Part shown: piece by piece, positions 1 through 64,000 of the stretch | Layout: each line of letters begins with the position of its first letter | Position numbering within the stretch: position 1 is the stretch's first letter | DNA from: Sulfitobacter sp. DFL-14 | Lineage (GTDB): Bacteria; Pseudomonadota; Alphaproteobacteria; Rhodobacterales; Rhodobacteraceae | DNA length: 64,000 nucleotides | Direction of reading: 5' to 3' | Assembly: GCF_003335585.1 (NCBI RefSeq) | Contig: NZ_QBFD01000046.1 | Span: forward strand, 149,345-213,344 | Made by a program: the position numbers and the translations under genes | Notes under the pieces: model-generated | The model's database searches: none | What the model saw: only the letters and a program-made list of their open reading frames with translations | Told to the model about the DNA's origin: nothing

Positions 1-317
1 GGTTTGGCTTGCCCAAACGGATCGTCACAGACAAGCTGCGATCCTACGGAGCGGCCAAACGTGAAGTGGCATCCGGTCTCGAACATCGTTCCCACAAGGG
101 CTTGAACAACAGGGCGGAAAACAGCCATCTACCGTTTCGAAAACGAGAGCGTTGCATGCAAGGATTTCGCTCTCAGGGCGGGTTGCAACGGTTTGTAGCC
201 TGCCACACTGCCGTCCGAAACCGTTTCTCAGTTCCCGCCAGCCGCCGTTCCGCAAACGCAACACGCTATCACCGAATTGAAGCCTTCGACGCTTGGAAGC
301 GCGCCGCGAGCATCTGA
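1..317 (+). CDS. IS6-family transposase, C-terminal part (5' end outside window)
   Basis: The reading frame is open at the window edge and ends at TGA 315-317. The visible 100-odd residues match the end of an IS6/IS26-type DDE transposase. VTDKLRSYGAAKRE carries the second catalytic Asp, and NNRAENSHLPFRKRER carries the catalytic Glu. This family moves by replicative or cointegrate transposition. The first catalytic Asp and the N-terminal helix-turn-helix lie upstream of the window, so intactness cannot be judged. Confidence 0.85.
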   Translation, partial: FGLPKRIVTDKLRSYGAAKREVASGLEHRSHKGLNNRAENSHLPFRKRERCMQGFRSQGGLQRFVACHTAVRNRFSVPASRRSANATRYHRIEAFDAWKRAASI

Positions 318-352
318 CGCTCCGAAACAGGCCATTTCGTCGGGGCCAGCGA

Positions 353-366
353 GTTAAGTTGACAAC
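353..366 (+). repeat. IS6-type terminal motif, copy A right end
   Basis: GTTAAGTTGACAAC lies 35 nt after the stop of the first transposase. It resembles GTTAACGTGACAAC at 540-553, which follows the second transposase tail. It is interpreted as the right terminal inverted repeat of the first element. Confidence 0.5.
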
Positions 367-370
367 GCCC

Positions 371-508
371 TTGCAGCGGTTCGTGTCTACTCATTCAACC
401 ATTCGGAATTGCTTTTGTGTTCCTGTAAGCCGTCGCTTAGCCCTCACAATTCGATATCACCGCCTAGAAGCATTTGACGCCTGGAATGTTGCTAGCCGAG
501 CAGCTTGA
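371..508 (+). pseudogene. IS6-family transposase tail, second copy (fragment)
   Basis: About 45 residues beginning LQRFVSTHSTIRN and ending YHRLEAFDAWN align with the last 45 residues of the transposase at 1-317 (LQRFVACHTAVRN and YHRIEAFDAWK). Everything upstream of LQRF is missing and is replaced directly by the end of the first element. This suggests that one IS6-family element inserted into another and left a nested remnant. Confidence 0.75.
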
Positions 509-539
509 AACCCGAGCAGGACACCTTCCTAGGTCGGAA

Positions 540-553
540 GTTAACGTGACAAC
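540..553 (+). repeat. IS6-type terminal motif, copy B right end
   Basis: GTTAACGTGACAAC lies 31 nt after the stop of the second transposase tail. Its exact reverse complement occurs at 30290-30303, next to an IS6 transposase N-terminus. That pair supports reading it as the terminal inverted repeat of one element type. Confidence 0.6.
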
Positions 554-565
554 GCTTGGGGCACA

Positions 566-1963
566 TTATAAACAGGCGTAACTCACCACCCAAATCGAAA
601 CGATGATTGCAGACGTCAAGAAATAGCTGCGGTTCCAGACCAGCCCAACGTGCCGTGCGGAAACATTTCCAAACGATCCGATCAATAATGTCGTTGCAGT
701 AAACGGAGAGGTCACACCCGTCAGCGCCCATCCTGCGGTAATAGCCACCACGATCGCAGCAGGTGGAACTCCCAAAGCTTGGGCGGAAGGAATGATCGGC
801 GCCAACAGGGTCACCGCTAGGATCGGGTTCATCCCGATTTGACCCGCAATGGGGATGATCCAGACACACAGCAAAAGAAAAATCGGCGTCGGCAAACTAG
901 ACAAATTAATGCCGAAGCCCTCTAAGATTGGCCCAAGCAATGCCGCACCAACCGTGCCGATATATCCAGCCATCATCAGCAAGACGACTTCGCCTTTCAC
1001 ACTTGGCAGTTCCCGGAGCACGTAAGATTTTAACCCACCACGAAAACTGTGTGATCTTGGTGTCCCTACATCGGCCCGAAGTTGAAAAAGAGCCCAAAGA
1101 AGTGCCACCATCGGTACAATCAAAATGACCAAACCCACCACTCGGATACCGGTCATCAGGTAAAGCACGCTGATGCTGCTCAAAATAGCTGCTAATAATA
1201 TTATCAGGGGGAACATCAAAGACCAGTTGCCCTCCGACTGTAATGTTGCCGGTGTGTGACCGGCTATCTTTGGCTTGAAGATTGTGTCCATCGCCCAGCC
1301 CGTCCCCGCCATCAGAAACGATGTAACCATACCGGGGATAAACACTGTACCCCAACTGGTACCCGGGATTACGGCGGTTGTGATCGCGACAGCAAACGAC
1401 AAGGGCGACCACGGCAACGTCGATGTAAACCCGCGTTGAATGGCCAGCAGCATCCGTCGCGTACGATGGCGTCGGATCTCAGGATTTTTTTCGGTCGCAG
1501 CGTTGCTTGCCGCTAGGTTGCCGAGCAGCGCAATCGCACCATAATTCAGCACAAGTGCGAACATTTGTCCGCCAAACGTGAGCGCAAGATAGCGTCGTCC
1601 CGGTGGTTGGCGGGCCAAAAATTGACCCGCATTACGAATTGCCTTTGATCCTTGGGCCACGCTTCGCAAGCTCGCAAGAGCGCAGAAGAAAGCACAGATA
1701 AACGCAGCCTTGGTCAAACCTGCAAGAGCCACAACCATCCAGTCGGAATCTTGAAGCGCGAGCGCAGTCGTTAGCATAACACCGACAAACACAAAGACTT
1801 GCCGCCCCAACCCCACCTGCGGCGCAAGCAACACAAGCAAAAGAAGCGCCAGAATGGGCAGAATACCCGCGGCTACTGCACCTCCGTTCCACTCTACGAA
1901 GATCATGCTGACAGTAACGGCAATCAATCCCAGGCCGTTCAACCCCGCCAGCATTTGCCTCAT
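566..1963 (-). CDS. Polytopic membrane transporter, substrate unknown
   Basis: The 465-residue protein is almost entirely hydrophobic, with roughly a dozen predicted membrane segments. A short charged loop lies around residue 180 (NPEIRRHRTRR) and a second around residue 310. The repeated pattern of broken helices (TLPWSPLSF in the first half, TGVTSPFTATTLL in the second) is typical of ion-transporter-superfamily porters for organic anions or Na+/H+ exchange. No specific family is recognised. It follows the CoA-transferase gene in the same direction by 94 bp and is probably co-transcribed, so import of a carboxylate or export of an acid product is plausible. The C-terminus ends close to the IS6 remnants. 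Confidence 0.6.
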   Translation of the reverse strand: MRQMLAGLNGLGLIAVTVSMIFVEWNGGAVAAGILPILALLLLVLLAPQVGLGRQVFVFVGVMLTTALALQDSDWMVVALAGLTKAAFICAFFCALASLRSVAQGSKAIRNAGQFLARQPPGRRYLALTFGGQMFALVLNYGAIALLGNLAASNAATEKNPEIRRHRTRRMLLAIQRGFTSTLPWSPLSFAVAITTAVIPGTSWGTVFIPGMVTSFLMAGTGWAMDTIFKPKIAGHTPATLQSEGNWSLMFPLIILLAAILSSISVLYLMTGIRVVGLVILIVPMVALLWALFQLRADVGTPRSHSFRGGLKSYVLRELPSVKGEVVLLMMAGYIGTVGAALLGPILEGFGINLSSLPTPIFLLLCVWIIPIAGQIGMNPILAVTLLAPIIPSAQALGVPPAAIVVAITAGWALTGVTSPFTATTLLIGSFGNVSARHVGLVWNRSYFLTSAIIVSIWVVSYACL

Positions 1964-2057
1964 ATTTTGGAGCCTATTTGGTTTTCTATGCGGCTTTTAG
2001 AGATATTGCATGATCCACAACTATGCCAATGTTCTTTTCTTGGCGCCGCGCACCTGT

Positions 2058-3611
2058 TCAGGCGCAAGCGCAAGCTGTGTGGCAGGCGCACATTTGTCCG
2101 TTTTCCCTGAATTTTGCGTACCACTGGAATGCTTCTTCCAAAACATGCGGGGTCTGCCCTCCGCGCGTGCAGGCGCGCGCGAAATAATCCGACAAGGCGG
2201 GGCGCCAATCAGGGTGCGCGCAGGAGTTGATGATTTTTGCAGCCCGTTCGCGCGGTGCCAAGCCACGCAGATCGGCCAGTCCATATTCTGTCACAAGCAC
2301 GTCAACGTCGTGTTCGGTGTGGTCCACATGGCTGACCATCGGCACGACCGAGGTGATTGCCCCCGCTTTCGCGACAGACTTGGAGACAAAGATAGACAGC
2401 CCGGCATTGCGTGCAAAATCGCCCGACCCGCCAATCCCGTTCATCATATGGCTTCCCATCACATGCGTAGAATTCACGTTACCGTAAATATCGAACTCCA
2501 AAGCTGTGTTGATTGCGATAACACCAAGCCGACGCACGATTTCGGGGTGGTTTGAGATTTCTTGCGGGCGCAGCACCAGCCGGTCGCGGTAGGCGTCAAT
2601 ACGCGCCATCACATTGGCGTGCCGTCGCGCGCTGAGGGTGATGGATGAGGCCGAAGCAAAGTCAAGCTTGCCCAAGTCCATCAGGTCGAATGCGGAATCC
2701 TGCAAAACCTCTGAATACATGGTCAACCCTTCGAACGAGGCGTCTGCGAACCCCATCAACACGGCGTTTGCAATTGTCCCGATCCCCGCCTGAATGGGCC
2801 GAAGTCCAGGCGGCAGCGTACCGCGCCGCACCTCGTCCAGCAGAAAGCCGGTCAGATGACCCGAAATCGCCCGCGTTTCAGCGTCTGGCGCATCCAGGCT
2901 GGCAAAGCTGTCATGGTGATCTGACATGACAATCGCGGCAATCTTGTCTTTGGGTACACAAATCGCATCAACGCCAATCCGGTCCTTGGGCGTCACAAGG
3001 TTAATCGGCCTGCGAACAGGGCGGTTTGCGGGCATGTAGATATCGTGCAGCCCTTCGAGGCTGGCCGGTGCAACTGTGTTGATTTCGACAATCACCTGAC
3101 GCGCCTCTGCGACAAAAGACGCAGAATTTCCGACCGAGGTTGTCGGCACAATAGCCCCCTCTTCGGTAATGGCGACGGCTTCGATCACTGCAATATCGGG
3201 GCGCGGAAACTGTCCGCTGCGTATGCGCTCGACAGTTTCTGAAAGGTGCTGATCTATGAACGAAACCGACCCCTTGTTGATGTGCACTCGCAATTTCTGG
3301 TCAGACTGGAATGGCAACCGGCGCTTGACCAGACCACAGTCGGCCATCAGGCCATCCAGATCATTGCCAAGCGAAGCGCCGGTGATCAGTGTAATCTCGA
3401 TCGGATGCATTCTGGCGCGCCGGACAAGCGCAAGCGGAACGGCCTTGGCTTCGCCCGCGCGGGTGAACCCCGACATGCCCACAACCATATCGTCGCGAAA
3501 CAGTGCAGCCGCTGCATCTGCGGACATGACTTTGGCATGAAGCGAAGTGTCGCGAATGCGCGAATAGATTGGGTGCTTTCGCGGGCTTGGCGGCGCTTTG
3601 AGCAATTGCAT
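2058..3611 (-). CDS. Acetyl-CoA hydrolase / succinyl-CoA:acetate-type CoA-transferase
   Basis: The 517-residue product belongs to the class I CoA-transferase family (Cat1 / acetyl-CoA hydrolase). Visible motifs are GMSGFTRAGEAKAV near the N-terminus, GIGTIANAV in the middle, MYSEVLQDS with the likely catalytic glutamate that forms the glutamyl-CoA thioester, and GSHMMNGIGGSGDFARNA near the C-terminus. Such enzymes move CoA between acetyl- or succinyl-CoA and a carboxylate. The ATG at 3611 was chosen because AGGTGAG precedes it; a GTG 27 bases upstream is also in frame. It is first in a two-gene operon with the membrane transporter, and two palindromic operators lie upstream. The likely role is recycling CoA or activating the pathway substrate. 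Confidence 0.88.
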   Translation of the reverse strand: MQLLKAPPSPRKHPIYSRIRDTSLHAKVMSADAAAALFRDDMVVGMSGFTRAGEAKAVPLALVRRARMHPIEITLITGASLGNDLDGLMADCGLVKRRLPFQSDQKLRVHINKGSVSFIDQHLSETVERIRSGQFPRPDIAVIEAVAITEEGAIVPTTSVGNSASFVAEARQVIVEINTVAPASLEGLHDIYMPANRPVRRPINLVTPKDRIGVDAICVPKDKIAAIVMSDHHDSFASLDAPDAETRAISGHLTGFLLDEVRRGTLPPGLRPIQAGIGTIANAVLMGFADASFEGLTMYSEVLQDSAFDLMDLGKLDFASASSITLSARRHANVMARIDAYRDRLVLRPQEISNHPEIVRRLGVIAINTALEFDIYGNVNSTHVMGSHMMNGIGGSGDFARNAGLSIFVSKSVAKAGAITSVVPMVSHVDHTEHDVDVLVTEYGLADLRGLAPRERAAKIINSCAHPDWRPALSDYFARACTRGGQTPHVLEEAFQWYAKFRENGQMCACHTACACA

Positions 3612-3678
3612 CTTCTCACCTATGGTTGTTTGGCACACGGCGTTTCGACCGTGTAACTACCCTTACGCAATAGGCCAA

Positions 3679-3690
3679 ATAATGCATTAT
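3679..3690. promoter_or_regulatory. GntR-type operator ATAATGCATTAT (perfect)
   Basis: This is a 12-bp perfect palindrome in front of the CoA-transferase gene. On the minus strand it overlaps a good -10 box, TATAAT (3686-3691), paired with TTACAA at 3710-3715 (18-bp spacer). Binding here would block RNA polymerase. Copies occur upstream of the other units in this region. Confidence 0.65.
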
Positions 3691-3715
3691 ATGCAAGATA
3701 ATTCTTTTATTGTAA
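3686..3715 (-). promoter_or_regulatory. Putative sigma70 promoter for the CoA-transferase operon
   Basis: On the minus strand, TTACAA (3715-3710) is followed after 18 bases by TATAAT (3691-3686). It lies 75 bp before the chosen start codon and is overlapped by the operator at 3679-3690. Confidence 0.5.
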
Positions 3716-3750
3716 GCGTATTTCGGCGTGAAATTGCAATTTCAGCCAAA

Positions 3751-3766
3751 TTATAATGCATTATAA
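3751..3766. promoter_or_regulatory. GntR-type operator, 16-bp perfect palindrome
   Basis: TTATAATGCATTATAA is the longest and most perfect member of the operator set. It lies 72 bp (centre to centre) upstream of the site at 3679-3690, consistent with two-site binding in the same promoter region. Confidence 0.65.
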
Positions 3767-3852
3767 AGAGTGATGAACAGACAAGACCCACGCAACAGCA
3801 GCGCGTGCCGGTCCTGCCCGTTGCGCTTGCCGATCTCTATGTTTCAATAGAA

Positions 3853-3876
3853 AAAGAGCGGCTTTCACCGCCCTTT
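3853..3876 (-). terminator. Rho-independent terminator after the TRAP transporter gene
   Basis: The minus strand reads a 9-bp stem (AAAGGGCGG / CCGCTCTTT, one G-U pair) with a 6-base loop, followed by TTTTTCTATT. It lies about 100 bases after the stop of the TRAP permease gene, as expected for the end of the long catabolic operon. The rest of 3877-3978 holds nothing recognisable. Confidence 0.75.
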
Positions 3877-3978
3877 CCTGATTTTCACACACGTCTCGGA
3901 TTAATGGTTCCAGAGCCTAGCGGTTTTTCGAAAGTGCTACCAATCCCGTCGCTATGCGACAGAACCAGCGACAGAACC

Positions 3979-5832
3979 TCATGCGATCATCCTGCGGCGC
4001 CCGAATTGCCACCCTGCCAGCAAAAGCAACAGTGCAACGATAGGTGTCCAGCTGTTTTGCCATGCGGCCAAAACAATCACCACCAGCAGCAAGACACGGT
4101 CGACACCGCGAGACCCGGTCACAGGGTAATCTGACAAAAGCGCCGGAATAGCGACAACCAGCACAAGCCCCGCCAGAACCGCGTCCAGTATTGCGAACGC
4201 GCCCCCTTCCAGCATCAGCCCCGGATAAAGCAGTATCAGGAACGGAACCAGATAGGTCATCGCCCCAAGACGCACAGCTTCGACAGCTGAGGGCATCCAG
4301 TTTGTTTGCGCAATCCCGGATGCCACAAACACCGCCACGCATACCGGAGGCGTGATAACCGAAATTGTCGCAAAGTAGAACACAAACAGATGCGCGGACA
4401 AAACCGGGATACCCACCTCGGTCAACGCGGGGGCAAGCACGGCTGCCACCAGCACATAGGCAGCCGTCGTCGGCAGCCCCATCCCCATGACAATGCACAC
4501 AACAGCAACCAAAACAGCAACAATGGCCGCTGAATCACCGCCAAGCGACACAATCGTCGATGACAGGGCAACGCCTGCTCCGGTCAGGTTTACCATCGAA
4601 ACCAGCACCTGCGCACCAGCCAGAAGCACACCAACAATCACCAGACCGCGTCCGGTATCCTCGACACCGGAAAGAATGCGTTTGCCCATTTCAGCAAATG
4701 ACAGACGCCCGATCTGTGTCAGAACGAAAACAGCCAAAAGGCCGGAAATGCCATAAAAAGCCGAGGTTGCGATCGAACGGCCCAGCATCAATCCGATGCC
4801 AAGACCGGTAAGTGCGGCCACGACCGGCCCCACATGACGCGGGGCCAGAATGCGCGACCATTTGGGCAGCTCGTCCTCAGGCACCAGCGCCAGCCCGCGC
4901 TTGACCGAAACCAGATGCACGGTCACGAAGACCGAGACATAAAACAGCACAGCGGGCAGAAACGCCGCCCGGATGATGTCAGAGTAAGGAACACCGACAA
5001 TCTCGGCCATGACAAAGGCCGCAGCCCCCATGATCGGCGGCGCGATCTGCCCCCCCGTTGACGCAACCGCTTCGACGGCGGCGGCGAACGGGCGTTGATA
5101 GCCCAGCCGGATCATCATCGGGATCGTGAAATTTCCGGTCGTCGCCACATTGGCCACAGACGACCCCGACACCATGCCGAATAATCCGCTTGCGATCGTT
5201 GCAATCTTGGCCGCACCGCCCGCCTGACGCCCGCCAAGGCGCATGGCCAGATCAATAAACGCCTGTCCCCCGCCGGTGTGCAACAAAAGTGCGCCGAACA
5301 GAACAAAGGCGGCAATCACTGTGGCGGCGACGCCGGTCAACATGCCCCATATTCCAAGGTCGCCCAGGAATACGGTTTCCGTAATATAATATGCGTCAAA
5401 CCCGCGATGCCGCATGGCACCGGGCATGTACGGGCCGAAATAGGCATAGCCCAGCCCGACCAGTACAAGGGTAGGAAAGACAATGCCAACCGTGCGCCGG
5501 GCAAGTTCAAGCACCGCCAGAACCAGACCCACGGTCAGCGCCATATCAAGTGGCGACGCCCAGGGCAGTTCGGACATGATCCGGTCTGAATTGATGACGA
5601 CATAGACACAAGCGGCGACGCCCGCAGCAACCAGCAGCAGATCCACGGCCAAACCGAACGGACGCCATTTGCTGTCTTTGCCCAAAGGATATTGCGCGAA
5701 CCCCAGACATATCACCAGCGCAAGGAACACCGCGCGCTGGACCATTGACTCATACGGCCCGAACGCGGCCGTAAAGAAGACAAAGGCTCCAATCAGCAGC
5801 GCCAGTGCCTTTGTCACCCGTGAAAGTGTCAT
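3979..5832 (-). CDS. TRAP transporter, fused small and large permease (4TM/12TM)
   Basis: This 617-residue membrane protein fuses a DctQ-like N-terminal part (about residues 1-110) to a DctM-like large subunit. GMVSGSSVANVATTGNFTIPMM and GMGLPTTAAYVL are signature segments of the TRAP-T fused permease. It partners the TAXI-type binding protein encoded 13 bp upstream and imports a substrate, usually an organic acid, using an ion gradient. It is the last gene of the operon that starts with the dehydratase at 12224. A strong terminator follows it. Annotation as a TRAP fused permease is secure; the substrate is inferred only from context. Confidence 0.93.
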   Translation of the reverse strand: MTLSRVTKALALLIGAFVFFTAAFGPYESMVQRAVFLALVICLGFAQYPLGKDSKWRPFGLAVDLLLVAAGVAACVYVVINSDRIMSELPWASPLDMALTVGLVLAVLELARRTVGIVFPTLVLVGLGYAYFGPYMPGAMRHRGFDAYYITETVFLGDLGIWGMLTGVAATVIAAFVLFGALLLHTGGGQAFIDLAMRLGGRQAGGAAKIATIASGLFGMVSGSSVANVATTGNFTIPMMIRLGYQRPFAAAVEAVASTGGQIAPPIMGAAAFVMAEIVGVPYSDIIRAAFLPAVLFYVSVFVTVHLVSVKRGLALVPEDELPKWSRILAPRHVGPVVAALTGLGIGLMLGRSIATSAFYGISGLLAVFVLTQIGRLSFAEMGKRILSGVEDTGRGLVIVGVLLAGAQVLVSMVNLTGAGVALSSTIVSLGGDSAAIVAVLVAVVCIVMGMGLPTTAAYVLVAAVLAPALTEVGIPVLSAHLFVFYFATISVITPPVCVAVFVASGIAQTNWMPSAVEAVRLGAMTYLVPFLILLYPGLMLEGGAFAILDAVLAGLVLVVAIPALLSDYPVTGSRGVDRVLLLVVIVLAAWQNSWTPIVALLLLLAGWQFGRRRMIA

Positions 5833-5845
5833 GTCAGCACAGGGG

Positions 5846-6811
5846 TCATTGCGCAGGTTTCAGTTTGGCCGGCACCTCATAGCCGTTGTCTTCGAACCAC
5901 TTCATTGCGCCCGGGTGCAACGGAACGGTGCCAAAGTCCAAAGTCGTTTGAGCAAGATCGACACCCTTCATCGCCGCCATCGCGTTGGCTTGTGCAGTTT
6001 CATCGCGCATGACCGCATCAACAATGGCATAGGCCGTTTCATCCGACATGGCGCTGGTGGAAGCAATGCCAACACCAAAGCTCCAGATCTTGTAGGCAGG
6101 AACACCATCGGCAACACCTGCGGCAATATCCACAACCGAGATATCGGGCATTTTCGCCTTTACGGTTTCGGCCTGTTCATCGGTCAGCCCAATCACACGG
6201 ATATCCGTCGCGGTTGCAAGGTCCATGGTCGAGCTGTCAAGAGACCCCAGCGATCCTGCCTTTACATAGCCTGACAAACGGTTGTCCTTGATCGAGTCGA
6301 TGATATCGGTGGTCGATCCGCGCACATAGTCGGGCGCAATGCCCAGCACGTTGAAAACCGCCTCGGTTGTGGTTTCACTTGCCGAGCCCTTGATACCCGG
6401 GTTCATCCTCATGCCACTTAGATCCGTGATGGTTTCAGCACCGGAATCTGCGCGCATAATGATATTCTGCGGAGAAACCGTATAGACCCACAAAAGCTGA
6501 AGGTCTTGCGGTTTGCCTTCGAATTCATGGGTTCCCGCAACGGCGTGCTGCACAACGTTTGTGGTAATAATCCCCAGGTCCATCTGGCCGCGTTCCATGC
6601 GCCGGATATTGTCCATTGTGGCGCCCGTTTCCACGACCGTCGCCTTCAGGTGAGCGCCACTTTCGTTGATAAGCTCACCCACCGCCACGATATACCCATA
6701 GTGGCTGGAGGAAGCAGAGGTTGATCCGAACAGCAGATCCTCTGCATGGGCTGATGTGACCGAAAGCAGTGAAATGCCACAAGCGGCAAGTCCAAAAAGT
6801 TTATGTTTCAT
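5846..6811 (-). CDS. TAXI-family TRAP solute-binding protein
   Basis: The 321-residue periplasmic protein has a clear signal peptide (MKHKLFGLAACGISLLSVTSAHAED). Its mature part contains FGSTSASSSHYGYIVAVGELINE and the ETGATMDNIRRMERGQMDLGI segment typical of TAXI receptors. The start at 6811 is preceded by GGAGGA at correct spacing; upstream in-frame starts would spoil the signal peptide. It captures the substrate and hands it to the fused TRAP permease encoded next. TAXI receptors commonly bind glutamate, 2-oxoglutarate or other dicarboxylates, which would fit the CoA-ester pathway around it. Confidence 0.93.
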   Translation of the reverse strand: MKHKLFGLAACGISLLSVTSAHAEDLLFGSTSASSSHYGYIVAVGELINESGAHLKATVVETGATMDNIRRMERGQMDLGIITTNVVQHAVAGTHEFEGKPQDLQLLWVYTVSPQNIIMRADSGAETITDLSGMRMNPGIKGSASETTTEAVFNVLGIAPDYVRGSTTDIIDSIKDNRLSGYVKAGSLGSLDSSTMDLATATDIRVIGLTDEQAETVKAKMPDISVVDIAAGVADGVPAYKIWSFGVGIASTSAMSDETAYAIVDAVMRDETAQANAMAAMKGVDLAQTTLDFGTVPLHPGAMKWFEDNGYEVPAKLKPAQ

Positions 6812-6906
6812 AGTGTCTCCTCCCCGAGACTGAAAAGTTTTTGGTCCGTCGGGCAAGAGCAGAAGCCCCGTTTCCCCTGTGACCGGCACCTTTGTTTTCA
6901 TGTCCT

Positions 6907-7716
6907 TCAGAACACCGAGGTGCCCGTTGCCTGAAGTATCTGTTGCGCCCGATCAATCAGCGGGCGGTCTACCATTTTGCCATCAACCTGAACCACAGAT
7001 CCCGCAGCCTCTTCCAGGGCCTTCAGTATCCGGTGGGCCCAGTCAATCTCGGCTGTGGAGGGCAGGAACCCGGTGTTCACCGGAGTCACCTGCGCAGGAT
7101 GAATGCACAGTTTGGCGCCAAACCCGTAAGCCCGCGCACGCTCGACATCACTTGTTATGACATCCGCATCTTTCAAATCCGTCGTCACCCCATCGACAGG
7201 CTGAAGCAGGTTTCCCAAACGCGAGGCCAGCACGATTTCGAACCGCGCAGCATCCAGAACCGCCCCGCCACCCGGAATCCGTGTATCGGCCCCGAAATCC
7301 AGATTGCCAAAGGCAAGACGGGCAACGCCCGGAACGGTTACAGAGGTGCGCAAGGTGGCCAGACCCTGTGCAGATTCAATCAATGCGATCAGCGCCCGGC
7401 CGGGCAGCGCTTCACACACGTCTGTCAGGCTGACAGGATCGGCCTTGGGAACCATGATTGCCGCATGATCAAATGCGCCAAGTGCGGCAATGTCCTCCCT
7501 GAACCACGGGCTGTCCTGGCCATTGATACGCACAATGCCCTGCCCGCCTTGGGCAAACCAGTTAACGACATTGACACGGGCTGCGTCCTTGAGCTCCGGC
7601 CCGACCGCATCTTCCAGATCAAGAATGATCGCATCTGCACCAGAAAGCCGCGCTTTTTCAAAGCGGTCGGGGCGCTGACCGGGCACAAACAGATAGCTGC
7701 GTGGTGGCGTCATCAT
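6907..7716 (-). CDS. CitE-type acyl-CoA lyase (citramalyl/malyl-CoA lyase-like)
   Basis: The 269-residue protein belongs to the HpcH/HpaI and CitE aldolase family. It begins with the family hallmark PRSYLFVPGQRPDRFEKA. LILDLEDAV is followed by the metal-ligand regions ALIESAQGL (Glu) and FGNLDFGADTR (Asp). These enzymes cleave (citra)malyl-type CoA thioesters, giving acetyl-CoA plus pyruvate or glyoxylate. It lies 6 bp downstream of the hydratase gene, matching the order CoA-transferase, hydratase, lyase seen in itaconate degradation (Ict-Ich-Ccl). Exact substrate specificity cannot be read from sequence. Confidence 0.85.
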   Translation of the reverse strand: MMTPPRSYLFVPGQRPDRFEKARLSGADAIILDLEDAVGPELKDAARVNVVNWFAQGGQGIVRINGQDSPWFREDIAALGAFDHAAIMVPKADPVSLTDVCEALPGRALIALIESAQGLATLRTSVTVPGVARLAFGNLDFGADTRIPGGGAVLDAARFEIVLASRLGNLLQPVDGVTTDLKDADVITSDVERARAYGFGAKLCIHPAQVTPVNTGFLPSTAEIDWAHRILKALEEAAGSVVQVDGKMVDRPLIDRAQQILQATGTSVF

Positions 7717-7722
7717 CGCACC

Positions 7723-8586
7723 TCAGACCTTGAAACGGGCGCTGGCGCTCATTGCCAGTTCACCGTCGGGGCCACGCGCCCATACGTCCAATGTGCCCTT
7801 TTCTGCGCCGGATTTGGCTTCCAGATGAAAGGGCCGGTCGACAAACAAGGGTGCCATGCCCCGGAAATCAAAGGTTTCCAGCGTCGCACCGGAATGGCAT
7901 TTGCCTGCAAAGCCCTGCAACAAGGTCGCAATCAACGGGCCATGCACAACAAGGTTTGGATAGCCTTCCTCTTGGGTGGCATAGGGTTTGTCATAGTGAA
8001 TGCGGTGACCGTTGGATGTCAGTGCCGAATAGCGGAACAATGTAACCGGATCGGGGGCAAAGACTTCGGACCACTCTGCGCCTTCGGGCGCAGGTGCGGG
8101 CTGTGGCTTTGGCGCGTCGGCGGCGGGCGCTTCGCGGTACACGATGTCCTGTTCTTCCTGAATACAGACCTTTCCATCGGCCAGAATCTTGTGCAGCACG
8201 GTGACAAACACCAACTGCCCCGCCCGACCCGATTTCGTGGTTACCTTGAGAATTTCGCTATGCTTTTCCGCCTGTGCGCCGATCGACAGGGGCGCGCAAT
8301 AGGTCAGCCTTCCACCCGCCCACATCCGGCGCGGCAAAGCGACATCGGGCAGGAACCCGCCGCGTTTGGGGTGACCGTCCACGCCAAGTTCGCTGCGCTT
8401 TTTGAAGGGGTTGAAAAACAGCCAATGCCAGCCTGCGGGCAACGCCTGCCCCGACACAGGCGCATCCAGATCAAGCGTCGCGGCCAGCCACGACACCGGA
8501 CCCGTCAGGATTTGCCCCTTGATCTGCTCTGTGCGCCCGATAGCGGCGCAGTAATCGTGGTCCTGAACGGCTTGTACAATTGTCAT
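7723..8586 (-). CDS. Hot-dog fold mesaconyl/itaconyl-CoA hydratase-like protein
   Basis: The 287-residue product matches the mesaconyl-C4-CoA hydratase / itaconyl-CoA hydratase group: an N-terminal FAS1-like hot-dog domain and a C-terminal MaoC-like one. The hydratase motif appears as SALTSNGHRIHYD (residues ~190-205), followed by NLVVHGPL. It would add water to an unsaturated dicarboxyl-CoA to give a citramalyl-CoA-type product for the lyase encoded next. It sits between the CoA-transferase pair (24 bp) and the lyase (6 bp). A proline/alanine-rich linker, APKPQPAPAPEG, separates the two halves. Confidence 0.82.
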   Translation of the reverse strand: MTIVQAVQDHDYCAAIGRTEQIKGQILTGPVSWLAATLDLDAPVSGQALPAGWHWLFFNPFKKRSELGVDGHPKRGGFLPDVALPRRMWAGGRLTYCAPLSIGAQAEKHSEILKVTTKSGRAGQLVFVTVLHKILADGKVCIQEEQDIVYREAPAADAPKPQPAPAPEGAEWSEVFAPDPVTLFRYSALTSNGHRIHYDKPYATQEEGYPNLVVHGPLIATLLQGFAGKCHSGATLETFDFRGMAPLFVDRPFHLEAKSGAEKGTLDVWARGPDGELAMSASARFKV

Positions 8587-8610
8587 AAGGTGCTTCTCTT
8601 TCTTGCGGCG

Positions 8611-9804
8611 TCAAAAAATTACATGTTCGTCAACAAGACGGGCGCGTTCGCGGGCACCGATGCCCAGAAGGTCGCCAAAAACATAGTCTTCGTGCTCTCC
8701 CAGCCCAGGCGTTCCCCGGTCCATTCCGGGCGCGTCGCTTTTGGAAAACCGCGCCGGAAATCCAATCGCCTTGCGTGTCTTTCCGTTGGATTCCGTCACC
8801 TCGACGATGCTATTGCGGCCACGCATATGCGGATCTGCAACAATATCCGACGCGCGCCAGGACACATGCGCCGCGATGCCTGCGCTTTGCAGCAGTGCCG
8901 CGGCCGTATCAGCATCACTAGCCTTGCACCAATGGCGTACAAAACCATCCACTTCTGAACGGCGGGCAATCCGTGCAGCACCCGTCGCATAGCATGCATC
9001 GTTCGCAAGTTCAGGCCGCCCCATTATCTCGGCCAGTGCCTTCCATTCACCATCAGACGTCACTGCAACCGTCAGCCACCGCTCTGGTGTGTCCGTCGCG
9101 TAAATGCCATGCGGCGCATGTTGCGGGTCGTTGTTGCCCATGCGCTCAAGTTCGACACCGGCAGAGCTTGCTGTCAGCGCCTCGCCGACAAGCGACGACG
9201 CCACTTCGCGTGCGGCCACATCGACATGGCTGCCCAGCCCCGTCATCCGGCGTTTGTGCAAAGCCGCAACGGTCGCAAGGGCCGCGTTCATCCCGACGGA
9301 ATGATCCATGACGTGACGCATTTCCACAGGGGGGCCATCCTCGTAGCCCGTCAGATACCCCAAGCCGCCCCAAGCACCGAATAGCGGCGCGTATCCGGCG
9401 AAATGGCTGTCTGGCCCCGTTTGCCCCGACGAAGACACGGACACCATGACGATATCCTTTTTAACCGCGCGCAGCACTTCATACCCAAGACCAAGCCGTT
9501 GCATCACCCCGGCCCGAAAGCTTTCGGCTGCGACATCCGATTGTGCGACCAGACGCTTTGCCAGTGCCACGCCATCTGCGTGCTTCAGGTTCAGGCGCAC
9601 AGACAGCTTGTTCGACGCGACCTGATCAAAGGTTGCAGGTCCGGCACGGCCATAAACGGCGTGGGGCTTGCGAAAAATATCAAGACGTTGCGAACTTTCG
9701 ATCTTGATGCATTGGGCACCCAGTTGCGACAGCATATGCGTACAGAACGGCCCCGCCGCGTGTACGGTGAAATCTGCAATCCGAAGACCTTCGAGCGGTT
9801 TCAT
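8611..9804 (-). CDS. Class III (CaiB/BaiF) CoA-transferase, catalytic type
   Basis: This 397-residue class III CoA-transferase starts with the family pattern LEGLRIADFTVHAAGPFCTHMLSQLGA. It keeps the catalytic Asp expected near position 169 (D167 in MRHVMDHSVGMNAAL), which forms the aspartyl-CoA anhydride. It transfers CoA, typically from succinyl-CoA, to a dicarboxylate. It overlaps the preceding CoA-transferase gene by 4 bases (ATGA type), which suggests the two proteins are made in equal amounts and may form a heteromer. In context it should activate the substrate for the hydratase and lyase encoded downstream. Confidence 0.88.
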   Translation of the reverse strand: MKPLEGLRIADFTVHAAGPFCTHMLSQLGAQCIKIESSQRLDIFRKPHAVYGRAGPATFDQVASNKLSVRLNLKHADGVALAKRLVAQSDVAAESFRAGVMQRLGLGYEVLRAVKKDIVMVSVSSSGQTGPDSHFAGYAPLFGAWGGLGYLTGYEDGPPVEMRHVMDHSVGMNAALATVAALHKRRMTGLGSHVDVAAREVASSLVGEALTASSAGVELERMGNNDPQHAPHGIYATDTPERWLTVAVTSDGEWKALAEIMGRPELANDACYATGAARIARRSEVDGFVRHWCKASDADTAAALLQSAGIAAHVSWRASDIVADPHMRGRNSIVEVTESNGKTRKAIGFPARFSKSDAPGMDRGTPGLGEHEDYVFGDLLGIGARERARLVDEHVIF

Positions 9805-10967
9805 ATTGTCACCCTCTTGCTAAGAACTGGCGGTGTGGCGTCCAGTATGTATTGATGCGCACCGGGCTGGGGGGCCGCCGCATCAATGCCAACGGGGGCA
9901 TCGGCAAAGCGGAACGGGGCAGCCTGGACTTTGATGACACCGTCCGCAACCGTCTGGACGTTCTGAAACGCACCGCGTGCTACCTCATGTGCGCCTGCCA
10001 AAATCTGGTGTGGCGCATTGTAGCGCGCCATCGGAACGCCCAGTTCCTGCGCGCGTGCCACCAGATCCTCGACCTCGAACTGGCAGGCCCAGGCACGGAT
10101 TTTTTCGTTGATCATGTCACCCGAGTTGCTGCGCGCTACGGCATCGTTCAATGCCGGGTCCTGCGCCCATTCGGGGTCGCCCATCAGATGCACCAACCCT
10201 TGCCACTGGCGTTCTTCCAAGGTCAGCAATTCCACATAGCCATCACTGCATGCGATCACGCCGCCATAGCGGAACGACCGTGTCAATCGGTGCTCGACCG
10301 AGCCGTCACCGAACCGTTGTATGGCAAATGCGCCGACGGCCGCATTGGCGTCTTGTATCGAGACATCAACGCATTGCCCCTTGCGCGACCACAAAGCCGA
10401 CAGCGCGGAAAGTGCGGCAACCACCCCGCCCTGCATCTGGGCAAAATGGCCGGCAATCTTCAACGGAGGCCGGTCGGGGAACATATTGGCCGACAGCCCG
10501 TTGGGCAGCAAGAAGCCCTCGCCGCCTGCATGAATCAAATTGATTTCTGCCCCGCTCCAGTCTGCCTTTGGCCCAAATGCGCCAAAGGGAAGCACCGACA
10601 GGTGGATAAGGTCGGGATAGCGCGCAGCGATCCCGGCCTCATCAATACCGAGCGACGCGCGACCTTTCACAGGCGTATCATCAATAAAGATGTCAGCCGC
10701 CGTCAGAAGAGAGGCCAGGGAGGCGCGACCGGTCTCGGTTTCAAGATCGCAGATGACACCTTTCTTGTCAGCCGCGACATAAGCGAACAATGCACTTTCC
10801 CCGCTTGGCAAAAAGGGGGCGGTGCGCCTGAGCACCGACAGTGCCGCGGGCTCTACAAGGGTGACTTCGGCACCCATCGCAGCAAGAAGGCGTCCAGCCC
10901 AAGCGCCGGCAACTCCGGACGTGTGTTCCACGACATGAATGCCCGAAAGCGGTTTATCTTGGGACAT
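9801..10967 (-). CDS. Class III CoA-transferase paralogue lacking the catalytic Asp
   Basis: This 388-residue CaiB/BaiF-family protein (LSGIHVVEHTSGVAGAWAGRLLAAMGA at the N-terminus) overlaps the next CoA-transferase gene by 4 bases. At the place where the family carries the catalytic Asp in a D-x3-G pattern, it has Q177 (HFAQMQGGVVAAL). It may therefore be a non-catalytic partner of the D167-bearing protein in a heteromeric CoA-transferase; paired class III subunits are known, for example SmtAB and BbsEF. The alignment was done by eye, so the missing Asp should be treated as likely rather than proven. Confidence 0.82.
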   Translation of the reverse strand: MSQDKPLSGIHVVEHTSGVAGAWAGRLLAAMGAEVTLVEPAALSVLRRTAPFLPSGESALFAYVAADKKGVICDLETETGRASLASLLTAADIFIDDTPVKGRASLGIDEAGIAARYPDLIHLSVLPFGAFGPKADWSGAEINLIHAGGEGFLLPNGLSANMFPDRPPLKIAGHFAQMQGGVVAALSALSALWSRKGQCVDVSIQDANAAVGAFAIQRFGDGSVEHRLTRSFRYGGVIACSDGYVELLTLEERQWQGLVHLMGDPEWAQDPALNDAVARSNSGDMINEKIRAWACQFEVEDLVARAQELGVPMARYNAPHQILAGAHEVARGAFQNVQTVADGVIKVQAAPFRFADAPVGIDAAAPQPGAHQYILDATPPVLSKRVTI

Positions 10968-11003
10968 ATTGAACGCCTCCTCCTTTTGCGTTTCTTCCGG
11001 CGC

Positions 11004-12224
11004 TTAGCGCACGACTGGCAGATCAAGTTCGAGATTGCCGCCGTCGAGGAAAACCCGAAGCTGAGGATCGCGCGATTGCAGTGCGACAGTTGCGATGCCC
11101 GGCGTCGTGATCTCGCCACGCTGGTTTTCGCCCCAGATTTCAATGTCGACCAGCGCGTGACCGTCCTTGATGTACTTCTTGGACACCTTGCCCTTGCACC
11201 AGGTGCTGTCGCCCATGGTGTTAAAGCGGCGCATTTCGGTGCGGACACGTTTCAGGAAAGCCCCATTGCCCATCCAGTTTGTGACCAACGACGCCATCCA
11301 CGAAGACCGCTGCGGACCATAGTCATAGACACCCGGCACGCCGACTTCCTTGGCGGTGCTTTCACGGTGGTGACCGATACCTGTGTATTCGATCCCGCCG
11401 CCCGCTTCGGGGTTTCGGAAGAAGTGACCGGGGTGTTTCATGGCTGCCTGGAACACAACGCCGTGGGTGTGACCGCGGCCGCAACCCACCAAAAAGCCCA
11501 TGGTGTCCATCAGCGACAGCGGACCGCGTACGATGGTGTCCAGGCTTTCGCCTTCTGTTACATCTTCCCAATAGCGCACCTTTGAGCCGCGAATTTTCAT
11601 CGGCTCTTCCATGATGCAGGCGTCCAGCTCTTCATATTCTTCGTTGGTGTATTCGTGCGTTTTGATGTCGGCGTATTTGCCGGCATCCCGCGCCGCCTTG
11701 CGTTCGTGGCGGGTACAGGTTCCCAGCGCACGGGCAAGCAGATCACCATGCTGGTTGAAATAGCTGGCTTCGACATATTGCAGCACAAGCCGCCCCGAGA
11801 ATTTCGATTCTTTCTCTTCAATGCCGATCACACGTTCGACGGCGTTGACGCGGTCGCCCGGACGAATGTGGCGGAACAGCTCCCAGTCGTTGCCCGCATA
11901 AAAGCCGTGAACGCCGGGCAGACCCCAACGCGTACGACCGATCCAGCCGAACGCCATCGGGAACATCGGATGTGCCAGCTGCGACCCATAGCGTGATTCA
12001 GCGCCATAGCCGGGATCGCGGTACAGCGGGTTCAGATCACCAATGCCGTTGCACCAGTTGCGCAGCGTGTCCGCAGTTGCGTCTTGCAGATACGGACCCT
12101 CGGGGCGCAGTTGCAAACCGATCATATCCTTGGCGGCAGCAACCGCTTCGTCTGTGATTTTCCCCTCGGCCGGGGCGCCGCCCATGCCCTTACTCTTGTC
12201 TTCTTTCAATGTTGCTGTGGTCAC
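11004..12224 (-). CDS. Double hot-dog MaoC-type acyl-CoA dehydratase/hydratase
   Basis: The 406-residue protein has an N-terminal FAS1-like dehydratase domain (residues ~35-185, including YLQDATADTLRNWCNGIGDLNPLY) and a C-terminal MaoC-like domain (from ~215, RYWEDVTEGESL). The GTG start at 12224 was chosen because AGAGGAGA lies just upstream; a longer TTG start would include that ribosome site. It is first in a seven-gene operon running to the TRAP permease at 3979. It probably hydrates or dehydrates a CoA thioester before or after the second hydratase in the same operon. Two operator-like sites precede it. Confidence 0.82.
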   Translation of the reverse strand: MTTATLKEDKSKGMGGAPAEGKITDEAVAAAKDMIGLQLRPEGPYLQDATADTLRNWCNGIGDLNPLYRDPGYGAESRYGSQLAHPMFPMAFGWIGRTRWGLPGVHGFYAGNDWELFRHIRPGDRVNAVERVIGIEEKESKFSGRLVLQYVEASYFNQHGDLLARALGTCTRHERKAARDAGKYADIKTHEYTNEEYEELDACIMEEPMKIRGSKVRYWEDVTEGESLDTIVRGPLSLMDTMGFLVGCGRGHTHGVVFQAAMKHPGHFFRNPEAGGGIEYTGIGHHRESTAKEVGVPGVYDYGPQRSSWMASLVTNWMGNGAFLKRVRTEMRRFNTMGDSTWCKGKVSKKYIKDGHALVDIEIWGENQRGEITTPGIATVALQSRDPQLRVFLDGGNLELDLPVVR

Positions 12225-12310
12225 GATTGTAGTCTCCTCTGAATTGGCTGGTGCGGGCAAATCCGCACCAAAAAGGCGTTCAGGTCTCTCCCCGCGTCGC
12301 TTGGTTTTAT

Positions 12311-12322
12311 TTAATGCATTTT
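12311..12322. promoter_or_regulatory. GntR-type operator, imperfect
   Basis: TTAATGCATTTT keeps the central AATGCATT of the ATAATGCATTAT set. It lies 87 bp before the dehydratase start codon, within the probable promoter of the catabolic operon. Confidence 0.5.
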
Positions 12323-12404
12323 ATTTCCGATGGTCAACAAGAGTCTCGCCGAAATATCGTTCCATTGCGTGACGTTGTGGAAAAATATGGAAAAATATAA
12401 GAAA

Positions 12405-12428
12405 CCTCGCACCTGAAAAGATGCGGGG
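12405..12428 (-). terminator. Possible terminator after the isochorismatase-like gene
   Basis: The minus strand forms an imperfect stem (CGCATC / GGTGCG core) with a short loop, then TTTCTTATATTTTT. It falls 28-51 bp after the stop of the isochorismatase-like gene and would separate the Liv operon from the dehydratase operon. Confidence 0.5.
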
Positions 12429-12436
12429 CCGCCATA

Positions 12437-12448
12437 ATAATGCATTAT
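12437..12448. promoter_or_regulatory. GntR-type operator ATAATGCATTAT (perfect)
   Basis: This is an exact copy of the site at 3679-3690. It lies between the isochorismatase-like stop codon and the dehydratase operon promoter region, 115 bp (centre to centre) from the imperfect site at 12311-12322. Confidence 0.6.
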
Positions 12449-12455
12449 AGTGAGG

Positions 12456-13034
12456 TTAAAGGATGAAGTCTGCCGCTGTCGAAATCGTCGAATAGCGTTT
12501 CAGACCAGCCAGCGCATAATCGTGCTCTTCGGTGGATGCGCCTGCACAGCAATCTTCCAGCACAACACAGGCGTAATCGCGGTCGTGTCCTTCGCGCACA
12601 GCTGCGGACACCACGCCATTGGTTGAAACACCGGCAAAAACCAAACGCTCAATCCCCTGCGCGCGCAGCAACGGTTCAAGCTTGGTGCCATAAAACGGAC
12701 TGACCCGGTGTTTGATGATATCAGGGTCACCCGCTTGCGGCGCAAAATCTGCGAACACTTCTGTACCCCAGGTCCCCAACTCAAAAACATTATTGTCTTT
12801 GGCTTTTGAGAAAATCGGAGAGTTTGGTGGGCATTCCGGGTATTGCGCGGAAAAACCGACCCGCACATAGCCCACCATCACGCCCGCTGCCCGTGCACGC
12901 TTGATGGCAAGAGCGGTGTTTTCATATACACCGCGCGCATTACATTGCACCACATACGAGCTGGCACCCATCCCGTCGGGATGCACCAGATCGTTCATCA
13001 TATCCATAATCAGCAGAATGCTTTTTGCAGTCAT
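12456..13034 (-). CDS. Isochorismatase-like hydrolase without the usual nucleophile Cys
   Basis: The 192-residue protein has the isochorismatase fold. The opening strand LLIMDMMNDL carries the active-site Asp (D11), K108 lies in DIIKHRVSPF, and the nucleophile loop is FAGVSTNGVVSAAVREGHDRDY. Where cysteine hydrolases of this family carry Cys (TNxC), it has V141. It may thus be a relative of the Cys-less isochorismatase branch, or act without the thiol mechanism. The ATG at 13034 follows GGAGACAG and was preferred over the upstream GTG. It is the last gene after the GntR gene (75-bp gap). The substrate is unknown. Confidence 0.75.
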   Translation of the reverse strand: MTAKSILLIMDMMNDLVHPDGMGASSYVVQCNARGVYENTALAIKRARAAGVMVGYVRVGFSAQYPECPPNSPIFSKAKDNNVFELGTWGTEVFADFAPQAGDPDIIKHRVSPFYGTKLEPLLRAQGIERLVFAGVSTNGVVSAAVREGHDRDYACVVLEDCCAGASTEEHDYALAGLKRYSTISTAADFIL

Positions 13035-13109
13035 CTCTGTCTCCATTGCTCTATGTTTCGGAAAGGTTTTGCCCACCGAACCAGACACAACGTCCACAGA
13101 TTTCGCGTG

Positions 13110-13751
13110 TTATTCGGTGTAATTTTCTTTGAATTCGTCCCAGCCCGCGCGAATGTGAACCCGCAAGGCAGACAAAAGCGCGCTTTCGTCGCGCGCCAGA
13201 ATAGCGCTCAGCATTTCGTTGTGCTCTTGCGACGCCCGGCCAATCCGATGGTCCAGCTTGTTGATCAAATCGAACGGGTAACGCGCCCACAGGGCACGCA
13301 CAAATTGCAAGGTTTGCGGCAGATCGGCCGCTTGATACAGCACTTCGTGAAATCTGTAATTGATGGTGCGCACGCTTTCGCGGTCGTCCGCGTTTGCTGC
13401 TGCCTCCAGCTGGCTTTGAAGATCGCGCAACGCGTCCAGTTCTGTCGAAGTCAGCCGACCCATCGCCTGCAAGGCCAGTTTGCATTCCAGTGTAACGCGC
13501 AAATCCACGATTTCCGCCGTCGCGTCGATGTCGAAGGGTGCCACGGTCGCGCCGCGATGCGATGACCCCTGAATAAAGCCCTCGGCCTCCAACAGCTTGA
13601 TCGCTTCGCGCACGGGGGTGATACTGGTTCCGATCATTTCGGCAATCTGCGCCTGCTTGAGCTTTGCCCCCCTGGGAAACTTGCCCGAAATGATCCCCTC
13701 GCGCAGAAAGTCCGCCACTCTCTCTTCTTTGGTCTGATGTATCAACGCCAT
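13110..13751 (-). CDS. GntR-family (FCD/FadR-type) transcriptional regulator
   Basis: This 213-residue regulator has an N-terminal winged helix (residues ~8-70, KQAQIAEMIGTSITPVREAIKLLEAEGFI). An FCD ligand-binding domain follows, with the usual metal-binding histidines (YRFHEVLY, QEHNEM, LRVHIRAG). FCD regulators typically sense small carboxylic acids and repress catabolic genes through short palindromes. It is the only GntR gene here and lies amid units preceded by ATAATGCATTAT sites, so it is the best candidate to bind them. It is co-directional with the Liv operon and may autoregulate. The ATG at 13751 was preferred over the GTG at 13778. Confidence 0.9.
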   Translation of the reverse strand: MALIHQTKEERVADFLREGIISGKFPRGAKLKQAQIAEMIGTSITPVREAIKLLEAEGFIQGSSHRGATVAPFDIDATAEIVDLRVTLECKLALQAMGRLTSTELDALRDLQSQLEAAANADDRESVRTINYRFHEVLYQAADLPQTLQFVRALWARYPFDLINKLDHRIGRASQEHNEMLSAILARDESALLSALRVHIRAGWDEFKENYTE

Positions 13752-13811
13752 GCCTTTCTGATCGACTGCAACAGGCACTATAGCACCCGACAGGAAAAAG
13801 AATGCAATATT

Positions 13812-14639
13812 TCATGCGTCACATTGTTTGCGCGGCGCGACATCCAACCGGAGGATATGCGGGCACCCGGCCCCGTCGGCTTTCGGGTAGAGTTCTGCAA
13901 CACGCGGATCATGGGCCGGAATGACATGGTCGTCACTGTCGGCCAGATCCCGAATGACATCGTGGGCAGCCAGCATGTCGGACGAATTGAACACCACGGC
14001 GAATGGAATGCCGCGTTCGTATTCTTCGTAATAATGCAGCGCATCTGACGCTAGAACGACCCAGCCACGTTGCGTGCGCACGCGCACGATTTCCTGACCC
14101 GCACAGTGCCCGCCCACCCAATGCACGCTGACCCCGTCCGCAAGCACGCGCGTACGCCCGTGCAAATTCAGACGGCCGGCATGCAGCAGCGCCACCAGCT
14201 TGATGATTTCATCAGGCGCATAGGCATGCCGGAACCAAGGCTTTTGCATCCAGGGTCCAGTGACATAGGACATTTCTTCGGCCTGCATATGAAAAGTTGC
14301 CCTGGGGAAAGCATCCAGAAACCCCAGGTGATCGTAATGCGCATGGGTCAGAATAACCGTGTCAACGGATGCCGCGTCGATCCCCAGCTGCGCCAGCCCG
14401 TCCACAGGGCTCAGCACATGGTTGTGGTTATTCTTGTCTGCCTTTTGCGGATCCATACCTGTATCGATAACAATGACAAGGTCCTCACCGACCAGCACCC
14501 AGGAATAGAAATCCAGTACCAAAGGCGTTTCGGGGTTCTGTTCCTGTATGAAATTCTGGCCACGTTTGCGCACCGTGTTGATCGCATGGCGAAAACCATA
14601 GATTTTCCACGTCACCTGTTCGCTCGACTGCTCAGTCAT
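13812..14639 (-). CDS. Metallo-beta-lactamase-fold hydrolase (lactonase-like)
   Basis: The 275-residue protein carries a complete dinuclear metal site: H99-x-H101-x-D103-H104 (LTHAHYDHLG), H178 (GGHCAGQE), D199 (LASDALHY) and H243 (IPAHDP). Layout and length resemble N-acyl-homoserine-lactonase-like enzymes. In this catabolic setting it may open a lactone or hydrolyse a thioester intermediate rather than quench a quorum signal. It lies 18 bp after livF and 60 bp before the GntR gene on the same strand. No signal peptide is seen, so it is probably cytoplasmic. Confidence 0.85.
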   Translation of the reverse strand: MTEQSSEQVTWKIYGFRHAINTVRKRGQNFIQEQNPETPLVLDFYSWVLVGEDLVIVIDTGMDPQKADKNNHNHVLSPVDGLAQLGIDAASVDTVILTHAHYDHLGFLDAFPRATFHMQAEEMSYVTGPWMQKPWFRHAYAPDEIIKLVALLHAGRLNLHGRTRVLADGVSVHWVGGHCAGQEIVRVRTQRGWVVLASDALHYYEEYERGIPFAVVFNSSDMLAAHDVIRDLADSDDHVIPAHDPRVAELYPKADGAGCPHILRLDVAPRKQCDA

Positions 14640-14657
14640 ATCTCCTCACAAATGAAA

Positions 14658-15392
14658 TCATGCAGCTGCCGCAGCGCCCAGATAGGCGTCGATGGCTTCC
14701 TGCCGCGCCGCACTGTCCTGCAATTCTGCCGCACTGCGATAGCCTACCAACTGGCCGCCACGCAGAAAATGCAGATGGTCGCAAATGCGCATCGTCATCG
14801 CCAGGTTCTGTTCAACCAGAACAATCGCCAGATTGGTTTCACGCCGGATTGTGCCCAAACGGTCAAACACCCGCCGCACCAGCATCGGGGCCAGACCAAG
14901 TGACGGTTCATCCAGCAGCAACAACCGGGGTCCGGCCATCAGGCCACGGCCGATCGCCAGCATTTGCTGTTCGCCACCGCTGAGACGCCAGGCAGACCGG
15001 TCTGCCTTGTTTGCAATCTCGGGGAACAGATCCAGTACCATCTCGATCCGGCTGCGCCGTTCACGCCCGTTCAGATGATATCCGCCAAGCACAAGGTTTT
15101 CACGCACCTTCATTTCGCCAACGATCTCGCGGCCTTCGGGCACATAGACGATGCCCCGTTTCACACGCGCGCGCGCTGGCATGGCCGACACATCCACGCC
15201 GTCAAATGTCAGCGTGCCCTTGGTGGAAATCAGCCCGGCAACAGCCTTCATGATCGAGGTTTTCCCCGCACCATTGGCCCCCAACAGCGCCACAACCGAC
15301 CCTTGTTGCACAGAAAAGGAAACATTTTCGACGGCTTGCGCCTTGGCGCCGTAAAACACCGAAAGGTTCGACACAGTAAGCAGATCAGTCAT
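14658..15392 (-). CDS. livF: Branched-chain-amino-acid-type ABC transporter ATPase
   Basis: This 244-residue LivF-type ATPase has Walker A GANGAGKTS, signature LSGGEQQMLAIGRGLM, Walker B LLLLDEPSLGLAP and the switch region VLVEQN. The start is taken at MTDLLTVSNLSVFYG, where two ATG codons overlap the end of livG and GGGGAG lies upstream. It powers import with LivG, LivH and LivM. The substrate is probably not a plain amino acid given its position in a CoA-pathway operon; many Liv-type systems import aromatic or short-chain acids. Confidence 0.92.
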   Translation of the reverse strand: MTDLLTVSNLSVFYGAKAQAVENVSFSVQQGSVVALLGANGAGKTSIMKAVAGLISTKGTLTFDGVDVSAMPARARVKRGIVYVPEGREIVGEMKVRENLVLGGYHLNGRERRSRIEMVLDLFPEIANKADRSAWRLSGGEQQMLAIGRGLMAGPRLLLLDEPSLGLAPMLVRRVFDRLGTIRRETNLAIVLVEQNLAMTMRICDHLHFLRGGQLVGYRSAAELQDSAARQEAIDAYLGAAAAA

Positions 15393-16161
15393 CATCGCTC
15401 CCCAGATAAATCCGCACAACATCATCGTTATTGCGCACCTGCTGCGGTGAACCGCAGGCGACGATTTCACCAAAGTTCAGCACATAGATCCGGTCGCAGA
15501 TCGACATGACCAGATCCATGTCATGTTCCACCACGACCATCACCAGATCGGTGGCCGCAAGGTTCTTGAGACTGCGCATCAGGTCGCGCGTTTCCGAATT
15601 GTTCAGACCGGCCGCCGGTTCGTCCAGCAACAGAACATCAGGCTTGCCGACAATGGCGCGCGCAATTTCGACCAGCCTCTGCATGCCCGGGGGCAGTTCG
15701 GTTGGAAACTTGTCCGCGACTTTCGCCAGCCCCAGTTCTTGCAGCGCATCCATCGCGGATGCACGCATTGCCGCCTGTTCGTTGCGGGCGCGCAGCGTGG
15801 GCAGGAACGCATGAACCCACCCCGCATGAAAGTTACGCGCGACCCCCACCATGACGTTTTCCAGTACCGTCAGATCCGGGCTCAGCGCCACATGCTGAAA
15901 GCTGCGCACAATCCCCTTGGTCGCGCGCGCAGCAGGTGACAACCCGTCCAGCACATCACCCGCATAGGTGATTGATCCGCTCTGGGGCGAATAGGCCCCT
16001 GTCAGACAGTTGAACAAGCTGGTTTTGCCTGCACCGTTCGGGCCGATCAGGCCGGTGATCTCTCCGGCGCGAAATTCGACATCCAGACCTTGCAGGACCT
16101 TGATTCCGCCAAAAGACAGGGAAATCTCCTCGCCTTTCAAAGCTTTGACAGCCACATTCAT
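15385..16161 (-). CDS. livG: Branched-chain-amino-acid-type ABC transporter ATPase
   Basis: This 258-residue LivG-type ATPase has Walker A GPNGAGKTS, Walker B VLLLDEPAAGLN and switch VVEHDMDLV. The ABC signature is unusual: LPPGMQRLVEIARAI, where the normal LSxGxQ pattern would be expected, a drift seen in LivG proteins. It overlaps livF by 8 bases and livM by 4 bases, indicating tight translational coupling. Confidence 0.92.
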   Translation of the reverse strand: MNVAVKALKGEEISLSFGGIKVLQGLDVEFRAGEITGLIGPNGAGKTSLFNCLTGAYSPQSGSITYAGDVLDGLSPAARATKGIVRSFQHVALSPDLTVLENVMVGVARNFHAGWVHAFLPTLRARNEQAAMRASAMDALQELGLAKVADKFPTELPPGMQRLVEIARAIVGKPDVLLLDEPAAGLNNSETRDLMRSLKNLAATDLVMVVVEHDMDLVMSICDRIYVLNFGEIVACGSPQQVRNNDDVVRIYLGSDDD

Positions 16162-17150
16162 GTCAGGCCCCCCTTACGTTCGGCAATCCGGTCCTTGATC
16201 CGTGGCAGGTAGTGTCCGAACAGGATCACTCCCAAAAGCGCGAGACCATACAGAACAGGAATCCACGCCCCCGACGCCGAAAGGAACTGCGGGATCAGGG
16301 TCAGGAACGCACCCCCGACCAGCGCGCGCACCAATGTCAGGCCGTAAAAACTGACCACAGACCCCACCAGCAGAAAAATCGACGCCCAAAGAGTGAACCC
16401 GCTGGGGGACACGGTCGAACCGGCAAAGCCAAGCATCGCGCCGCACAGCGCCGCGATACCGCCACTGATGCCCATCACAACGATCCGCGCCCAGTCTTTG
16501 CGCGTGCCGAATGCGTCGGCGGCAGCGGGATGCGCCTTGGACAGCAACAAAGTCAGGCCCTGGCGGGACTGCCGCAATCTGGCCAGTGCGTAGACAACCG
16601 CGATCAGCACGATCAAAGCAGCATAGTACCGCTGGAACGACATCTTGATGCCCGCAATGGCAGGCTGCGACACATACAGACCTTCGTAACCGCCGGTCAG
16701 CCCGTCGGCATTGTTGATCATTTCGGGCACAGCAAGCGCCAGAGCCATCGTGGAAACCGCCAGATAAATGCCTGAAAGCTTGCGCGAAGGCCATGCAAAC
16801 AGCACCCCCGAAGCCACCCCAAGTGTCAGCGCCAGTGGCAGGCTGACCAGTATCGACAGCCCATAGCGCGTATCCAGAACCGCGACTGAATAGGCACCGA
16901 TTGCTGCGAAAAATCCGTGCCCGATCGACACCTCGCCACCGTAACGCACCAGGGTACTTACAGCCAGAACTCCGATACTGTTGGCAAAACAGATGCCCAG
17001 CGAGAACATCCATGAACCGCCAACAAAAAGAGGAAGCACACACAGCACAACCACCAAACCAAAGGTCAGCATCCCGCTTGTTAGGTTTCCGCCCAAAATC
17101 TGTTGCAGCTTTGTGGCCGGACTTTCAAATGCGATATTCTGGTCAGACAC
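16158..17150 (-). CDS. livM: Liv-type ABC transporter permease
   Basis: The 330-residue inner-membrane protein has about eight to ten hydrophobic segments. The LivM signature region is VRYGGEVSIGHGFFAAIGAYSVAVL, with the coupling segment GTRKDWARIVVMGISGGIAALCGAM. It pairs with LivH to form the channel. It overlaps livH by 8 bases and livG by 4. Confidence 0.9.
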   Translation of the reverse strand: MSDQNIAFESPATKLQQILGGNLTSGMLTFGLVVVLCVLPLFVGGSWMFSLGICFANSIGVLAVSTLVRYGGEVSIGHGFFAAIGAYSVAVLDTRYGLSILVSLPLALTLGVASGVLFAWPSRKLSGIYLAVSTMALALAVPEMINNADGLTGGYEGLYVSQPAIAGIKMSFQRYYAALIVLIAVVYALARLRQSRQGLTLLLSKAHPAAADAFGTRKDWARIVVMGISGGIAALCGAMLGFAGSTVSPSGFTLWASIFLLVGSVVSFYGLTLVRALVGGAFLTLIPQFLSASGAWIPVLYGLALLGVILFGHYLPRIKDRIAERKGGLT

Positions 17151-18042
17151 GACTGCCTCCTACCCGTTGAAGGATACCGTTGGGGAAAATATTCAGTGCC
17201 AGCAGGATCACCCCCAGCAAGAATGTGCTGCTGAACTCCGGCGAGACATAGAACGTGAACAGGTTCATCAGCACACCGATCAAGATCCCGCCAATCAGGC
17301 TTCCCGGCAAACTTGCAAACCCGCCGATCACGGCGGCGGCAAAGGCTTGCAACATGAATGTCGCAACGGTGGTCACACTCAGGAAGGTCGTGGGAACAAT
17401 CAGCAATGCCCCCACTACGCCCAGAACGGCGGCCACGATCCACGAGAACAGATGCACCGAGCGCAGGTTCAATCCGCACACCTCAGCCGCAAAGGGGTTT
17501 TCCGAAATCGCACGAAACGCGATGCCCAGCTTTGTGTAATCTATGACAATGAACAGTGCCCCAATGGTGACGATGGCAACCGACAGCACGGTCAGGTCAT
17601 AGCCCGTCACAAGCAGACCCAGAACAGACATGCTGAAACGTGGCACTGGCAGGTCAAGGTTGACGATGTCCGCGCCAAAAATAAGCAAGGTCGCGCCCTG
17701 GGCGATCAGCCCCACTCCAAGCGTGGCAATGGTCGCCGTCAGGTCGGATTCAAAGACCAGTGGCGAGATCACGGCATATGTCGCAAAGGCTATGGCAATC
17801 ACCGCCATCACGGTCAGCAAGACAGCCATTCCCCAGCTCAGTTCCAGCAACACTCCGCTGGAAAAGCCGTAGATCAGAAACGCCGCAAACCCCGCCACGT
17901 TGCCATGTGAGAAATTGACCACACGGGACGATTTAAAGATCATCACAAGGCCAAGCGCACCCAAAGCATACAGGCACCCTGTTATCATGCCCGACCAGAC
18001 CAGCGGAAAAAGGTCGCGCGCTGTGTTCGAAAGAAACTCCAT
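17143..18042 (-). CDS. livH: Liv-type ABC transporter permease
   Basis: This 299-residue permease shows LivH landmarks: GMITGCLYALGALGLVMIFKSSRVVNFSHGNVAGFAAFL at the start and AFRAISENPFAAEVCGLN at the coupling loop. The ATG at 18042 overlaps the preceding dehydrogenase stop (TGATG) and follows AAGGACG. The longer frame upstream is rejected. Confidence 0.92.
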   Translation of the reverse strand: MEFLSNTARDLFPLVWSGMITGCLYALGALGLVMIFKSSRVVNFSHGNVAGFAAFLIYGFSSGVLLELSWGMAVLLTVMAVIAIAFATYAVISPLVFESDLTATIATLGVGLIAQGATLLIFGADIVNLDLPVPRFSMSVLGLLVTGYDLTVLSVAIVTIGALFIVIDYTKLGIAFRAISENPFAAEVCGLNLRSVHLFSWIVAAVLGVVGALLIVPTTFLSVTTVATFMLQAFAAAVIGGFASLPGSLIGGILIGVLMNLFTFYVSPEFSSTFLLGVILLALNIFPNGILQRVGGSRV

Positions 18043-18956
18043 CACGATGCGTCCTTTTTGATTTTGCCGGCGCACATCAGCCCCTTGTCGACAAGCTCGA
18101 CAACGCAGGGAAAATAGCGCCCCGAATATCCGTGGTTTATGGCGGCTTCATAATAGCTTCTGGTTGTTTCGGCAGAAGGCAGGTTCACGCCCGTGCTGTG
18201 CGCCAGCGCAAACACACCACCGATGTCCTTCAGCACATATTCGGGGGAAAACGCCTTGTCCGGGAATCTGCGTGGCAACATGGCCTTGCGCGCATGGTTG
18301 CGCAGAACAAAACTGTCACCCGACCCCTTTGAGACAGCATCAAGCAGCACTTCGGGATCGACCCCTCCGGCCTCTCCCAAGACCATCATCTCTGCAACGG
18401 CGACCGTGTTTGCAAACACCAGCATGTTGTTCACAAGCTTCAAAACCTGTCCGGTGCCAACCTTGCCACCATGGGTGATGTCGGTTGCAATATAGTCCAG
18501 AAAGGGTTTGATCCGGTCGAACAAATCCTGCTCGGCGCCCACCATGATCGAAAGCGCGCCCTGTTGGGCAGCTTCGCGGGTGCGGGCAACCGGCGCATCT
18601 GCAAATTCGATACCGGCCACTGCCAACTTTTGCGCCACCGCACGGGCCGCTTCCACCGATGTCGTCGACAAATCGACGACGACCTTGCATTTACCCTTTG
18701 CGTTCAAAATCTCTGTCGCAACAGCGTCCACCTGTGGATCACCCGGCAATGACAAAAAGATAATGTTCGACGCCTGCGCAAGGTCGGCCAGCGAAGCGAC
18801 GCGCTCTGCGCCCTCTTCTTCGACCGCGCGCAACGCCTCATCGGAAAGATCAAAAGCCAGCACTTTGCTTTGATGCTTTCGCGCCATGTTCTGACACATG
18901 GGCCCGCCCATCACGCCAAGCCCCACAAATCCTATGGTTTCATGCGTATCCATCAT
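18042..18956 (-). CDS. 3-hydroxyisobutyrate-dehydrogenase-family NAD(P) oxidoreductase
   Basis: This 304-residue beta-hydroxyacid dehydrogenase has the Rossmann motif GFVGLGVMGGPM near the N-terminus and VDLSTTSVEAARAVA. A substrate-binding segment variant, DAPVARTREAAQQGALSIMVG, replaces the common DAPVSGG form. The catalytic Lys is in GTGQVLKLVNNML. It should oxidise or reduce a short beta-hydroxy acid, or a related tartronate- or malonate-semialdehyde-type compound. The start overlaps the SDR stop (TGATG), placing it inside the ABC transporter operon. The atypical substrate loop argues against plain 3-hydroxyisobutyrate. Confidence 0.85.
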   Translation of the reverse strand: MMDTHETIGFVGLGVMGGPMCQNMARKHQSKVLAFDLSDEALRAVEEEGAERVASLADLAQASNIIFLSLPGDPQVDAVATEILNAKGKCKVVVDLSTTSVEAARAVAQKLAVAGIEFADAPVARTREAAQQGALSIMVGAEQDLFDRIKPFLDYIATDITHGGKVGTGQVLKLVNNMLVFANTVAVAEMMVLGEAGGVDPEVLLDAVSKGSGDSFVLRNHARKAMLPRRFPDKAFSPEYVLKDIGGVFALAHSTGVNLPSAETTRSYYEAAINHGYSGRYFPCVVELVDKGLMCAGKIKKDAS

Positions 18957-19705
18957 CAATCCATCAACATCCCGCCGTTCACATCCAGAACGGTACCTGT
19001 GATCCAATTTGAAGCAGGCGAGCAAAGGAACAGGATCGCCTGCGCGATATCTTCGGGCTGGCCGAAACGGCCCAGCGGAACACTGCCATGCGCCGAAGGG
19101 GCTGCGCGTTGCGTCACGGTCTCCCACATCGGGGTTTCAACCGGCCCCGGTGCGATCACGCTGGCATAAATGCCCTTGTCCGCACCGTTTTTGGCCACCC
19201 ATTTCATAAGCCCATGCACTGCCGACTTGGCCGCGACATAGGACGGCCCCGACGCCACGCCGCCGATCTTGGCCGCAATCGACCCTAGTGCCACGATCTT
19301 GCCCATCTGCTGATCGGCCATCACCGGGAAAATCTCGCGCACCGGATTGACGACACCCATCAGGTTCACGTCCAGCATCTGCTGCCATTCGTCGTCGGTC
19401 GAATCTGTCAGGTGCCGGTGCGAAATCGTGCCTGCACACAGAACCAACGCATCAATGCGCCCGTATTCCGAGAGGACATCCGCAACCAGCGACCGTGTGG
19501 CATCGCGTGAGGTCACATCGTAGCGACGATAGATGATCTTGCTGTCCGCAAACTCTGCATCGTCGCCAATATCGGTCGCGATCACTGTCGATCCCGCCTG
19601 CGCCAGGGCAAGTGCTGTCGCCCGGCCGATCCCGCCGGCAGCCCCCGTCACGATCGTTATCTTTTCATCCATACGCGCTGGCGCACTTACTGGTATCTGG
19701 GCCAT
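18956..19705 (-). CDS. Short-chain dehydrogenase/reductase
   Basis: This 249-residue classical SDR has the nucleotide-binding TGAAGGIG (residues 20-27) and the active-site residues S142, Y156 and K160 (YVAAK). The C-terminal VNGG ending is typical. It should interconvert an alcohol and a ketone with NAD(P)H. It lies 88 bp after the substrate-binding protein gene, with a stem-loop between them, and overlaps the next dehydrogenase gene. A second dehydrogenase in the operon implies an alcohol or hydroxy-acid step on the imported compound. Confidence 0.88.
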   Translation of the reverse strand: MAQIPVSAPARMDEKITIVTGAAGGIGRATALALAQAGSTVIATDIGDDAEFADSKIIYRRYDVTSRDATRSLVADVLSEYGRIDALVLCAGTISHRHLTDSTDDEWQQMLDVNLMGVVNPVREIFPVMADQQMGKIVALGSIAAKIGGVASGPSYVAAKSAVHGLMKWVAKNGADKGIYASVIAPGPVETPMWETVTQRAAPSAHGSVPLGRFGQPEDIAQAILFLCSPASNWITGTVLDVNGGMLMD

Positions 19706-19738
19706 CCCCGCCGCCTCTCTAACGTTTGAGTTTGTTCA

Positions 19739-19774
19739 ACATCGGCGTCTCGCAACTGGACAAGACGCCGATGT
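19739..19774 (-). other. Intercistronic stem-loop after the substrate-binding protein gene
   Basis: ACATCGGCGTC (19739-19749) and GACGCCGATGT (19764-19774) form an 11-bp perfect stem with a 14-base loop and no T tract. Such hairpins often protect the mRNA of the abundant binding protein or reduce downstream transcription. Confidence 0.7.
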
Positions 19775-19793
19775 CAGTGTGACTGATTTCTGC

Positions 19794-20999
19794 TTACTTC
19801 GCAGCGTCAAAGACGACCGACGGGTAGGACGTGAATTCGCTCACAAGCTCGAACCCGTCCGATGTCGCCTGAATGATGCCCTCTTTGCGGGTGCCCCGAT
19901 GATCGCCCGCCTCAAAGGTAACCCCGCGTGCACCGCCAACGGACGCCCCTTCAAGCGTTTCAAGCGCCTTGATCAGGTTCACACGGGTCAGATCATCACC
20001 CGATGCCAACAGCGCCTCAAAACCTTTGTGGAAAATCGCGGCATTGCTCCAGCCGTTCAGGCCAAAAACGCCCACCGGATCGTCTGGATAGTACTTGGCG
20101 ATAGAGTCGCGATAGGCCGCGATTTCCGCCTCGTCACTCGAAACCGGCAGCAGCCATGACGAAAAATAGACGCCGTCCAGAAGATCGCCCGCCAGTTTGC
20201 GCGTCGACGGGTCAGCCGTGAAGAACGGCGCAAACCATTTCACGTCCAGACCCTGCAAATCGGCGGCCTTCAGTGCAGCAGCCAGGTTGGCGTTCGATCC
20301 GAACAGGATCACCGCTTCGGCGCCCGAGTTCGCAACGCGGCGGATATGCGGGCTGAAGCTGGTGGTTTTCACATCAAACGGCACGGATTCAGCCGCTTCA
20401 AGACCCAGTTCGCCCAGATAGGTGTCAAAACCGCGCTTGGCCGACTTGCCCAACTCGTCATTCTCCCACAGCAGGGCAACCTTGGTCAGATCAAGTTCGT
20501 TGAGCGCATAATGAAGGTTCGATGCCGCAGACCAGCCATAGTCAGGCAAAAGCGGAAACACGTTCGGCTCGACAAAAAACTGGCTTGCGCCCCCGATCGG
20601 ACCAATGACCGGCAGGCTGACTTCGCGCGCATAGGGCAAGACCGCGACATTCGTCGCCGTGCCGATTGAAGCGGACAGCGCGAAAATGCCGTCATCCTCG
20701 ACCATCTGGCGCGTTACGGCGACCGAACGCGCTGGATCATATCCATCGTCTTTGGTAATGTAATTGACAGTCCAGCCGTCAATGCCGCCATTTTCATTCA
20801 GGTTGCGATAATACGCCTCGGCCGCATGTGTCAGGGTTGCGTAAAACGGCACCGGTCCGGTCACAGGTGTAAATGCACCAATCGTGACAACCTTGGCCTC
20901 CTCGTCAATGCCAACATCAGCCGCCTGTCCTGCCCCTGCCAGAAAAGCGGGCCCCACCGCAGCCAGTGACACCACGAGCCATCTCGAAATCGAAAGCAT
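19794..20999 (-). CDS. Liv-type ABC transporter substrate-binding protein
   Basis: The 401-residue periplasmic protein has a signal peptide (MLSISRWLVVSLAAVGPAFLAGAGQAAD). Its type I binding-protein fold includes VTIGAFTPVTGPVPFYATLTHAAEAYYRNLNENGGIDG. The ATG at 20999 follows GGGAGGAG; longer upstream frames lack a signal peptide. It is first in the operon of SBP, SDR, dehydrogenase, livHMGF, MBL hydrolase, GntR and isochorismatase-like genes. Three operator-like palindromes lie upstream in the divergent promoter region. Confidence 0.92.
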   Translation of the reverse strand: MLSISRWLVVSLAAVGPAFLAGAGQAADVGIDEEAKVVTIGAFTPVTGPVPFYATLTHAAEAYYRNLNENGGIDGWTVNYITKDDGYDPARSVAVTRQMVEDDGIFALSASIGTATNVAVLPYAREVSLPVIGPIGGASQFFVEPNVFPLLPDYGWSAASNLHYALNELDLTKVALLWENDELGKSAKRGFDTYLGELGLEAAESVPFDVKTTSFSPHIRRVANSGAEAVILFGSNANLAAALKAADLQGLDVKWFAPFFTADPSTRKLAGDLLDGVYFSSWLLPVSSDEAEIAAYRDSIAKYYPDDPVGVFGLNGWSNAAIFHKGFEALLASGDDLTRVNLIKALETLEGASVGGARGVTFEAGDHRGTRKEGIIQATSDGFELVSEFTSYPSVVFDAAK

Positions 21000-21065
21000 A
21001 CGTTCTCCTCCCATGTATGTGTTTCTTGACGTTACGATATGTAGAGAGCCATCCCAGGTCAATAT

Positions 21066-21077
21066 AAAATGCATTAT
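21066..21077. promoter_or_regulatory. GntR-type operator, one mismatch
   Basis: AAAATGCATTAT lies 67 bp upstream of the substrate-binding protein start in the 267-bp divergent region. It differs from ATAATGCATTAT at one base. Confidence 0.6.
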
Positions 21078-21108
21078 AAATGAGATTTCTGGATCTGGAT
21101 CGGCGTTT

Positions 21109-21120
21109 TCAATGTATTAT
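21109..21120. promoter_or_regulatory. Weak operator-like site
   Basis: TCAATGTATTAT matches the operator set at 9 of 12 positions. It lies between two better copies, so it may be an auxiliary half-site. Confidence 0.3.
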
Positions 21121-21170
21121 CAAGAGATTTCCCGCATATGGCGGCGGCCCCTCCCTCCGGGAGCGCCAAT

Positions 21171-21182
21171 ACAATGCATTTT
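21171..21182. promoter_or_regulatory. GntR-type operator, two mismatches
   Basis: ACAATGCATTTT keeps the central AATGCATT and lies 84 bp before the divergent CoA-transferase start. The same regulator could therefore control both directions. Confidence 0.5.
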
Positions 21183-21266
21183 ATTCTTGTTTTCCGACCT
21201 GCCGCCTGTCAAATGTGCGCTGCGCGGCCCAAAAGGCTGAACCTGAAACCGAAAAAGGAACGGATC

Positions 21267-22484
21267 ATGTATCAAGGCGTACTGGCTGGGAAAACTGTGG
21301 TCGAATTGGGCAGCATGATCGCCGCCCCGTTTGCAACCCATATCCTGCAGCAACTGGGTGCAACGGTCATCAAAATCGAACCCCCCGTTGGCGAAACCAC
21401 ACGCAAACTCGTGCGCGGCGGCCCCAGCGGTAGCTATCTGGCCTTTAACCGCGGCAAAAAAAGCCTGTGTCTTGACCTGCAACAAGACCAGGGGAAAAAA
21501 ATCTTCCGCAAGCTTGTCGAGGACGCCGACATCGTCCTTCACAACCTGTCCCCCAGCGCCTCGAAAAAGCTTGGCGTTACATTCGAGGACTGCAACGCAC
21601 TGAATCCCGACATCATTTTTTGCGCCATCAAAGGCTATGGCGAAGGGCCACTGTCCCAAGAGGTCGCATCAAACCCGATTGCAGAAGCCGCAACCGGAAT
21701 CATGTATTCAAACCGCATTGACGGACGCCCCTCGCGCCTTGGCCCGTCCTATCACGACCAGTTCGCCGGCTGTTATGCGGTGATTGCGGTGCTGAGCGCC
21801 CTGATTTCGAAAGATGAGTCCAAGCGCAATATCGAACTGGGCCTCTATGAAACCGGCCTGCACATCGCCGCACGCGACCTTCTGGGCGTCCAACTTAAAT
21901 CGCAACTGCTTGGGCGCGCAGAAACCGAACCTTCGGCTGAATTCAGCATTCCCGGCTACGGCTCGTACGAAGGCAACGACGGGCGCTGGATCTATCTGGT
22001 CATGCTGAATGACGATCACTGGCGCAAGTTCTGCGCAGCAATGAAGATTGAACCGATTGCGGAACTTGCCACCCTGCGCGACCGCCGCCGGGAGCGCCCG
22101 CGGGTCGAAGAAATTGTGCGCACTGCTGTCGCAAGATGCAATTATGAAGAGCTTGCCTTGGCCTTTTCAGAACACGGCGTGGGCTTTACCGAGGTGCTAT
22201 CCGCTGATCGTGTGCTTGGCACACCGCAGGCCCAGGCTCCGGGCAAGTATTCGGAGTTTGAATTCAAGGACTATGACTTCCAGGCCCCAGACTTGCCAAT
22301 CCCAATAATGGTACGCGGCGACGAATTAACTACAGCTCCGCCGCTCTTGGGGGAAAACACCCAAGAAATCCTAGCGTCCCTCGGCTTTGACACGGCTGAA
22401 ATTTCCGAAACACTCAGCTCGGGGGCTGCAATCTCTGCTGACATAGAACGGCTTTTGTGGTCACTGCCCAAAACACGCGGTTAA
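21267..22484 (+). CDS. Class III (CaiB/BaiF) CoA-transferase
   Basis: The 405-residue protein starts MYQGVLAGKTVVELGSMIAAPFATHILQQLGATVIKIEPP, a standard class III N-terminus. It keeps the catalytic Asp (D164 in YHDQFAGCYAVIAVLSAL). The ATG at 21267 follows AAGGA; the longer frame upstream runs through the operator region and is rejected. It is divergent from the ABC operon and is the third CoA-transferase of this family in the region. It may activate a different acid from that handled by the overlapping pair. Confidence 0.9.
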   Translation: MYQGVLAGKTVVELGSMIAAPFATHILQQLGATVIKIEPPVGETTRKLVRGGPSGSYLAFNRGKKSLCLDLQQDQGKKIFRKLVEDADIVLHNLSPSASKKLGVTFEDCNALNPDIIFCAIKGYGEGPLSQEVASNPIAEAATGIMYSNRIDGRPSRLGPSYHDQFAGCYAVIAVLSALISKDESKRNIELGLYETGLHIAARDLLGVQLKSQLLGRAETEPSAEFSIPGYGSYEGNDGRWIYLVMLNDDHWRKFCAAMKIEPIAELATLRDRRRERPRVEEIVRTAVARCNYEELALAFSEHGVGFTEVLSADRVLGTPQAQAPGKYSEFEFKDYDFQAPDLPIPIMVRGDELTTAPPLLGENTQEILASLGFDTAEISETLSSGAAISADIERLLWSLPKTRG

Positions 22485-22554
22485 TGCGAGAAGGCGCGAC
22501 CTTTGCCACGTCGCGCGCGCGACGTTCGTGGAACTGGTTCGGATCAAAATACAT

Positions 22555-25500
22555 ATGTCAAAATTTTCGAAGATCCTGATTGCCAACCGTGGTGAAATCG
22601 CCATTCGCATCATGCGTGCGGCCAATGAGATGGGGAAGAAGACCGTTGCCGTCTTTGCGGAGGAGGACAAGCTGGGGCTGCACCGGTTCAAGGCGGACGA
22701 GGCCTATCGCATCGGCGAGGGGCTGGGGCCGGTTGCGGCCTATCTGAGCATTGACGAGATCATTCGCGTGGCCAAGGCCTCGGGTGCGGATGCGATCCAT
22801 CCGGGCTACGGGCTGCTGTCGGAAAACCCCGATCTGGTGGATGCCTGCGTGCAGAACGGCATCACCTTCATCGGTCCGCGCGCCGAGACCATGCGCGCGC
22901 TTGGCGACAAGGCCAGCGCGCGGCGGGTCGCCATCGAGGCCGGCGTGCCGGTGATCCCGGCTTCCGAAGTGCTGGGCGACGACATGGATGCGATCCGCGC
23001 CGAGGCGCGCGAGATCGGCTATCCCTTCATGCTCAAGGCCTCCTGGGGCGGTGGCGGACGCGGCATGCGCCCGATCTACAAGGAAGAAGAGCTGGAGGAG
23101 AAGATCCTGGAAGGCCGCCGCGAGGCCGAAGCGGCCTTTGGCAATGGCGAGGGCTATCTGGAAAAGATGATCCTAAAGGCGCGCCACGTCGAGGTGCAGA
23201 TCCTGGGCGACAAACATGGCGAGATCTATCACCTCTATGAGCGCGACTGCTCGGTCCAGCGCCGCAACCAGAAGGTCGTCGAACGCGCCCCCGCCCCCTA
23301 TCTGACCGAGGCACAGCGCACCGAGATCTGCGAACTGGGCCGCAAGATCTGCGCCCATGTCGGCTATGAATGCGCGGGCACCGTCGAGTTCCTGATGGAT
23401 ATGGCGGATGAGAAGTTCTACTTCATTGAGGTGAACCCGCGGGTGCAGGTGGAACATACCGTCACCGAGGAAGTCACCGGCATCGACATCGTGCGCGCCC
23501 AGATCCTGATCGCCGAGGGCAAGAGCATCGCCGAGGCCACCGGCAAGGCCAGCCAGGATGACGTGCATCTGACCGGCCATGCGCTTCAGACCCGGATCAC
23601 CACCGAGGATCCGCAGAACAACTTCATCCCCGACTATGGCCGTCTGACCGCCTACCGCTCTGCCACCGGCATGGGCATTCGCCTGGATGGCGGCACCGCC
23701 TATGCGGGCGGGGTGATCACCCGCTATTACGACAGCCTGCTGACCAAGATCACCGCCAAGGCCCCGACGCCGGAGATGGCCATCGCCCGCATGGACCGCG
23801 CCCTGCGCGAGTTCCGCATCCGCGGCGTCAGCACCAACATCGCCTTTGTCGAGAACCTGCTGAAGCACCCGACATTCCTGAACAACACCTACCACACGAA
23901 GTTCATCGACGAGACGCCGGAGCTGTTCCAGTTCTCCTCGCGCCGCGACCGGGGCACCAAGGTGCTGACCTATATCGCGGATATCACCGTGAACGGCCAT
24001 CCGGAGACCAAGGGCCATGCCCGCCCCGGCGCGCATCTGCGTGACCCCAGGCCGCCCGCCAGCCGGGCCGAACCGATGATGGGCACCCGCAACCTGCTGG
24101 AGCAGAAGGGCCCCCAGGCTGTCGCCGACTGGATGAGCCAGCAGCGCCAGTTGCTGATCACCGACACCACCATGCGCGACGGGCACCAGTCGCTGCTGGC
24201 CACGCGGATGCGCAGCCATGACATGATCAAGGTCGCCCCCGCCTATGCCGCCAACCTGCCGCAGCTCTTCAGCGTCGAATGCTGGGGCGGTGCCACCTTT
24301 GACGTGGCCTACCGGTTCCTGCAGGAATGCCCCTGGCAGCGGTTGCGCGACCTGCGCGAACGCATGCCCAACCTGATGACCCAGATGCTGCTGCGCGCTT
24401 CCAACGGGGTGGGCTACACCAATTATCCCGACAATGTGGTGCAGTTCTTTGTCAAACAGGCCGCCAGCTCGGGCGTGGACGTCTTCCGCGTCTTCGACAG
24501 CCTCAACTGGGTGGAGAACATGCGCGTCGCGATGGATGCGGTGATCGAGGCGAACAAGGTCTGCGAGGGCACGATCTGTTATACCGGTGACATCTTTGAC
24601 CCGGACCGGGCCAAGTATGACCTGAAGTATTACGTCAAGATGGGTCAGGACCTGAAAGCCGCAGGCGCCCATGTGCTGGGGCTGAAGGACATGGCCGGGC
24701 TGCTGAAACCCGCCCAGGCGCGGGTGCTGATCAAGGCCCTGAAATCCGAGGTCGGCCTGCCGATCCACTTCCACACCCATGACACCGCGGGCATTGCCTG
24801 CGCCACCATCCTCGCCGCGTCGGAAGCCGGGGTCGATGCTGTCGATTGTGCCATGGATGCGCTGTCGGGCAACACCTCCCAGGCCACGCTGGGCTCGGTT
24901 GTCTCGGCGCTGCAACATACCGACCGCGACACCGGGCTGGACATGACCGCGATCCGCGAGATCTCGGACTACTGGGAAGAGGTGCGCGCCCATTACGGAG
25001 CCTTCGAGACCGGCATGCAGGCGCCTTCCTCCGAGGTCTACCTGCACGAGATGCCGGGCGGCCAGTTCACCAACCTCAAGGCGCAGGCGGCCTCGATGGG
25101 GCTGGATGACCGCTGGCCGCAGGTCGCGCGCACCTACCGGGACGTGAACCAGATGTTCGGCGATATCGTCAAGGTCACGCCGTCGTCCAAGGTCGTGGGG
25201 GACATGGCGCTGATGATGGTCAGCCAGGGCCTGACCCGCGCGCAGGTCGAAAACCCCGAAACCGATGTGTCCTTCCCCGACAGCGTGATCGACATGATGC
25301 GCGGCAACCTGGGCCAGCCTCCCGGCGGCTTCCCCGAGGGGATCGTCAAGAAGGTGCTCAAGGGCGAGAAACCCAATCTCGCGCGCCCCGGCAAACACCT
25401 CGCGCCCGTGGACCTGGAGGCAACCCGCAAGGAGGTCTCGGAGAAGTTTGATGGCGCCCGGATCGACGATGAGGATCTCTGCGGCTACCTGATGTACCCC

Positions 25501-25995
25501 CGCGTCTTTACCGATTACATGGAGCGCCACCAGCAATACGGCCCGGTGCGCACCCTGCCCACCGCGACCTTCTTTTACGGGATGGAACCATCCGAGGAAA
25601 TCTCGGCCGAGATCGACCCCGGCAAGACGCTGGAAATCCGCATGCAGGCCCTGAGCGAGACCTCCGAGGACGGCGAGGTGAAGGTCTTCTTCGAACTCAA
25701 CGGCCAGCCGCGGGTGATCCGGGTGCCGAACCGCATGATCGCGGCCACCACCGCCCGGCGGCCCAAGGCAGAGGCAGGCAACGAAAGCCACATCGGCGCC
25801 CCGATGCCGGGCGTCGTCGCCTCGGTTGCGGCCACGGCGGGCCAGAAGATCAAGGCGGGCGATCTGTTGCTGACCATCGAGGCGATGAAGATGGAAACCG
25901 GCATCCACGCCGAACGCGACGCGGTGATCAAGGCCGTCCACATCCAGCCCGGCGCCCAGATCGACGCAAAGGACCTGCTGGTGGAGCTGGAATAG
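22555..25995 (+). CDS. pyc: Pyruvate carboxylase
   Basis: This complete 1146-residue multidomain enzyme carboxylates pyruvate to oxaloacetate using ATP and biotin. The biotin carboxylase domain covers about residues 1-455 (GGGGRGM loop, EVNPRVQVEHTVTE). The carboxyltransferase domain begins near 520 (TDTTMRDGHQSLLATRMR, carboxylated Lys in GLKDMAG). The biotinyl domain ends the protein with EAMKMET, biotin on about K1112. Length equals the family norm. The ATG at 22555 starts the canonical SKILIANRGEIAIR sequence. The coding sequence looks more GC-rich at third positions than both flanks. It could refill the TCA cycle when the pathway ends in pyruvate. Confidence 0.97.
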   Translation: MSKFSKILIANRGEIAIRIMRAANEMGKKTVAVFAEEDKLGLHRFKADEAYRIGEGLGPVAAYLSIDEIIRVAKASGADAIHPGYGLLSENPDLVDACVQNGITFIGPRAETMRALGDKASARRVAIEAGVPVIPASEVLGDDMDAIRAEAREIGYPFMLKASWGGGGRGMRPIYKEEELEEKILEGRREAEAAFGNGEGYLEKMILKARHVEVQILGDKHGEIYHLYERDCSVQRRNQKVVERAPAPYLTEAQRTEICELGRKICAHVGYECAGTVEFLMDMADEKFYFIEVNPRVQVEHTVTEEVTGIDIVRAQILIAEGKSIAEATGKASQDDVHLTGHALQTRITTEDPQNNFIPDYGRLTAYRSATGMGIRLDGGTAYAGGVITRYYDSLLTKITAKAPTPEMAIARMDRALREFRIRGVSTNIAFVENLLKHPTFLNNTYHTKFIDETPELFQFSSRRDRGTKVLTYIADITVNGHPETKGHARPGAHLRDPRPPASRAEPMMGTRNLLEQKGPQAVADWMSQQRQLLITDTTMRDGHQSLLATRMRSHDMIKVAPAYAANLPQLFSVECWGGATFDVAYRFLQECPWQRLRDLRERMPNLMTQMLLRASNGVGYTNYPDNVVQFFVKQAASSGVDVFRVFDSLNWVENMRVAMDAVIEANKVCEGTICYTGDIFDPDRAKYDLKYYVKMGQDLKAAGAHVLGLKDMAGLLKPAQARVLIKALKSEVGLPIHFHTHDTAGIACATILAASEAGVDAVDCAMDALSGNTSQATLGSVVSALQHTDRDTGLDMTAIREISDYWEEVRAHYGAFETGMQAPSSEVYLHEMPGGQFTNLKAQAASMGLDDRWPQVARTYRDVNQMFGDIVKVTPSSKVVGDMALMMVSQGLTRAQVENPETDVSFPDSVIDMMRGNLGQPPGGFPEGIVKKVLKGEKPNLARPGKHLAPVDLEATRKEVSEKFDGARIDDEDLCGYLMYPRVFTDYMERHQQYGPVRTLPTATFFYGMEPSEEISAEIDPGKTLEIRMQALSETSEDGEVKVFFELNGQPRVIRVPNRMIAATTARRPKAEAGNESHIGAPMPGVVASVAATAGQKIKAGDLLLTIEAMKMETGIHAERDAVIKAVHIQPGAQIDAKDLLVELE

Positions 25996-26351
25996 GCCAA
26001 CACCAACTTCGCATGGTAGCATCAATTACGACCTGTGCTGCCACTTTTGCTCAAACAATTTATCGGAAGGATCGCAAAATATCTGATCCGCGTCGTTATC
26101 GTGCTTGTACCCTCAGCCGAAGTTCCAAGCGTTACTCAGAGATCTTTTCACTTCTTGCTTGTTGCGGGCTCGACAACATCCATCTGCTCGCCGGGGGCTA
26201 GAACCCAAAGGCATGTTTCTACGCACCTCATCCGACTGACTTAGAAGCGCTGGCAACTTGATCTGACACCGATTTGTATACCGCCAGCTCACTAGGTTGA
26301 AAGGCGAGGAATCAGTCCGCCAAATCACACACGCTGCGCCAATTCTCAACT

Positions 26352-26363
26352 ATAATGCATTAA
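26352..26363. promoter_or_regulatory. GntR-type operator, one mismatch
   Basis: ATAATGCATTAA lies 238 bp upstream of tctC. It differs at the last base from the perfect palindrome and suggests the TTT transporter belongs to the same regulon. Confidence 0.55.
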
Positions 26364-26482
26364 AAGTGGCTGCAGTCGCTGAAGAATGCTCGTAGTGTCA
26401 TTGGGTTAAGCACAATTTTTCTTCTAAAACAGGATATTTATGTCTTTACGTGTCATATTCAGCAATCATTACCCTTAAACAG

Positions 26483-26494
26483 TTAGTGCATTAT
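26483..26494. promoter_or_regulatory. Operator-like site, two mismatches
   Basis: TTAGTGCATTAT is embedded in a very AT-rich stretch (TATATTTTATTATGCTAT follows) 107 bp before tctC, so it probably overlaps the promoter. Confidence 0.4.
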
Positions 26495-26600
26495 ATTTTA
26501 TTATGCTATGTGATAGTTGTTAGGGCGCGGGAGGCGCACGGTCTGGGCAAGGCGTTCGCACCGGACCTCTTAACAAGGTGTTTACCAACGGGAGGACTAC

Positions 26601-27560
26601 ATGACACGATTTTTGCGCAACCTCGCAATCGCGGCTCACATACTCGGATTGGGGAGTGCTGTTTCAGCAGATACCCAATACCCCGCAAAACCAATTACTT
26701 GGATCGTCCCATTCAGTGCCGGCGGTGGCGCGGACACCTGGACCCGCATTCTGGCAGAGAGGGCCGAAATCCATTTCGGCCAGCCCTTTATTATTCAAAA
26801 CATGCCGGGAGGTGGTGGCGTCATTGGATGGCAAGAGCTTCTCAACCGGCCGGCTGACGGCCTGACCGTCATACACGCCAGCCCCACGCCAATCATCACG
26901 TTGCTCAGTGAAGTTCAGCCACTGTTCCAACCGACCCAGATCAAGCTGGCGGGCTATCTCGGCGCTTACGAAACTCTTCTCGCCGGACACGCCAACGAAA
27001 ACTATCAGAACTGGGACGGGCTGCTTGCCTATGCCAAGAAAAATCCGGGCGCTCTGACGGTCGCCGGCACCAACGCGCCGTTGATTTCAGTGGCCGGCAT
27101 TTTCAAGGAAGCCGGCGCAGAGGTGACATTCGTACCCTATCAAGGCACGTCCGATGCTGTTACCGACTTTCTCGGCGGCCATGTGGATTTGCTGGCAGGC
27201 ACGACGACCTCAGTCATCGGCCTTACGTCCTCCGAGATAAACATTCTACTCAATGCAAGCGATCAACAGCTTGGCGATAGTGTGAAGGACAGCCTTGGCG
27301 GCCCCTTGCCTCCTGTTGCTTCTGAGCTGGGTTTCAGCGCGTCGGCGAATCCTCGTTGGGTCGGAATGCATCCCGACACGCCAGATGAAACGGTGGCTAA
27401 GTTCTCTGAAATGCTGGGCGCGCTGCTGGCCGACGAGCAGGTGATCGCGCAGATCTCCGCAACCGGAGAAGAGCCCGGCTTTGCGCCTGCAGACATTGCC
27501 CAGGAACGCTATGGCAATCTGGTGACGTTGATCGACAATTCGATCACTCTTCTGGACTGA
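26601..27560 (+). CDS. tctC: Tripartite tricarboxylate transporter substrate-binding protein
   Basis: The 319-residue periplasmic protein has a signal peptide (MTRFLRNLAIAAHILGLGSAVSAD). The TctC/Bug hallmark YPAKPITWIVPFSAGGGADTWTR is followed by NMPGGGGVIGWQELLN. It delivers a carboxylate to the TctAB permease. GGGAGGA precedes the ATG. It is first in the tctCBA operon and is separated from tctB by a stem-loop, which would allow more binding protein than permease. Confidence 0.93.
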   Translation: MTRFLRNLAIAAHILGLGSAVSADTQYPAKPITWIVPFSAGGGADTWTRILAERAEIHFGQPFIIQNMPGGGGVIGWQELLNRPADGLTVIHASPTPIITLLSEVQPLFQPTQIKLAGYLGAYETLLAGHANENYQNWDGLLAYAKKNPGALTVAGTNAPLISVAGIFKEAGAEVTFVPYQGTSDAVTDFLGGHVDLLAGTTTSVIGLTSSEINILLNASDQQLGDSVKDSLGGPLPPVASELGFSASANPRWVGMHPDTPDETVAKFSEMLGALLADEQVIAQISATGEEPGFAPADIAQERYGNLVTLIDNSITLLD

Positions 27561-27571
27561 CCCATGCATGC

Positions 27572-27606
27572 CCTTATCCCGAGAACACTCGTTTTTCGGG
27601 ATAAGG
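27572..27606 (+). other. Intercistronic stem-loop between tctC and tctB
   Basis: CCTTATCCCGA (27572-27582) and TCGGGATAAGG (27596-27606) form an 11-bp perfect stem with a 13-base loop. No T tract follows. It probably stabilises tctC mRNA or attenuates read-through. Confidence 0.7.
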
Positions 27607-27642
27607 CGGCATCAATCTTCCTAATACCAAAGGTCGTGCGTC

Positions 27643-28149
27643 ATGAAAGTTCCTCAAGCTAATTCGCCCCGCTTTGGGCACTGGAGAACGAACCGCGTCG
27701 CGGCGGTCGGCTTCTTGGTCCTGCTGCTGCCGCTGATGACCTATCTGCTTTTCGATCCAGATACGTTCCGCAAGCTACGCGATGGCTTCTATCTTGGCAT
27801 CATTCCCCTGCTGACGGTTTCAGGAATACTGGCCTGCTCCGTTAGCCTGATGTTCGACCAATACCGCAAAGATCCATTCCACAAGGCGGATTACGAAAAT
27901 CGTCCCACATGGTTCAGGGTTCTGCTCGCGGTCGGCGCGCTGGTATCAATGTATGTGTATTACCATCTTATGCTTTCCATAGGTTTTCCAGTTGCAACCG
28001 TCGCTTATGTTGCCGCGCTGATGATGGTGATGGGCGTGCGAAACGCCCCTGTTATCGCCGCCACCGCGATCTTCGTGACCGGATTCGTGATCGTGGTGTT
28101 CACGCTTCTCGGCTTCAGCTTGCCATTGCTTCCACGCGCTTTTGTTTGA
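27643..28149 (+). CDS. tctB: Tripartite tricarboxylate transporter small permease subunit
   Basis: The 168-residue membrane protein has about four hydrophobic segments (starting VAAVGFLVLLLPLMTYLLF), as in TctB subunits. It lies between tctC and tctA, 11 bp before the latter. TctB proteins have little sequence conservation, so the call rests on size, topology and position. Confidence 0.85.
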   Translation: MKVPQANSPRFGHWRTNRVAAVGFLVLLLPLMTYLLFDPDTFRKLRDGFYLGIIPLLTVSGILACSVSLMFDQYRKDPFHKADYENRPTWFRVLLAVGALVSMYVYYHLMLSIGFPVATVAYVAALMMVMGVRNAPVIAATAIFVTGFVIVVFTLLGFSLPLLPRAFV

Positions 28150-28160
28150 TTGGACACAAC

Positions 28161-29675
28161 ATGTTCGACTATGACGCATTTCTTCAGGCCGTCAGCATCG
28201 TCTTCACGATCGAGTGCCTTCTCTGGATCGCCGTTGGCGTTTTCATTGGGGTTGGCGTGGGCGCTCTGCCCGGGCTGACAGCCGTTACCGGTGTAGCGCT
28301 CATGTTGCCGCTGACATTCCAGATGGAAGTGGCATCCGCCCTCGGCCTATTAATTGGACTTTATAAAGGTGCTATTTTTGGCAGCTCCATCTCCGCCATC
28401 AGTTTCGCAACACCTGGCGCGCCAGAGGCAGCTGTAATCGTCGAGGATGGGCATCATCTAACCACCAAGGGAAAGGGTCGCAAAGCGATCCTTATGTCGC
28501 TCTATTCCTCCGTCACCGGGGACGTCGCCAGCGATGTCATGGTAATCCTGATCGCACCGGCCTTGGCACTCGTCGCGTTGCAATTTGGGCCCTCTGAAAG
28601 ATTCTGGATCATGATCATGGCGATTGCCCTGATTGGTGCGCTCAGCGGCAAGCATTTTGCAAAAGCGCTCATATCCGCCGGAATCGGAATGTTCATCGCG
28701 ACGATCGGCACAGACCCGATCGGCGCGGTGCCCCGCAACACCTTCGGAGTCTGGTGGTTACGCGACGGCATTGATCTAATTCCGCTGGTCATTGGTATTT
28801 TTGCCATTGGTCGCGTTATCGAGGAAATCGCCTTGTTGACAGAACGGAACCAACGTGTGGACGTGGCCTTGTCCAAACTGCGGGCGGCGATGAACGTCAC
28901 CGGAGAGGGGTTATCTTGGCGTGAGTTTCGCGCGGCATCAGGCTTCATCGGTGGCGGTATCGTCGTCGGTACGCTGGTCGGAATGTTGCCCGGGCTGGGC
29001 GCGACAGCAGCCGCGTTCATTATGTACGGCATAGCCAAGCGTTTCACCCCCGGGGAAATGGACGAAAGCGGTGCTCTTAACCGCATCGCAGCAGCCGAAG
29101 CGGGCAACAGCGCGACGGTAGGCCCCACGCTGGTGCCGCTCTTGGTATTTGGAATTCCAGGCAGCGCGGTGGCCGCGCTTATTGGGGGCGCCTTGATGCT
29201 CCAAGGGGCCACCCCGTCACCGCGCATGTTCGAGTTGCATCCAGAAATCATCTATGCGCTGTTTATCATTCTGATCCTGGGCAACTTCTTCAACCTGGGT
29301 ATCGGAAGGATATTCGCCTTTATCTATGCCCGACTGGGCATGTTCCCGCGCGAACTTCTCATACCATTCATTCTGGTGCTCGCCATCGTCGGAACCTATG
29401 CCTACATGGGAAATCCGTACCATGTTTTGCTGATGCTTATCTTTGGGCTACTTGGGTATCTCATGCGCGTTTTCCAGTTGCCAGAGGGACCTTTGATTAT
29501 CGCATTCATGATTACACCTTTGGCCGAGGGCAATATTCGCCGCGCCCTGTTGATCAATCGCGGCGATTGGTCAGACGCATTGTTTGCCAGCCCACTCGCG
29601 ATAGGAATTTGCGCGCTTGCAGGTGCCACCATAGCAATTCTGGTATTGTCGCGCAGATTAAAATCCGGGGTTTAG
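28161..29675 (+). CDS. tctA: Tripartite tricarboxylate transporter large permease subunit
   Basis: The 504-residue TctA protein has about a dozen membrane segments. Family landmarks are GVGVGALPGLTAVTGVALMLPLTF, GLYKGAIFGSSISAISFATPGAPEAA and GGIVVGTLVGMLPGLGATAAAFIMYGIAKR. The ATG at 28161 begins MFDYDAFLQAVSIVF; the longer frame starting within tctB is rejected. It forms the ion-driven channel for the carboxylate bound by TctC. Confidence 0.93.
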   Translation: MFDYDAFLQAVSIVFTIECLLWIAVGVFIGVGVGALPGLTAVTGVALMLPLTFQMEVASALGLLIGLYKGAIFGSSISAISFATPGAPEAAVIVEDGHHLTTKGKGRKAILMSLYSSVTGDVASDVMVILIAPALALVALQFGPSERFWIMIMAIALIGALSGKHFAKALISAGIGMFIATIGTDPIGAVPRNTFGVWWLRDGIDLIPLVIGIFAIGRVIEEIALLTERNQRVDVALSKLRAAMNVTGEGLSWREFRAASGFIGGGIVVGTLVGMLPGLGATAAAFIMYGIAKRFTPGEMDESGALNRIAAAEAGNSATVGPTLVPLLVFGIPGSAVAALIGGALMLQGATPSPRMFELHPEIIYALFIILILGNFFNLGIGRIFAFIYARLGMFPRELLIPFILVLAIVGTYAYMGNPYHVLLMLIFGLLGYLMRVFQLPEGPLIIAFMITPLAEGNIRRALLINRGDWSDALFASPLAIGICALAGATIAILVLSRRLKSGV

Positions 29676-29760
29676 GACCCGTGAACGCTCATCCTGACAC
29701 ACTCAATGCAGCGAACAGGTTCCAACCCGTTGTGTAGCTGCAATCGGATTCAAAAAAGCT

Positions 29761-30171
29761 ATGGAAAACAGACTGAAAAAGGATGGCTGGGTTCTGGATC
29801 CCGACCATGGGTTTGTGGGGCACGTCGGCGGACTGTGGCGTCTCGTCACGAATGGCGAAACGCAGTTCGCTTTCGTCGCCAAGGATTTTCACGCCAACCG
29901 AAACGGTGTCGTGCATGGCGGTATGATAATGACCTTTGTGGATCGGGCCATGGGTCAGACTGCGCGCACGGTCTCCGGTGCCCCGCGCGGGGCGACGATC
30001 AGCCTAACACACCAGTTTCTCGCACCCGTGCGGATCGGTGATCTGGTGACAATGACACCGAGGGTCACCAAGATGACATCGAGGATAGTTTTTCTGGATG
30101 GCTCCGCCTGCGTCGGCGATGACCCCGTTGTGACGGCTCAAGGCCTATGGCGCATTACACATACCACCTGA
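29761..30171 (+). CDS. PaaI-family hot-dog thioesterase
   Basis: The 136-residue single hot-dog domain contains the PaaI motif NGVVHGGMIMTFVDRAMG, where the G-G-x3-T/D region carries the catalytic Asp, and ISLTHQFLAPVRIGDLV. Such enzymes hydrolyse acyl-CoA thioesters, often to rescue CoA from dead-end products. It lies 85 bp after tctA on the same strand and just before the IS remnants, so it is the last gene of this catabolic region. Confidence 0.87.
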   Translation: MENRLKKDGWVLDPDHGFVGHVGGLWRLVTNGETQFAFVAKDFHANRNGVVHGGMIMTFVDRAMGQTARTVSGAPRGATISLTHQFLAPVRIGDLVTMTPRVTKMTSRIVFLDGSACVGDDPVVTAQGLWRITHTT

Positions 30172-30289
30172 ATGTCTAAGCATTCAGGACAACTACTTCG
30201 TCAGCCACCACGACATTCTGGACCCATTGGCAGAACCAAGAGCGGGTTGCACTCTGCCTGTTCCAGGCGCTGAAAAGCATCGAATGAGT

Positions 30290-30389
30290 GTTGTCACGTT
30301 AACCTTCGATCGGTTGCTCGTGTCTGGATTTGAGCGTAGGTCGCATCGATGAATTCATCGTCCTCAGCTACAAGCGTCACCCATTGCCC
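30290..30389 (+). mobile_element. Left end of an IS6-family element (remnant)
   Basis: GTTGTCACGTTAAC (30290-30303) is the exact reverse complement of the right-end motif at 540-553. A frame from 30336 to 30389 reads GRIDEFIVLSYKRHPLP, which resembles the start of IS6-family transposases (LSYKRHRFP region). Homology then stops. This is the truncated start of an element in the same orientation as the one at 1-556. Confidence 0.6.
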
Positions 30390-30433
30390 GGCAGTCGATG
30401 CAAAGCATCGATGAGAGGGGTTTCCTCCTCAAA

Positions 30434-31177
30434 TCATTGCCCACGCGGTGTGGCTGTATGTTCGACGGTTTCCAGCATCAGGTAGCGCCGCGTGTTTGCC
30501 CACTCATCATTTTGCTCCAGCATCAGGGCTCCGGTCAGTCGTGTGACTGCAGCCTCGTTTGGAAAGATGCCGACAAGGTTGTTCCGGCGCTTAATCTCCT
30601 TGTTGAGGCGTTCAAGTGGGTTCGTGCTGTGGATTTTGGCCCAATGCTCGCGGGGGAAGCTCTTGTAGGCCAGCACGACATCCTCAGCCCTGCGCATCAA
30701 ATCCGCGAGCTTTGGATGGCGCGGCTCAAACGCGTCGATCAGCTTGGCCCAGTGCTCTTTCGACGCGGCCAGCGTATCCTGGTCGAAGGCGGTTCTGAGC
30801 GCCGCGGTGACGATTGGCTTGTCCTTCTTGCCGACGCAAGCAAGTGCGTTGCGCATGAAGTGGACGCGGCAGCGCTGGACGGTCGCACCGAGCACCTTTA
30901 CCGCGGCGGCCTTCAGCCCCTTATGATCGTCGGCGATGATCATAAGGGTGCCGCGCAGTCCGCGATCGGCCAGAGAACGCAGAAACTCATTCCAGAAGAC
31001 CTCGGCTTCACTGGGCTGGACAGCGATGCCCAGAACCTCGCGGCGTTCATCCAGGTTGACCGCCACGGCCACTATGGCAGCGACGCAGACGATCCCTCCG
31101 CTACGGCGGAACTTGATGTAAGTCGCGTCAAGCCAGAGATAGGGCCATTCGCCTTCCGGCGGGTGGTTTAGGAATGC
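30434..31177 (-). pseudogene. IS256-family transposase, N-terminus missing
   Basis: About 248 residues match the C-terminal two thirds of an IS256 (mutator-type) transposase. WPYLWLDATYIKFR has the first Asp, MIIADDHKGLKAA the second, and HSTNPLERLNKEIKRR the catalytic Glu. RCRVHFMRNAL is also typical. Full-length relatives are about 400 residues; homology ends abruptly at about AFLNHPPEGEW (31177), where an IS5-type fragment begins. No complete left half is present, so the element is inactive. Confidence 0.85.
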
Positions 31178-31870
31178 AACAATGCCGCGGGGATGGTGGC
31201 GAGCCTGCTGAAGCTGACGGGGCTGGACTGGCCCGTACCGGACTTCTCGACGCTGTGCCGCAGGCAAAAGACCCTGGCCGTGCAGGTTCCCTATCGCCGC
31301 TCAGATGGCCTGCTGAACCTGCTGGTCGACAGCACCGGGATCAAGTTCCTCGGCGACGGCGAATGGCAGGCGCGCAAGCATGGGGTGCAGGGCCGTCGCC
31401 AATGGCGCAAGGTGCATCTGGCCATGGACACGGTCAGATCCGACATCCGCGCTGTGGAATTCACCCCCAGCCGCGACGGCGACAGCCCGATCCTCCCGGA
31501 CCTGCTCGGCCAGATTCCCATGGACGAGCTGATCGGCACGATGACCGCCGACGGCGCCTATGAGACCCGCCGCTGCCACACCGCCATCCTGGCGCGTGAC
31601 GCCACTCCAATCTTTTCGATCCGCAAGAACGGGCGGCTATGGAAGGATGACTGCCCGGCGGCACGCGCCCGAAACGAAACCCTGCGCGCAACGCGATACT
31701 ACGGAAGGGCCTTCTGGAAGCGCTGGACGGGATACCACACCCGCAGCCGCATCGAGGCGAAGGTGCGCTGCCTGAAATCCTTCGGCGACCGCATCGTGGC
31801 CAGAGACCCCGACCGACAGATCGCCGAAATCCACATCCGCATCGCCCTCATGAACCGCCTCACCAGCTAG
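31178..31870 (+). pseudogene. IS5-family transposase, N-terminus missing
   Basis: About 230 residues match the IS5-family DDE transposase from the SLLKLTGLDWPVPDFSTLCRRQKT region to the C-terminus. All three catalytic residues remain: LVDSTGIK, TADGAYET and RSRIEAKVRCLK. The usual 70-90 N-terminal residues are absent. The frame begins at the junction with the IS256 fragment, after an upstream TAG at 31169. The two truncated transposases therefore abut head to head, and this element is probably inactive. Confidence 0.85.
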
Positions 31871-32236
31871 CCGAAATGCAGGGCATGCTTGGCCCGGTCA
31901 AGGGCAAGAGTTTCGATATGGGCAATGCAATGGGCCGTGGATCGTGACCCGCGACGAAATGCCCGACGTCAAGGCGCTGACGGGTCGGGCGAAGATCAAC
32001 GGTCAGGTCTTAGTCGAGGCGGATTTCTCGGACGCGCTGCACAGCTTTGAAGACATGATCGCCTTCGTGTCGCACGATGAGACACTCTATGCGGGCGAGG
32101 TCTTTGGTTCTGGCACCGTCGGCAATGGCTGCGGGCTGGAACGTTTTTCGAATTCTTCGCGGATGGTGATGTTTCTGAACTGGAGATCGACGCCCTTGGC
32201 GTGCTGTGCAACAAGGTCGTGCGGCAAGACGGCTAA
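31871..32236 (+). pseudogene. Fumarylacetoacetate-hydrolase-family gene, truncated and frameshifted
   Basis: Three reading frames together give an FAA-hydrolase C-terminal third. EMQGMLGPVKGKSFDMGNAMG is followed, after loss of about one base near 31933, by PWIVTRDEMPDVKALTGRAKINGQ through GEVFGSGTVGNGCGLE. After a second one-base loss in the T run near 32147 it reads FFEFFADGDVSELEIDALGVLCNKVVRQDG and stops. The N-terminus is cut by the IS5 fragment. FAA hydrolases cleave or tautomerise ring-cleavage products, fitting the aromatic cluster that follows. Confidence 0.75.
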
Positions 32237-32297
32237 ATGAAGCGCCCGCGCGCCCGATGCCAAAAGCTCCGGACGCGCGGTGTGATCCGCTGTTTGA

Positions 32298-33443
32298 TCA
32301 AGGTGTTACGGCATCCACTGACGGAAGCCGCGCCCGGCTGAACGATGCGATTGCAAGGCTTGCGCAGATTACCACCGCGACACCGATGGCGGGATAGCCA
32401 GAGAACTTCACCAGCGTACCGCCAAGGATCGGGCCAACGGCCGCACCAATCATCAGCATGGCCGGCGTTGCCGCCAGGGCCCGCCCGCTGGGATCAAGCC
32501 GCGACAGCAGCCCAAAAGCAAAGGTGTGGGTGAAGATCATCACAAACACAAAGACAGAGCCCGCGCCTGCATAGGCCGGAAAGGCGACAACCGTGGTGAT
32601 GATCAGCGCCAGCACCGCTTGCACTGCTGGTCCGGTCATGACAACCCGTTGCGCCCCGATCCGACGTTCGAGATAGACCGCCAGAGGTGGCGCGATCAGG
32701 TTCACAAAACCGACAGCGACAAGAATGATTGCAATGGTTTCAACCCCGTAGCCGCGATCTGCGCCGATACGTTCAAAGAAGCTGAACACCATGGCCTGAT
32801 TCACACCCATCAACCCGACGCCGATCATGCCGGCCCAGACGGCGCCGCTCAGCCTGGGATGGGCAATGTCGAAATCCGCTCCCTGCTCGTGATCCGGCAG
32901 CGGAAAAAACAGGGCACTGACAATGGCGGCGACGCCCATCACCCCTGCGAAGACCTTGAACAGCACGGCACCGCCAAGGGCTGCAACAAGGTTTGGCGTG
33001 GCCCCCATGAAACCGATGGCAAAGATGCCAAGAGCCAGACCGACCATAGCGAACATCCGGTGGGGATTGGCGGCGCGACCGATGGTACCGTGGGTGACTG
33101 AAAGCGCCGAACCGACCGACAGCCCGGCAATGGCATGGCAGATGGCCATTGCAGCGAACCCCGTTTGCATCGAGGCCATGCCAAAGGCCAGCGCCGCACC
33201 GGCAAAGCCCAAAGCCGCGACCAGACGCCGGTTGAGCCGGTTGAAACGGGGCGCGAAATACAGGCTTGCCGCCACTGCGCCCAGCAGGAACAGGCTGACC
33301 AGCCCGCCCGCCTGTTGCGGGTCAAACCCGTAGAATGAAATCAGTGCGCCCACCCAGACAGGCAGGGCCACCAAGTCCACCATTCCCGCGCAATGTCCAA
33401 CCATGAGCGCGACGCGCCCGGGCCATCTTTCCGTTGTTGTCAT
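32298..33443 (-). CDS. MFS transporter
   Basis: The 381-residue protein has about 12 membrane segments, with GLSVGSALSVTHGTIGRAANPHRMF in the first half and YLERRIGAQRVVM at the start of a later loop. It is the last gene of the aromatic operon, 29 bp after the first monooxygenase. It likely imports the aromatic substrate or exports an intermediate. GGAAAG precedes the ATG. The subfamily was not identified. Confidence 0.85.
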   Translation of the reverse strand: MTTTERWPGRVALMVGHCAGMVDLVALPVWVGALISFYGFDPQQAGGLVSLFLLGAVAASLYFAPRFNRLNRRLVAALGFAGAALAFGMASMQTGFAAMAICHAIAGLSVGSALSVTHGTIGRAANPHRMFAMVGLALGIFAIGFMGATPNLVAALGGAVLFKVFAGVMGVAAIVSALFFPLPDHEQGADFDIAHPRLSGAVWAGMIGVGLMGVNQAMVFSFFERIGADRGYGVETIAIILVAVGFVNLIAPPLAVYLERRIGAQRVVMTGPAVQAVLALIITTVVAFPAYAGAGSVFVFVMIFTHTFAFGLLSRLDPSGRALAATPAMLMIGAAVGPILGGTLVKFSGYPAIGVAVVICASLAIASFSRARLPSVDAVTP

Positions 33444-33472
33444 CGGTCTTTCCTCCCAAAAATTCCGTTGCT

Positions 33473-34591
33473 TCAGATCGGCTGTGCCAGTGCCCCCTGC
33501 GTTTTCCCCATGAGCTGCACATGTTCGCCATGATCGCCGCCGGTGACCTCGATCTCGGCCAGTCGGGCAGAGTTTTCGACCACCATGCGGCAGCGCTCAA
33601 AGCGGCGTTCCTCAAAGGCGGTCAGCGCCGCGTCACGGCTGTCATTGCCCGCGACAGCCTCGGCCAGCACCAGCCCGTCCTCCATGCCCAGCATGGCGCC
33701 TGCGGCCATATGCGGCGTGGTGGCGTGGACAGCATCGCCGATCAGCACAACACGCCCGCGCGACCAGGGCCGCGGCAGCATCATGTTCTCAAGCGGGCGA
33801 TAGTTGATCTTACTGTCCTCGCTCAGCCCCTCGGCCAGGCGGGTCAGCACGGGTGAGGGGAACTTGGCCAGCAAGGCCTTGAGCGTTGGCAAAAGCGCCT
33901 CGTCTGACACCCATTCGTTGACCGGCTTGTCTTCGGTCAGGAACAGATAGCTCTGGCTGTCCGAGACATGGTTGATCCCTGCCTTCAGCTTGGGGCCCAT
34001 CCACATGGTCAGCGTCGGGATGTCGGCAGGGCGCGGCACGACCGCGCGCCAGACGGCCTGTCCGACATATTGCGGTGCGGGCGCATCGGTATAGAGCGCA
34101 GCGCGCACCGCCGAGGCAAAGCCGTCGGCTCCCACGATCAGATCATAGGTGCCGGTGCTGCCATCGGTGAATGCGACCGTGCCACTGTTCTGGTCGATGG
34201 AGGTGAACGTGACCCCCAGACGCACATCCACCCCTTCGGCGCGGGTCTTGTCGGCTAGAATTTTGGCCAGTGCGGGCCGCATCACAGCGCCGTTGCCGGG
34301 CAGATCGGGGCCAAGTGCAGGTGTCGGGATTTGTGCCAGTATCTGATCCTGCGGGCCGCGCATATGCACGCCATCGCAGGCTGCGCCGACCTTGTGATAG
34401 GCCTCCATCAGCCCCAACTGGCCTAGCAACCGATAGGTCGCGCCGTGCAGGCTGATCCCGGCGCCATAGGTGCGCCAGTCCTTGTCGATCTCGACCAGAT
34501 CAACAGCAACGCCGCGCTGTTGCAGACAGATCGCCGCCACCATCCCCGAAAATCCACCGCCGATCACCAGCGCTTTTTTCACATCTGTCAT
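33473..34591 (-). CDS. FAD-dependent aromatic monooxygenase (group A)
   Basis: The 372-residue flavoprotein has the Rossmann motif ALVIGGGFSGMVAAICLQQRG near the N-terminus, the central DG motif (LIVGADGFASAVR) and the second FAD motif RVVLIGDAVHATTPHMAAGA. It should hydroxylate an aromatic or heteroaromatic ring with NAD(P)H and O2. Its start overlaps the Rieske stop by 4 bases. Two such monooxygenases in one operon suggest two sequential hydroxylations. Confidence 0.88.
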   Translation of the reverse strand: MTDVKKALVIGGGFSGMVAAICLQQRGVAVDLVEIDKDWRTYGAGISLHGATYRLLGQLGLMEAYHKVGAACDGVHMRGPQDQILAQIPTPALGPDLPGNGAVMRPALAKILADKTRAEGVDVRLGVTFTSIDQNSGTVAFTDGSTGTYDLIVGADGFASAVRAALYTDAPAPQYVGQAVWRAVVPRPADIPTLTMWMGPKLKAGINHVSDSQSYLFLTEDKPVNEWVSDEALLPTLKALLAKFPSPVLTRLAEGLSEDSKINYRPLENMMLPRPWSRGRVVLIGDAVHATTPHMAAGAMLGMEDGLVLAEAVAGNDSRDAALTAFEERRFERCRMVVENSARLAEIEVTGGDHGEHVQLMGKTQGALAQPI

Positions 34592-34962
34592 TCTGTTTTT
34601 CCTCCCTCCAGAGCCTTGGCCAGACGGACTGTTCCGTCGGTTTCAAGGCGCAATTCAACCCTTGTCAGGCGCTTGCCCAGACAGGCCCCCGCCACGCATT
34701 CCCCTGTTTCGGGATCGAACAGCGCGCCGTGGGCATGGCAGGTCAGATGCGTGCCTGCGCCGTTCAGATATTCATTTTTCTTCCAAGCCATCGGCGTGCC
34801 GCCTGCGTAATGCGGGCAGGCATCCAGCCAGCCATGCAGCGCACCGCGATGGCGCATCACGATCACCTTGCGCCGCTGGCCGGGCACCGTGCAGCCAAGG
34901 GTCTGCCCCTCGGCCACGTCCTTGGCACGGCACAGCGGCGGCAATGTCACCTCAACCGACAT
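34588..34962 (-). CDS. Rieske-type [2Fe-2S] ferredoxin-like protein
   Basis: The 124-residue protein carries a full Rieske cluster site: C49-P-H51 and C75-H-A-H78 (ACPHYAGG and LTCHAHGALFDPETGECVAG). It is a stand-alone domain with no oxygenase alpha subunit encoded nearby. Its gene overlaps both neighbours (11 bases with the upstream monooxygenase, 4 with the downstream one), so it is produced together with two FAD monooxygenases. It may act as an electron carrier or regulatory redox partner for one of them; this is inferred from position only. Confidence 0.87.
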   Translation of the reverse strand: MSVEVTLPPLCRAKDVAEGQTLGCTVPGQRRKVIVMRHRGALHGWLDACPHYAGGTPMAWKKNEYLNGAGTHLTCHAHGALFDPETGECVAGACLGKRLTRVELRLETDGTVRLAKALEGGKTE

Positions 34963-36184
34963 GCAGTTCCGGCAGCGCCCGCAAAATGCGGCTCACCGTG
35001 GCGCGATAGTCTTTCTCGACGAATTTTTGCAAAATACCGGTGTGGTCAAAGGCAAAATCGCGCAGCGTCGACAATGGACGCGGCAGGCGATGAAAGGCAT
35101 AGCCCAGCTTGCGGGCAAACTCGACATTGTGGTTGCAATAGTCGACCCGCTCGGCCTGATACTCAGCATAGGCGGCCTGTCGGACTTGTGGGTCGCTCAG
35201 GTCCTTGCCGTGGAAAGAACGCGCCAGCACATAGCCATCCTCGATCGCCATCCCCATGCCATAGGCGGCATAAGGCGATACCGGATGCACCGCGTCACCA
35301 ACACAGGCCACGCGGCCCTTGCACCACTCTTGCAGAGAGGACCGGTTGTAGATTTCCCAGGGGAAAATGTTCATAGAAAAATCTGTGCGGTCCGCGAACT
35401 GGCGCATCACCGGCGGAAATTCCCGCAGCAGGTTGCGCATATGCGCCTCGACGTCGGTCGGTTGCGGCGCGTTCGGGCCCGAGCGTTCGACGATCCACCA
35501 TTCAAAACCGGGCTTGCCCTCGTGTTTCATCGGGAAATAGCTGGCCTGCACATTGCGCGAATGGTGAATCCAGCCATTGTCGCGGTCGACACCCGGCACA
35601 TCCTCGCACCAGGCCAGCCAGACCCGCAGCCCGACATGGAACAGGTCCGGTTCGCCAAAGGCCTGTTTCGACACCGCCGAGCGGATGCCATCGGCACCGA
35701 CCAGCAGGTCAGCCTCGACGCTTTCCACATTGGTGAAATGCAGGGTCACGCCGCTCTCGGTTTCCTCATAGGACTCTAGGGCGTGATTGCCCACGATGGT
35801 ATCGGGGGCCTTGGCATTCAGCACTTCCATCATCTTGTCACAGGCGGTCGAGCGCAGGATGCCGTAGTGCCAGCCGGGAATCCCCGAGGCCAGTTCCAGC
35901 TCCTTGACGAAGGGCAAAGAGACCCGCGGCCTGCCCTTGTGATTGGCGAAATTAGTGACCGTCTGACTGGCGAAGTTGTGCACGATATCAATGCCGTAGG
36001 AGCGTAGAATCTCCATCACAGGCGTCGAGATCATCACCGCACCACCCAAGGGGCGCGGCTTGGCGGAACGCTCAAACACCTTCACGTCATAGCCGGCGGC
36101 GTTAAACGCAATCGCCGCCGAAATCCCGCCCGGACCGCCGCCGACGATGGCGACGCGGCGACCTCTTCTCCAAGTCTTTTCCAT
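34952..36184 (-). CDS. FAD-dependent aromatic monooxygenase (group A), second copy
   Basis: The 410-residue protein has VAIVGGGPGGISAAIAFNAAGYDVKVFER near the N-terminus, DLLVGADGIRSAVS in the middle, and RVACVGDAVHPVSPYAAYGMGMAIEDG in the C-terminal half. It is a class A flavin monooxygenase, about 40 residues longer than its neighbour because of an extended C-terminus. It follows the extradiol dioxygenase gene by 27 bp. A likely role is ring hydroxylation before ring opening. Confidence 0.88.
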   Translation of the reverse strand: MEKTWRRGRRVAIVGGGPGGISAAIAFNAAGYDVKVFERSAKPRPLGGAVMISTPVMEILRSYGIDIVHNFASQTVTNFANHKGRPRVSLPFVKELELASGIPGWHYGILRSTACDKMMEVLNAKAPDTIVGNHALESYEETESGVTLHFTNVESVEADLLVGADGIRSAVSKQAFGEPDLFHVGLRVWLAWCEDVPGVDRDNGWIHHSRNVQASYFPMKHEGKPGFEWWIVERSGPNAPQPTDVEAHMRNLLREFPPVMRQFADRTDFSMNIFPWEIYNRSSLQEWCKGRVACVGDAVHPVSPYAAYGMGMAIEDGYVLARSFHGKDLSDPQVRQAAYAEYQAERVDYCNHNVEFARKLGYAFHRLPRPLSTLRDFAFDHTGILQKFVEKDYRATVSRILRALPELHVG

Positions 36185-36211
36185 GGTTCCCCCTCCCCTT
36201 TGTTGTCGGGC

Positions 36212-37174
36212 TTACTCCGGCGTGTCCTCACCCTCGGTGATGCCTTCGGGGCCGGGGCCGGGCGACCAGCGTTTGCGCCATTCAAAAAGGAACATCTGGG
36301 TGCCTTGCGGGCTCATCGGTGCCTGCCGCGCAACCCAGCTGTCGTCGTGTTTGTCCATGTCGGCGTCATATTCGAAATGGGTGCCAAGCGGGCTGTTGAA
36401 GTACCAGAACCAGTTCGAACCGAACTTGTGCCGGCCCGGCCCCCAGAAGCTTTGGAAACCCTTGCGGGCCAGACGGCTGCCTGCCACCATCAGTTCGGTC
36501 GGCCCGCCCATATGGAAGGCAAGGTGTTCGATCCCCTTCATGTATTCGGGGGTCTGGATGAAGAACAACGTGTGGTGGTCGTCATTTGCCTTGGGCCGCA
36601 GAAACGGGCCGGCGGGCACCAGTATATCGGTGATGACAAAGCCAAGCCGCTCGACATACCATTCCGCGCCCTTCTGCTGGTCGGGCACGAACAGCACGGT
36701 GTGGCTGAGGGTGCGCGGCAGCGCGGGCATGCCAGGGTAGATCCCCAACTCGTTCGGCGCGCGCCCGGCCGGGGCGCCTGGGGCGTTGATCTTTTCCGCC
36801 TCCATCACCAGTTCGCGCCGCTTGGTGACCTGGAATTTCAGGGCAAAGTCGAAGACATCCGTGGTTTCCAACGATCCATCAGCCAGTCGCGTAACACGGC
36901 GGTCCTTGCTGAGTTCTGTCTCGATGGCGTCGAGGTCTTCGGTGCTTTGCACCCCGTAGACCTGCTGGCGCAGCATCGTGGGGGTCGGCAGCGGCGTGGG
37001 CAGCGAAGGGTCGTCACGGTGACGGATTTCGACGCCGGTGCCGTCGAGCGCCTCAAAGAAACCGCCCTTGTCGGTCACGTCAATCGGCTTGAGCCCGAAT
37101 TCGGTCAGATACTCGGTGCAGGCGGCAATGTCGTCGACGCCAAAAACCAGCGCGTCGGGTCCGATGATGTTCAT
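36212..37174 (-). CDS. Two-domain VOC extradiol-type dioxygenase
   Basis: The 320-residue protein has two vicinal-oxygen-chelate modules (about 1-130 and 152-280). The C-terminal module holds a plausible 2-His-1-Glu iron site: H158 (LSHTVLF), H217 (IEHLAFH) and E268 (THFEYDAD). The N-terminal module lacks these residues, as in type I extradiol dioxygenases. It would cleave a catechol-like ring next to the hydroxyls. The C-terminal GPGPEGITEGEDTPE tail is unusually acidic. Confidence 0.85.
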   Translation of the reverse strand: MNIIGPDALVFGVDDIAACTEYLTEFGLKPIDVTDKGGFFEALDGTGVEIRHRDDPSLPTPLPTPTMLRQQVYGVQSTEDLDAIETELSKDRRVTRLADGSLETTDVFDFALKFQVTKRRELVMEAEKINAPGAPAGRAPNELGIYPGMPALPRTLSHTVLFVPDQQKGAEWYVERLGFVITDILVPAGPFLRPKANDDHHTLFFIQTPEYMKGIEHLAFHMGGPTELMVAGSRLARKGFQSFWGPGRHKFGSNWFWYFNSPLGTHFEYDADMDKHDDSWVARQAPMSPQGTQMFLFEWRKRWSPGPGPEGITEGEDTPE

Positions 37175-37189
37175 TGGATCTCCCTCCCT

Positions 37190-38347
37190 TTATGCGGTGT
37201 GGCCGCCGAGCACTTCGGCAACCCAATCCATGATGTAAGCGCCCGCGTTGGCAGCATTGTCGCAGCTTGCGTGCTGCGCGCCGCCGGTGCGGTCGTCGAA
37301 GATTTTCAGCTCGCGGCGCGGGCTGTTGGTCAGTTGTTCATAGGTGCGTTCCGCCCATTTCAGCGGAATCTGGCTGTCGCGCGCGCCATGGGTCACCAGG
37401 AAGGGCACCTGGATTTGGTCAAGAATGCCGTCGAGATGCACATTCTCGGCGATCTCCATGAAGTGATCGACATCGCGCGCGCCCCAGACCCAGCAGACGT
37501 GATCCCAGTAATGCGGCACCGGGAAATCGCCCTCGCGCTCCAGCCGACGTTTCTGCACATCGCGCCAATCGTGGTTGCCGCCCCAGGCGACGCCACAGGC
37601 AAAGCGCGGTTCAAAGGCGACGGCGCGGGGGCAGAAATAGCCACCCAGGCTGACGCCCTCCATGCCGATGCGTTTGGGGTCCACATCCGGGCGGGCCTCA
37701 AGCCAGTCGACGATCTTGCTGGCCCAATGTTCGCTGTCAAAGCGCGCCTTGATGTCATGCAGCCGCAGCGCCTCGCCCGTGCCGGGCTGGTCGACAATCA
37801 GTGAAGCAACCCCGCGCTTGGCCAGCCAGGTCGGCGGCCCGACGAGGTATTTCATTTCCTTCACGCTATCCAGCCCGTTGACCTGCACCAATACCGGCTG
37901 CGGGCCAGTGACCCCTTCGGCGGGAATCCAGATCGCCGAAAGCTGCTGGCCCTCATACGGGATCTCGACCCGCTGCGCGCCTGCGTGGGTCATCGACAGG
38001 CCCCGATTGAACGCCGCCAACATGCGCTGGTACAGTGCCAGTCGCCCCTCGGAGCCATGGCCCTGAAGCCGTTCGGCAGTCAACATGTAATTGGCCGCGC
38101 GCAGATGTTTCACCCCCGCCGAAATGGTGCGCCCGCGCGCCTCGTCCTCTGCGGCCAGTTCGGTCAGCGTGTCGGCCATCTTGACCCAGCTTTCGCGAAA
38201 CGCGGCGGTGCCTGCGGCATCGGGGGCCTTGGCGGCCTCGGCCAGCGGTTCGCACATCGCGGCAATTTCGCCCATGCGCGCGCCCATTTCGATCGACAGG
38301 TTGACCGACAGGTCCCAGACATAATTCGTTGGAAAATAGCGAAACAT
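37190..38347 (-). CDS. Alpha/beta hydrolase, C-C bond hydrolase-like
   Basis: The 385-residue protein resembles 2,6-dihydroxypseudooxynicotine hydrolase and related carbon-carbon hydrolases. A long N-terminal helical region (about 1-125) precedes an alpha/beta core. The catalytic triad is visible as S233 (GVSLGGYF), D324 (HGARDSQIPL) and H359 (GGAQHASCDN). It would cleave a ketone side chain or ring-fission product. It is first in the operon, GGGGAGG precedes the ATG, and it reads divergently from the LysR regulator. The nicotine-type substrate is only one possibility. Confidence 0.82.
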   Translation of the reverse strand: MFRYFPTNYVWDLSVNLSIEMGARMGEIAAMCEPLAEAAKAPDAAGTAAFRESWVKMADTLTELAAEDEARGRTISAGVKHLRAANYMLTAERLQGHGSEGRLALYQRMLAAFNRGLSMTHAGAQRVEIPYEGQQLSAIWIPAEGVTGPQPVLVQVNGLDSVKEMKYLVGPPTWLAKRGVASLIVDQPGTGEALRLHDIKARFDSEHWASKIVDWLEARPDVDPKRIGMEGVSLGGYFCPRAVAFEPRFACGVAWGGNHDWRDVQKRRLEREGDFPVPHYWDHVCWVWGARDVDHFMEIAENVHLDGILDQIQVPFLVTHGARDSQIPLKWAERTYEQLTNSPRRELKIFDDRTGGAQHASCDNAANAGAYIMDWVAEVLGGHTA

Positions 38348-38397
38348 GCGGCAAAACCTCCCCGTTTGGCGACGCTTGGACAGATTATCTGCTTTGC

Positions 38398-38438
38398 AGG
38401 CATTTAGAAAATTGAAGTTATTTGTTGCAGGTATTTAC
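38398..38438. promoter_or_regulatory. LysR-region direct repeat, copy 1
   Basis: A 41-bp AT-rich segment (begins AGGCATTTAGAAAATTGAAG, ends GGTATTTAC) is similar to copy 2 at 38501-38540. It lies just upstream of the hydrolase operon start and is probably a LysR binding region. Confidence 0.6.
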
Positions 38439-38500
38439 CCAATCAATACAAGTAAAGTCAGGAATCCGAGCGGCACTTCGCGGGAGACTATCGGTTTGCG

Positions 38501-38540
38501 AGGTATTCAAAAATTGAAATTATCCGTACAAGATATTCAC
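38501..38540. promoter_or_regulatory. LysR-region direct repeat, copy 2
   Basis: A 40-bp segment (begins AGGTATTCAAAAATTGAAAT, ends GATATTCAC) is similar to copy 1, with starts 103 bp apart. It adjoins the LysR start codon, suggesting autoregulation. Confidence 0.6.
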
Positions 38541-38560
38541 AAAATGACTGGATCGGTCCA

Positions 38561-39478
38561 ATGCGGTTTCGCAATCTAGACCTCAATCTGCTGGCGGCCT
38601 TCGACAAGCTGGTTCAATTGAAAAGCGTCAGCCGCGCAGCGGAGGAGCTGTCGATCACCCAATCAGCGATGTCCAATGCGCTCAATCGGCTGCGGCAGTA
38701 TTTCGATGATCCTCTGCTGGTCCAGATCGGGCGGCGCATGGAATTGACGCCGCGCGCAGAAACACTGGTGGACCCGGTGCGTGACATATTGGTGCGCATC
38801 GACGCGGCGGTCACTGCGCCCAATTTCGTTCCGGCCACGTCGACCAGGGGATTTGCGATGATGGTGTCGGATTACTCCCTGCACACGCTGATGCCACCTT
38901 TCATGCTCCGCCTTGCGCAGGAGGCACCACATATCCGGTTGGATTTCAAACCACAGGTCTTGCTGCCCAAGCTTCAGCTTGAACGGGGTGATGCCGACTT
39001 CCTGATTGCGCCTGCCCATCTTTGTTCTGCTGATCACCCATCCGAATTCCTGCTACGTGATCCTTTTGTCTGTGTGATGGATGCGGACAATCCTGCGGCG
39101 CGGGATATGGACGAAGCCAGATTTCTGGCAATGGATCACGTCCTAATGCGACCGCCTTCGCCGGGGCAAAGCTTTGTCGACCGCGAACTCGAAGCTCTGG
39201 GCATCAAGCTTAAGATCGCGATCAGCACCTTTTCCTTCATGTCGCTGCCTGATCTTGTGCGCGGGACGGATCGGGTAGCAATCCTGCAACGGCGGCTTGC
39301 CAGAAAAGTGGCGCAGGCTGGCGGACTGGCGCTGGTCGAGCCACCTGTCAACCTGCCGCCACTTGAGCAGCATGTCCAATGGCACGCAATGCGCAATCAT
39401 GACACCGCGTTGGATTGGCTGCGCCGACTGTTGCACGCCACGACGGCAAGCCAGGTTGAACAGGACCAGCCTGAGTAG
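38561..39478 (+). CDS. LysR-family regulator (NodD/NahR-like)
   Basis: The 305-residue protein has the winged helix at residues 5-65 ([49 protein letters not shown]), the pattern of the NodD/NahR/LinR branch. An effector-binding domain follows. It is divergent from the aromatic operon and is the likely activator, responding to the substrate or an intermediate. The 213-bp intergenic region carries two similar 40-bp repeats. Confidence 0.9.
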
Positions 39479-39630
39479 CTCTTACTTGTCAGCCGAACGA
39501 ACATGATGGAAGCCGCCGTGCACCGCGAGACAAGCTGCTTGTCCTGCCGGATCGAGGCCAGCGATGCCATCGACGGGTTGCACCTGATCGCCCCGACGAC
39601 AGCCAGAACCCAGAACTTCTCCATTCGCGC

Positions 39631-39666
39631 GCGCATTTTACAGTCAGGATTGACTGTAAAATGCGC
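39631..39666. promoter_or_regulatory. Perfect 16-bp inverted repeat operator, probably for TetR
   Basis: GCGCATTTTACAGTCA (39631-39646) and its exact reverse complement (39651-39666) are separated by GGAT. It overlaps the -35 region of the promoter at 39650-39677, ideal for repression by the TetR-family protein encoded two genes along. Confidence 0.8.
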
Positions 39667-39677
39667 TTTGCTAGGAT
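39650..39677 (+). promoter_or_regulatory. Promoter of the crotonase-tetR unit
   Basis: TTGACT (39650-39655) and TAGGAT (39672-39677) with a 16-bp spacer, 26 bp before the crotonase start codon and overlapped by the palindromic operator. Confidence 0.6.
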
Positions 39678-39702
39678 GGGGCCATCGGGGGAGGAACGAT
39701 AC

Positions 39703-40611
39703 ATGCCAGATTTCAGCACACTCACCATCTCGCAAGATGCAGTTGAGCCGCGCATAGCGCGGCTTGTGCTCAACCGGCCCGACCGCTTCAACGCCATCAA
39801 CGACGAGTTGCCGGACGAGCTTCGCAGGGCAATTGAATGGGCCGAGGACAACGATGATATCCATGTCATCGTTCTCGAAGGCGCGGGAAAGGGTTTCTGC
39901 GGCGGTTACGATCTCGTGGCCTATGCCGAAAGCGATATCGAGCATCCTTGCCAGCAGGAGAGCAACCCGTGGGACCCCATGGTCGACTACCGGACCATGA
40001 AGCGGAACACGGAAAACTTCATGAGCCTCTGGAAGTGCAGCAAGCCGACCATCGCCAAGGTCCATGGTGCCGCTGTGGCCGGGGGCAGCGACATCGCCCT
40101 GTGCTGCGATCTTCTGATCATGGCGGACGATGCGCGCATCGGATACATGCCGACCCGGGTCTGGGGGTGCCCGACCACGGCCATGTGGACATTCCGCCTT
40201 GGCGCTGTGCGGGCGAAACAGTTGATGTTCACCGGAGACATGATCACCGGCACACAGGCGGCGGAATGGGGCCTGGCCAACCTTTCCTGCCCGGTCGAGG
40301 ATCTAGAAGCCGAAACCATGAAACTGGCAAAGCGCATCGCCGGTGTGCCGCGCGGTCACCTTGCGATGCACAAAATCGTCGTCAATCAGGTGATGCTGGC
40401 GCAGGGCCTCGAACAGGCCCAGATGAGCGCAACGGTCTTCGACGGCATCACGCGTCACAATCCCGAAGGGATGTGGTTCAGGCGATACGCCCAGTCCGAA
40501 GGTTTCAAAGCCGCCATTGAATGGCGCGACAGCGGACGCCCCATTCCGCAGGGCGAAGAAGCGCGGCGGTTGATCCGGGAAATGGAGGAAACTGCCGCCA
40601 AGCAGAAGTAA
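39703..40611 (+). CDS. Crotonase (enoyl-CoA hydratase/isomerase)-family protein
   Basis: The 302-residue crotonase-fold protein binds CoA esters. The oxyanion-hole segments are [10 protein letters not shown] and [17 protein letters not shown]. The usual hydratase glutamates are not evident: the region reads [19 protein letters not shown] where FGxPEx and GGTQRL would be expected. A hydrolase, lyase or isomerase activity is therefore as likely as hydration. GGGGGAGGA precedes the ATG at 39703. It is first in a two-gene unit with the TetR gene. Confidence 0.85.
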
Positions 40612-40616
40612 GCCGC

Positions 40617-40633
40617 CCCAGGAAATGCCTGGG
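40617..40633 (+). other. Short stem-loop between the crotonase and tetR genes
   Basis: CCCAGG and CCTGGG with a 5-base loop follow the crotonase stop. No T tract follows. It may lower expression of the downstream regulator gene. Confidence 0.4.
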
Positions 40634-40674
40634 CTGGGCCTCCTGCCCTCGCCTCGTATGATTCAGGATCAAGA

Positions 40675-41310
40675 ATGGCAGCCAAATCGTCTTTGCCCAA
40701 TGCCGCCCACCCCACGCTCAGGGCGGAACAACGTGCCGCAACCCACGAGAAACTGCTTGAGGCTGCCGTACAGGTTCTCATCGAAGAAGGCGTGGCACGC
40801 ACCACGACCCTCGAGGTGCAAAAGCGTGCGCAAGCCAGCAGGGGCGCGCTCCTACATCATTTTCCGACCCGCGCCGACCTGCTTTCAGCGACCGTGGCCC
40901 GGCTCGTTCAAATGAATGAACAGGCCGTATGGTACGAGGTCGAGGCAGTGTCCGGGATGCCGGATCCGATCGAGCGCACGATAAGAACGCTGGCCAACGC
41001 CTATGCGCATCCGTCATTCGTGGCCGAACTTGAACTGTGGGCCGTGGCACGGACCGACACGGCGCTTCGCGAGTCCCTCCGCGAGGCGGAGAGACTTGCC
41101 AGAAATAGCCGGGACCGTGTTCTGGCCAGATTGTTCGCCCCACTGGCGGACAATCCCCGAACGACCTTGGTTAGCGAACTCACCACGGAGTTCATCCGCG
41201 GCCTGGCGCTGTCCACGATCCTTCGCACAGACTTGGCAAAGCGCGAGAAACTCATCCGGGAATGGATCGGTGTCGCGCAGCTCATGCTTAATCCGCCAAA
41301 CCGGGAATAA
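40675..41310 (+). CDS. TetR-family transcriptional regulator
   Basis: The 211-residue protein has an N-terminal helix-turn-helix (residues ~20-70, EKLLEAAVQVLIEEGVARTTTLEVQKRAQASRGALLHHFPTRADLL) and a helical ligand domain. It lies 63 bp after the crotonase gene on the same strand. The 16-bp inverted repeat at the crotonase promoter is its probable operator, so it would repress its own unit until an acyl-CoA or aromatic effector appears. Confidence 0.9.
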   Translation: MAAKSSLPNAAHPTLRAEQRAATHEKLLEAAVQVLIEEGVARTTTLEVQKRAQASRGALLHHFPTRADLLSATVARLVQMNEQAVWYEVEAVSGMPDPIERTIRTLANAYAHPSFVAELELWAVARTDTALRESLREAERLARNSRDRVLARLFAPLADNPRTTLVSELTTEFIRGLALSTILRTDLAKREKLIREWIGVAQLMLNPPNRE

Positions 41311-42426
41311 TACGGAACGCCCCCGCACAACACCCAAACCTGCCCGTTCAGATCTTTCTTGATCCCGGAACAGGAATTCTCCCCCCATCTCCCACGCTAG
41401 GCACGGCACAGTGGATCTCGGCGTCTATATGCGCTATGAGTCCATGTCATTGTTGCTGTATGGGCTGGCCAACGTCACCTTTTGTAGCGGCGGTTTAGCT
41501 TGCAATAACCCAATAAACCGCCCCACCCTGCCGCCACCTATTATGTCCAATAAGTTTGCATGATTGCTCTTTTATGTCGCGTCTATCTTAGAGCTAAAAA
41601 TCATGGAGTTCATCGCCAGATGTCGACAGATCCCAAGAAACCCGCGTCTTCCGAAAGCGTCACGACCCCCTCGCCCGAGAGAACCGGGAACGGAAGCCGG
41701 TGTCGCTGTAGCTGATTTCCACGATCTGCATCGGCACCGTCTGTGCCCAATGAAATTGGCCAACAACCGCTGTCACGCCAAGTGACAACACCAATCAAGG
41801 CAATCTTCCTCAGGCTTTCACCTGCTTGCCAAAGCCCGGACAAACGCGCGCCAGTCGTTGCGGATGATCGGCCAAATACCACAGAACTTTTCGCGGTGCA
41901 TCGATCGCGGAGCGGCCTGGTATCCGCTCGGCCACAACGTGCATGGAAGGCAGGAGACCTCGTTTGGAGGGAGGTCAACGCACGACGGCGCGACTCGCGC
42001 CAGACCGCAGGAACGCAAATGCGCCCTACACTTGGTTGCCGGAGAGCAAGTGATCCCGAGACCGGCGATTGCGACGTAGTGGTGACAGAGTTCGGCCCCA
42101 ACCTGGTGGCTTGAAGCATCGTGACCTCCGCCGGTTGAGGCGGAGGCCAGCACGTCGCTCAGGCTCCGTGGCTCGCTTGCTCAGTATCTGTTTGGGCAGT
42201 TCGGGCCTACGACCGGCGGCTGCAAGGTTCTGGGAAGCGCGGTCACACGGCACTGCCGGACGCCGACGCAGGTGCAAAGCGCGATATGAATTTGTATAAC
42301 TCACCCAGGGTGGCGCGCCTCTCTTTCGCTGCAGATTTCGCAGTGGATCCGCTTCCTCGGGGCATCCGGGACAACGTCCTGAGCCCCCTGCCCTTTCGCA
42401 AAAGTACGACTGCGCTTTCCCACTAA
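41311..42426. other. Gene-poor region before the replication module
   Basis: About 1.1 kb with no convincing gene. Frames on both strands overlap each other, lack ribosome sites and resemble nothing recognised. A short ATG frame at 41620 (MSTDPKKPASSES) stops after 31 codons and could be a degraded gene start. An inverted repeat, GGCGGTTTA / TAAACCGCC (41489-41497, 41514-41522), could form a stem-loop with a 16-base loop. Confidence 0.55.
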
Positions 42427-42442
42427 ATTGCCAATTGGCAAT
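42427..42442. repeat. Candidate parS site, 16-bp palindrome
   Basis: ATTGCCAATTGGCAAT is a perfect palindrome 37 bp beyond the repB stop. An identical copy lies directly after parB at 46296-46311. Two copies bracketing a rep-par module are best explained as ParB binding sites. Confidence 0.7.
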
Positions 42443-42479
42443 AATCCGTTTTCCTCAATAGATGCAGGTGGTTACCAAT

Positions 42480-43514
42480 CTAGATCGGATTGGCTTCGGC
42501 AAACTTGCGAAAGAACGCGAGGAAAGCCCTGTCGGGGTCCGCCGCCGGCTCCTTGTCCTGCGCCCAGCTGCGCCACTCTCCTTCGACGTGATAGATGTCA
42601 TAGCCCGGATGCCGCAGCTTGGCGGTTTCATAGGTCTGCGTCTTGAGCGCTGCGCCCTGCCGGTCCAGCCACGCGGGCCGGGGTTTTGGCGCGGAGGCCG
42701 GGGCCGGTTCGACCTCTTCGGTCCGCCCCTCGGCACGGGCGCGGCGGCCCGGCGAAGCGAATTGCAGCGCACGCTCGACCTTGCCCGTAGCCTCGCCATC
42801 CTTGCGCCACCAGCGCAGCTCCACATGGGTGACACTGCGCCCCGTCTTGATCGGCGCAACCTCGACCATATAGTCGGACAGCGCCGATACCTCCTCCACC
42901 GCCGGATCAATCGCACGCATCCGCAGGTTCGACCAGGAGGTCAGCTTGCCCTTCGGCACCCCCAACACCCCGCGCAGCGCGTCCAGGCTGAATTTCTCGG
43001 AGGAGCGCCAGCGCAGGTTCCCGCGTTTTTGCACCATCTCGTAAAGCGTCAGCGCGTATTTCGAGCTGAGCGCAAACATAACCTCGCGCTGAAGCCGGGC
43101 AAAGATTGTCGAGTTAGAGATGATCTTGCGCAGGCGTGGCGGGATCTCATATTCCAGCAACCCGTCAGAGCGCGCCATCTCAAGGTTGCCGCCCAACAGC
43201 TGCACCCGTTCGATGGCGGGCTTGCCTTCCCAGACCGCCTCCACCTTCACGATGGCGGCCATAAGGCGTTCGATGCTTTCGCCTACCCGGTCGTTGGAAT
43301 TATGCGACCCGCGCAGTTCCGACTTTGCGATCACATGCAACACCGGCTTGTCGATCGCCTCCCAGGCGTTCTCAAGTAGTTGGTTATAGATGCGCCGATC
43401 CGTCAAGGTCAGCGGCGTCACCTCGATCAGGTCGACAAGCTCGCCGGGTTTGACCAGTGATTCCCGGCTTGGCCGGGCGTCGACGGTGCGGTAAGGTTTG
43501 GTTGGCTTGGCCAT
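42480..43514 (-). CDS. repB: Plasmid replication initiator, Rep_3-like (RepB type)
   Basis: The 344-residue initiator has winged-helix halves typical of iteron-binding Rep proteins. SSKYALTLYEMVQKRGNL is followed by FSLDALRGVLGVPKGKLTSWSNLRMRAIDPAVEEVSALSDYMVEVAPIKTGR. The C-terminal tail (from ~265) is charged and proline-rich. The ATG at 43514 (MAKPTKPYRTVDARPSRE) is chosen; the longer frame runs through the iterons. It would open the origin at the iterons upstream. It is divergent from parA. Naming as RepB rather than another Rhodobacterales replicase class is tentative. Confidence 0.85.
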   Translation of the reverse strand: MAKPTKPYRTVDARPSRESLVKPGELVDLIEVTPLTLTDRRIYNQLLENAWEAIDKPVLHVIAKSELRGSHNSNDRVGESIERLMAAIVKVEAVWEGKPAIERVQLLGGNLEMARSDGLLEYEIPPRLRKIISNSTIFARLQREVMFALSSKYALTLYEMVQKRGNLRWRSSEKFSLDALRGVLGVPKGKLTSWSNLRMRAIDPAVEEVSALSDYMVEVAPIKTGRSVTHVELRWWRKDGEATGKVERALQFASPGRRARAEGRTEEVEPAPASAPKPRPAWLDRQGAALKTQTYETAKLRHPGYDIYHVEGEWRSWAQDKEPAADPDRAFLAFFRKFAEANPI

Positions 43515-43592
43515 GCTGCGCGATTCCGTACCTCTTTTTCTTACATTTGTATCGGCAGGAATGTAATTTGACAAGAAGCGGGATCCAGGGCC

Positions 43593-43608
43593 CCACCCGA
43601 AATGTAAG
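43593..43608 (+). repeat. Single iteron
   Basis: CCACCCGAAATGTAAG matches the array consensus and lies 103 bp before the first array unit, near the repB promoter. It may serve in repB autoregulation. Confidence 0.6.
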
Positions 43609-43695
43609 CCAATCGGCAGGTCGGCAGGACACAGACGAATCACATATGCCTGCAAATCAAGGGTTTTAGTGCCCCCCGATTCGCCGCCGAAGGAG

Positions 43696-43799
43696 CCACC
43701 CGAAACGTAAGATTTAGCCCACCAATATGTAGCGTGAACCCACCCGATCCGTAAGTCCAGCAATCCCGGAATGTAACCCAAACCATCCCGATATGTAGT
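43696..43799 (+). repeat. Iteron array, five units phased at 22 bp
   Basis: Units close to CCACCCGAAACGTAAG have their CCCG (or equivalent) at 43699, 43721, 43743, 43765 and 43787, exactly 22 bp apart, or about two helical turns. The second unit is degenerate (CACCAATATGTAG). Such direct repeats are the binding sites of the plasmid initiator. Confidence 0.8.
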
Positions 43800-44134
43800 C
43801 TGTTACGGGGGAATCCGCATGATTTTCAGGGTGATCACAGCCCGGAACATAAGAATCCTAGAATCAAGAATAGGGTTGGTTTCTTCAATTTGGTGATTCT
43901 GGTTTGGCGCATTTGGCTGCGTCAGCCTTCCAAATCTTACCTTTGGGGCGCGCTGAAGGGGTTCAGCGCCCTGATCTCCGAACTTGCGGGTTTGCCTCAA
44001 GTACTTCCGGTGCTGGCGGCACATTAGACCAAGGTTCGGTTTATTCAGCGCAGAAGCCAAATATTCGCACTTGAGCAGAAGCGCCTGAACGTGCATGTTC
44101 CTTGCAAAGAATAACAAAGAGCATCGCATATACC

Positions 44135-45328
44135 ATGCAGGATTTTCCGGTCTCCCTCGAAGAAATAGACAACCTTGCCCGCCGGGCCGACACAGTGATC
44201 CGACGCTTGCGTGAACGGGTCTTTGCCCCTGGCGCGCAAAAGGCTCTTTCGGTGCGGTTCAATGTCCGCACTGCAGCGGAGATGGCCGGGCGCACGGAAA
44301 AGGCGGTGCGTGACGCAGAAGGTGATGGCAGGCTGCCGACGCCGGAGAAAGACCCTAACACGGGCCGCAGAACCGGTTACAGCCTGGAGGAAGTGAACCG
44401 GATGCGGGAGGTGTTCGGCACCCTGCCCCGCCGCGCGGCGGAAGATCCGGCAACCGTCCTTGCCGTGCAGAACTTCAAGGGTGGCGTGGGCAAGTCAACC
44501 GTTGTGGTGCATCTGGCGCAATACCTCGCGCTGCGCGGTTACCGCGTCTGCGTGATTGATTGCGACAGTCAGGGGTCCACCACCTCGATTTTCGGGCTGA
44601 ACCCGGATGTGGACGTGGATGAGGATGAAGACACGCTTTATCCCTTCTTCCGCCACGGCGGGCCAACCAGTCTGCATTACGCGCTGCGCGCCACCTATTG
44701 GCCGGGCATCGCGATGATCCCCGCGAACCTTGGCCTTTATGATGCGGAATATGAATTTGCCGCCCGCATGGTGCGCGAGCAAAGCTTTGTCCTGGACCGT
44801 CTGCGCCACGGAATAGAGACGATTTCGGATCAGTTCGATGTGATCCTGCTGGACCCGCCGCCAGCGCTTGGCATGATCTCACTTTCCGTGCTGCGGGCGG
44901 CCAATGCGCTGCTGATCCCGGCGCCGCCCAACAACATTGATTTCGGCTCTACCGCGCATTTCCTCAAGATGATGGGCGCCACCCTGAATGAGCTGGCTGA
45001 ACACGGCGGTGCGCGTGGCTATCATTTTGTTAAGATTCTTGCGACCAAGATGAACGATCAGAAAAGCGCGCATCAGGCGATCAAGCGGGTGATGGAGGCG
45101 GTGTTCCCCCATGACCTGATGCAATCGGTGCTGAAAGACAGCGCCGAGATCGACAATGCCACCGCCAATCTGATGACCGTCTACGAGATGACCGGTGCTG
45201 CGACACGGACAGACACGCACAAGCGGTGCAGGGTCTATCTGGACGCGGTGGGCCGAGAGGTTGAAACCCTGATCCGCAAGACATGGCCCAGCCATCACGC
45301 GGCATTGAGGAAGGAAGGCATATTGTGA
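44135..45328 (+). CDS. parA: Plasmid partition ATPase ParA
   Basis: The 397-residue ParA (type Ia) has an N-terminal DNA-binding extension (FNVRTAAEMAGRTEKAVRDAEGDGRLPTPEKD). The deviant Walker A is NFKGGVGKST, followed by CVIDCDSQGSTT and VILLDPPPALG. The ATG at 44135 begins MQDFPVSLEEID; an upstream ATG at 44102 is less likely. It moves plasmid copies with ParB and probably represses its own operon. Its stop overlaps the parB start by 4 bases. Confidence 0.93.
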   Translation: MQDFPVSLEEIDNLARRADTVIRRLRERVFAPGAQKALSVRFNVRTAAEMAGRTEKAVRDAEGDGRLPTPEKDPNTGRRTGYSLEEVNRMREVFGTLPRRAAEDPATVLAVQNFKGGVGKSTVVVHLAQYLALRGYRVCVIDCDSQGSTTSIFGLNPDVDVDEDEDTLYPFFRHGGPTSLHYALRATYWPGIAMIPANLGLYDAEYEFAARMVREQSFVLDRLRHGIETISDQFDVILLDPPPALGMISLSVLRAANALLIPAPPNNIDFGSTAHFLKMMGATLNELAEHGGARGYHFVKILATKMNDQKSAHQAIKRVMEAVFPHDLMQSVLKDSAEIDNATANLMTVYEMTGAATRTDTHKRCRVYLDAVGREVETLIRKTWPSHHAALRKEGIL

Positions 45329-46296
45329 GCAAGCGGCATGATGCAGTTTTTGACGACGTATTGAAGGACCTGGGCGATGACACGCCGGCCCGCGACCGAT
45401 CTGGTGCACGGTTTCTCAAACGGTCGAACACGATGGCAGAGCAGGCCGGTGGCCAGCGCCAGGAAAAGGTGCTTCGCCTGGTGGACCCGGCCAGATGCGT
45501 GATGTGGGAAGGTCATAACCGGGCCTATGACCTGCTGACCGAGGACAATTGCCGCGATCTGATCGACGGCATTCTCAGCCAGGGACAGCAGGAGTTCCCG
45601 GCAATTGTGCGGCGCCGTGCGGAAGGGCAGGGGGCAGAATACGAAGTGATCTGCGGCGCGCGTCGGCACTTCGCGGTGTGCTGGCTGCGGGCCAACAATT
45701 ATCCCAAGTTCGAGTATCTGATCGAGGAACGGGATCTGACGGATGAGGAAGCCTTTCGTCTTGCCGATATCGAGAACCGGGACCGGGAGGATATTTCGGA
45801 TCTGGAGCGCGCGCGCGATTATGCAAAGGCGGTCGAAGCCTATTATGGCGGCCGGCAGAATGTGATGGCGGAACGGTTGCAGGTGTCTGCGGGCTGGTTG
45901 TCGCGCTACCTGCAACTGGCCAAGCTGGACGACCGGATTGTCAGGGCCTTCCCCAGCATCCGCGAGGTCAAGGAACTGCATGCCCGTCAGCTGAAACCGC
46001 TGATGGCCACGGCAGAGCAAAGCGACGCGGTGCTGAGGGAAGCCGATGCGATTGCGGCTGAAGAGGCCAATGTGCCAACAGCGAAGGTGATGGCGCGTCT
46101 GCGGGCGGCCGCACTTCCCAGGAAGGAACGCCAGGTCGCCGACGAAATATATCGGAAGCATCCGGAAGGGCAGGGGGTGCAGGTGCGCCGCAAGGGTCGG
46201 CGTATCCAGCTTGAGTTCGACAAGGATCTGAAGGGAGACAACCTGCGCGTGGCTCTGATGGCCTTCATGAAGGCGCATGATGCCGGAAAATCCTGA
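45325..46296 (+). CDS. parB: Plasmid partition protein ParB
   Basis: The 323-residue ParB-like protein shares the ParB/Spo0J core: VICGARRHFAVCWLRANN, ENRDREDISDLERARDYAKAV, and the helix-turn-helix MAERLQVSAGWLSRYLQLAKLDDRIVRAFP. The GTG start at 45325 overlaps the parA stop and follows GAGGAAGG. It should bind the palindromes at 42427-42442 and 46296-46311. The second of these begins at the last base of its own stop codon. Confidence 0.92.
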   Translation: MSKRHDAVFDDVLKDLGDDTPARDRSGARFLKRSNTMAEQAGGQRQEKVLRLVDPARCVMWEGHNRAYDLLTEDNCRDLIDGILSQGQQEFPAIVRRRAEGQGAEYEVICGARRHFAVCWLRANNYPKFEYLIEERDLTDEEAFRLADIENRDREDISDLERARDYAKAVEAYYGGRQNVMAERLQVSAGWLSRYLQLAKLDDRIVRAFPSIREVKELHARQLKPLMATAEQSDAVLREADAIAAEEANVPTAKVMARLRAAALPRKERQVADEIYRKHPEGQGVQVRRKGRRIQLEFDKDLKGDNLRVALMAFMKAHDAGKS

Positions 46297-46311
46297 TTGC
46301 CAATTGGCAAT
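46296..46311. repeat. Candidate parS site, 16-bp palindrome, second copy
   Basis: ATTGCCAATTGGCAAT is identical to 42427-42442, and both are followed by a similar ATATCCG or ATAATCCG tail. It immediately follows the parB stop codon, a common parS position. Confidence 0.75.
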
Positions 46312-46384
46312 ATCCGCGTAAACGGTTTATTTTCAGCAGCTTAAGATAACCCCAGCCCCTCACACTGTCAGGCGGGTCGAGCAC

Positions 46385-46642
46385 TTGCCGAAGATGAGCA
46401 AGCAGCGGCTTATCGGACATAACTGGAGGCCGAAAGGCGGGGCGGTTGCGGGCTATATTTTGGAAAAAAGCGCCGCCGTCAAATGGACGTGTCGCATGAC
46501 ATTCCAGCCTGCAGATTTGCGAGACGACCTGAGTATTCTACCGCAGCTGCCCGCCCGGGTCACTCGGGGTGGTTCGGAAAGCCCTGAAACTGTGGCGTTT
46601 TTATCCGGGGCTGCGTTGGGCCAGCTGGATGTTGAGCTGTGA
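46385..46642 (+). CDS. Small unrecognised ORF, possibly a truncated gene
   Basis: An 85-codon frame reads LRDDLSILPQLPARVTRGGSESPETVAFLSGAALGQLDVEL at its end. The last part looks like the start of a longer protein, faintly like DUF1403-type proteins, but the frame then stops. No clear ribosome site is seen. It lies downstream of parB. Low confidence that it is expressed. Confidence 0.3.
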   Translation: MPKMSKQRLIGHNWRPKGGAVAGYILEKSAAVKWTCRMTFQPADLRDDLSILPQLPARVTRGGSESPETVAFLSGAALGQLDVEL

Positions 46643-46734
46643 CGCGAGGAGGCGCCCCTGGGCTTGTTGGGCGCGGGGTAGGGGGCGGCGCGGCCGAAAT
46701 CAAAAGGCCTTGGCCTGGTTCAGAGAGCAAACCT

Positions 46735-47679
46735 CTAATAGGTCACTGTAACAACAATGACGTCAGTATAGGTGGCGGCAGGTGGTGTGACTTGCGCGGG
46801 TACGCGACCATAGACCGGGAGTGTGATTGTCCCGGCTGAACCTGTGCCCCCGACCGTGTCGCTGCCGGGCACATTTCCCCAAACAATTGTGCGCGGGGCA
46901 TCCTGGAAAAGCTCATAGGTTATCAGCTGACCACCTGCGCTCTTCATCGCGCGCACCCCGGCGCCTGGGCTGTTCTGACCTGCGTCGAGGCCGACCTGAA
47001 AACTGGTGGAAAAGGTGCAGCGAACAAAAACGCTGCCATTGGCCGTCACCGGCTGGGCCAGCGATCCGGCAAGTCCAAAATCGATGTCAGACGCGCTGAC
47101 AAGACAGTTCTCAAGCACTGTTGCCGTTGCGGTGGTCGACAGGGTCGTGGTTGTAAAACTGCCGCAGATTATGGCCGTACAGGTGCGGTAACGGATCGAA
47201 AAATCCGCGCCGGAAAAAGTGGACAGATAAGAGCCGGGTGGCGCAGATGTCTGGCCACCAAAAACGCGGCCATAGAACGGCACGTTGAAGGAGTAGTTCA
47301 ACTGCACCGAGCCGCTGGAGAATGCAATGCTGGTCCCGTTGATCGGCGCTGTGCCGTTGCCGAGCACCTGACTGCGCGCGGCATCCTTGTACAGTTGAAA
47401 GGAAAGCTGCGATCCCGACCCTTGCAGCAGTCTCAGCGAGCCGGAAGCGCCGCCACTGCCGGTTCCAACGGAAATTGTTCCCTCCACGCGGCTCAGGAGC
47501 CCGCTGCAGGAGACCGAAACAGAAGCGCTTGCGTCCTGATTTGTCGCCACAAGCGTGTCGATATTGCCAAAGGCAATCGTGCTGACACCGAAATTACAGG
47601 TCTGGGCGCTCAACGGCCCGGCCTGCCCAAAACAGCAAAGGGCCATCAGCCCGGCGATCATCAACGCCCTCAGCTGCAT
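46735..47679 (-). CDS. Csu-type pilus tip protein with two spore-coat-U domains
   Basis: The 314-residue secreted protein has a signal peptide (MQLRALMIAGLMALCCFGQAGPLSAQ) and two SCPU domains (about 27-170 and 175-314). The second opens with LVSASDIDFG and ends with YTDVIVVTVTY, the typical donor-strand-accepting subunit pattern. Two-domain proteins of this kind are tip adhesins in archaic (Csu) chaperone-usher pili. The ATG at 47679 overlaps the usher stop by 10 bases. It is the last gene of the pilus operon. Confidence 0.85.
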   Translation of the reverse strand: MQLRALMIAGLMALCCFGQAGPLSAQTCNFGVSTIAFGNIDTLVATNQDASASVSVSCSGLLSRVEGTISVGTGSGGASGSLRLLQGSGSQLSFQLYKDAARSQVLGNGTAPINGTSIAFSSGSVQLNYSFNVPFYGRVFGGQTSAPPGSYLSTFSGADFSIRYRTCTAIICGSFTTTTLSTTATATVLENCLVSASDIDFGLAGSLAQPVTANGSVFVRCTFSTSFQVGLDAGQNSPGAGVRAMKSAGGQLITYELFQDAPRTIVWGNVPGSDTVGGTGSAGTITLPVYGRVPAQVTPPAATYTDVIVVTVTY

Positions 47680-50066
47680 GGGATTTGCCCCAGATCTGTC
47701 ACGGTGCCGACCTGCGGCGCATATTCGAACGTCGCTTGGCACTGGAACCCGTCCGACTGTTCAAGAAGGATCGTGTTTGCAGGTTCAAGACCATCAAGAA
47801 ATACCATCCCGTCATATCCCACGACGAATGCTTCGCCTGTGCTTTCAAGCGTGGCACGCGCGCCGACTTCGGGTGCTGTTCCGGATGGCAAGGCGAGATA
47901 GACGATTGCGCTTTGCGAGGCGGTGTTCACGTCGAAGCGAACCGTTTGCCCGGATTGGCTCGCCGGAATGACGGCCTGTCGGCTGTCGCCGACCGATGCT
48001 TCGATCGGCAGGTCCTCCACGTCGATTGCAATCTGATTTGATGTGTTCGATATCAGGCCCGTTACAAGAAGTTTTCCGGCGCGGTTTGTGACCCCGGCGG
48101 GGCGATTTTCGACGGTGACAGCGACATCGGGCGCGCCGACATCGACAACAGCGAATGCGTCATCCACACGGCGCGTCAGGAACAAGCCGCCCCCCGCAAG
48201 GGCCAATGCGCCCTCTGCGCGAAGCCCGACCTGGGCGTGTTCGCCGCTGCCCTGGAGGGCCGTTTCGATCCGCCCCCTGGCAAACTGGCGACTGGCATAG
48301 GCCGAGACGAAGGCCCGCGATTGCTTGGCCGCCTTGAGCTGCCAGCTCCAGTCCTTGCCTTTTGAATCGGACGCCTTGGCCAGAGAGGCCCCATATTCGG
48401 CCCTTCCATTCCGGATCTGAACATCCGCCCCGGATGACATCCGGTTCCCCAGGGGCACATGGACCGACATGCCGACATAGACATCGTCATTGTCGCCATG
48501 GCGCCTGAAGCCGGACAGGCTGAGGGTCGATTTATTGCCGAATTGCATTATCCCCGAAACACCCAGATTCTTGTCGCGGGTGCCGTCAAGCCGCGTGGTG
48601 TCGGCGTAGAGGATCTGCATGGTGGAAGATCGCCAGCCAAGATCAAAAGAGGCGCTGAGCTGGTTCAGATCGGTAATCGTCGCGTAGCCCCCGAAGAGGT
48701 CCGCTGTCGTGTCGGTCGTCATACGGGCAATGTCGGTGAAGGTATCGTCGGCACGCATCACCCTTGCGCCGAATTTCAAGCGCGGAAATTCTACGGTGGC
48801 ATTCAGGTCCACCATCTGACCAACACCCAGATCGGAATCGCTTTGGGCTAGGGCAAAATCGGCAATGGCGAGTTCCCCGAATTTTGCCGTGGCATTGAGG
48901 CCCCACATTCTCAGGTCCTGCCCGGCTTCCCCGTAGAGGCCAAACGTAAGCCGGTCAGTTATGCCACGCCGGAAATAGAGCGCGCCATAAAGCTGTTCAT
49001 CGTAGCGGTCACTGTCTGTGCCTATGCCGATCCTGGGATATCCGATGCTCAGGGAATAGTCGGCCAGACCGGGCCGCAGAAGCCGGGGGCTGGCAAGAAA
49101 TGTCACGTTCTGTGTTGTCTCGACCCCTGCTGCATCCCGGATGACGACGCTGGCCGTGTTCACCCCTGCGGAGAATGGCAGATTCTGGAACTCGAACGGC
49201 CCCTGCGGCACGTCAGAAGTCAGCCGGTTGATGTTATTCTCGAAAATCTCGACCGTGCTGGGGACGGCCGCCGTGCCGCGATAGCTTGGCAATGGCATGG
49301 TGACAAGATCGGGACGCAGGGCGAAATTCCGGCCGATCTGGACTCCGCCAAGCCGAACCGGATTTGCCCAGTTGGGGCCGCGGGTGATCATGTCACCCAG
49401 CTGAAGCTGCACCGCCGCCCCGGCAAATGACGTTCTCCAATAGGACTCCCGGCGACGGTAGCCGGAAGCGTAGCCATCACTCGATGACATTGAAAAATTG
49501 TGGGAGAGAACGCCAAATGGCACAAAGGCGCGCATGTCGAATGTGCCCGCTGCCGTCAGAGCTGAACCCCCACCGGAACCGGCATTCAGGTATTCGGCGC
49601 CGAGATAATAGTTCAGGACAACGCCTGTCCCGCTCGTGGGGCGCAGCAGATCTTCATCTTCTTCCGTCTCAGGCAGAAACGGGTTTTCCGGGCCCTGCGC
49701 GTCGATAATGCGTGTGGCGCGGGAACTGTCGTCGACCGAAAAGCTGATGGTCTGATCCGCCTGGTTCACCTCATAGGAAAGGTTGGGAATTTCCGTGACG
49801 GAGACATCCCCGGTCTCGTTCGGCTTGAGGCCTGCGCTGCTGATCCCCAAGTTCTCAAGCTCTTGCGGGTTGGCCCAGATCCGCCCCTCTTCATCCGTGA
49901 CGAACCGCCCGATCAGGTCGGTGGCAGCACCATTCAGAAAGACTTCGAAATAATATTCTTCCGACCATGCGGCATCCATCGGGACAGTGGAAAGAAAGCC
50001 CGCGCAGAGGATTTTTCTGATCGTGGCGGCTGTATTTTCACCTGACAGTTGCACTGATCGGACCAA
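47670..50066 (-). CDS. Outer-membrane fimbrial usher (Csu/archaic type)
   Basis: The ~798-residue usher starts with an N-terminal periplasmic domain (YYFEVFLNGAATDLIGRFVTDEEGRIWANPQELENLG). A beta-barrel with plug follows, then C-terminal domains ending PQVGTVTDLGQIPCS. It receives chaperone-bound subunits and extrudes the pilus. The start is uncertain: the TTG at 50066 overlaps the chaperone gene by 29 bases, and no ATG gives a full signal sequence. It is translationally coupled to the tip gene. Confidence 0.88.
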   Translation of the reverse strand: MVRSVQLSGENTAATIRKILCAGFLSTVPMDAAWSEEYYFEVFLNGAATDLIGRFVTDEEGRIWANPQELENLGISSAGLKPNETGDVSVTEIPNLSYEVNQADQTISFSVDDSSRATRIIDAQGPENPFLPETEEDEDLLRPTSGTGVVLNYYLGAEYLNAGSGGGSALTAAGTFDMRAFVPFGVLSHNFSMSSSDGYASGYRRRESYWRTSFAGAAVQLQLGDMITRGPNWANPVRLGGVQIGRNFALRPDLVTMPLPSYRGTAAVPSTVEIFENNINRLTSDVPQGPFEFQNLPFSAGVNTASVVIRDAAGVETTQNVTFLASPRLLRPGLADYSLSIGYPRIGIGTDSDRYDEQLYGALYFRRGITDRLTFGLYGEAGQDLRMWGLNATAKFGELAIADFALAQSDSDLGVGQMVDLNATVEFPRLKFGARVMRADDTFTDIARMTTDTTADLFGGYATITDLNQLSASFDLGWRSSTMQILYADTTRLDGTRDKNLGVSGIMQFGNKSTLSLSGFRRHGDNDDVYVGMSVHVPLGNRMSSGADVQIRNGRAEYGASLAKASDSKGKDWSWQLKAAKQSRAFVSAYASRQFARGRIETALQGSGEHAQVGLRAEGALALAGGGLFLTRRVDDAFAVVDVGAPDVAVTVENRPAGVTNRAGKLLVTGLISNTSNQIAIDVEDLPIEASVGDSRQAVIPASQSGQTVRFDVNTASQSAIVYLALPSGTAPEVGARATLESTGEAFVVGYDGMVFLDGLEPANTILLEQSDGFQCQATFEYAPQVGTVTDLGQIPCS

Positions 50067-50736
50067 AGTTGCTTGCGGCGCGCAGGCTCATTCCAGCTTG
50101 TGCGCCTTTCGGCAATGGCCATCTGGCGGTGGACTTGCTCAGAACGTATCCCGCCAATCCCTGGTTGGAGATGACCCGGCGAGACCCGGCTGTCACATGA
50201 AGATCAGAGATTCTGACCCTGACATCACCCGCGTTCTGCGCCTCCAGATACGAACGCCCACCCGAAGAACGGACGCGCCACTGAAGCGACTTCGCCACTG
50301 CGTTTTGCGGTGTCAGGAAGACAGGGATTCTCAGGCGCGTCACAAAATCGACCCCGCTTTGACCTTTGCGTGCTTTTGTCGGCAATTCATCCACGAAAAG
50401 GCGGTAGCTTTCTTCGCTCCGTATCGGCTTTTTCGACGTGCGCACGATGCGAAGGGTCTGCACCGATCCAGGTGCAAGTTGGGTGATCGGCGGGCTGATC
50501 ACGACATCGCGGGTATTTGCGAGCACATCTGTCGCGCCACCAGACGACCAGGCGAAAACGCGTGACTGAATGGTCATGGGCTGCCGCCCGACGTTGCGCA
50601 CCGTTATTGTTGCCGTGGCCCCGGGGGCAATGATCTCGACCGAGGTGGGTGCGACACGCAAACTTTGCGCTTGAACCATGCCAGCCGCTGAAAGCGTCAG
50701 GGCAATTGTTGTGATCAGCGTCGCAAATAAATTCAT
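50038..50736 (-). CDS. Periplasmic pilus chaperone (PapD-like)
   Basis: The 232-residue protein has a signal peptide (MNLFATLITTIALTLSAAGMVQAQ) and two immunoglobulin-like domains. The first includes LRVAPTSVEIIAPGATATITVRNVG. SEESYRLFVDELPT and FVTRLRIPVFLTP match the subunit-binding G1 strand region. It folds and carries the SCPU subunits to the usher. It lies 8 bp after the major subunit gene. Confidence 0.88.
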   Translation of the reverse strand: MNLFATLITTIALTLSAAGMVQAQSLRVAPTSVEIIAPGATATITVRNVGRQPMTIQSRVFAWSSGGATDVLANTRDVVISPPITQLAPGSVQTLRIVRTSKKPIRSEESYRLFVDELPTKARKGQSGVDFVTRLRIPVFLTPQNAVAKSLQWRVRSSGGRSYLEAQNAGDVRVRISDLHVTAGSRRVISNQGLAGYVLSKSTARWPLPKGAQAGMSLRAASNFGPISATVR

Positions 50737-50744
50737 GGAAACTC

Positions 50745-51242
50745 CTAGAAGTTCACAACAACTCCGATGGTATCCGTGTACGTGTTGGCACTGGGCGTGG
50801 GCTGTATCGGCACCGCTCCGAACACCGGGAAGCTCTGGTCGAGCCCTGTACCGGTGGACGACACGTCATCGCTGGCGGTCAGCCCCCAAGGCTGAGTGAG
50901 CCCGTTATCGGAATAAAGCTGATAGGAAACTGTTTCGGAACCGTTTGTCATTTCTCGTGTCGATGTGGTGCCACCGGACCCTGTACCCGCATCAAGCGTA
51001 ATCGTATAAGGCGCACCCGTGGTGCAGTTCAGTACAAACGTTGAGGATGACGTGACCTGGGAGGTCAGCGTACCGACGGGTCCAAAATCCATATCAGATG
51101 CAGAAACAATCGTGCAGCTGTTCTCGATCGTGATGCTCACGCCAAAAGTCGTTGATGTCGATGTCTGCCCCAGAACCTGACCTGCAAAGCAGACCAGGCA
51201 AAGAGGTGCGGCGAAGGTGAGCGACTGTAAATATCGTTGCAT
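50745..51242 (-). CDS. Csu-type major pilus subunit (spore coat U domain)
   Basis: The 165-residue secreted protein has a signal sequence (LTFAAPLCLVCFAGQVLGQ) and one SCPU domain. SCTIVSASDMDFGPVG and the closing YTDTIGVVVNF are typical, with the expected cysteine pair. It is first in the four-gene operon and would polymerise into the pilus shaft. Confidence 0.85.
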   Translation of the reverse strand: MQRYLQSLTFAAPLCLVCFAGQVLGQTSTSTTFGVSITIENSCTIVSASDMDFGPVGTLTSQVTSSSTFVLNCTTGAPYTITLDAGTGSGGTTSTREMTNGSETVSYQLYSDNGLTQPWGLTASDDVSSTGTGLDQSFPVFGAVPIQPTPSANTYTDTIGVVVNF

Positions 51243-51488
51243 TTGGGAAAGCCCGATCTTCTTTAAGTTGCATGCCTAAAAAACTAGCGCACCTTAAGTT
51301 GATCGTCAATAATTCCGTATGTAACCTGGGTCTGCTGAACCGGGAGTGTTGCATTCGTATTACCGGTGCGGATGGTGGCCGATCCACCGTGATGCCGGGC
51401 GCGGCATGAAACCCCTCAGAACCTGTGGGCGCCACACGCTTTGATTGATGCAACTATCGCTTGAGGAAAGCCTTACGGATCGCCGGTT

Positions 51489-52358
51489 CTACGCCGCAGC
51501 CAGCCTTTTGCCGCCGATCTCTTCGCGCATCATGTCTGCCAGTCGCATCGCCGCCGGTGAGAGAACCGGGTTCTTCACCACAAGTCCGATGGTGGTGATC
51601 GGCAATTCCGGAAAGCCATCCATCTTTGTGAGAATCCGAAGGTTATCTGGCACGGAGTTGCGCGACATGATCGAAACAGCGAGGCCCGCGTCCACGATTG
51701 CATTGATGCCACCATAACCGAATGTGGTGTATGCGATCCGATAATGTATGCCTGCCGTGTCAAGCGCGTGCTGGGCCCATTTGCTCCACAAGCAATTGGC
51801 TTCTATCGCGATTGGAAATGGCCGCGCCTCGTGGATTACATGTTTCGGCGATGTCACCCAGACCAACGGCTCACTGACCAAATTTTCATGTTTGGCCTCG
51901 CTGCGCACCGTATTGACGAGGGAGAAATCCAGGTCACCTTGCGCGGTGGCCACGATGAGCCGCGTGCTTGATTGCGTATCAAGCCGTATGTGCACGTTCG
52001 GATAACGTTCGGCGAACCGGGCAAGGATTGGTGGCACCAGGCGCATGACATAATCGTCCTGGACGCCCAGGCGAACCTCTCCGGTAATGTCGGGGCTATG
52101 GAACGTGGCCAGCGCCTCGTCCTGCAGTTTCAATATTCTACGCGCATAGAGAAGCAGGTTTTCGCCCTGAGGGGTAATCACAGCACGCCGCCCCTTTTTT
52201 TCAAACAGGGGCTGCCCCACAATCTCCTCAAGGCGTTTCATTTGCATGCTGACTGCGGATTGGGTCCGGTGGACGCTCTCCGCCGCCAAGGCAAAGCTCC
52301 CGGTCGAGGCGATCGCAATCAGCGTTTGCAGCAGTTCAATGTCCAGGTTCTCTCGCAT
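51489..52358 (-). CDS. LysR-family transcriptional regulator
   Basis: The 289-residue regulator has a winged helix at residues ~5-63 (DIELLQTLIAIASTGSFALAAESVHRTQSAVSMQMKRLEEIVGQPLFEKKGRRAVITPQGENLL). A typical effector domain follows. The ATG at 52358 follows GGGAGGGACAAGGG; an upstream TTG is rejected. The target is unknown, perhaps the small divergent pair at 52480 or the PhzF-like gene. Confidence 0.9.
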   Translation of the reverse strand: MRENLDIELLQTLIAIASTGSFALAAESVHRTQSAVSMQMKRLEEIVGQPLFEKKGRRAVITPQGENLLLYARRILKLQDEALATFHSPDITGEVRLGVQDDYVMRLVPPILARFAERYPNVHIRLDTQSSTRLIVATAQGDLDFSLVNTVRSEAKHENLVSEPLVWVTSPKHVIHEARPFPIAIEANCLWSKWAQHALDTAGIHYRIAYTTFGYGGINAIVDAGLAVSIMSRNSVPDNLRILTKMDGFPELPITTIGLVVKNPVLSPAAMRLADMMREEIGGKRLAAA

Positions 52359-52479
52359 TGCCCTTGTCCCTCCCAAAAACTTCAGAAAATCTGATGTGTT
52401 TGTTCAAAAGTATTCGTTTGAATGAAGTTTATCGAACCACCAGGTTGGCGGCAACAGAAAGTTCAAAGAGGAGATCATC

Positions 52480-52689
52480 ATGAACGGACTTATCTCGACG
52501 GCGGCCCTGGCCATGTTCGGAGGTATGGTTTGGCTGTCGGCTTCATTCTCGGACGGGGCATCGAGCCGCCGCCCCTGCATGAGCCAGCAGGACATATCAT
52601 GGTACCAAGAACGCAGCAGAAGCGGTGTCTCAATAACTTGTAACGAGACAATCATGTTGCAAAATCTGCGGGAACAGGTGTCGAAGTGA
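52480..52689 (+). CDS. Small membrane or secreted protein, unknown function
   Basis: The 69-residue product has a hydrophobic N-terminal helix (MNGLISTAALAMFGGMVWLSASF) and a cysteine-containing polar tail. AGAGGAG precedes the ATG well, supporting expression. Its stop overlaps the next small gene. Confidence 0.55.
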   Translation: MNGLISTAALAMFGGMVWLSASFSDGASSRRPCMSQQDISWYQERSRSGVSITCNETIMLQNLREQVSK

Positions 52690-52961
52690 TGGCCTTGGCA
52701 GAACTGGATCGCGTTGCGCCTGAGCAAAGGGGATTGCTGCCCGGAAGCGAAGGTTCCAATGCCCGGACAGGGCATCAGGCCACACTTGATGCAGCCAGAC
52801 CCATCTGGGTTCGGCTCGCGGCAAGACTCATGAGCCGACTTCTGCGCAGGCAAGAGATTGCCGCTGCACGGCGGCGGCTTCGTGAGTTGGCCGAAGAGCC
52901 GGAGATACTTGTTGATGTCGGAATGTCACGGGCCGACGCGTTGCTTGAAAGTTGCAAATAG
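52689..52961 (+). CDS. Small DUF1127-like protein
   Basis: The 90-residue protein ends RRQEIAAARRRLRELAEEPEILVDVGMSRADALLE, the arginine-rich helix and DIGLTRAD-like ending of DUF1127 (YjiS-like) proteins. In this family such proteins have been linked to RNA binding and to phosphate or carbon regulation. Its ATG overlaps the preceding stop (GTGATGG). Confidence 0.6.
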   Translation: MALAELDRVAPEQRGLLPGSEGSNARTGHQATLDAARPIWVRLAARLMSRLLRRQEIAAARRRLRELAEEPEILVDVGMSRADALLESCK

Positions 52962-53017
52962 CGGCGAAGGATGGCGGCATCATCGCCCTCCCGACCAAAG
53001 AGATCAGGAGACACATA

Positions 53018-53893
53018 ATGACCGAATATGACGCAGGAATAGTTGACGTTTTCGCTGATGAGGCGCTGCGTGGAAACCCGCTGGCAGTTGTCGAGCACGC
53101 GGATGATCTGAGTGAAGAGATGATGCAGCGCATTGCGGGCGAGTTCAATCAGGCCGAGACGACCTTTTTGATGAAAAGCAGCCGCGCGGACTGGAAGCTC
53201 ATGTCCTTCACGGCCAACGGATCGCCCGTCTATGGGGCGGGGCATAATGCGCTCGGCGCCTGGCTCTGGCTGGCCTATATGGGGCGTCTTGGTGACCTGA
53301 ACGCACCAAAGACGTTTCAGCAGGAAATCGGCGACGCGGTGCTGCCGATCACGATGGAGAAACGAAAAGACCGGTTCTTTGGCACGATGACGCAGGGCCC
53401 GCTGGTTCTCGGCGCGCCGCTCGAAGATGTCACGACCTTGGAGACTGCGCTTGGTCTGGGCAGGGGTGCTGTCTTGCAGGATCCCCCTGTCCGCACCGCC
53501 GATACGGGTGCGGGGCACCTCATGGTCCGCGTTAAGGACAGGAACACCGTGGATGCGGCCAAGCCCGACGCCGCAGAACTTCTGAAAGTCCTTCGATTTG
53601 CCGGTGCAGAGGGCTGCTATGTTTTCAGCTTTGACGAAAAGATGCCTGAAACCGCATATGCGCGGTTCTTCAATCCAACGGTCGGCCTGTGGGAGGACTC
53701 GGCGACAGGCACTGCGGCGGGACCGCTTGCCGCCTATCTCGGCCGCGTCGGGAAACTCGGGCCGGACCGTGCGCTGTTGATCGAACAAGTGACAGGCATG
53801 GGCCGCCAGAGTTTTCTGCCAATACGGCTTGATTCTGCTCCACAACTCTCGGGTACAGGAGTCGTGGTGATGCAGGGGAGGCTGAAACTCTGA
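53018..53893 (+). CDS. PhzF-family isomerase/epimerase-like protein
   Basis: The 291-residue protein has the PhzF double hot-dog-like fold. The catalytic Glu is E47 (FNQAETTFLM), and ANGSPVYGAGHNALGAW and the C-terminal EDSATGTAAGPLAAYL are typical. Members act as amino-acid-like isomerases in metabolism; real phenazine synthesis is unlikely because no other phz gene is present. AGGAGA precedes the ATG at 53018. The substrate is unknown. Confidence 0.88.
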   Translation: MTEYDAGIVDVFADEALRGNPLAVVEHADDLSEEMMQRIAGEFNQAETTFLMKSSRADWKLMSFTANGSPVYGAGHNALGAWLWLAYMGRLGDLNAPKTFQQEIGDAVLPITMEKRKDRFFGTMTQGPLVLGAPLEDVTTLETALGLGRGAVLQDPPVRTADTGAGHLMVRVKDRNTVDAAKPDAAELLKVLRFAGAEGCYVFSFDEKMPETAYARFFNPTVGLWEDSATGTAAGPLAAYLGRVGKLGPDRALLIEQVTGMGRQSFLPIRLDSAPQLSGTGVVVMQGRLKL

Positions 53894-54035
53894 TGGCTTG
53901 GGGTCAGAGGTCTGGCCTCGGTTCATCTTCCCTTGGTGCATGTGGAGATGCAGCATGGGGTGCTGATGATCACGAGACCCGACACCCTTGGGCGCCCGCT
54001 TTCCATCGGTTTGGCAGGCGAGCATCGCATCGCCA

Positions 54036-54383
54036 TCAGCCGGGTGACGCCATCTGCTCTTTGCGCAGCAGGATCACCGTTCCGGCGGGGTCCGATGTCC
54101 AGTGTCCGGTCACACCGGTCAGCGGCTCAAGTTCGTCCCGCCTGGCGCTGCCGAGGCGCGCCAGGGCTGCGTCCGGGTCGTCGTCGAACAATTCGATCCA
54201 GACATCCACCTGGCTCTGATGCGGGACGCGGTCGATCCAAAGGGTCATGCTGCCGAACGCGAAGCCGGTGCTGTTCTCCAGCTCTCGGGTGACCGGCAGC
54301 CCCACCTTGTCGCGGTAGAAGGCCACCGTGTCCTCCCAGGCATAGAGGGGCACCTTGATGGCAATGTTCTTTCCGGCTTCCAT
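54036..54383 (-). CDS. VOC (glyoxalase/bleomycin-resistance-like) family protein
   Basis: The 115-residue single-module VOC protein reads KVPLYAWEDTVAFYRDKVGLPVTREL near the N-terminus and VDVWIELFDDDPDAAL in the middle. Its function is unknown; it resembles small enzymes or binding proteins. The ATG at 54383 is preceded by AAGGAG. It follows the SRPBCC gene on the same strand (28-bp gap). Confidence 0.8.
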   Translation of the reverse strand: MEAGKNIAIKVPLYAWEDTVAFYRDKVGLPVTRELENSTGFAFGSMTLWIDRVPHQSQVDVWIELFDDDPDAALARLGSARRDELEPLTGVTGHWTSDPAGTVILLRKEQMASPG

Positions 54384-54411
54384 GTCATGTCGCTCCTTCC
54401 TGATGTGCGGA

Positions 54412-54858
54412 CTACTTGTAAAATCCGTCCCGCAGCCTGATGCCATGCTCCAGCCAGGCTTTCATGGCGCAAAGCATCCCCGTCCATCCTTCGCAATTGC
54501 CGAAGCAGGAGGTCAGGCCGGCCTCGGTCTCGGGCCAGCCGAATTCGCTGATCCGCACCAGCGTGCGTCCACCCTCCAGGGGGCTGAACTCCATGGTGAC
54601 AGTCGTCCAGGTGGCAGTTGCCTTGTCCGTCTCCCATTGCAGCACGATCTTTTTGTTGGTGACGACTTCCTGCACCAGGACGGGGAAGGCGCCGGGAAAG
54701 TCGTGGAAGTCCCAGGTCACCTCGGCGCCGGTTTCCAACCGGCCCCGCGCCCCGCCCGTGGTGAAGTAATTCGACAGGCGTTCAGGGGCGACCACCGCCT
54801 CGAACACGTCCTCGACCGGTTTGGCGATGCGCCCGGCCACGGTGAACTTCAATTCCAT
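54412..54858 (-). CDS. SRPBCC/AHSA1-type protein
   Basis: The 148-residue START-like protein contains GRIAKPVEDVFEAVVAPERLSNYF at the N-terminus, VTWDFHDFPG and the C-terminal CEGWTGMLCAMKAWLEHG. It is divergent from an ArsR gene across 48 bp, a common arrangement for ArsR/AHSA1 pairs. Ligand unknown. Confidence 0.85.
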   Translation of the reverse strand: MELKFTVAGRIAKPVEDVFEAVVAPERLSNYFTTGGARGRLETGAEVTWDFHDFPGAFPVLVQEVVTNKKIVLQWETDKATATWTTVTMEFSPLEGGRTLVRISEFGWPETEAGLTSCFGNCEGWTGMLCAMKAWLEHGIRLRDGFYK

Positions 54859-54888
54859 TGTACGAATCCTCTTTGCTTTCCGTCATTA

Positions 54889-54908
54889 ATGTTATAAAAA
54901 TATAACAT
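54889..54908. promoter_or_regulatory. ArsR operator, inverted repeat over the start codon
   Basis: ATGTTATA (54889-54896) and TATAACAT (54901-54908) with an AAAA spacer form a perfect 8-4-8 inverted repeat. It overlaps the arsR start codon at 54907 and lies between the divergent genes, so it likely serves as an autoregulatory operator. Confidence 0.65.
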
Positions 54909-55269
54909 GTCAATGGAAGATAAATTTGACGCCTTGTTCAAGGCGCTTGGCCATCGGGTGCGACGTCAGATACTCGACCTGATCAAGGATGGTCCAAAGA
55001 CCACCGGTGCCCTTTGCGAGACACTGACGGAGCTCGACCGGTGCACGGTGATGCAGCACCTGTCCGTGTTGGAGAAGGCCGGGCTGGTGGTTGTAGAACG
55101 GCGTGGCCGGGAACGCTGGAACCACCTCGACGCCCTTCCGATCCATGACGTTCAGAAACGCTGGATCGGCCCATACGCTGCGCATGCGGTCGGGATGCTT
55201 GAGGAACTGGAGGCGCTGGCAAAAATCGACGCATCACCGCAGGAGACTGCCGAAAAGAGCAATGCCTGA
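54907..55269 (+). CDS. ArsR-family transcriptional regulator (SRPBCC-associated)
   Basis: The 120-residue winged helix reads FDALFKALGHRVRRQILDLIKDGPKTTGALCETLTELDRCTVMQHLSVLEKAGLVVVERRGRERWN. It has the classic ALGH/ALAD start but no obvious metal ligands. It is divergent from the AHSA1-type gene, and its start codon lies in its operator-like palindrome. Confidence 0.88.
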   Translation: MSMEDKFDALFKALGHRVRRQILDLIKDGPKTTGALCETLTELDRCTVMQHLSVLEKAGLVVVERRGRERWNHLDALPIHDVQKRWIGPYAAHAVGMLEELEALAKIDASPQETAEKSNA

Positions 55270-55414
55270 AACAGGGTGGCAGCTCCGATCTGTCCGCAGA
55301 GCGGGCATGCGCCATTCTTCGCCCTCGTTCTTCCAGGGCGCTTTCTGCGCAGGGGGTGGTCCGGGCAGCGGCTAAGCCTATGGTGAAGCCGCTTGCGTTA
55401 AAATAAACAAGCCT

Positions 55415-55438
55415 TTATATAAATGTTAACTTATATAA
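55415..55438. promoter_or_regulatory. Palindromic pair before the second arsR
   Basis: TTATATAA occurs at 55415-55422 and again at 55431-55438, with ATGTTAAC between, ending 12 bp before the second ArsR start. The arrangement is nearly palindromic and AT-rich, consistent with promoter plus operator. Confidence 0.45.
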
Positions 55439-55450
55439 TGGAGGCGTGCC

Positions 55451-55789
55451 TTGATTCCCGATCTTGCTTTTGCGGCGCTTGCTGACCCGACCCGCCGGGC
55501 AATCATTGCGCGTCTTGCGAGAGGCGAAGCTTCGGTCGGGGAAATTGCCCGACCCTTTGCCATGAGCCAGCCAGCTGTTTCGCACCACCTTAAGGTTCTT
55601 GAAGACTCCGGCCTCATCACGCGGCGCATAGACGGCACCCGTCGCCCATGCCGCCTTGCAGATGGCGCTCTTGAAGAGATCGAGGGATGGCTGTCGATGC
55701 TGCGTCGTGGACTGGAAGCCAACTTTGACCGCCTGGATGGGGTGCTTGCAGAGATGGCGATGGAAGAAACCTCAGGTAAAAAGGAATGA
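55451..55789 (+). CDS. ArsR-family transcriptional regulator, second copy
   Basis: The 112-residue winged helix begins LAFAALADPTRRAIIARLARGEASVGEIARPFAMSQPAVSHHLKVLEDSGLITRRIDGTRR. It belongs to the common family that accompanies SRPBCC genes. Its stop overlaps the following SRPBCC start by 4 bases, indicating translational coupling. Confidence 0.9.
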   Translation: MIPDLAFAALADPTRRAIIARLARGEASVGEIARPFAMSQPAVSHHLKVLEDSGLITRRIDGTRRPCRLADGALEEIEGWLSMLRRGLEANFDRLDGVLAEMAMEETSGKKE

Positions 55790-56280
55790 ACATGACCAAC
55801 GCACCGCTTTCAATCGAACTCGATGGCGCGGCCGGCGTCACGGTGAGACGCCGATTCAACGCCCCGCCGGCCATGGTTTATCGTGCGCATACCGAATCGG
55901 AACTGGTGCAAAGATGGATGCTCGGTCCGCCCGGCTGGTCCATGCCGGTGTGTGAGATGGATGTGCGTCCTGGCGGTGCTTTCCGTCACGAATACAGCGA
56001 TGGGGCCGACGCAGGCTTTGCGATTGTCGGCGAATATATCACGCTGGAGCCCGCTGCGCGCATTGTCCACGTGGAACGGATGTTGCTGCCTGATCCAACA
56101 CCGGACAACAACATTGATACCCGGTTTGAACCCGACGGTTCCGGCACGAGGATGGTGCTGCGTATGTCGCTGCCTGACGCGGGCATCCGCAAGGCAATGC
56201 TCGAGACCGGCATGGCAGAGGGCATGGAGGCGAGTTACGCAAATCTCGATGCGCTGGATCTGTCTGAGTTCAAGGGTTGA
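55786..56280 (+). CDS. SRPBCC/AHSA1-type protein, second copy
   Basis: The 164-residue START-like protein contains RRRFNAPPAMVYRAHTESELVQRWMLGPPGW near the N-terminus, VRPGGAFRHEY in the middle, and GMAEGMEASYANLDALDL at the end. Such proteins bind hydrophobic ligands. It is the second gene of an arsR-SRPBCC-DUF998 unit. Ligand unknown. Confidence 0.88.
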   Translation: MNMTNAPLSIELDGAAGVTVRRRFNAPPAMVYRAHTESELVQRWMLGPPGWSMPVCEMDVRPGGAFRHEYSDGADAGFAIVGEYITLEPAARIVHVERMLLPDPTPDNNIDTRFEPDGSGTRMVLRMSLPDAGIRKAMLETGMAEGMEASYANLDALDLSEFKG

Positions 56281-56286
56281 GAAGGG

Positions 56287-56973
56287 ATGGTTTTGACCAC
56301 TTGCACGACAGCACCGCGTCCGGGTTTCAATCGCAAAAGCGATGCTCTCATCGTGGCGACGGGCGCGGCCATTTTGTGCCTGACACTCTTGCACGTCTTG
56401 CGCAGGGATGTTGACCCGACGTGGGTTTTCATCAGCGACTATATGCTTGGCGATTGGGGCTGGCTGATGCGGCTCGCCTTCGCGGCGATGGCTCTGGCGC
56501 TTGGCGTTTCGGCGGCAATCATGGCAGCGTTTCTGCGCGGATGGGCACGGTGGATTGTTTCAGGCCTGCTTGGTCTGGCAGCGTCCGGCATGCTGATTGC
56601 GGGGATTTTCCCGCCGGATCCCACAGGCACACCGCTTGAGGCGCTGACGGGAACCGGAACATTGCACATGATCGGAGCTTCGCTCGATTTCACCCCTGTC
56701 GCCGCTTTGATCGGCAGCATCATATTGGCGAAAAGGTCAGGGTGGCGCGGCAATGCACTCTGGCTTCTCGCGGCGTCCATTCTCACATGCGCCGCTATGG
56801 TGGCGTTCATAGTGTCCATGCCACCGGATCATGTGTTCGGGCCTGAGACGCACACCGGTCTTGTCGGGCGCCTTCAATGGGCCAGCTATTTCACATGGTT
56901 CGCGGCATTGGCTTTCATGTCCCGGCGCAAGAATGCGGAGAGTTGTCGCACTGAAAAGGGCGCTGAACGATGA
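56287..56973 (+). CDS. DUF998-type integral membrane protein
   Basis: The 228-residue protein has about six membrane segments. Residues 45-65 read VFISDYMLGDWGWLMRLAF, and GIFPPDPTG is the DUF998 pattern in the third loop. Function unknown. It lies 6 bp after the SRPBCC gene and is probably co-transcribed with the second arsR gene. Confidence 0.78.
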   Translation: MVLTTCTTAPRPGFNRKSDALIVATGAAILCLTLLHVLRRDVDPTWVFISDYMLGDWGWLMRLAFAAMALALGVSAAIMAAFLRGWARWIVSGLLGLAASGMLIAGIFPPDPTGTPLEALTGTGTLHMIGASLDFTPVAALIGSIILAKRSGWRGNALWLLAASILTCAAMVAFIVSMPPDHVFGPETHTGLVGRLQWASYFTWFAALAFMSRRKNAESCRTEKGAER

Positions 56974-57031
56974 GCAAAGAGTTTGAGCATTTCCTCAGTG
57001 ACCGGGTGCAGCCGCAACACCTCGATACTGA

Positions 57032-57440
<409 letters not shown>

Positions 57441-57705
57441 GACGCCAAACGAGCTGATCACTGCTCAATATGCGCCGCTCGAAACCGAGATGTCGGACCT
57501 GCTCCATGCCTATCTGATCGGGCGGCTGGAGGAGCGGCCGGGTGATGAAAAGACCATGGCGATCTCAACCTTCAGTCAGGTCTGGGCTGGCAAGGCACGT
57601 TCGGATGATCTTTATGCCGATCTTGAAGGCACCTTTCGCACGGATGTGGATGCGTCCCTCCGGTATCTCGTTAGCAACAAGTTTCTCGCCGAGATTGGCA
57701 ACCAA

Positions 57706-58728
57706 TCACAGGTTTTCGAGAATGAGCACTTCGATACGTATGCGCTCCTGCGACGCGAGGGTGGCGCGGTTTTCGCATTTTGCCCGCAGGATCCTGATTG
57801 CGCTGCGCACCAGATGCCCGGGGTCCTGATGGATCACGGCGTCCAGTTCGCCATTCTTCAGGGCCAGCTCCGTTGAGGGTGTGCGTTCGTGGGCTATCGT
57901 CACACGATCCCGGATGACACCGGCGCGCCGCCCTTTTTCCAGCGGGATGCGGGCCTCCACTCCCATGAAGTAGATGCCCAGGATGTCGCTGTGGGTTCGG
58001 ATTGCGTTGTGCAGGATGTTTTCAGTCCGGTCAGGATCCCCGTAGGTTTCAAGGGTCGGAAGCACCTTCAGGTTCGGATATTCCGCGTTGATGATCCCAT
58101 CGAAGCCAAGCCTGCGTTCGAGGCTGTCGCGCGCCTGGGTGGTTTCGGTCAGGACAAGAACCGATCCTTCCTTGTTCCCGATGAAACGGGCCATCAAGCG
58201 GCCTGCGGTTGCCCCTGCTGCCCTGTTGTCAATGCCGACAAAGCCATGTTCGCCATCGTCCTGCTGGTCGGCGACGAGAGGTATCGTCTGAATGCCACGT
58301 TCTCTCATCCTCAGCAGGGCGTCGCGGATCTGCGGGGTTTCGGGCGCCATGATGGCAACGCCGTCGACATCCTCTGCGGACAGGTTCGAGAGGTTGCGCG
58401 CAGCCTCATGCGGGTCCTGATCATCAATTCGAATGACATCCGCCTCGATCATCTCAGCGCGGCTGGCGCTGTCGAATTCCGCTATTCGGTCTATGATCTC
58501 CATCAGGAATTCATCGCCTGAACGGGGCAGGGCGAAGACGAACCTGTATCCTCTCTGCCGCGCCAGGGTCGCGGCGACCTGGTTCCGTTGAAACCCGATT
58601 CTTTCAATGGCGTCATTGACAGTTTTGACCGTCTTTTCCCGTACGCCGGACCGGCCATTGAGCACCCTGTCCACGGTCGCCAGACTCACGCCTGCAGCGT
58701 TGGCCAGGTCCTTTATCGTTGGTCTCAT
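57706..58728 (-). CDS. LacI-family transcriptional regulator
   Basis: The 340-residue regulator has a helix-turn-helix at residues 3-25 (TIKDLANAAGVSLATVDRVLNGRSGVREKTVKTV) and a periplasmic-binding-like effector domain. It is divergent from the sugar ABC operon. Two identical palindromes in the intergenic region are its probable operators. The effector is probably a sugar or polyol carried by the ABC system. Confidence 0.92.
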   Translation of the reverse strand: MRPTIKDLANAAGVSLATVDRVLNGRSGVREKTVKTVNDAIERIGFQRNQVAATLARQRGYRFVFALPRSGDEFLMEIIDRIAEFDSASRAEMIEADVIRIDDQDPHEAARNLSNLSAEDVDGVAIMAPETPQIRDALLRMRERGIQTIPLVADQQDDGEHGFVGIDNRAAGATAGRLMARFIGNKEGSVLVLTETTQARDSLERRLGFDGIINAEYPNLKVLPTLETYGDPDRTENILHNAIRTHSDILGIYFMGVEARIPLEKGRRAGVIRDRVTIAHERTPSTELALKNGELDAVIHQDPGHLVRSAIRILRAKCENRATLASQERIRIEVLILENL

Positions 58729-58799
58729 TCTGTCAAAGCTCTGATTTCATGGGATAACCACCCCATCTTTGACAATTTTGGAGGAAATCACAAGCTAAA

Positions 58800-58845
58800 T
58801 GAGGTGCGCACCTCAGATAACTCTTGCTTTGAGGTGCGCACCTCA
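58800..58845. promoter_or_regulatory. Two LacI operators, identical 16-bp palindromes
   Basis: TGAGGTGCGCACCTCA occurs at 58800-58815 and 58830-58845, with the central CG expected for LacI operators and centres exactly 30 bp apart. They lie 66-111 bp before the binding-protein start. TTGACA at 58769-58774 may be part of the promoter. Confidence 0.85.
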
Positions 58846-58910
58846 TTTACGCTCGGGCGAGTTAAGTCGCGGCAGGAGGGCCGTGGCGATGAAACTGGGA
58901 GGATTTCGAA

Positions 58911-60233
58911 ATGAAGACGAAACACCTGACGACAGCTGTCCTGTCGTCACTTATCGCAAGCTCTGCCGCGACTTCGGCCCTGGCCGAGGATCTGACGCTG
59001 TGTTGGGCTGCCTGGGACCCGGCCAATGCCCTGGTCGAACTGTCCAAGAATTTCGAGGCGGAATCAGGTCACACCATGAATTTTGAATTCGTGCCCTGGA
59101 CCTCATTTGCGGACCGGATGCTCAACGAGCTGAATTCAGGGGGGCAATTGTGCGACCTGATGATCGGTGACAGCCAGTGGATCGGCGGTGGTGCCGAGAA
59201 CGGTCATTACGTGAAGTTGAATGATTTCTTCGAGGCCAATGGCATCGACATGGCCGACTTCATTCCGGCAACTGTCACCGGCTATGCGGAATGGCCCAAG
59301 AACACGCCGAACTATTATGCCTTGCCGGCCTTTGGGGACGTCGTCGGCTGGACCTATCGCAAGGATTGGTTTGAACGCCCGGAACTGCAGGAGGCGTTCA
59401 AGGCCAAATATGGCCGCGAGCTGGGCGTGCCGTCGTCATTGGAAGAGCTGAAGGAGATTGCGCAGTTCTTTCAGGGTCGGGACATTGACGGCACCACGGT
59501 TTACGGCGCCGCGATCTATACCGAGCGTGGCTCGGAAGGGATCACCATGGGGGTGACCAACGCGCTTTATAACTACGGGTTCATGTACGAGAATCCGGAT
59601 AAGCCCTATGATCTGGAGGGCTATGTGAATTCCGATGGTGCTGTTGCAGCGCTGGAATTCTACAAGGATCTTTATGACACCGCGACGCCGCCGGGCTCGT
59701 CCAACTGGTACATGGGCGAGAATATCGATGCCTATAAATCAGGCCAGGTGGCGCTTCAGATGAATTTTGCCTTCATCTGGCCAGGTGTTGAAGCCGATCC
59801 GAACGTGGGCGGTGGAAAGTCGGGCTATTTCCCCAATCCGGCGGGGCCTGCGGGCCAGTTTGCACAACTGGGCGGGCAGGGGATTTCTGTCGTGGCCTAT
59901 TCGGACAAGCAGGATGCGGCGCTGGAATATATCCAGTGGTTCGCGCAGCCCGAGATTCAGGCAAAGTGGTGGGAACTGGGCGGCTACTCGGCGCTCCGCG
60001 CTGTGGTCGAAGACCCGGGGTTCGCCCAAAGCCAGCCCTACGCGCAGACCTTTCTCGACAGCATGGCAATCGTAAAAGATTTCTGGGCGGAACCGGCCTA
60101 TGCGGATCTGTTGCTGGCGATGCAGGAACGTGTCCACAATTACGTGGTGGCTGGTGACGGCACTGCGAAGGAAGCGCTTGACGGTCTGGTGCGTGACTGG
60201 ACCGAAGTGTTCGAGGACGAAGGCAAAATATAG
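58911..60233 (+). CDS. Extracellular solute-binding protein of a sugar/polyol ABC transporter
   Basis: The 440-residue periplasmic protein has a signal peptide (MKTKHLTTAVLSSLIASSAATSALAED) and a type 1 sugar-binding fold. FVPWTSFADRMLNELNSGGQLCDLMIGDSQWIGG and ALPAFGDVVGWTYRKDWF are typical. GGGAGGA precedes the ATG. It delivers the substrate to the two permeases encoded next. A 23-base hairpin follows the gene. Confidence 0.92.
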   Translation: MKTKHLTTAVLSSLIASSAATSALAEDLTLCWAAWDPANALVELSKNFEAESGHTMNFEFVPWTSFADRMLNELNSGGQLCDLMIGDSQWIGGGAENGHYVKLNDFFEANGIDMADFIPATVTGYAEWPKNTPNYYALPAFGDVVGWTYRKDWFERPELQEAFKAKYGRELGVPSSLEELKEIAQFFQGRDIDGTTVYGAAIYTERGSEGITMGVTNALYNYGFMYENPDKPYDLEGYVNSDGAVAALEFYKDLYDTATPPGSSNWYMGENIDAYKSGQVALQMNFAFIWPGVEADPNVGGGKSGYFPNPAGPAGQFAQLGGQGISVVAYSDKQDAALEYIQWFAQPEIQAKWWELGGYSALRAVVEDPGFAQSQPYAQTFLDSMAIVKDFWAEPAYADLLLAMQERVHNYVVAGDGTAKEALDGLVRDWTEVFEDEGKI

Positions 60234-60273
60234 GGCTCCTCCCCGTCGGTTCCCTTTGGGGGGCTGACCGCAC

Positions 60274-60296
60274 CTGGCGGCCCGGCGGGCCGTCAG
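60274..60296 (+). other. Intercistronic GC-rich stem-loop after the binding-protein gene
   Basis: CTGGCGGCCCG and CGGGCCGTCAG form an 11-base imperfect stem around a central G (one G-U pair). It lies between the binding protein and permease genes, without a T tract, and probably stabilises the upstream mRNA. Confidence 0.65.
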
Positions 60297-60356
60297 GATG
60301 CCTATGCCGAGGATATCTGGACGCCCGACTTATCCGCGCGTCAAAGGACAGGATCA

Positions 60357-61304
60357 ATGACAGACACTTCCATCGACAAGCTCGCCCGAGCCACGCCCAA
60401 GACCGTGGCCCGCCGCATAAAGGGACTGTCCGATCGCGGCATCGCATGGCTTTTCGTGGCTCCGACGATCTTTCTGCTGCTGGCCGTAAATATCTTTCCG
60501 TTGATCTGGACGATCAGGCTCAGCTTTACCGATTTCCGCGTGAACCGCCCGAACCGCGATGTCGAATGGGTCGGTCTGCGCAATTATGAACGGATCCTGA
60601 CTGACCCGGACATCTGGGCCACGATGCAGGCAACGGCGCATTTTCTGTTCTGGACCATCGTGTTCCAAGTTCTGATCGGCTTTTTCCTGGCCTTCCTGAT
60701 CAACAAGAAATTCAAGGGCAACGACCTCTGGACCACGATCATCGTCTTTCCGATGATGCTGTCGCCCGCGGTGGTCGGGAACTTCTGGACTTTCCTTTAC
60801 CAACCGCAAATCGGATTGTTCAACTATGTGGTCGCGTTCTTCACCGGGGTCGACCCGGCAAGTTTTTCGATGATCGGCAGCGTGAATCTTGCGCCCTGGG
60901 CCATCGTTATCGCGGATACCTGGATGTGGTCCCCCTTTGTGATGCTGATCTGCCTGGCCGGACTTCGGTCCATTCCTGACAGCATCTATGAGGCGGCGGA
61001 ATGCGATCGGGCCAGCAAGTGGCGGCAGTTCTGGACAATCACGGTGCCGATGGTGCTGCCCTTCCTGATGCTGGCCGTGCTGTTCCGCGGGATCGAGAAT
61101 TTCAAGATGTTCGACCTGGTGGTGCAGCTGACCGGTGGCGGCCCGGGGAATACCACGACGCTCACGTCGATCGACCTGAAGCGGGAAGCCTTCGAAAGAT
61201 GGCGCACGGGCTATTCCTCGGCTTATGCGGTGATCCTGTTCGTCACCGTCTTCGGCCTCGCCTCCATCTACGTCAAGGCTTTGAACAAGGTGAAAGAACG
61301 ATGA
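60357..61304 (+). CDS. Sugar/polyol ABC transporter permease (MalF-like)
   Basis: The 315-residue protein has six membrane segments. The coupling loop is YEAAECDRASKWRQFWTITVPMVLPFLMLAVLFRGIENFKMFD, the EAA motif in slightly altered form. It forms the channel with the second permease. The next gene overlaps its stop by 4 bases. Confidence 0.92.
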   Translation: MTDTSIDKLARATPKTVARRIKGLSDRGIAWLFVAPTIFLLLAVNIFPLIWTIRLSFTDFRVNRPNRDVEWVGLRNYERILTDPDIWATMQATAHFLFWTIVFQVLIGFFLAFLINKKFKGNDLWTTIIVFPMMLSPAVVGNFWTFLYQPQIGLFNYVVAFFTGVDPASFSMIGSVNLAPWAIVIADTWMWSPFVMLICLAGLRSIPDSIYEAAECDRASKWRQFWTITVPMVLPFLMLAVLFRGIENFKMFDLVVQLTGGGPGNTTTLTSIDLKREAFERWRTGYSSAYAVILFVTVFGLASIYVKALNKVKER

Positions 61305-62239
61305 GCTATTCGATCACGGAACCTGGCAAGGGCATCAAGTGGGTCGCCGGTATATTGGTCGTCTGCTATGCGCTGATTACCATCGCGCCGCTGCTGTGGA
61401 TCATCGCGACGGGCTTCAAATCGGGGCCGGATTCCATCGCATATCCGCCCAAGGTGGTATTCGAACCGACGCTAGAAGGCTATGTGAACCTGTTCACGGA
61501 CCGCACCCGCGCGACCAGCGACATGCTGGAGGCCGCAGGCCCGCCCGAAACCTGGTACGAGCAGATCGCGCGGGATCAGGGCACGGTCATCACCGGTGCG
61601 TCGCGCTACGGCGAGCGGTTCCTGAACTCCATCATCATCGGTTTCGGATCGACGGCGCTTTGCATGATCCTTGGCACTGCTGCTGCCTATGCGTTCAGCC
61701 GCTTCCGGGTGCCGCTCAAGGATGACCTTCTGTTCTTCATCTTGTCCACGCGGATGATGCCGCCAATTGCCGTGGCGATCCCGATCTTTCTGATGTTTCG
61801 GAATCTCGGCCTGAACGATACGCACCTCGGAATGATCCTGCTTTATACAGCCGTGAACCTGTCACTGTCGGTCTGGCTGCTAAAGGGTTTCATCGACGAG
61901 ATCCCCGTGGAATACGAGGAAGCGGCGCTGATCGACGGCTACACGCGGTTCCAGGCATTCTACAAGGTGGTGCTGCCGCAGGCGGCAACGGGGATCGCAT
62001 CGACCGCGATATTCTGCCTGATCTTTGCGTGGAATGAATATGCCTTTGCGGTGCTGCTGACATCGGGCACGGCGCAGACGGCGCCACCGTTCATCCCGAC
62101 CATCATCGGCACCTCCGGCAAGGACTGGCCCGCTGTTGCAGCGGGGGCGACGATATTCCTCGTCCCGGTCATGATTTTCACGATCCTGCTGCGCAAGCAC
62201 CTGCTGCGCGGGATCACATTCGGAGCCGTTCGCAAATGA
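61301..62239 (+). CDS. Sugar/polyol ABC transporter permease (MalG-like)
   Basis: The 312-residue permease has six membrane segments. The EAA loop reads YEEAALIDGYTRFQAFYKVVLPQAATGIASTAIFCLIFAWNEY. The ATG at 61301 begins MSYSITEPGKGIKW; the long upstream frame is rejected. An extra periplasmic stretch (about 60-110, RTRATSDMLEAAGPPETWYEQIARDQG) is longer than in most MalG proteins. It overlaps both neighbouring genes by 4 bases. Confidence 0.92.
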   Translation: MSYSITEPGKGIKWVAGILVVCYALITIAPLLWIIATGFKSGPDSIAYPPKVVFEPTLEGYVNLFTDRTRATSDMLEAAGPPETWYEQIARDQGTVITGASRYGERFLNSIIIGFGSTALCMILGTAAAYAFSRFRVPLKDDLLFFILSTRMMPPIAVAIPIFLMFRNLGLNDTHLGMILLYTAVNLSLSVWLLKGFIDEIPVEYEEAALIDGYTRFQAFYKVVLPQAATGIASTAIFCLIFAWNEYAFAVLLTSGTAQTAPPFIPTIIGTSGKDWPAVAAGATIFLVPVMIFTILLRKHLLRGITFGAVRK

Positions 62240-62538
62240 GCAATTCACCCTTCGACCCCGACGAGAGCCTGACCGAAGCCCAGATGGAGCGTGAGCGCAA
62301 AGGCACCCTGAAGCCGGAAGTGACCGATACGCGCGGGCAACCGGACAAAGGGTATCGCGCGCATCCCGCCGCGCGGATATTCCTCCGCGGCCCCTGGGAA
62401 ATGCTGGCGACGATCCTGATCGCGGCAGGTGTGGTGATGCTGATGCAACCATTCTTCCTGGGGCTCTACACCTATTCGTTCATCGTCACGCTGACAGGCA
62501 CGGTGATGTTCATCATCGTCAGCCATTTTCCGGAGTAG
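62236..62538 (+). CDS. Small two-helix membrane protein in the ABC operon
   Basis: The 100-residue protein has a charged N-terminal half (residues 1-50, ESLTEAQMERERKG) and two hydrophobic helices near the C-terminus (MLATILIAAGVVMLM, YSFIVTLTGTVMFIIV). It is coupled to the second permease gene (overlap 4) and lies 4 bp before the ATPase gene. Small membrane proteins sit in some glycerol/polyol ABC operons; a role in assembly is possible but unproven. Confidence 0.78.
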   Translation: MSNSPFDPDESLTEAQMERERKGTLKPEVTDTRGQPDKGYRAHPAARIFLRGPWEMLATILIAAGVVMLMQPFFLGLYTYSFIVTLTGTVMFIIVSHFPE

Positions 62539-62542
62539 TCGC

Positions 62543-63640
62543 ATGGCACAGATACGGATTGAGAACGTGCGCAAGGATTTCGGCAGCTTCAATGCGGTGA
62601 AGTCCTCGACCTTCACGATCGAGGACGGCGAGTTTTTCATGCTTCTCGGGCCTTCGGGTTGCGGCAAGACCACGACACTTCGCATGATGGCAGGGTTGGA
62701 ATTGCCCACTTCGGGGCGCATTTTCATCGACGGCGAAGAGGTTGGCCAGAAACCGGCGAGCCAGCGGGACATCGCCTTTGTTTTCCAGATGTTCGCGCTC
62801 TACCCGCATATGAACGTGCGGGGCAACATCAGCTATCCGCTGAAAAGCCAGGGGATGCCGAGGGCAAAGATCAAGGCCAAGGTCGAGGAGGTTGCCGAAA
62901 TCCTTGGCGTTACCGACATTCTGGACCGGCCCGTGGGCGGCCTGTCGGGCGGGGACCGTCAGCGGGTGGCCCTGGGGCGGGCCATCGTGCGCGACCCCAA
63001 GGCGTTTCTCATGGATGAACCGCTTGGCGCGCTGGATGCCGAATTTCGCGAACGCATGTCGGAGGAATTGCGCGCCTTGCATGACAGGATGAAGGCGACA
63101 ACTGTCTATGTGACCCATGATCAGCTTGAGGCGATGCAAATGGGCGACAAGATCGTGGTCATGAACCATGGTGTGGTTGAACAGTTCGGGGTTCCGCAGG
63201 ACATCTACGACTGGCCCGCGACCAGGTTCGTGGCACAGTTCATCGGCTCGCCGCCGATGAATTTTCTCGATTTCGAAGGCGTGATCGGTGCCGGTGGCGA
63301 TGAGGTCCGGTTGAACGATGTCGAGGTGAAGGTTCCCCCGAGCATTGAGGGGGCCAAGGGGAAATTGACGTTGGGCGTTCGGCCCGAACATGTGACCCTG
63401 GATGATGACGCGCCGTACCGGGGCCGGGTGATGGCGACGGAATATCTCGGGACAACCCAGATCGTGACGCTGGACACGGCCAACGGGCCCCTCAAGGCCC
63501 GCGTCGCCAGCGCGGCGCGGGTGGATGTGGGGACAACGACAGGCCTGCGGTTCGACGCGCGGACCATCACGCTGTTCGACCAGCAGGAAGGTCGCGCGCT
63601 GCGGTCGCAAGCCAATGCAGGAGTGCTGGACCATGGCTGA
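62543..63640 (+). CDS. Sugar/polyol ABC transporter ATPase (MalK/UgpC-like), first copy
   Basis: The 365-residue protein has Walker A GPSGCGKTT (residues 36-44), signature LSGGDRQRVALGRAIV, Walker B AFLMDEPLGALD and switch THDQLEAM. A C-terminal OB-fold regulatory domain follows (from ~240, TLGVRPEHV), the UgpC/MalK type. It energises the transporter, probably with the second ATPase as a heterodimer. Its end overlaps the next gene by 8 bases. Confidence 0.93.
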   Translation: MAQIRIENVRKDFGSFNAVKSSTFTIEDGEFFMLLGPSGCGKTTTLRMMAGLELPTSGRIFIDGEEVGQKPASQRDIAFVFQMFALYPHMNVRGNISYPLKSQGMPRAKIKAKVEEVAEILGVTDILDRPVGGLSGGDRQRVALGRAIVRDPKAFLMDEPLGALDAEFRERMSEELRALHDRMKATTVYVTHDQLEAMQMGDKIVVMNHGVVEQFGVPQDIYDWPATRFVAQFIGSPPMNFLDFEGVIGAGGDEVRLNDVEVKVPPSIEGAKGKLTLGVRPEHVTLDDDAPYRGRVMATEYLGTTQIVTLDTANGPLKARVASAARVDVGTTTGLRFDARTITLFDQQEGRALRSQANAGVLDHG

Positions 63641-64000
63641 GGTCACCTTGACGGGAATTACCAAACGATATGGCAATGATGTCGCGCTGAATGATGTCAC
63701 GATGACGGTGCCCGATGGGTCATTCGTGGTGCTGCTTGGCCCCACGGGCGCTGGAAAGACGACGACGCTGCGGATGGTTTCCGGGCTTGATACCCCTGAT
63801 CTCGGGACGGTCACCATCGGCGGGCGCGACATGGCCGGACTGATGCCGGCCCAGCGTGACGTGGCGATGGTGTTTCAGCAATACTCGCTCTACCCGCATC
63901 TGACGGTCCGGCAGAATCTGGAATTCCCCCTGAAATCCCCGATCTTGAAGACCTCGCAGAAAGAGATTGACCGCAAGGTCGGTGAGGTAGGCGAGATGCT
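63633..64000 (+). CDS. Sugar/polyol ABC transporter ATPase, second copy (cut by window)
   Basis: The visible 122 residues start MAEVTLTGITKRYGNDVALNDVTM. They include Walker A GPTGAGKTT and the Q-loop FQQYSLYPHLTVRQNL, then run off the window. Two tandem MalK-like ATPases in one operon recall the glycerol-type GlpST arrangement. The protein is about 40% identical to its neighbour in the visible segment by eye. Confidence 0.9.
   Translation, partial: MAEVTLTGITKRYGNDVALNDVTMTVPDGSFVVLLGPTGAGKTTTLRMVSGLDTPDLGTVTIGGRDMAGLMPAQRDVAMVFQQYSLYPHLTVRQNLEFPLKSPILKTSQKEIDRKVGEVGEM

Follow-up and report, generated by a model that had tools for sequence, protein, structure and literature searches.

Among the closest described relatives of the system reported here are the cluster-encoded GntR/FCD regulators of the FadR/LldR/PdhR type. 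The operators of FadR and PdhR have a TGGT/ACCA-type core, and in FadR an arginine of the recognition helix contacts the operator. On the metabolic side, the second part of the 3-hydroxypropionate bicycle includes a mesaconyl-C4-CoA hydratase and a citramalyl-CoA lyase. The known regulators of itaconate utilization are LysR-type proteins. According to excerpts of two published accounts, the itaconate/methylsuccinate clusters of Pseudomonas and Cupriavidus encode CoA-transferase, hydratase and citramalyl-CoA-lyase-type steps leading to acetyl-CoA and pyruvate, and the itaconate cluster of P. aeruginosa also has the lactonase PA0880 (PMC12290011, PMC9875883).

The DNA studied here, a 64,000-nucleotide stretch of Sulfitobacter sp. 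DFL-14 (hereafter the window), carries five putative transcription units, in front of which the initial annotation had noticed copies of one palindrome. The first unit consists of a succinyl-CoA:acetate CoA-transferase-like gene and a permease-like ORF. The second extends from a MaoC/FAS1-type dehydratase through two CaiB genes, a hydratase and a CitE-like lyase to a TAXI binding protein and a fused TRAP permease. The third, the Liv unit, encodes a binding protein, a short-chain dehydrogenase (SDR), a beta-hydroxyacid dehydrogenase, two permeases, two ATPases, a metallo-beta-lactamase-fold (MBL) protein, a GntR/FCD regulator and an isochorismatase-fold protein; the fourth, divergent from it, consists of CaiB and pyruvate carboxylase genes, and the fifth is the tripartite tricarboxylate transporter (TTT) operon tctCBA. 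The features are as follows.

566-1963, reverse strand: permease-like ORF, 465 aa, hydrophobic, without a Pfam or NCBIfam match
2058-3611, reverse strand: succinyl-CoA:acetate CoA-transferase-like gene (scpC), ScpC above the NCBIfam cut-off
3679-3690: palindrome, perfect, operator-like, upstream of the CoA-transferase/permease unit
3751-3766: palindrome, extended perfect copy, 74 bp from the 3679 copy
3979-6901, reverse strand: TAXI-type TRAP transporter (fused permease 3979-5832, binding protein 5846-6901)
6907-7716, reverse strand: CitE/RipC-like CoA-ester lyase
7723-8586, reverse strand: MaoC/FAS1-type hydratase, 287 aa, weak Pfam match, some relatives named 3-methylfumaryl-CoA hydratase
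8611-10967, reverse strand: two class III (CaiB) CoA-transferases
11004-12224, reverse strand: large MaoC/FAS1-type dehydratase heading its unit, putative GTG start (ORF opens at 12260)
12311-12322: palindrome, 2 mismatches, upstream of the dehydratase
12437-12448: palindrome, perfect, upstream of the dehydratase, 126 bp (12.0 turns) from the 12311 copy
12456-13097, reverse strand: isochorismatase-fold protein without the catalytic cysteine
13110-13751, reverse strand: GntR/FCD regulator (Pfam), proposed to bind the palindrome
13799-13810: palindrome, 2 mismatches, between the MBL gene and gntR
13812-14639, reverse strand: metallo-beta-lactamase-fold lactonase-like protein
14658-18075, reverse strand: Liv-type ABC transporter, two ATPases and two permeases
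18042-19705, reverse strand: beta-hydroxyacid (3-hydroxyisobutyrate-type) dehydrogenase and short-chain dehydrogenase
19794-20999, reverse strand: Liv-type substrate-binding protein (livJ), putative start (ORF opens at 21074)
21066-21182: divergent promoter region with three palindromes, 21066 (1 mismatch), 21109 (3) and 21171 (2)
21269-22484, forward strand: class III CoA-transferase (CaiB), putative start (ORF opens at 21138)
22528-25995, forward strand: pyruvate carboxylase, 43 bp behind the CoA-transferase gene
26352-26363: palindrome, 1 mismatch, upstream of the TTT operon
26483-26494: palindrome, 2 mismatches, upstream of the TTT operon, in the spacer of the sigma-70-like match 26476-26504
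26601-29675, forward strand: tripartite tricarboxylate transporter TctC, TctB and TctA

A scan of the window for the palindrome ATAATGCATTAT found it in perfect form at 3679-3690, at 12437-12448 and within the 16-bp extended copy 3751-3766, whose core is 3753-3764. Further copies had one mismatch (21066 and 26352), two (12311, 21171 and 26483) or three (21109). All the perfect, extended and near-copies listed in the initial annotation were thus recovered. Another copy with two mismatches, at 2003, precedes the permease-like ORF 566-1963. The sites lie approximately 65 to 250 bp from the putative gene starts. The scpC start at 3611 was chosen on the basis of a Shine-Dalgarno-like sequence (the ORF opens at 3638), and with this start and those at 12224, 20999 and 21269 the sites fall outside genes, 12311 and 12437 being upstream of the dehydratase and 21171 upstream of CaiB. 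The assignment of copies to all five units holds with two over-long ORFs shortened to such putative starts.

Five copies with at most one mismatch were observed in the window where 0.04 were expected, and none of 100 shuffles reached this number. With up to three mismatches 20 copies were observed and 12.85 expected, and four of 100 shuffles reached 20; the weak copies, being close to chance in number, say little and are informative only through their positions. In the genome (5,696,510 bases, 47 contigs) the perfect palindrome occurs at three places, all in the cluster. Five of the seven places with at most one mismatch are also there (reversed-pattern control, 1), and 40 places have at most two mismatches (control, 16). 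The whole-genome scan, which had been suggested as a check on the original proposal, thus found the motif to be rare. Operator-like sites precede every unit and are rare elsewhere, the TTT unit having them in one locus only.

Two places outside the cluster were considered as regulon members and rejected. The copy at C46:234888 (one mismatch) is flanked by a gene for a GntR paralogue and by a divergent ORF beside TTT genes. The copy at C46:1194654 (at most one mismatch, with a two-mismatch partner at 1194603) has what we take to be box-like genes on one side and, on the other, an XRE-type regulator gene, presumably BoxR-like. BoxR and BzdR prefer TGCA. In L008 (approximately 8604-8666) the motif-like copies that separate box-like genes from an XRE-type regulator gene are probably the site of another regulator.

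A scan with the GntR protein retrieved 18 loci from named genomes, which ranged from rhizobia and Rhodobacterales to Azospirillum and had GntR identities of 55 to 81%. Gene order was strongly conserved among them, and each of the 18 contained between 3 and 7 copies of the motif, counted at up to two mismatches; the reversed motif was found in none. Together with the window, seven plasmid loci fetched with the dehydratase (see below) and locus L071 from a further genome, they make up a set of 27 loci with 129 sites (at most two mismatches), which are not independent, since four are from Agrobacterium, two from Salipiger abyssi and two from Cupriavidus, and most were fetched with GntR itself. 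A site was present upstream of the dehydratase gene in 27 of 27 loci (at most two mismatches, several loci closely related), and before livJ or the adjacent CaiB gene in 25 of 26, leaving out L026, which has no such region, and assigning L024, L029 and the window by hand. Jiella (L012) had no copy with up to two mismatches before livJ and none with up to one mismatch anywhere in its genome. Sites preceded scpC in four of the 27 loci and the TTT operon in one, the window itself, from which control of this operon is predicted. Directly upstream of gntR a copy with at most two mismatches recurred in 10 of the 27 loci; four of these are from Agrobacterium, and gntR has a different location in L067. 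This recurrence suggests that the gntR promoter may be self-regulated.

Only five of the 129 sites lie inside genes, one of these merely because the CaiB ORF of the window opens too early. The reversed control (at most two mismatches) gave one match in each of L060, L061 and L071; L076, L077 and L078 were outside this control. In the logo of 101 distinct sites the core AATGCATT was nearly invariant and the outer positions showed a weaker A/T preference, although sites picked at up to two mismatches are biased to the motif; near-duplicate loci (L060, L076, L077) and gntR or intragenic sites were excluded. In the livJ/CaiB promoter of L015 (2628-2646) two palindromes overlap at a 7-bp offset, and the same was seen in L020, L021, L022, L062 and L071.

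Of the cluster-bearing genomes, 18 of 19 have a copy with at most one mismatch, Jiella being the exception. The 61 other genomes of the genus contain 117 such copies (mean 1.9, up to 7), as compared to 47 for the reversed control (mean 0.8), and at least one of these copies is perfect (G1146, among the places listed). Seven copies were found in G005, those listed (5 places) being on separate contigs. Since another genome of the genus also reaches seven and a perfect copy occurs elsewhere, the genome-wide copy count is a weak marker of the regulon, which is marked by clustering and conserved position.

The protein encoded at 13110-13751 has an N-terminal winged helix (PF00392, 49.9 bits, cut-off 27) and a C-terminal FCD domain (PF07729, 75.1 bits, cut-off 24.3). 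The statement that a single FCD-type GntR gene is present is correct for the cluster, but the genome holds 17 matches to this protein, itself included. Three histidines of FCD domains (FH, EH, HI) bind metal; they were conserved in all 24 GntR orthologues. All 24 aligned orthologues also share the recognition helix SITPVREA, whereas five aligned paralogues have SRIPIREA, SRTPIREA, GMTPVREA and, twice, SRTPLREA, so that Ile gives way to Arg in four of them and to Met in one. The exchange of Arg for Ile would fit a different, TGCA-centred operator. In 23 other genomes of the genus the top match to GntR is about 30% identical, so the cluster is patchily distributed. The occurrence of plasmid copies and the transposase gene at 31193-31870 are compatible with horizontal transfer.

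Taken together, these data make it very likely that the palindrome is the operator through which the GntR/FCD protein of the cluster coordinately controls enzymes and transporters. Such a local regulon is well supported, and we infer binding, repression and an inducer. A GntR dimer would bind 12-bp sites centred on AATGCATT, often at least two per promoter, and would jointly control the catabolic enzymes, the CoA-transferases, pyruvate carboxylase and the transporters. It most likely represses them until an organic acid or an intermediate of the CoA pathway binds to the FCD domain.

The alternative that survives best accepts the same regulator and motif but supposes that GntR activates, or combines activation with repression, through the multiple sites. 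The distance of the sites from the putative starts is consistent with this, as are the spacings, which weakly favour whole helical turns. For 44 neighbouring site pairs within one promoter, R was 0.49 at 10.5 bp (nominal p 3e-5, kinship ignored). When similar spacings within a promoter type were merged, the 25 remaining values gave an R of 0.36 at 10.5 bp (p 0.037) and of 0.46 at 10.75 bp (p 0.0045), the best value being reached by 62 of 2000 jittered sets; this is a hint, no more, that operators are bound on the same face of the DNA. Activation would also suit the scpC and dehydratase promoters, where a consensus scan found in each region one sigma-70-like match on the wrong strand and none on the coding strand, so that repression by covering the promoter would be conjectural at these two. 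At the CaiB and TTT promoters, promoter-like matches touch or enclose a site, which argues against activation. In the livJ/CaiB region three sigma-70-like matches were found (0.4 expected), the one on the CaiB strand (21042-21070) overlapping the site at 21066, and in the TTT region there were two (0.8 expected), of which 26476-26504 has the site at 26483 in its spacer. A palindrome preceded by T contains TATAAT, and an operator might cover a -10 box. Such consensus matches are weak evidence. Taking into account that repressors form the majority of the FCD regulators studied in catabolic clusters, we regard activation as rather unlikely and retain repression by the local GntR protein as the preferred reading.

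A second alternative concerns the pathway, which could simply be the Pseudomonas-type degradation of itaconate or methylsuccinate. The CoA-transferase, hydratase and citramalyl-CoA-lyase-like set that such a pathway needs is present, but the lyase scored 144.4 bits with the RipC equivalog, far below the cut-off of 375, and did not reach equivalog level. Among 120 listed relatives of the hydratase, eight (JGI) and one (NCBI) bear the automatic name 3-methylfumaryl-CoA hydratase, and many others have domain-only names or are called acyl-CoA dehydrogenase, also automatically. Amidases of the isochorismatase superfamily use a catalytic Asp-Lys-Cys triad. The protein 12456-13097, annotated as a cysteine hydrolase, has conserved Asp and Lys positions but Val at the position of the catalytic Cys of RutB, and Cys was found there in none of 24 loci (the window and 23 related ones), so that this protein is unlikely to be a typical amidase. 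In Cupriavidus pinatubonensis (L061, 12865-13788) the position of the MBL lactonase-like gene is occupied by a gene for an SMP-30/gluconolactonase, which hints at a lactone intermediate. We consider the plain Pseudomonas-type pathway unlikely.

The enzymes would rather fit a route in which alcohol oxidation and lactone opening precede a branched C5-dicarboxyl-CoA that ends in acetyl-CoA and pyruvate. Most likely, a small branched substrate would be oxidised and de-lactonised, then activated with CoA and converted through an intermediate of the 3-methylfumaryl-CoA or itaconyl-CoA type to citramalyl-CoA. Cleavage of the latter would yield acetyl-CoA and pyruvate, from which pyruvate carboxylase would make oxaloacetate. 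Pyruvate carboxylase genes near the cluster in Cupriavidus and in a cluster of Pseudosulfitobacter support these end products. The compact Pseudosulfitobacter cluster, on plasmid locus L066 (4967-12222), combines genes for a hydratase, a lyase, an electron-transfer flavoprotein (ETF) and pyruvate carboxylase with a short CoA-transferase ORF, adjoins an IS5 transposase and possibly represents a related pathway.

According to a third alternative, a regulator encoded elsewhere, for example another FCD protein, binds the motif, and the local GntR protein controls itself or something else. The 17 GntR matches in the genome and the one-mismatch copy at C46:234888, where a GntR paralogue is encoded close to TTT genes, favour it. 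A search not biased by GntR bears on this point. In the plasmid collection, tblastn with the dehydratase found eight records with identities from 78 to 91% and a further 27 that stayed under 60%, and in seven of seven fetched loci (from the eight records) a GntR gene was present and the motif lay upstream of the dehydratase gene; GntR was identified by annotation or, in the unannotated L067, by tblastn (52%). Two of these plasmids are from Cupriavidus, with GntR 52 to 54% identical, and carry ATAATGCATTCT or AGAATGCATTCT at the corresponding promoters. Dehydratase searches at E <= 1e-100 matched 3 of 385, 4 of 390 and 1 of 398 genomes, each time including that of the window. Three of the five non-self matches had GntR and the motif (two of these genomes are probably the same as L016 and L020), and in two neither was seen: one is a contig of 5 kb, and the other, with a 57% identical dehydratase, had neither the motif nor a match to GntR (E <= 1e-8) within 19.9 kb. 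GntR and the motif were thus seen jointly or not at all in the loci fetched with the dehydratase, and the association of the site with the GntR orthologue extends to different families and to Betaproteobacteria. Besides GntR, no regulator type was common to the six annotated plasmid loci. These findings make control by a regulator encoded elsewhere quite improbable.

That AT-rich or promoter sequence gave rise to the palindromes by chance is practically excluded by the shuffles, the reversed control in 18 loci and the conserved promoter positions: only the weak copies are near chance in number, whereas the strong ones are five where 0.04 were expected and a copy lies at the corresponding promoter in all 27 loci.

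One regulon under the local GntR protein is therefore the best reading, because the motif is rare and clustered, is conserved at promoters across families and into Betaproteobacteria, and tracks GntR and its recognition helix. The corresponding proposal of the initial annotation is borne out by rarity, clustering, conserved promoter positions and co-occurrence with GntR, the TTT operon being included through one locus. Very probably, genes for the import and breakdown of an organic acid are switched together by a control circuit that is new but of an ordinary type. More tentatively, SITPVREA proteins may form a GntR subfamily whose TGCA operators, placed on one face of the DNA, loop or cooperate, and which governs an undescribed route from a lactone or alcohol precursor, by oxidation and opening, into a branched C5-dicarboxyl-CoA pathway that ends in pyruvate and acetyl-CoA, with a Cys-less isochorismatase-fold enzyme that is perhaps an enol-ether hydrolase and not an amidase.

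The putative regulator-operator pair would delimit an uncharacterised catabolic pathway, patchy in Alpha- and Betaproteobacteria and in several cases located on plasmids. The regulon tells which genes belong together and so narrows the range of substrates; a sensor for the substrate of the pathway might be developed from the regulator. No description of the cluster or the operator was found in the open-licence PMC literature (titles and abstract starts, among the matches listed). The opinion that this is not a described system applies to the pathway, which is unfamiliar, but not to the logic of the regulon, an FCD regulator encoded in the catabolic cluster that it would control.

As far as can be judged from the DNA, the regulon is real and its type familiar, whereas its operator and recognition helix, like the pathway, are unfamiliar. 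With the FadR/LldR/PdhR type it shares the winged helix and FCD domain, palindromic operators and a regulator gene inside the regulated cluster, but it differs in the TGCA core of the operator and in the Ile of the recognition helix, where four of five paralogues have Arg. The hydratase and lyase are of the same kinds as in the second part of the 3-hydroxypropionate bicycle, here in a catabolic setting with transporters. In comparison with the itaconate cluster, as outlined in the excerpted accounts, the present one has an MBL or SMP-30 lactonase, two dehydrogenases, a large MaoC dehydratase and a Cys-less isochorismatase-fold protein, together with pyruvate carboxylase, several transporters and putative control by GntR (PMC12290011, PMC9875883).
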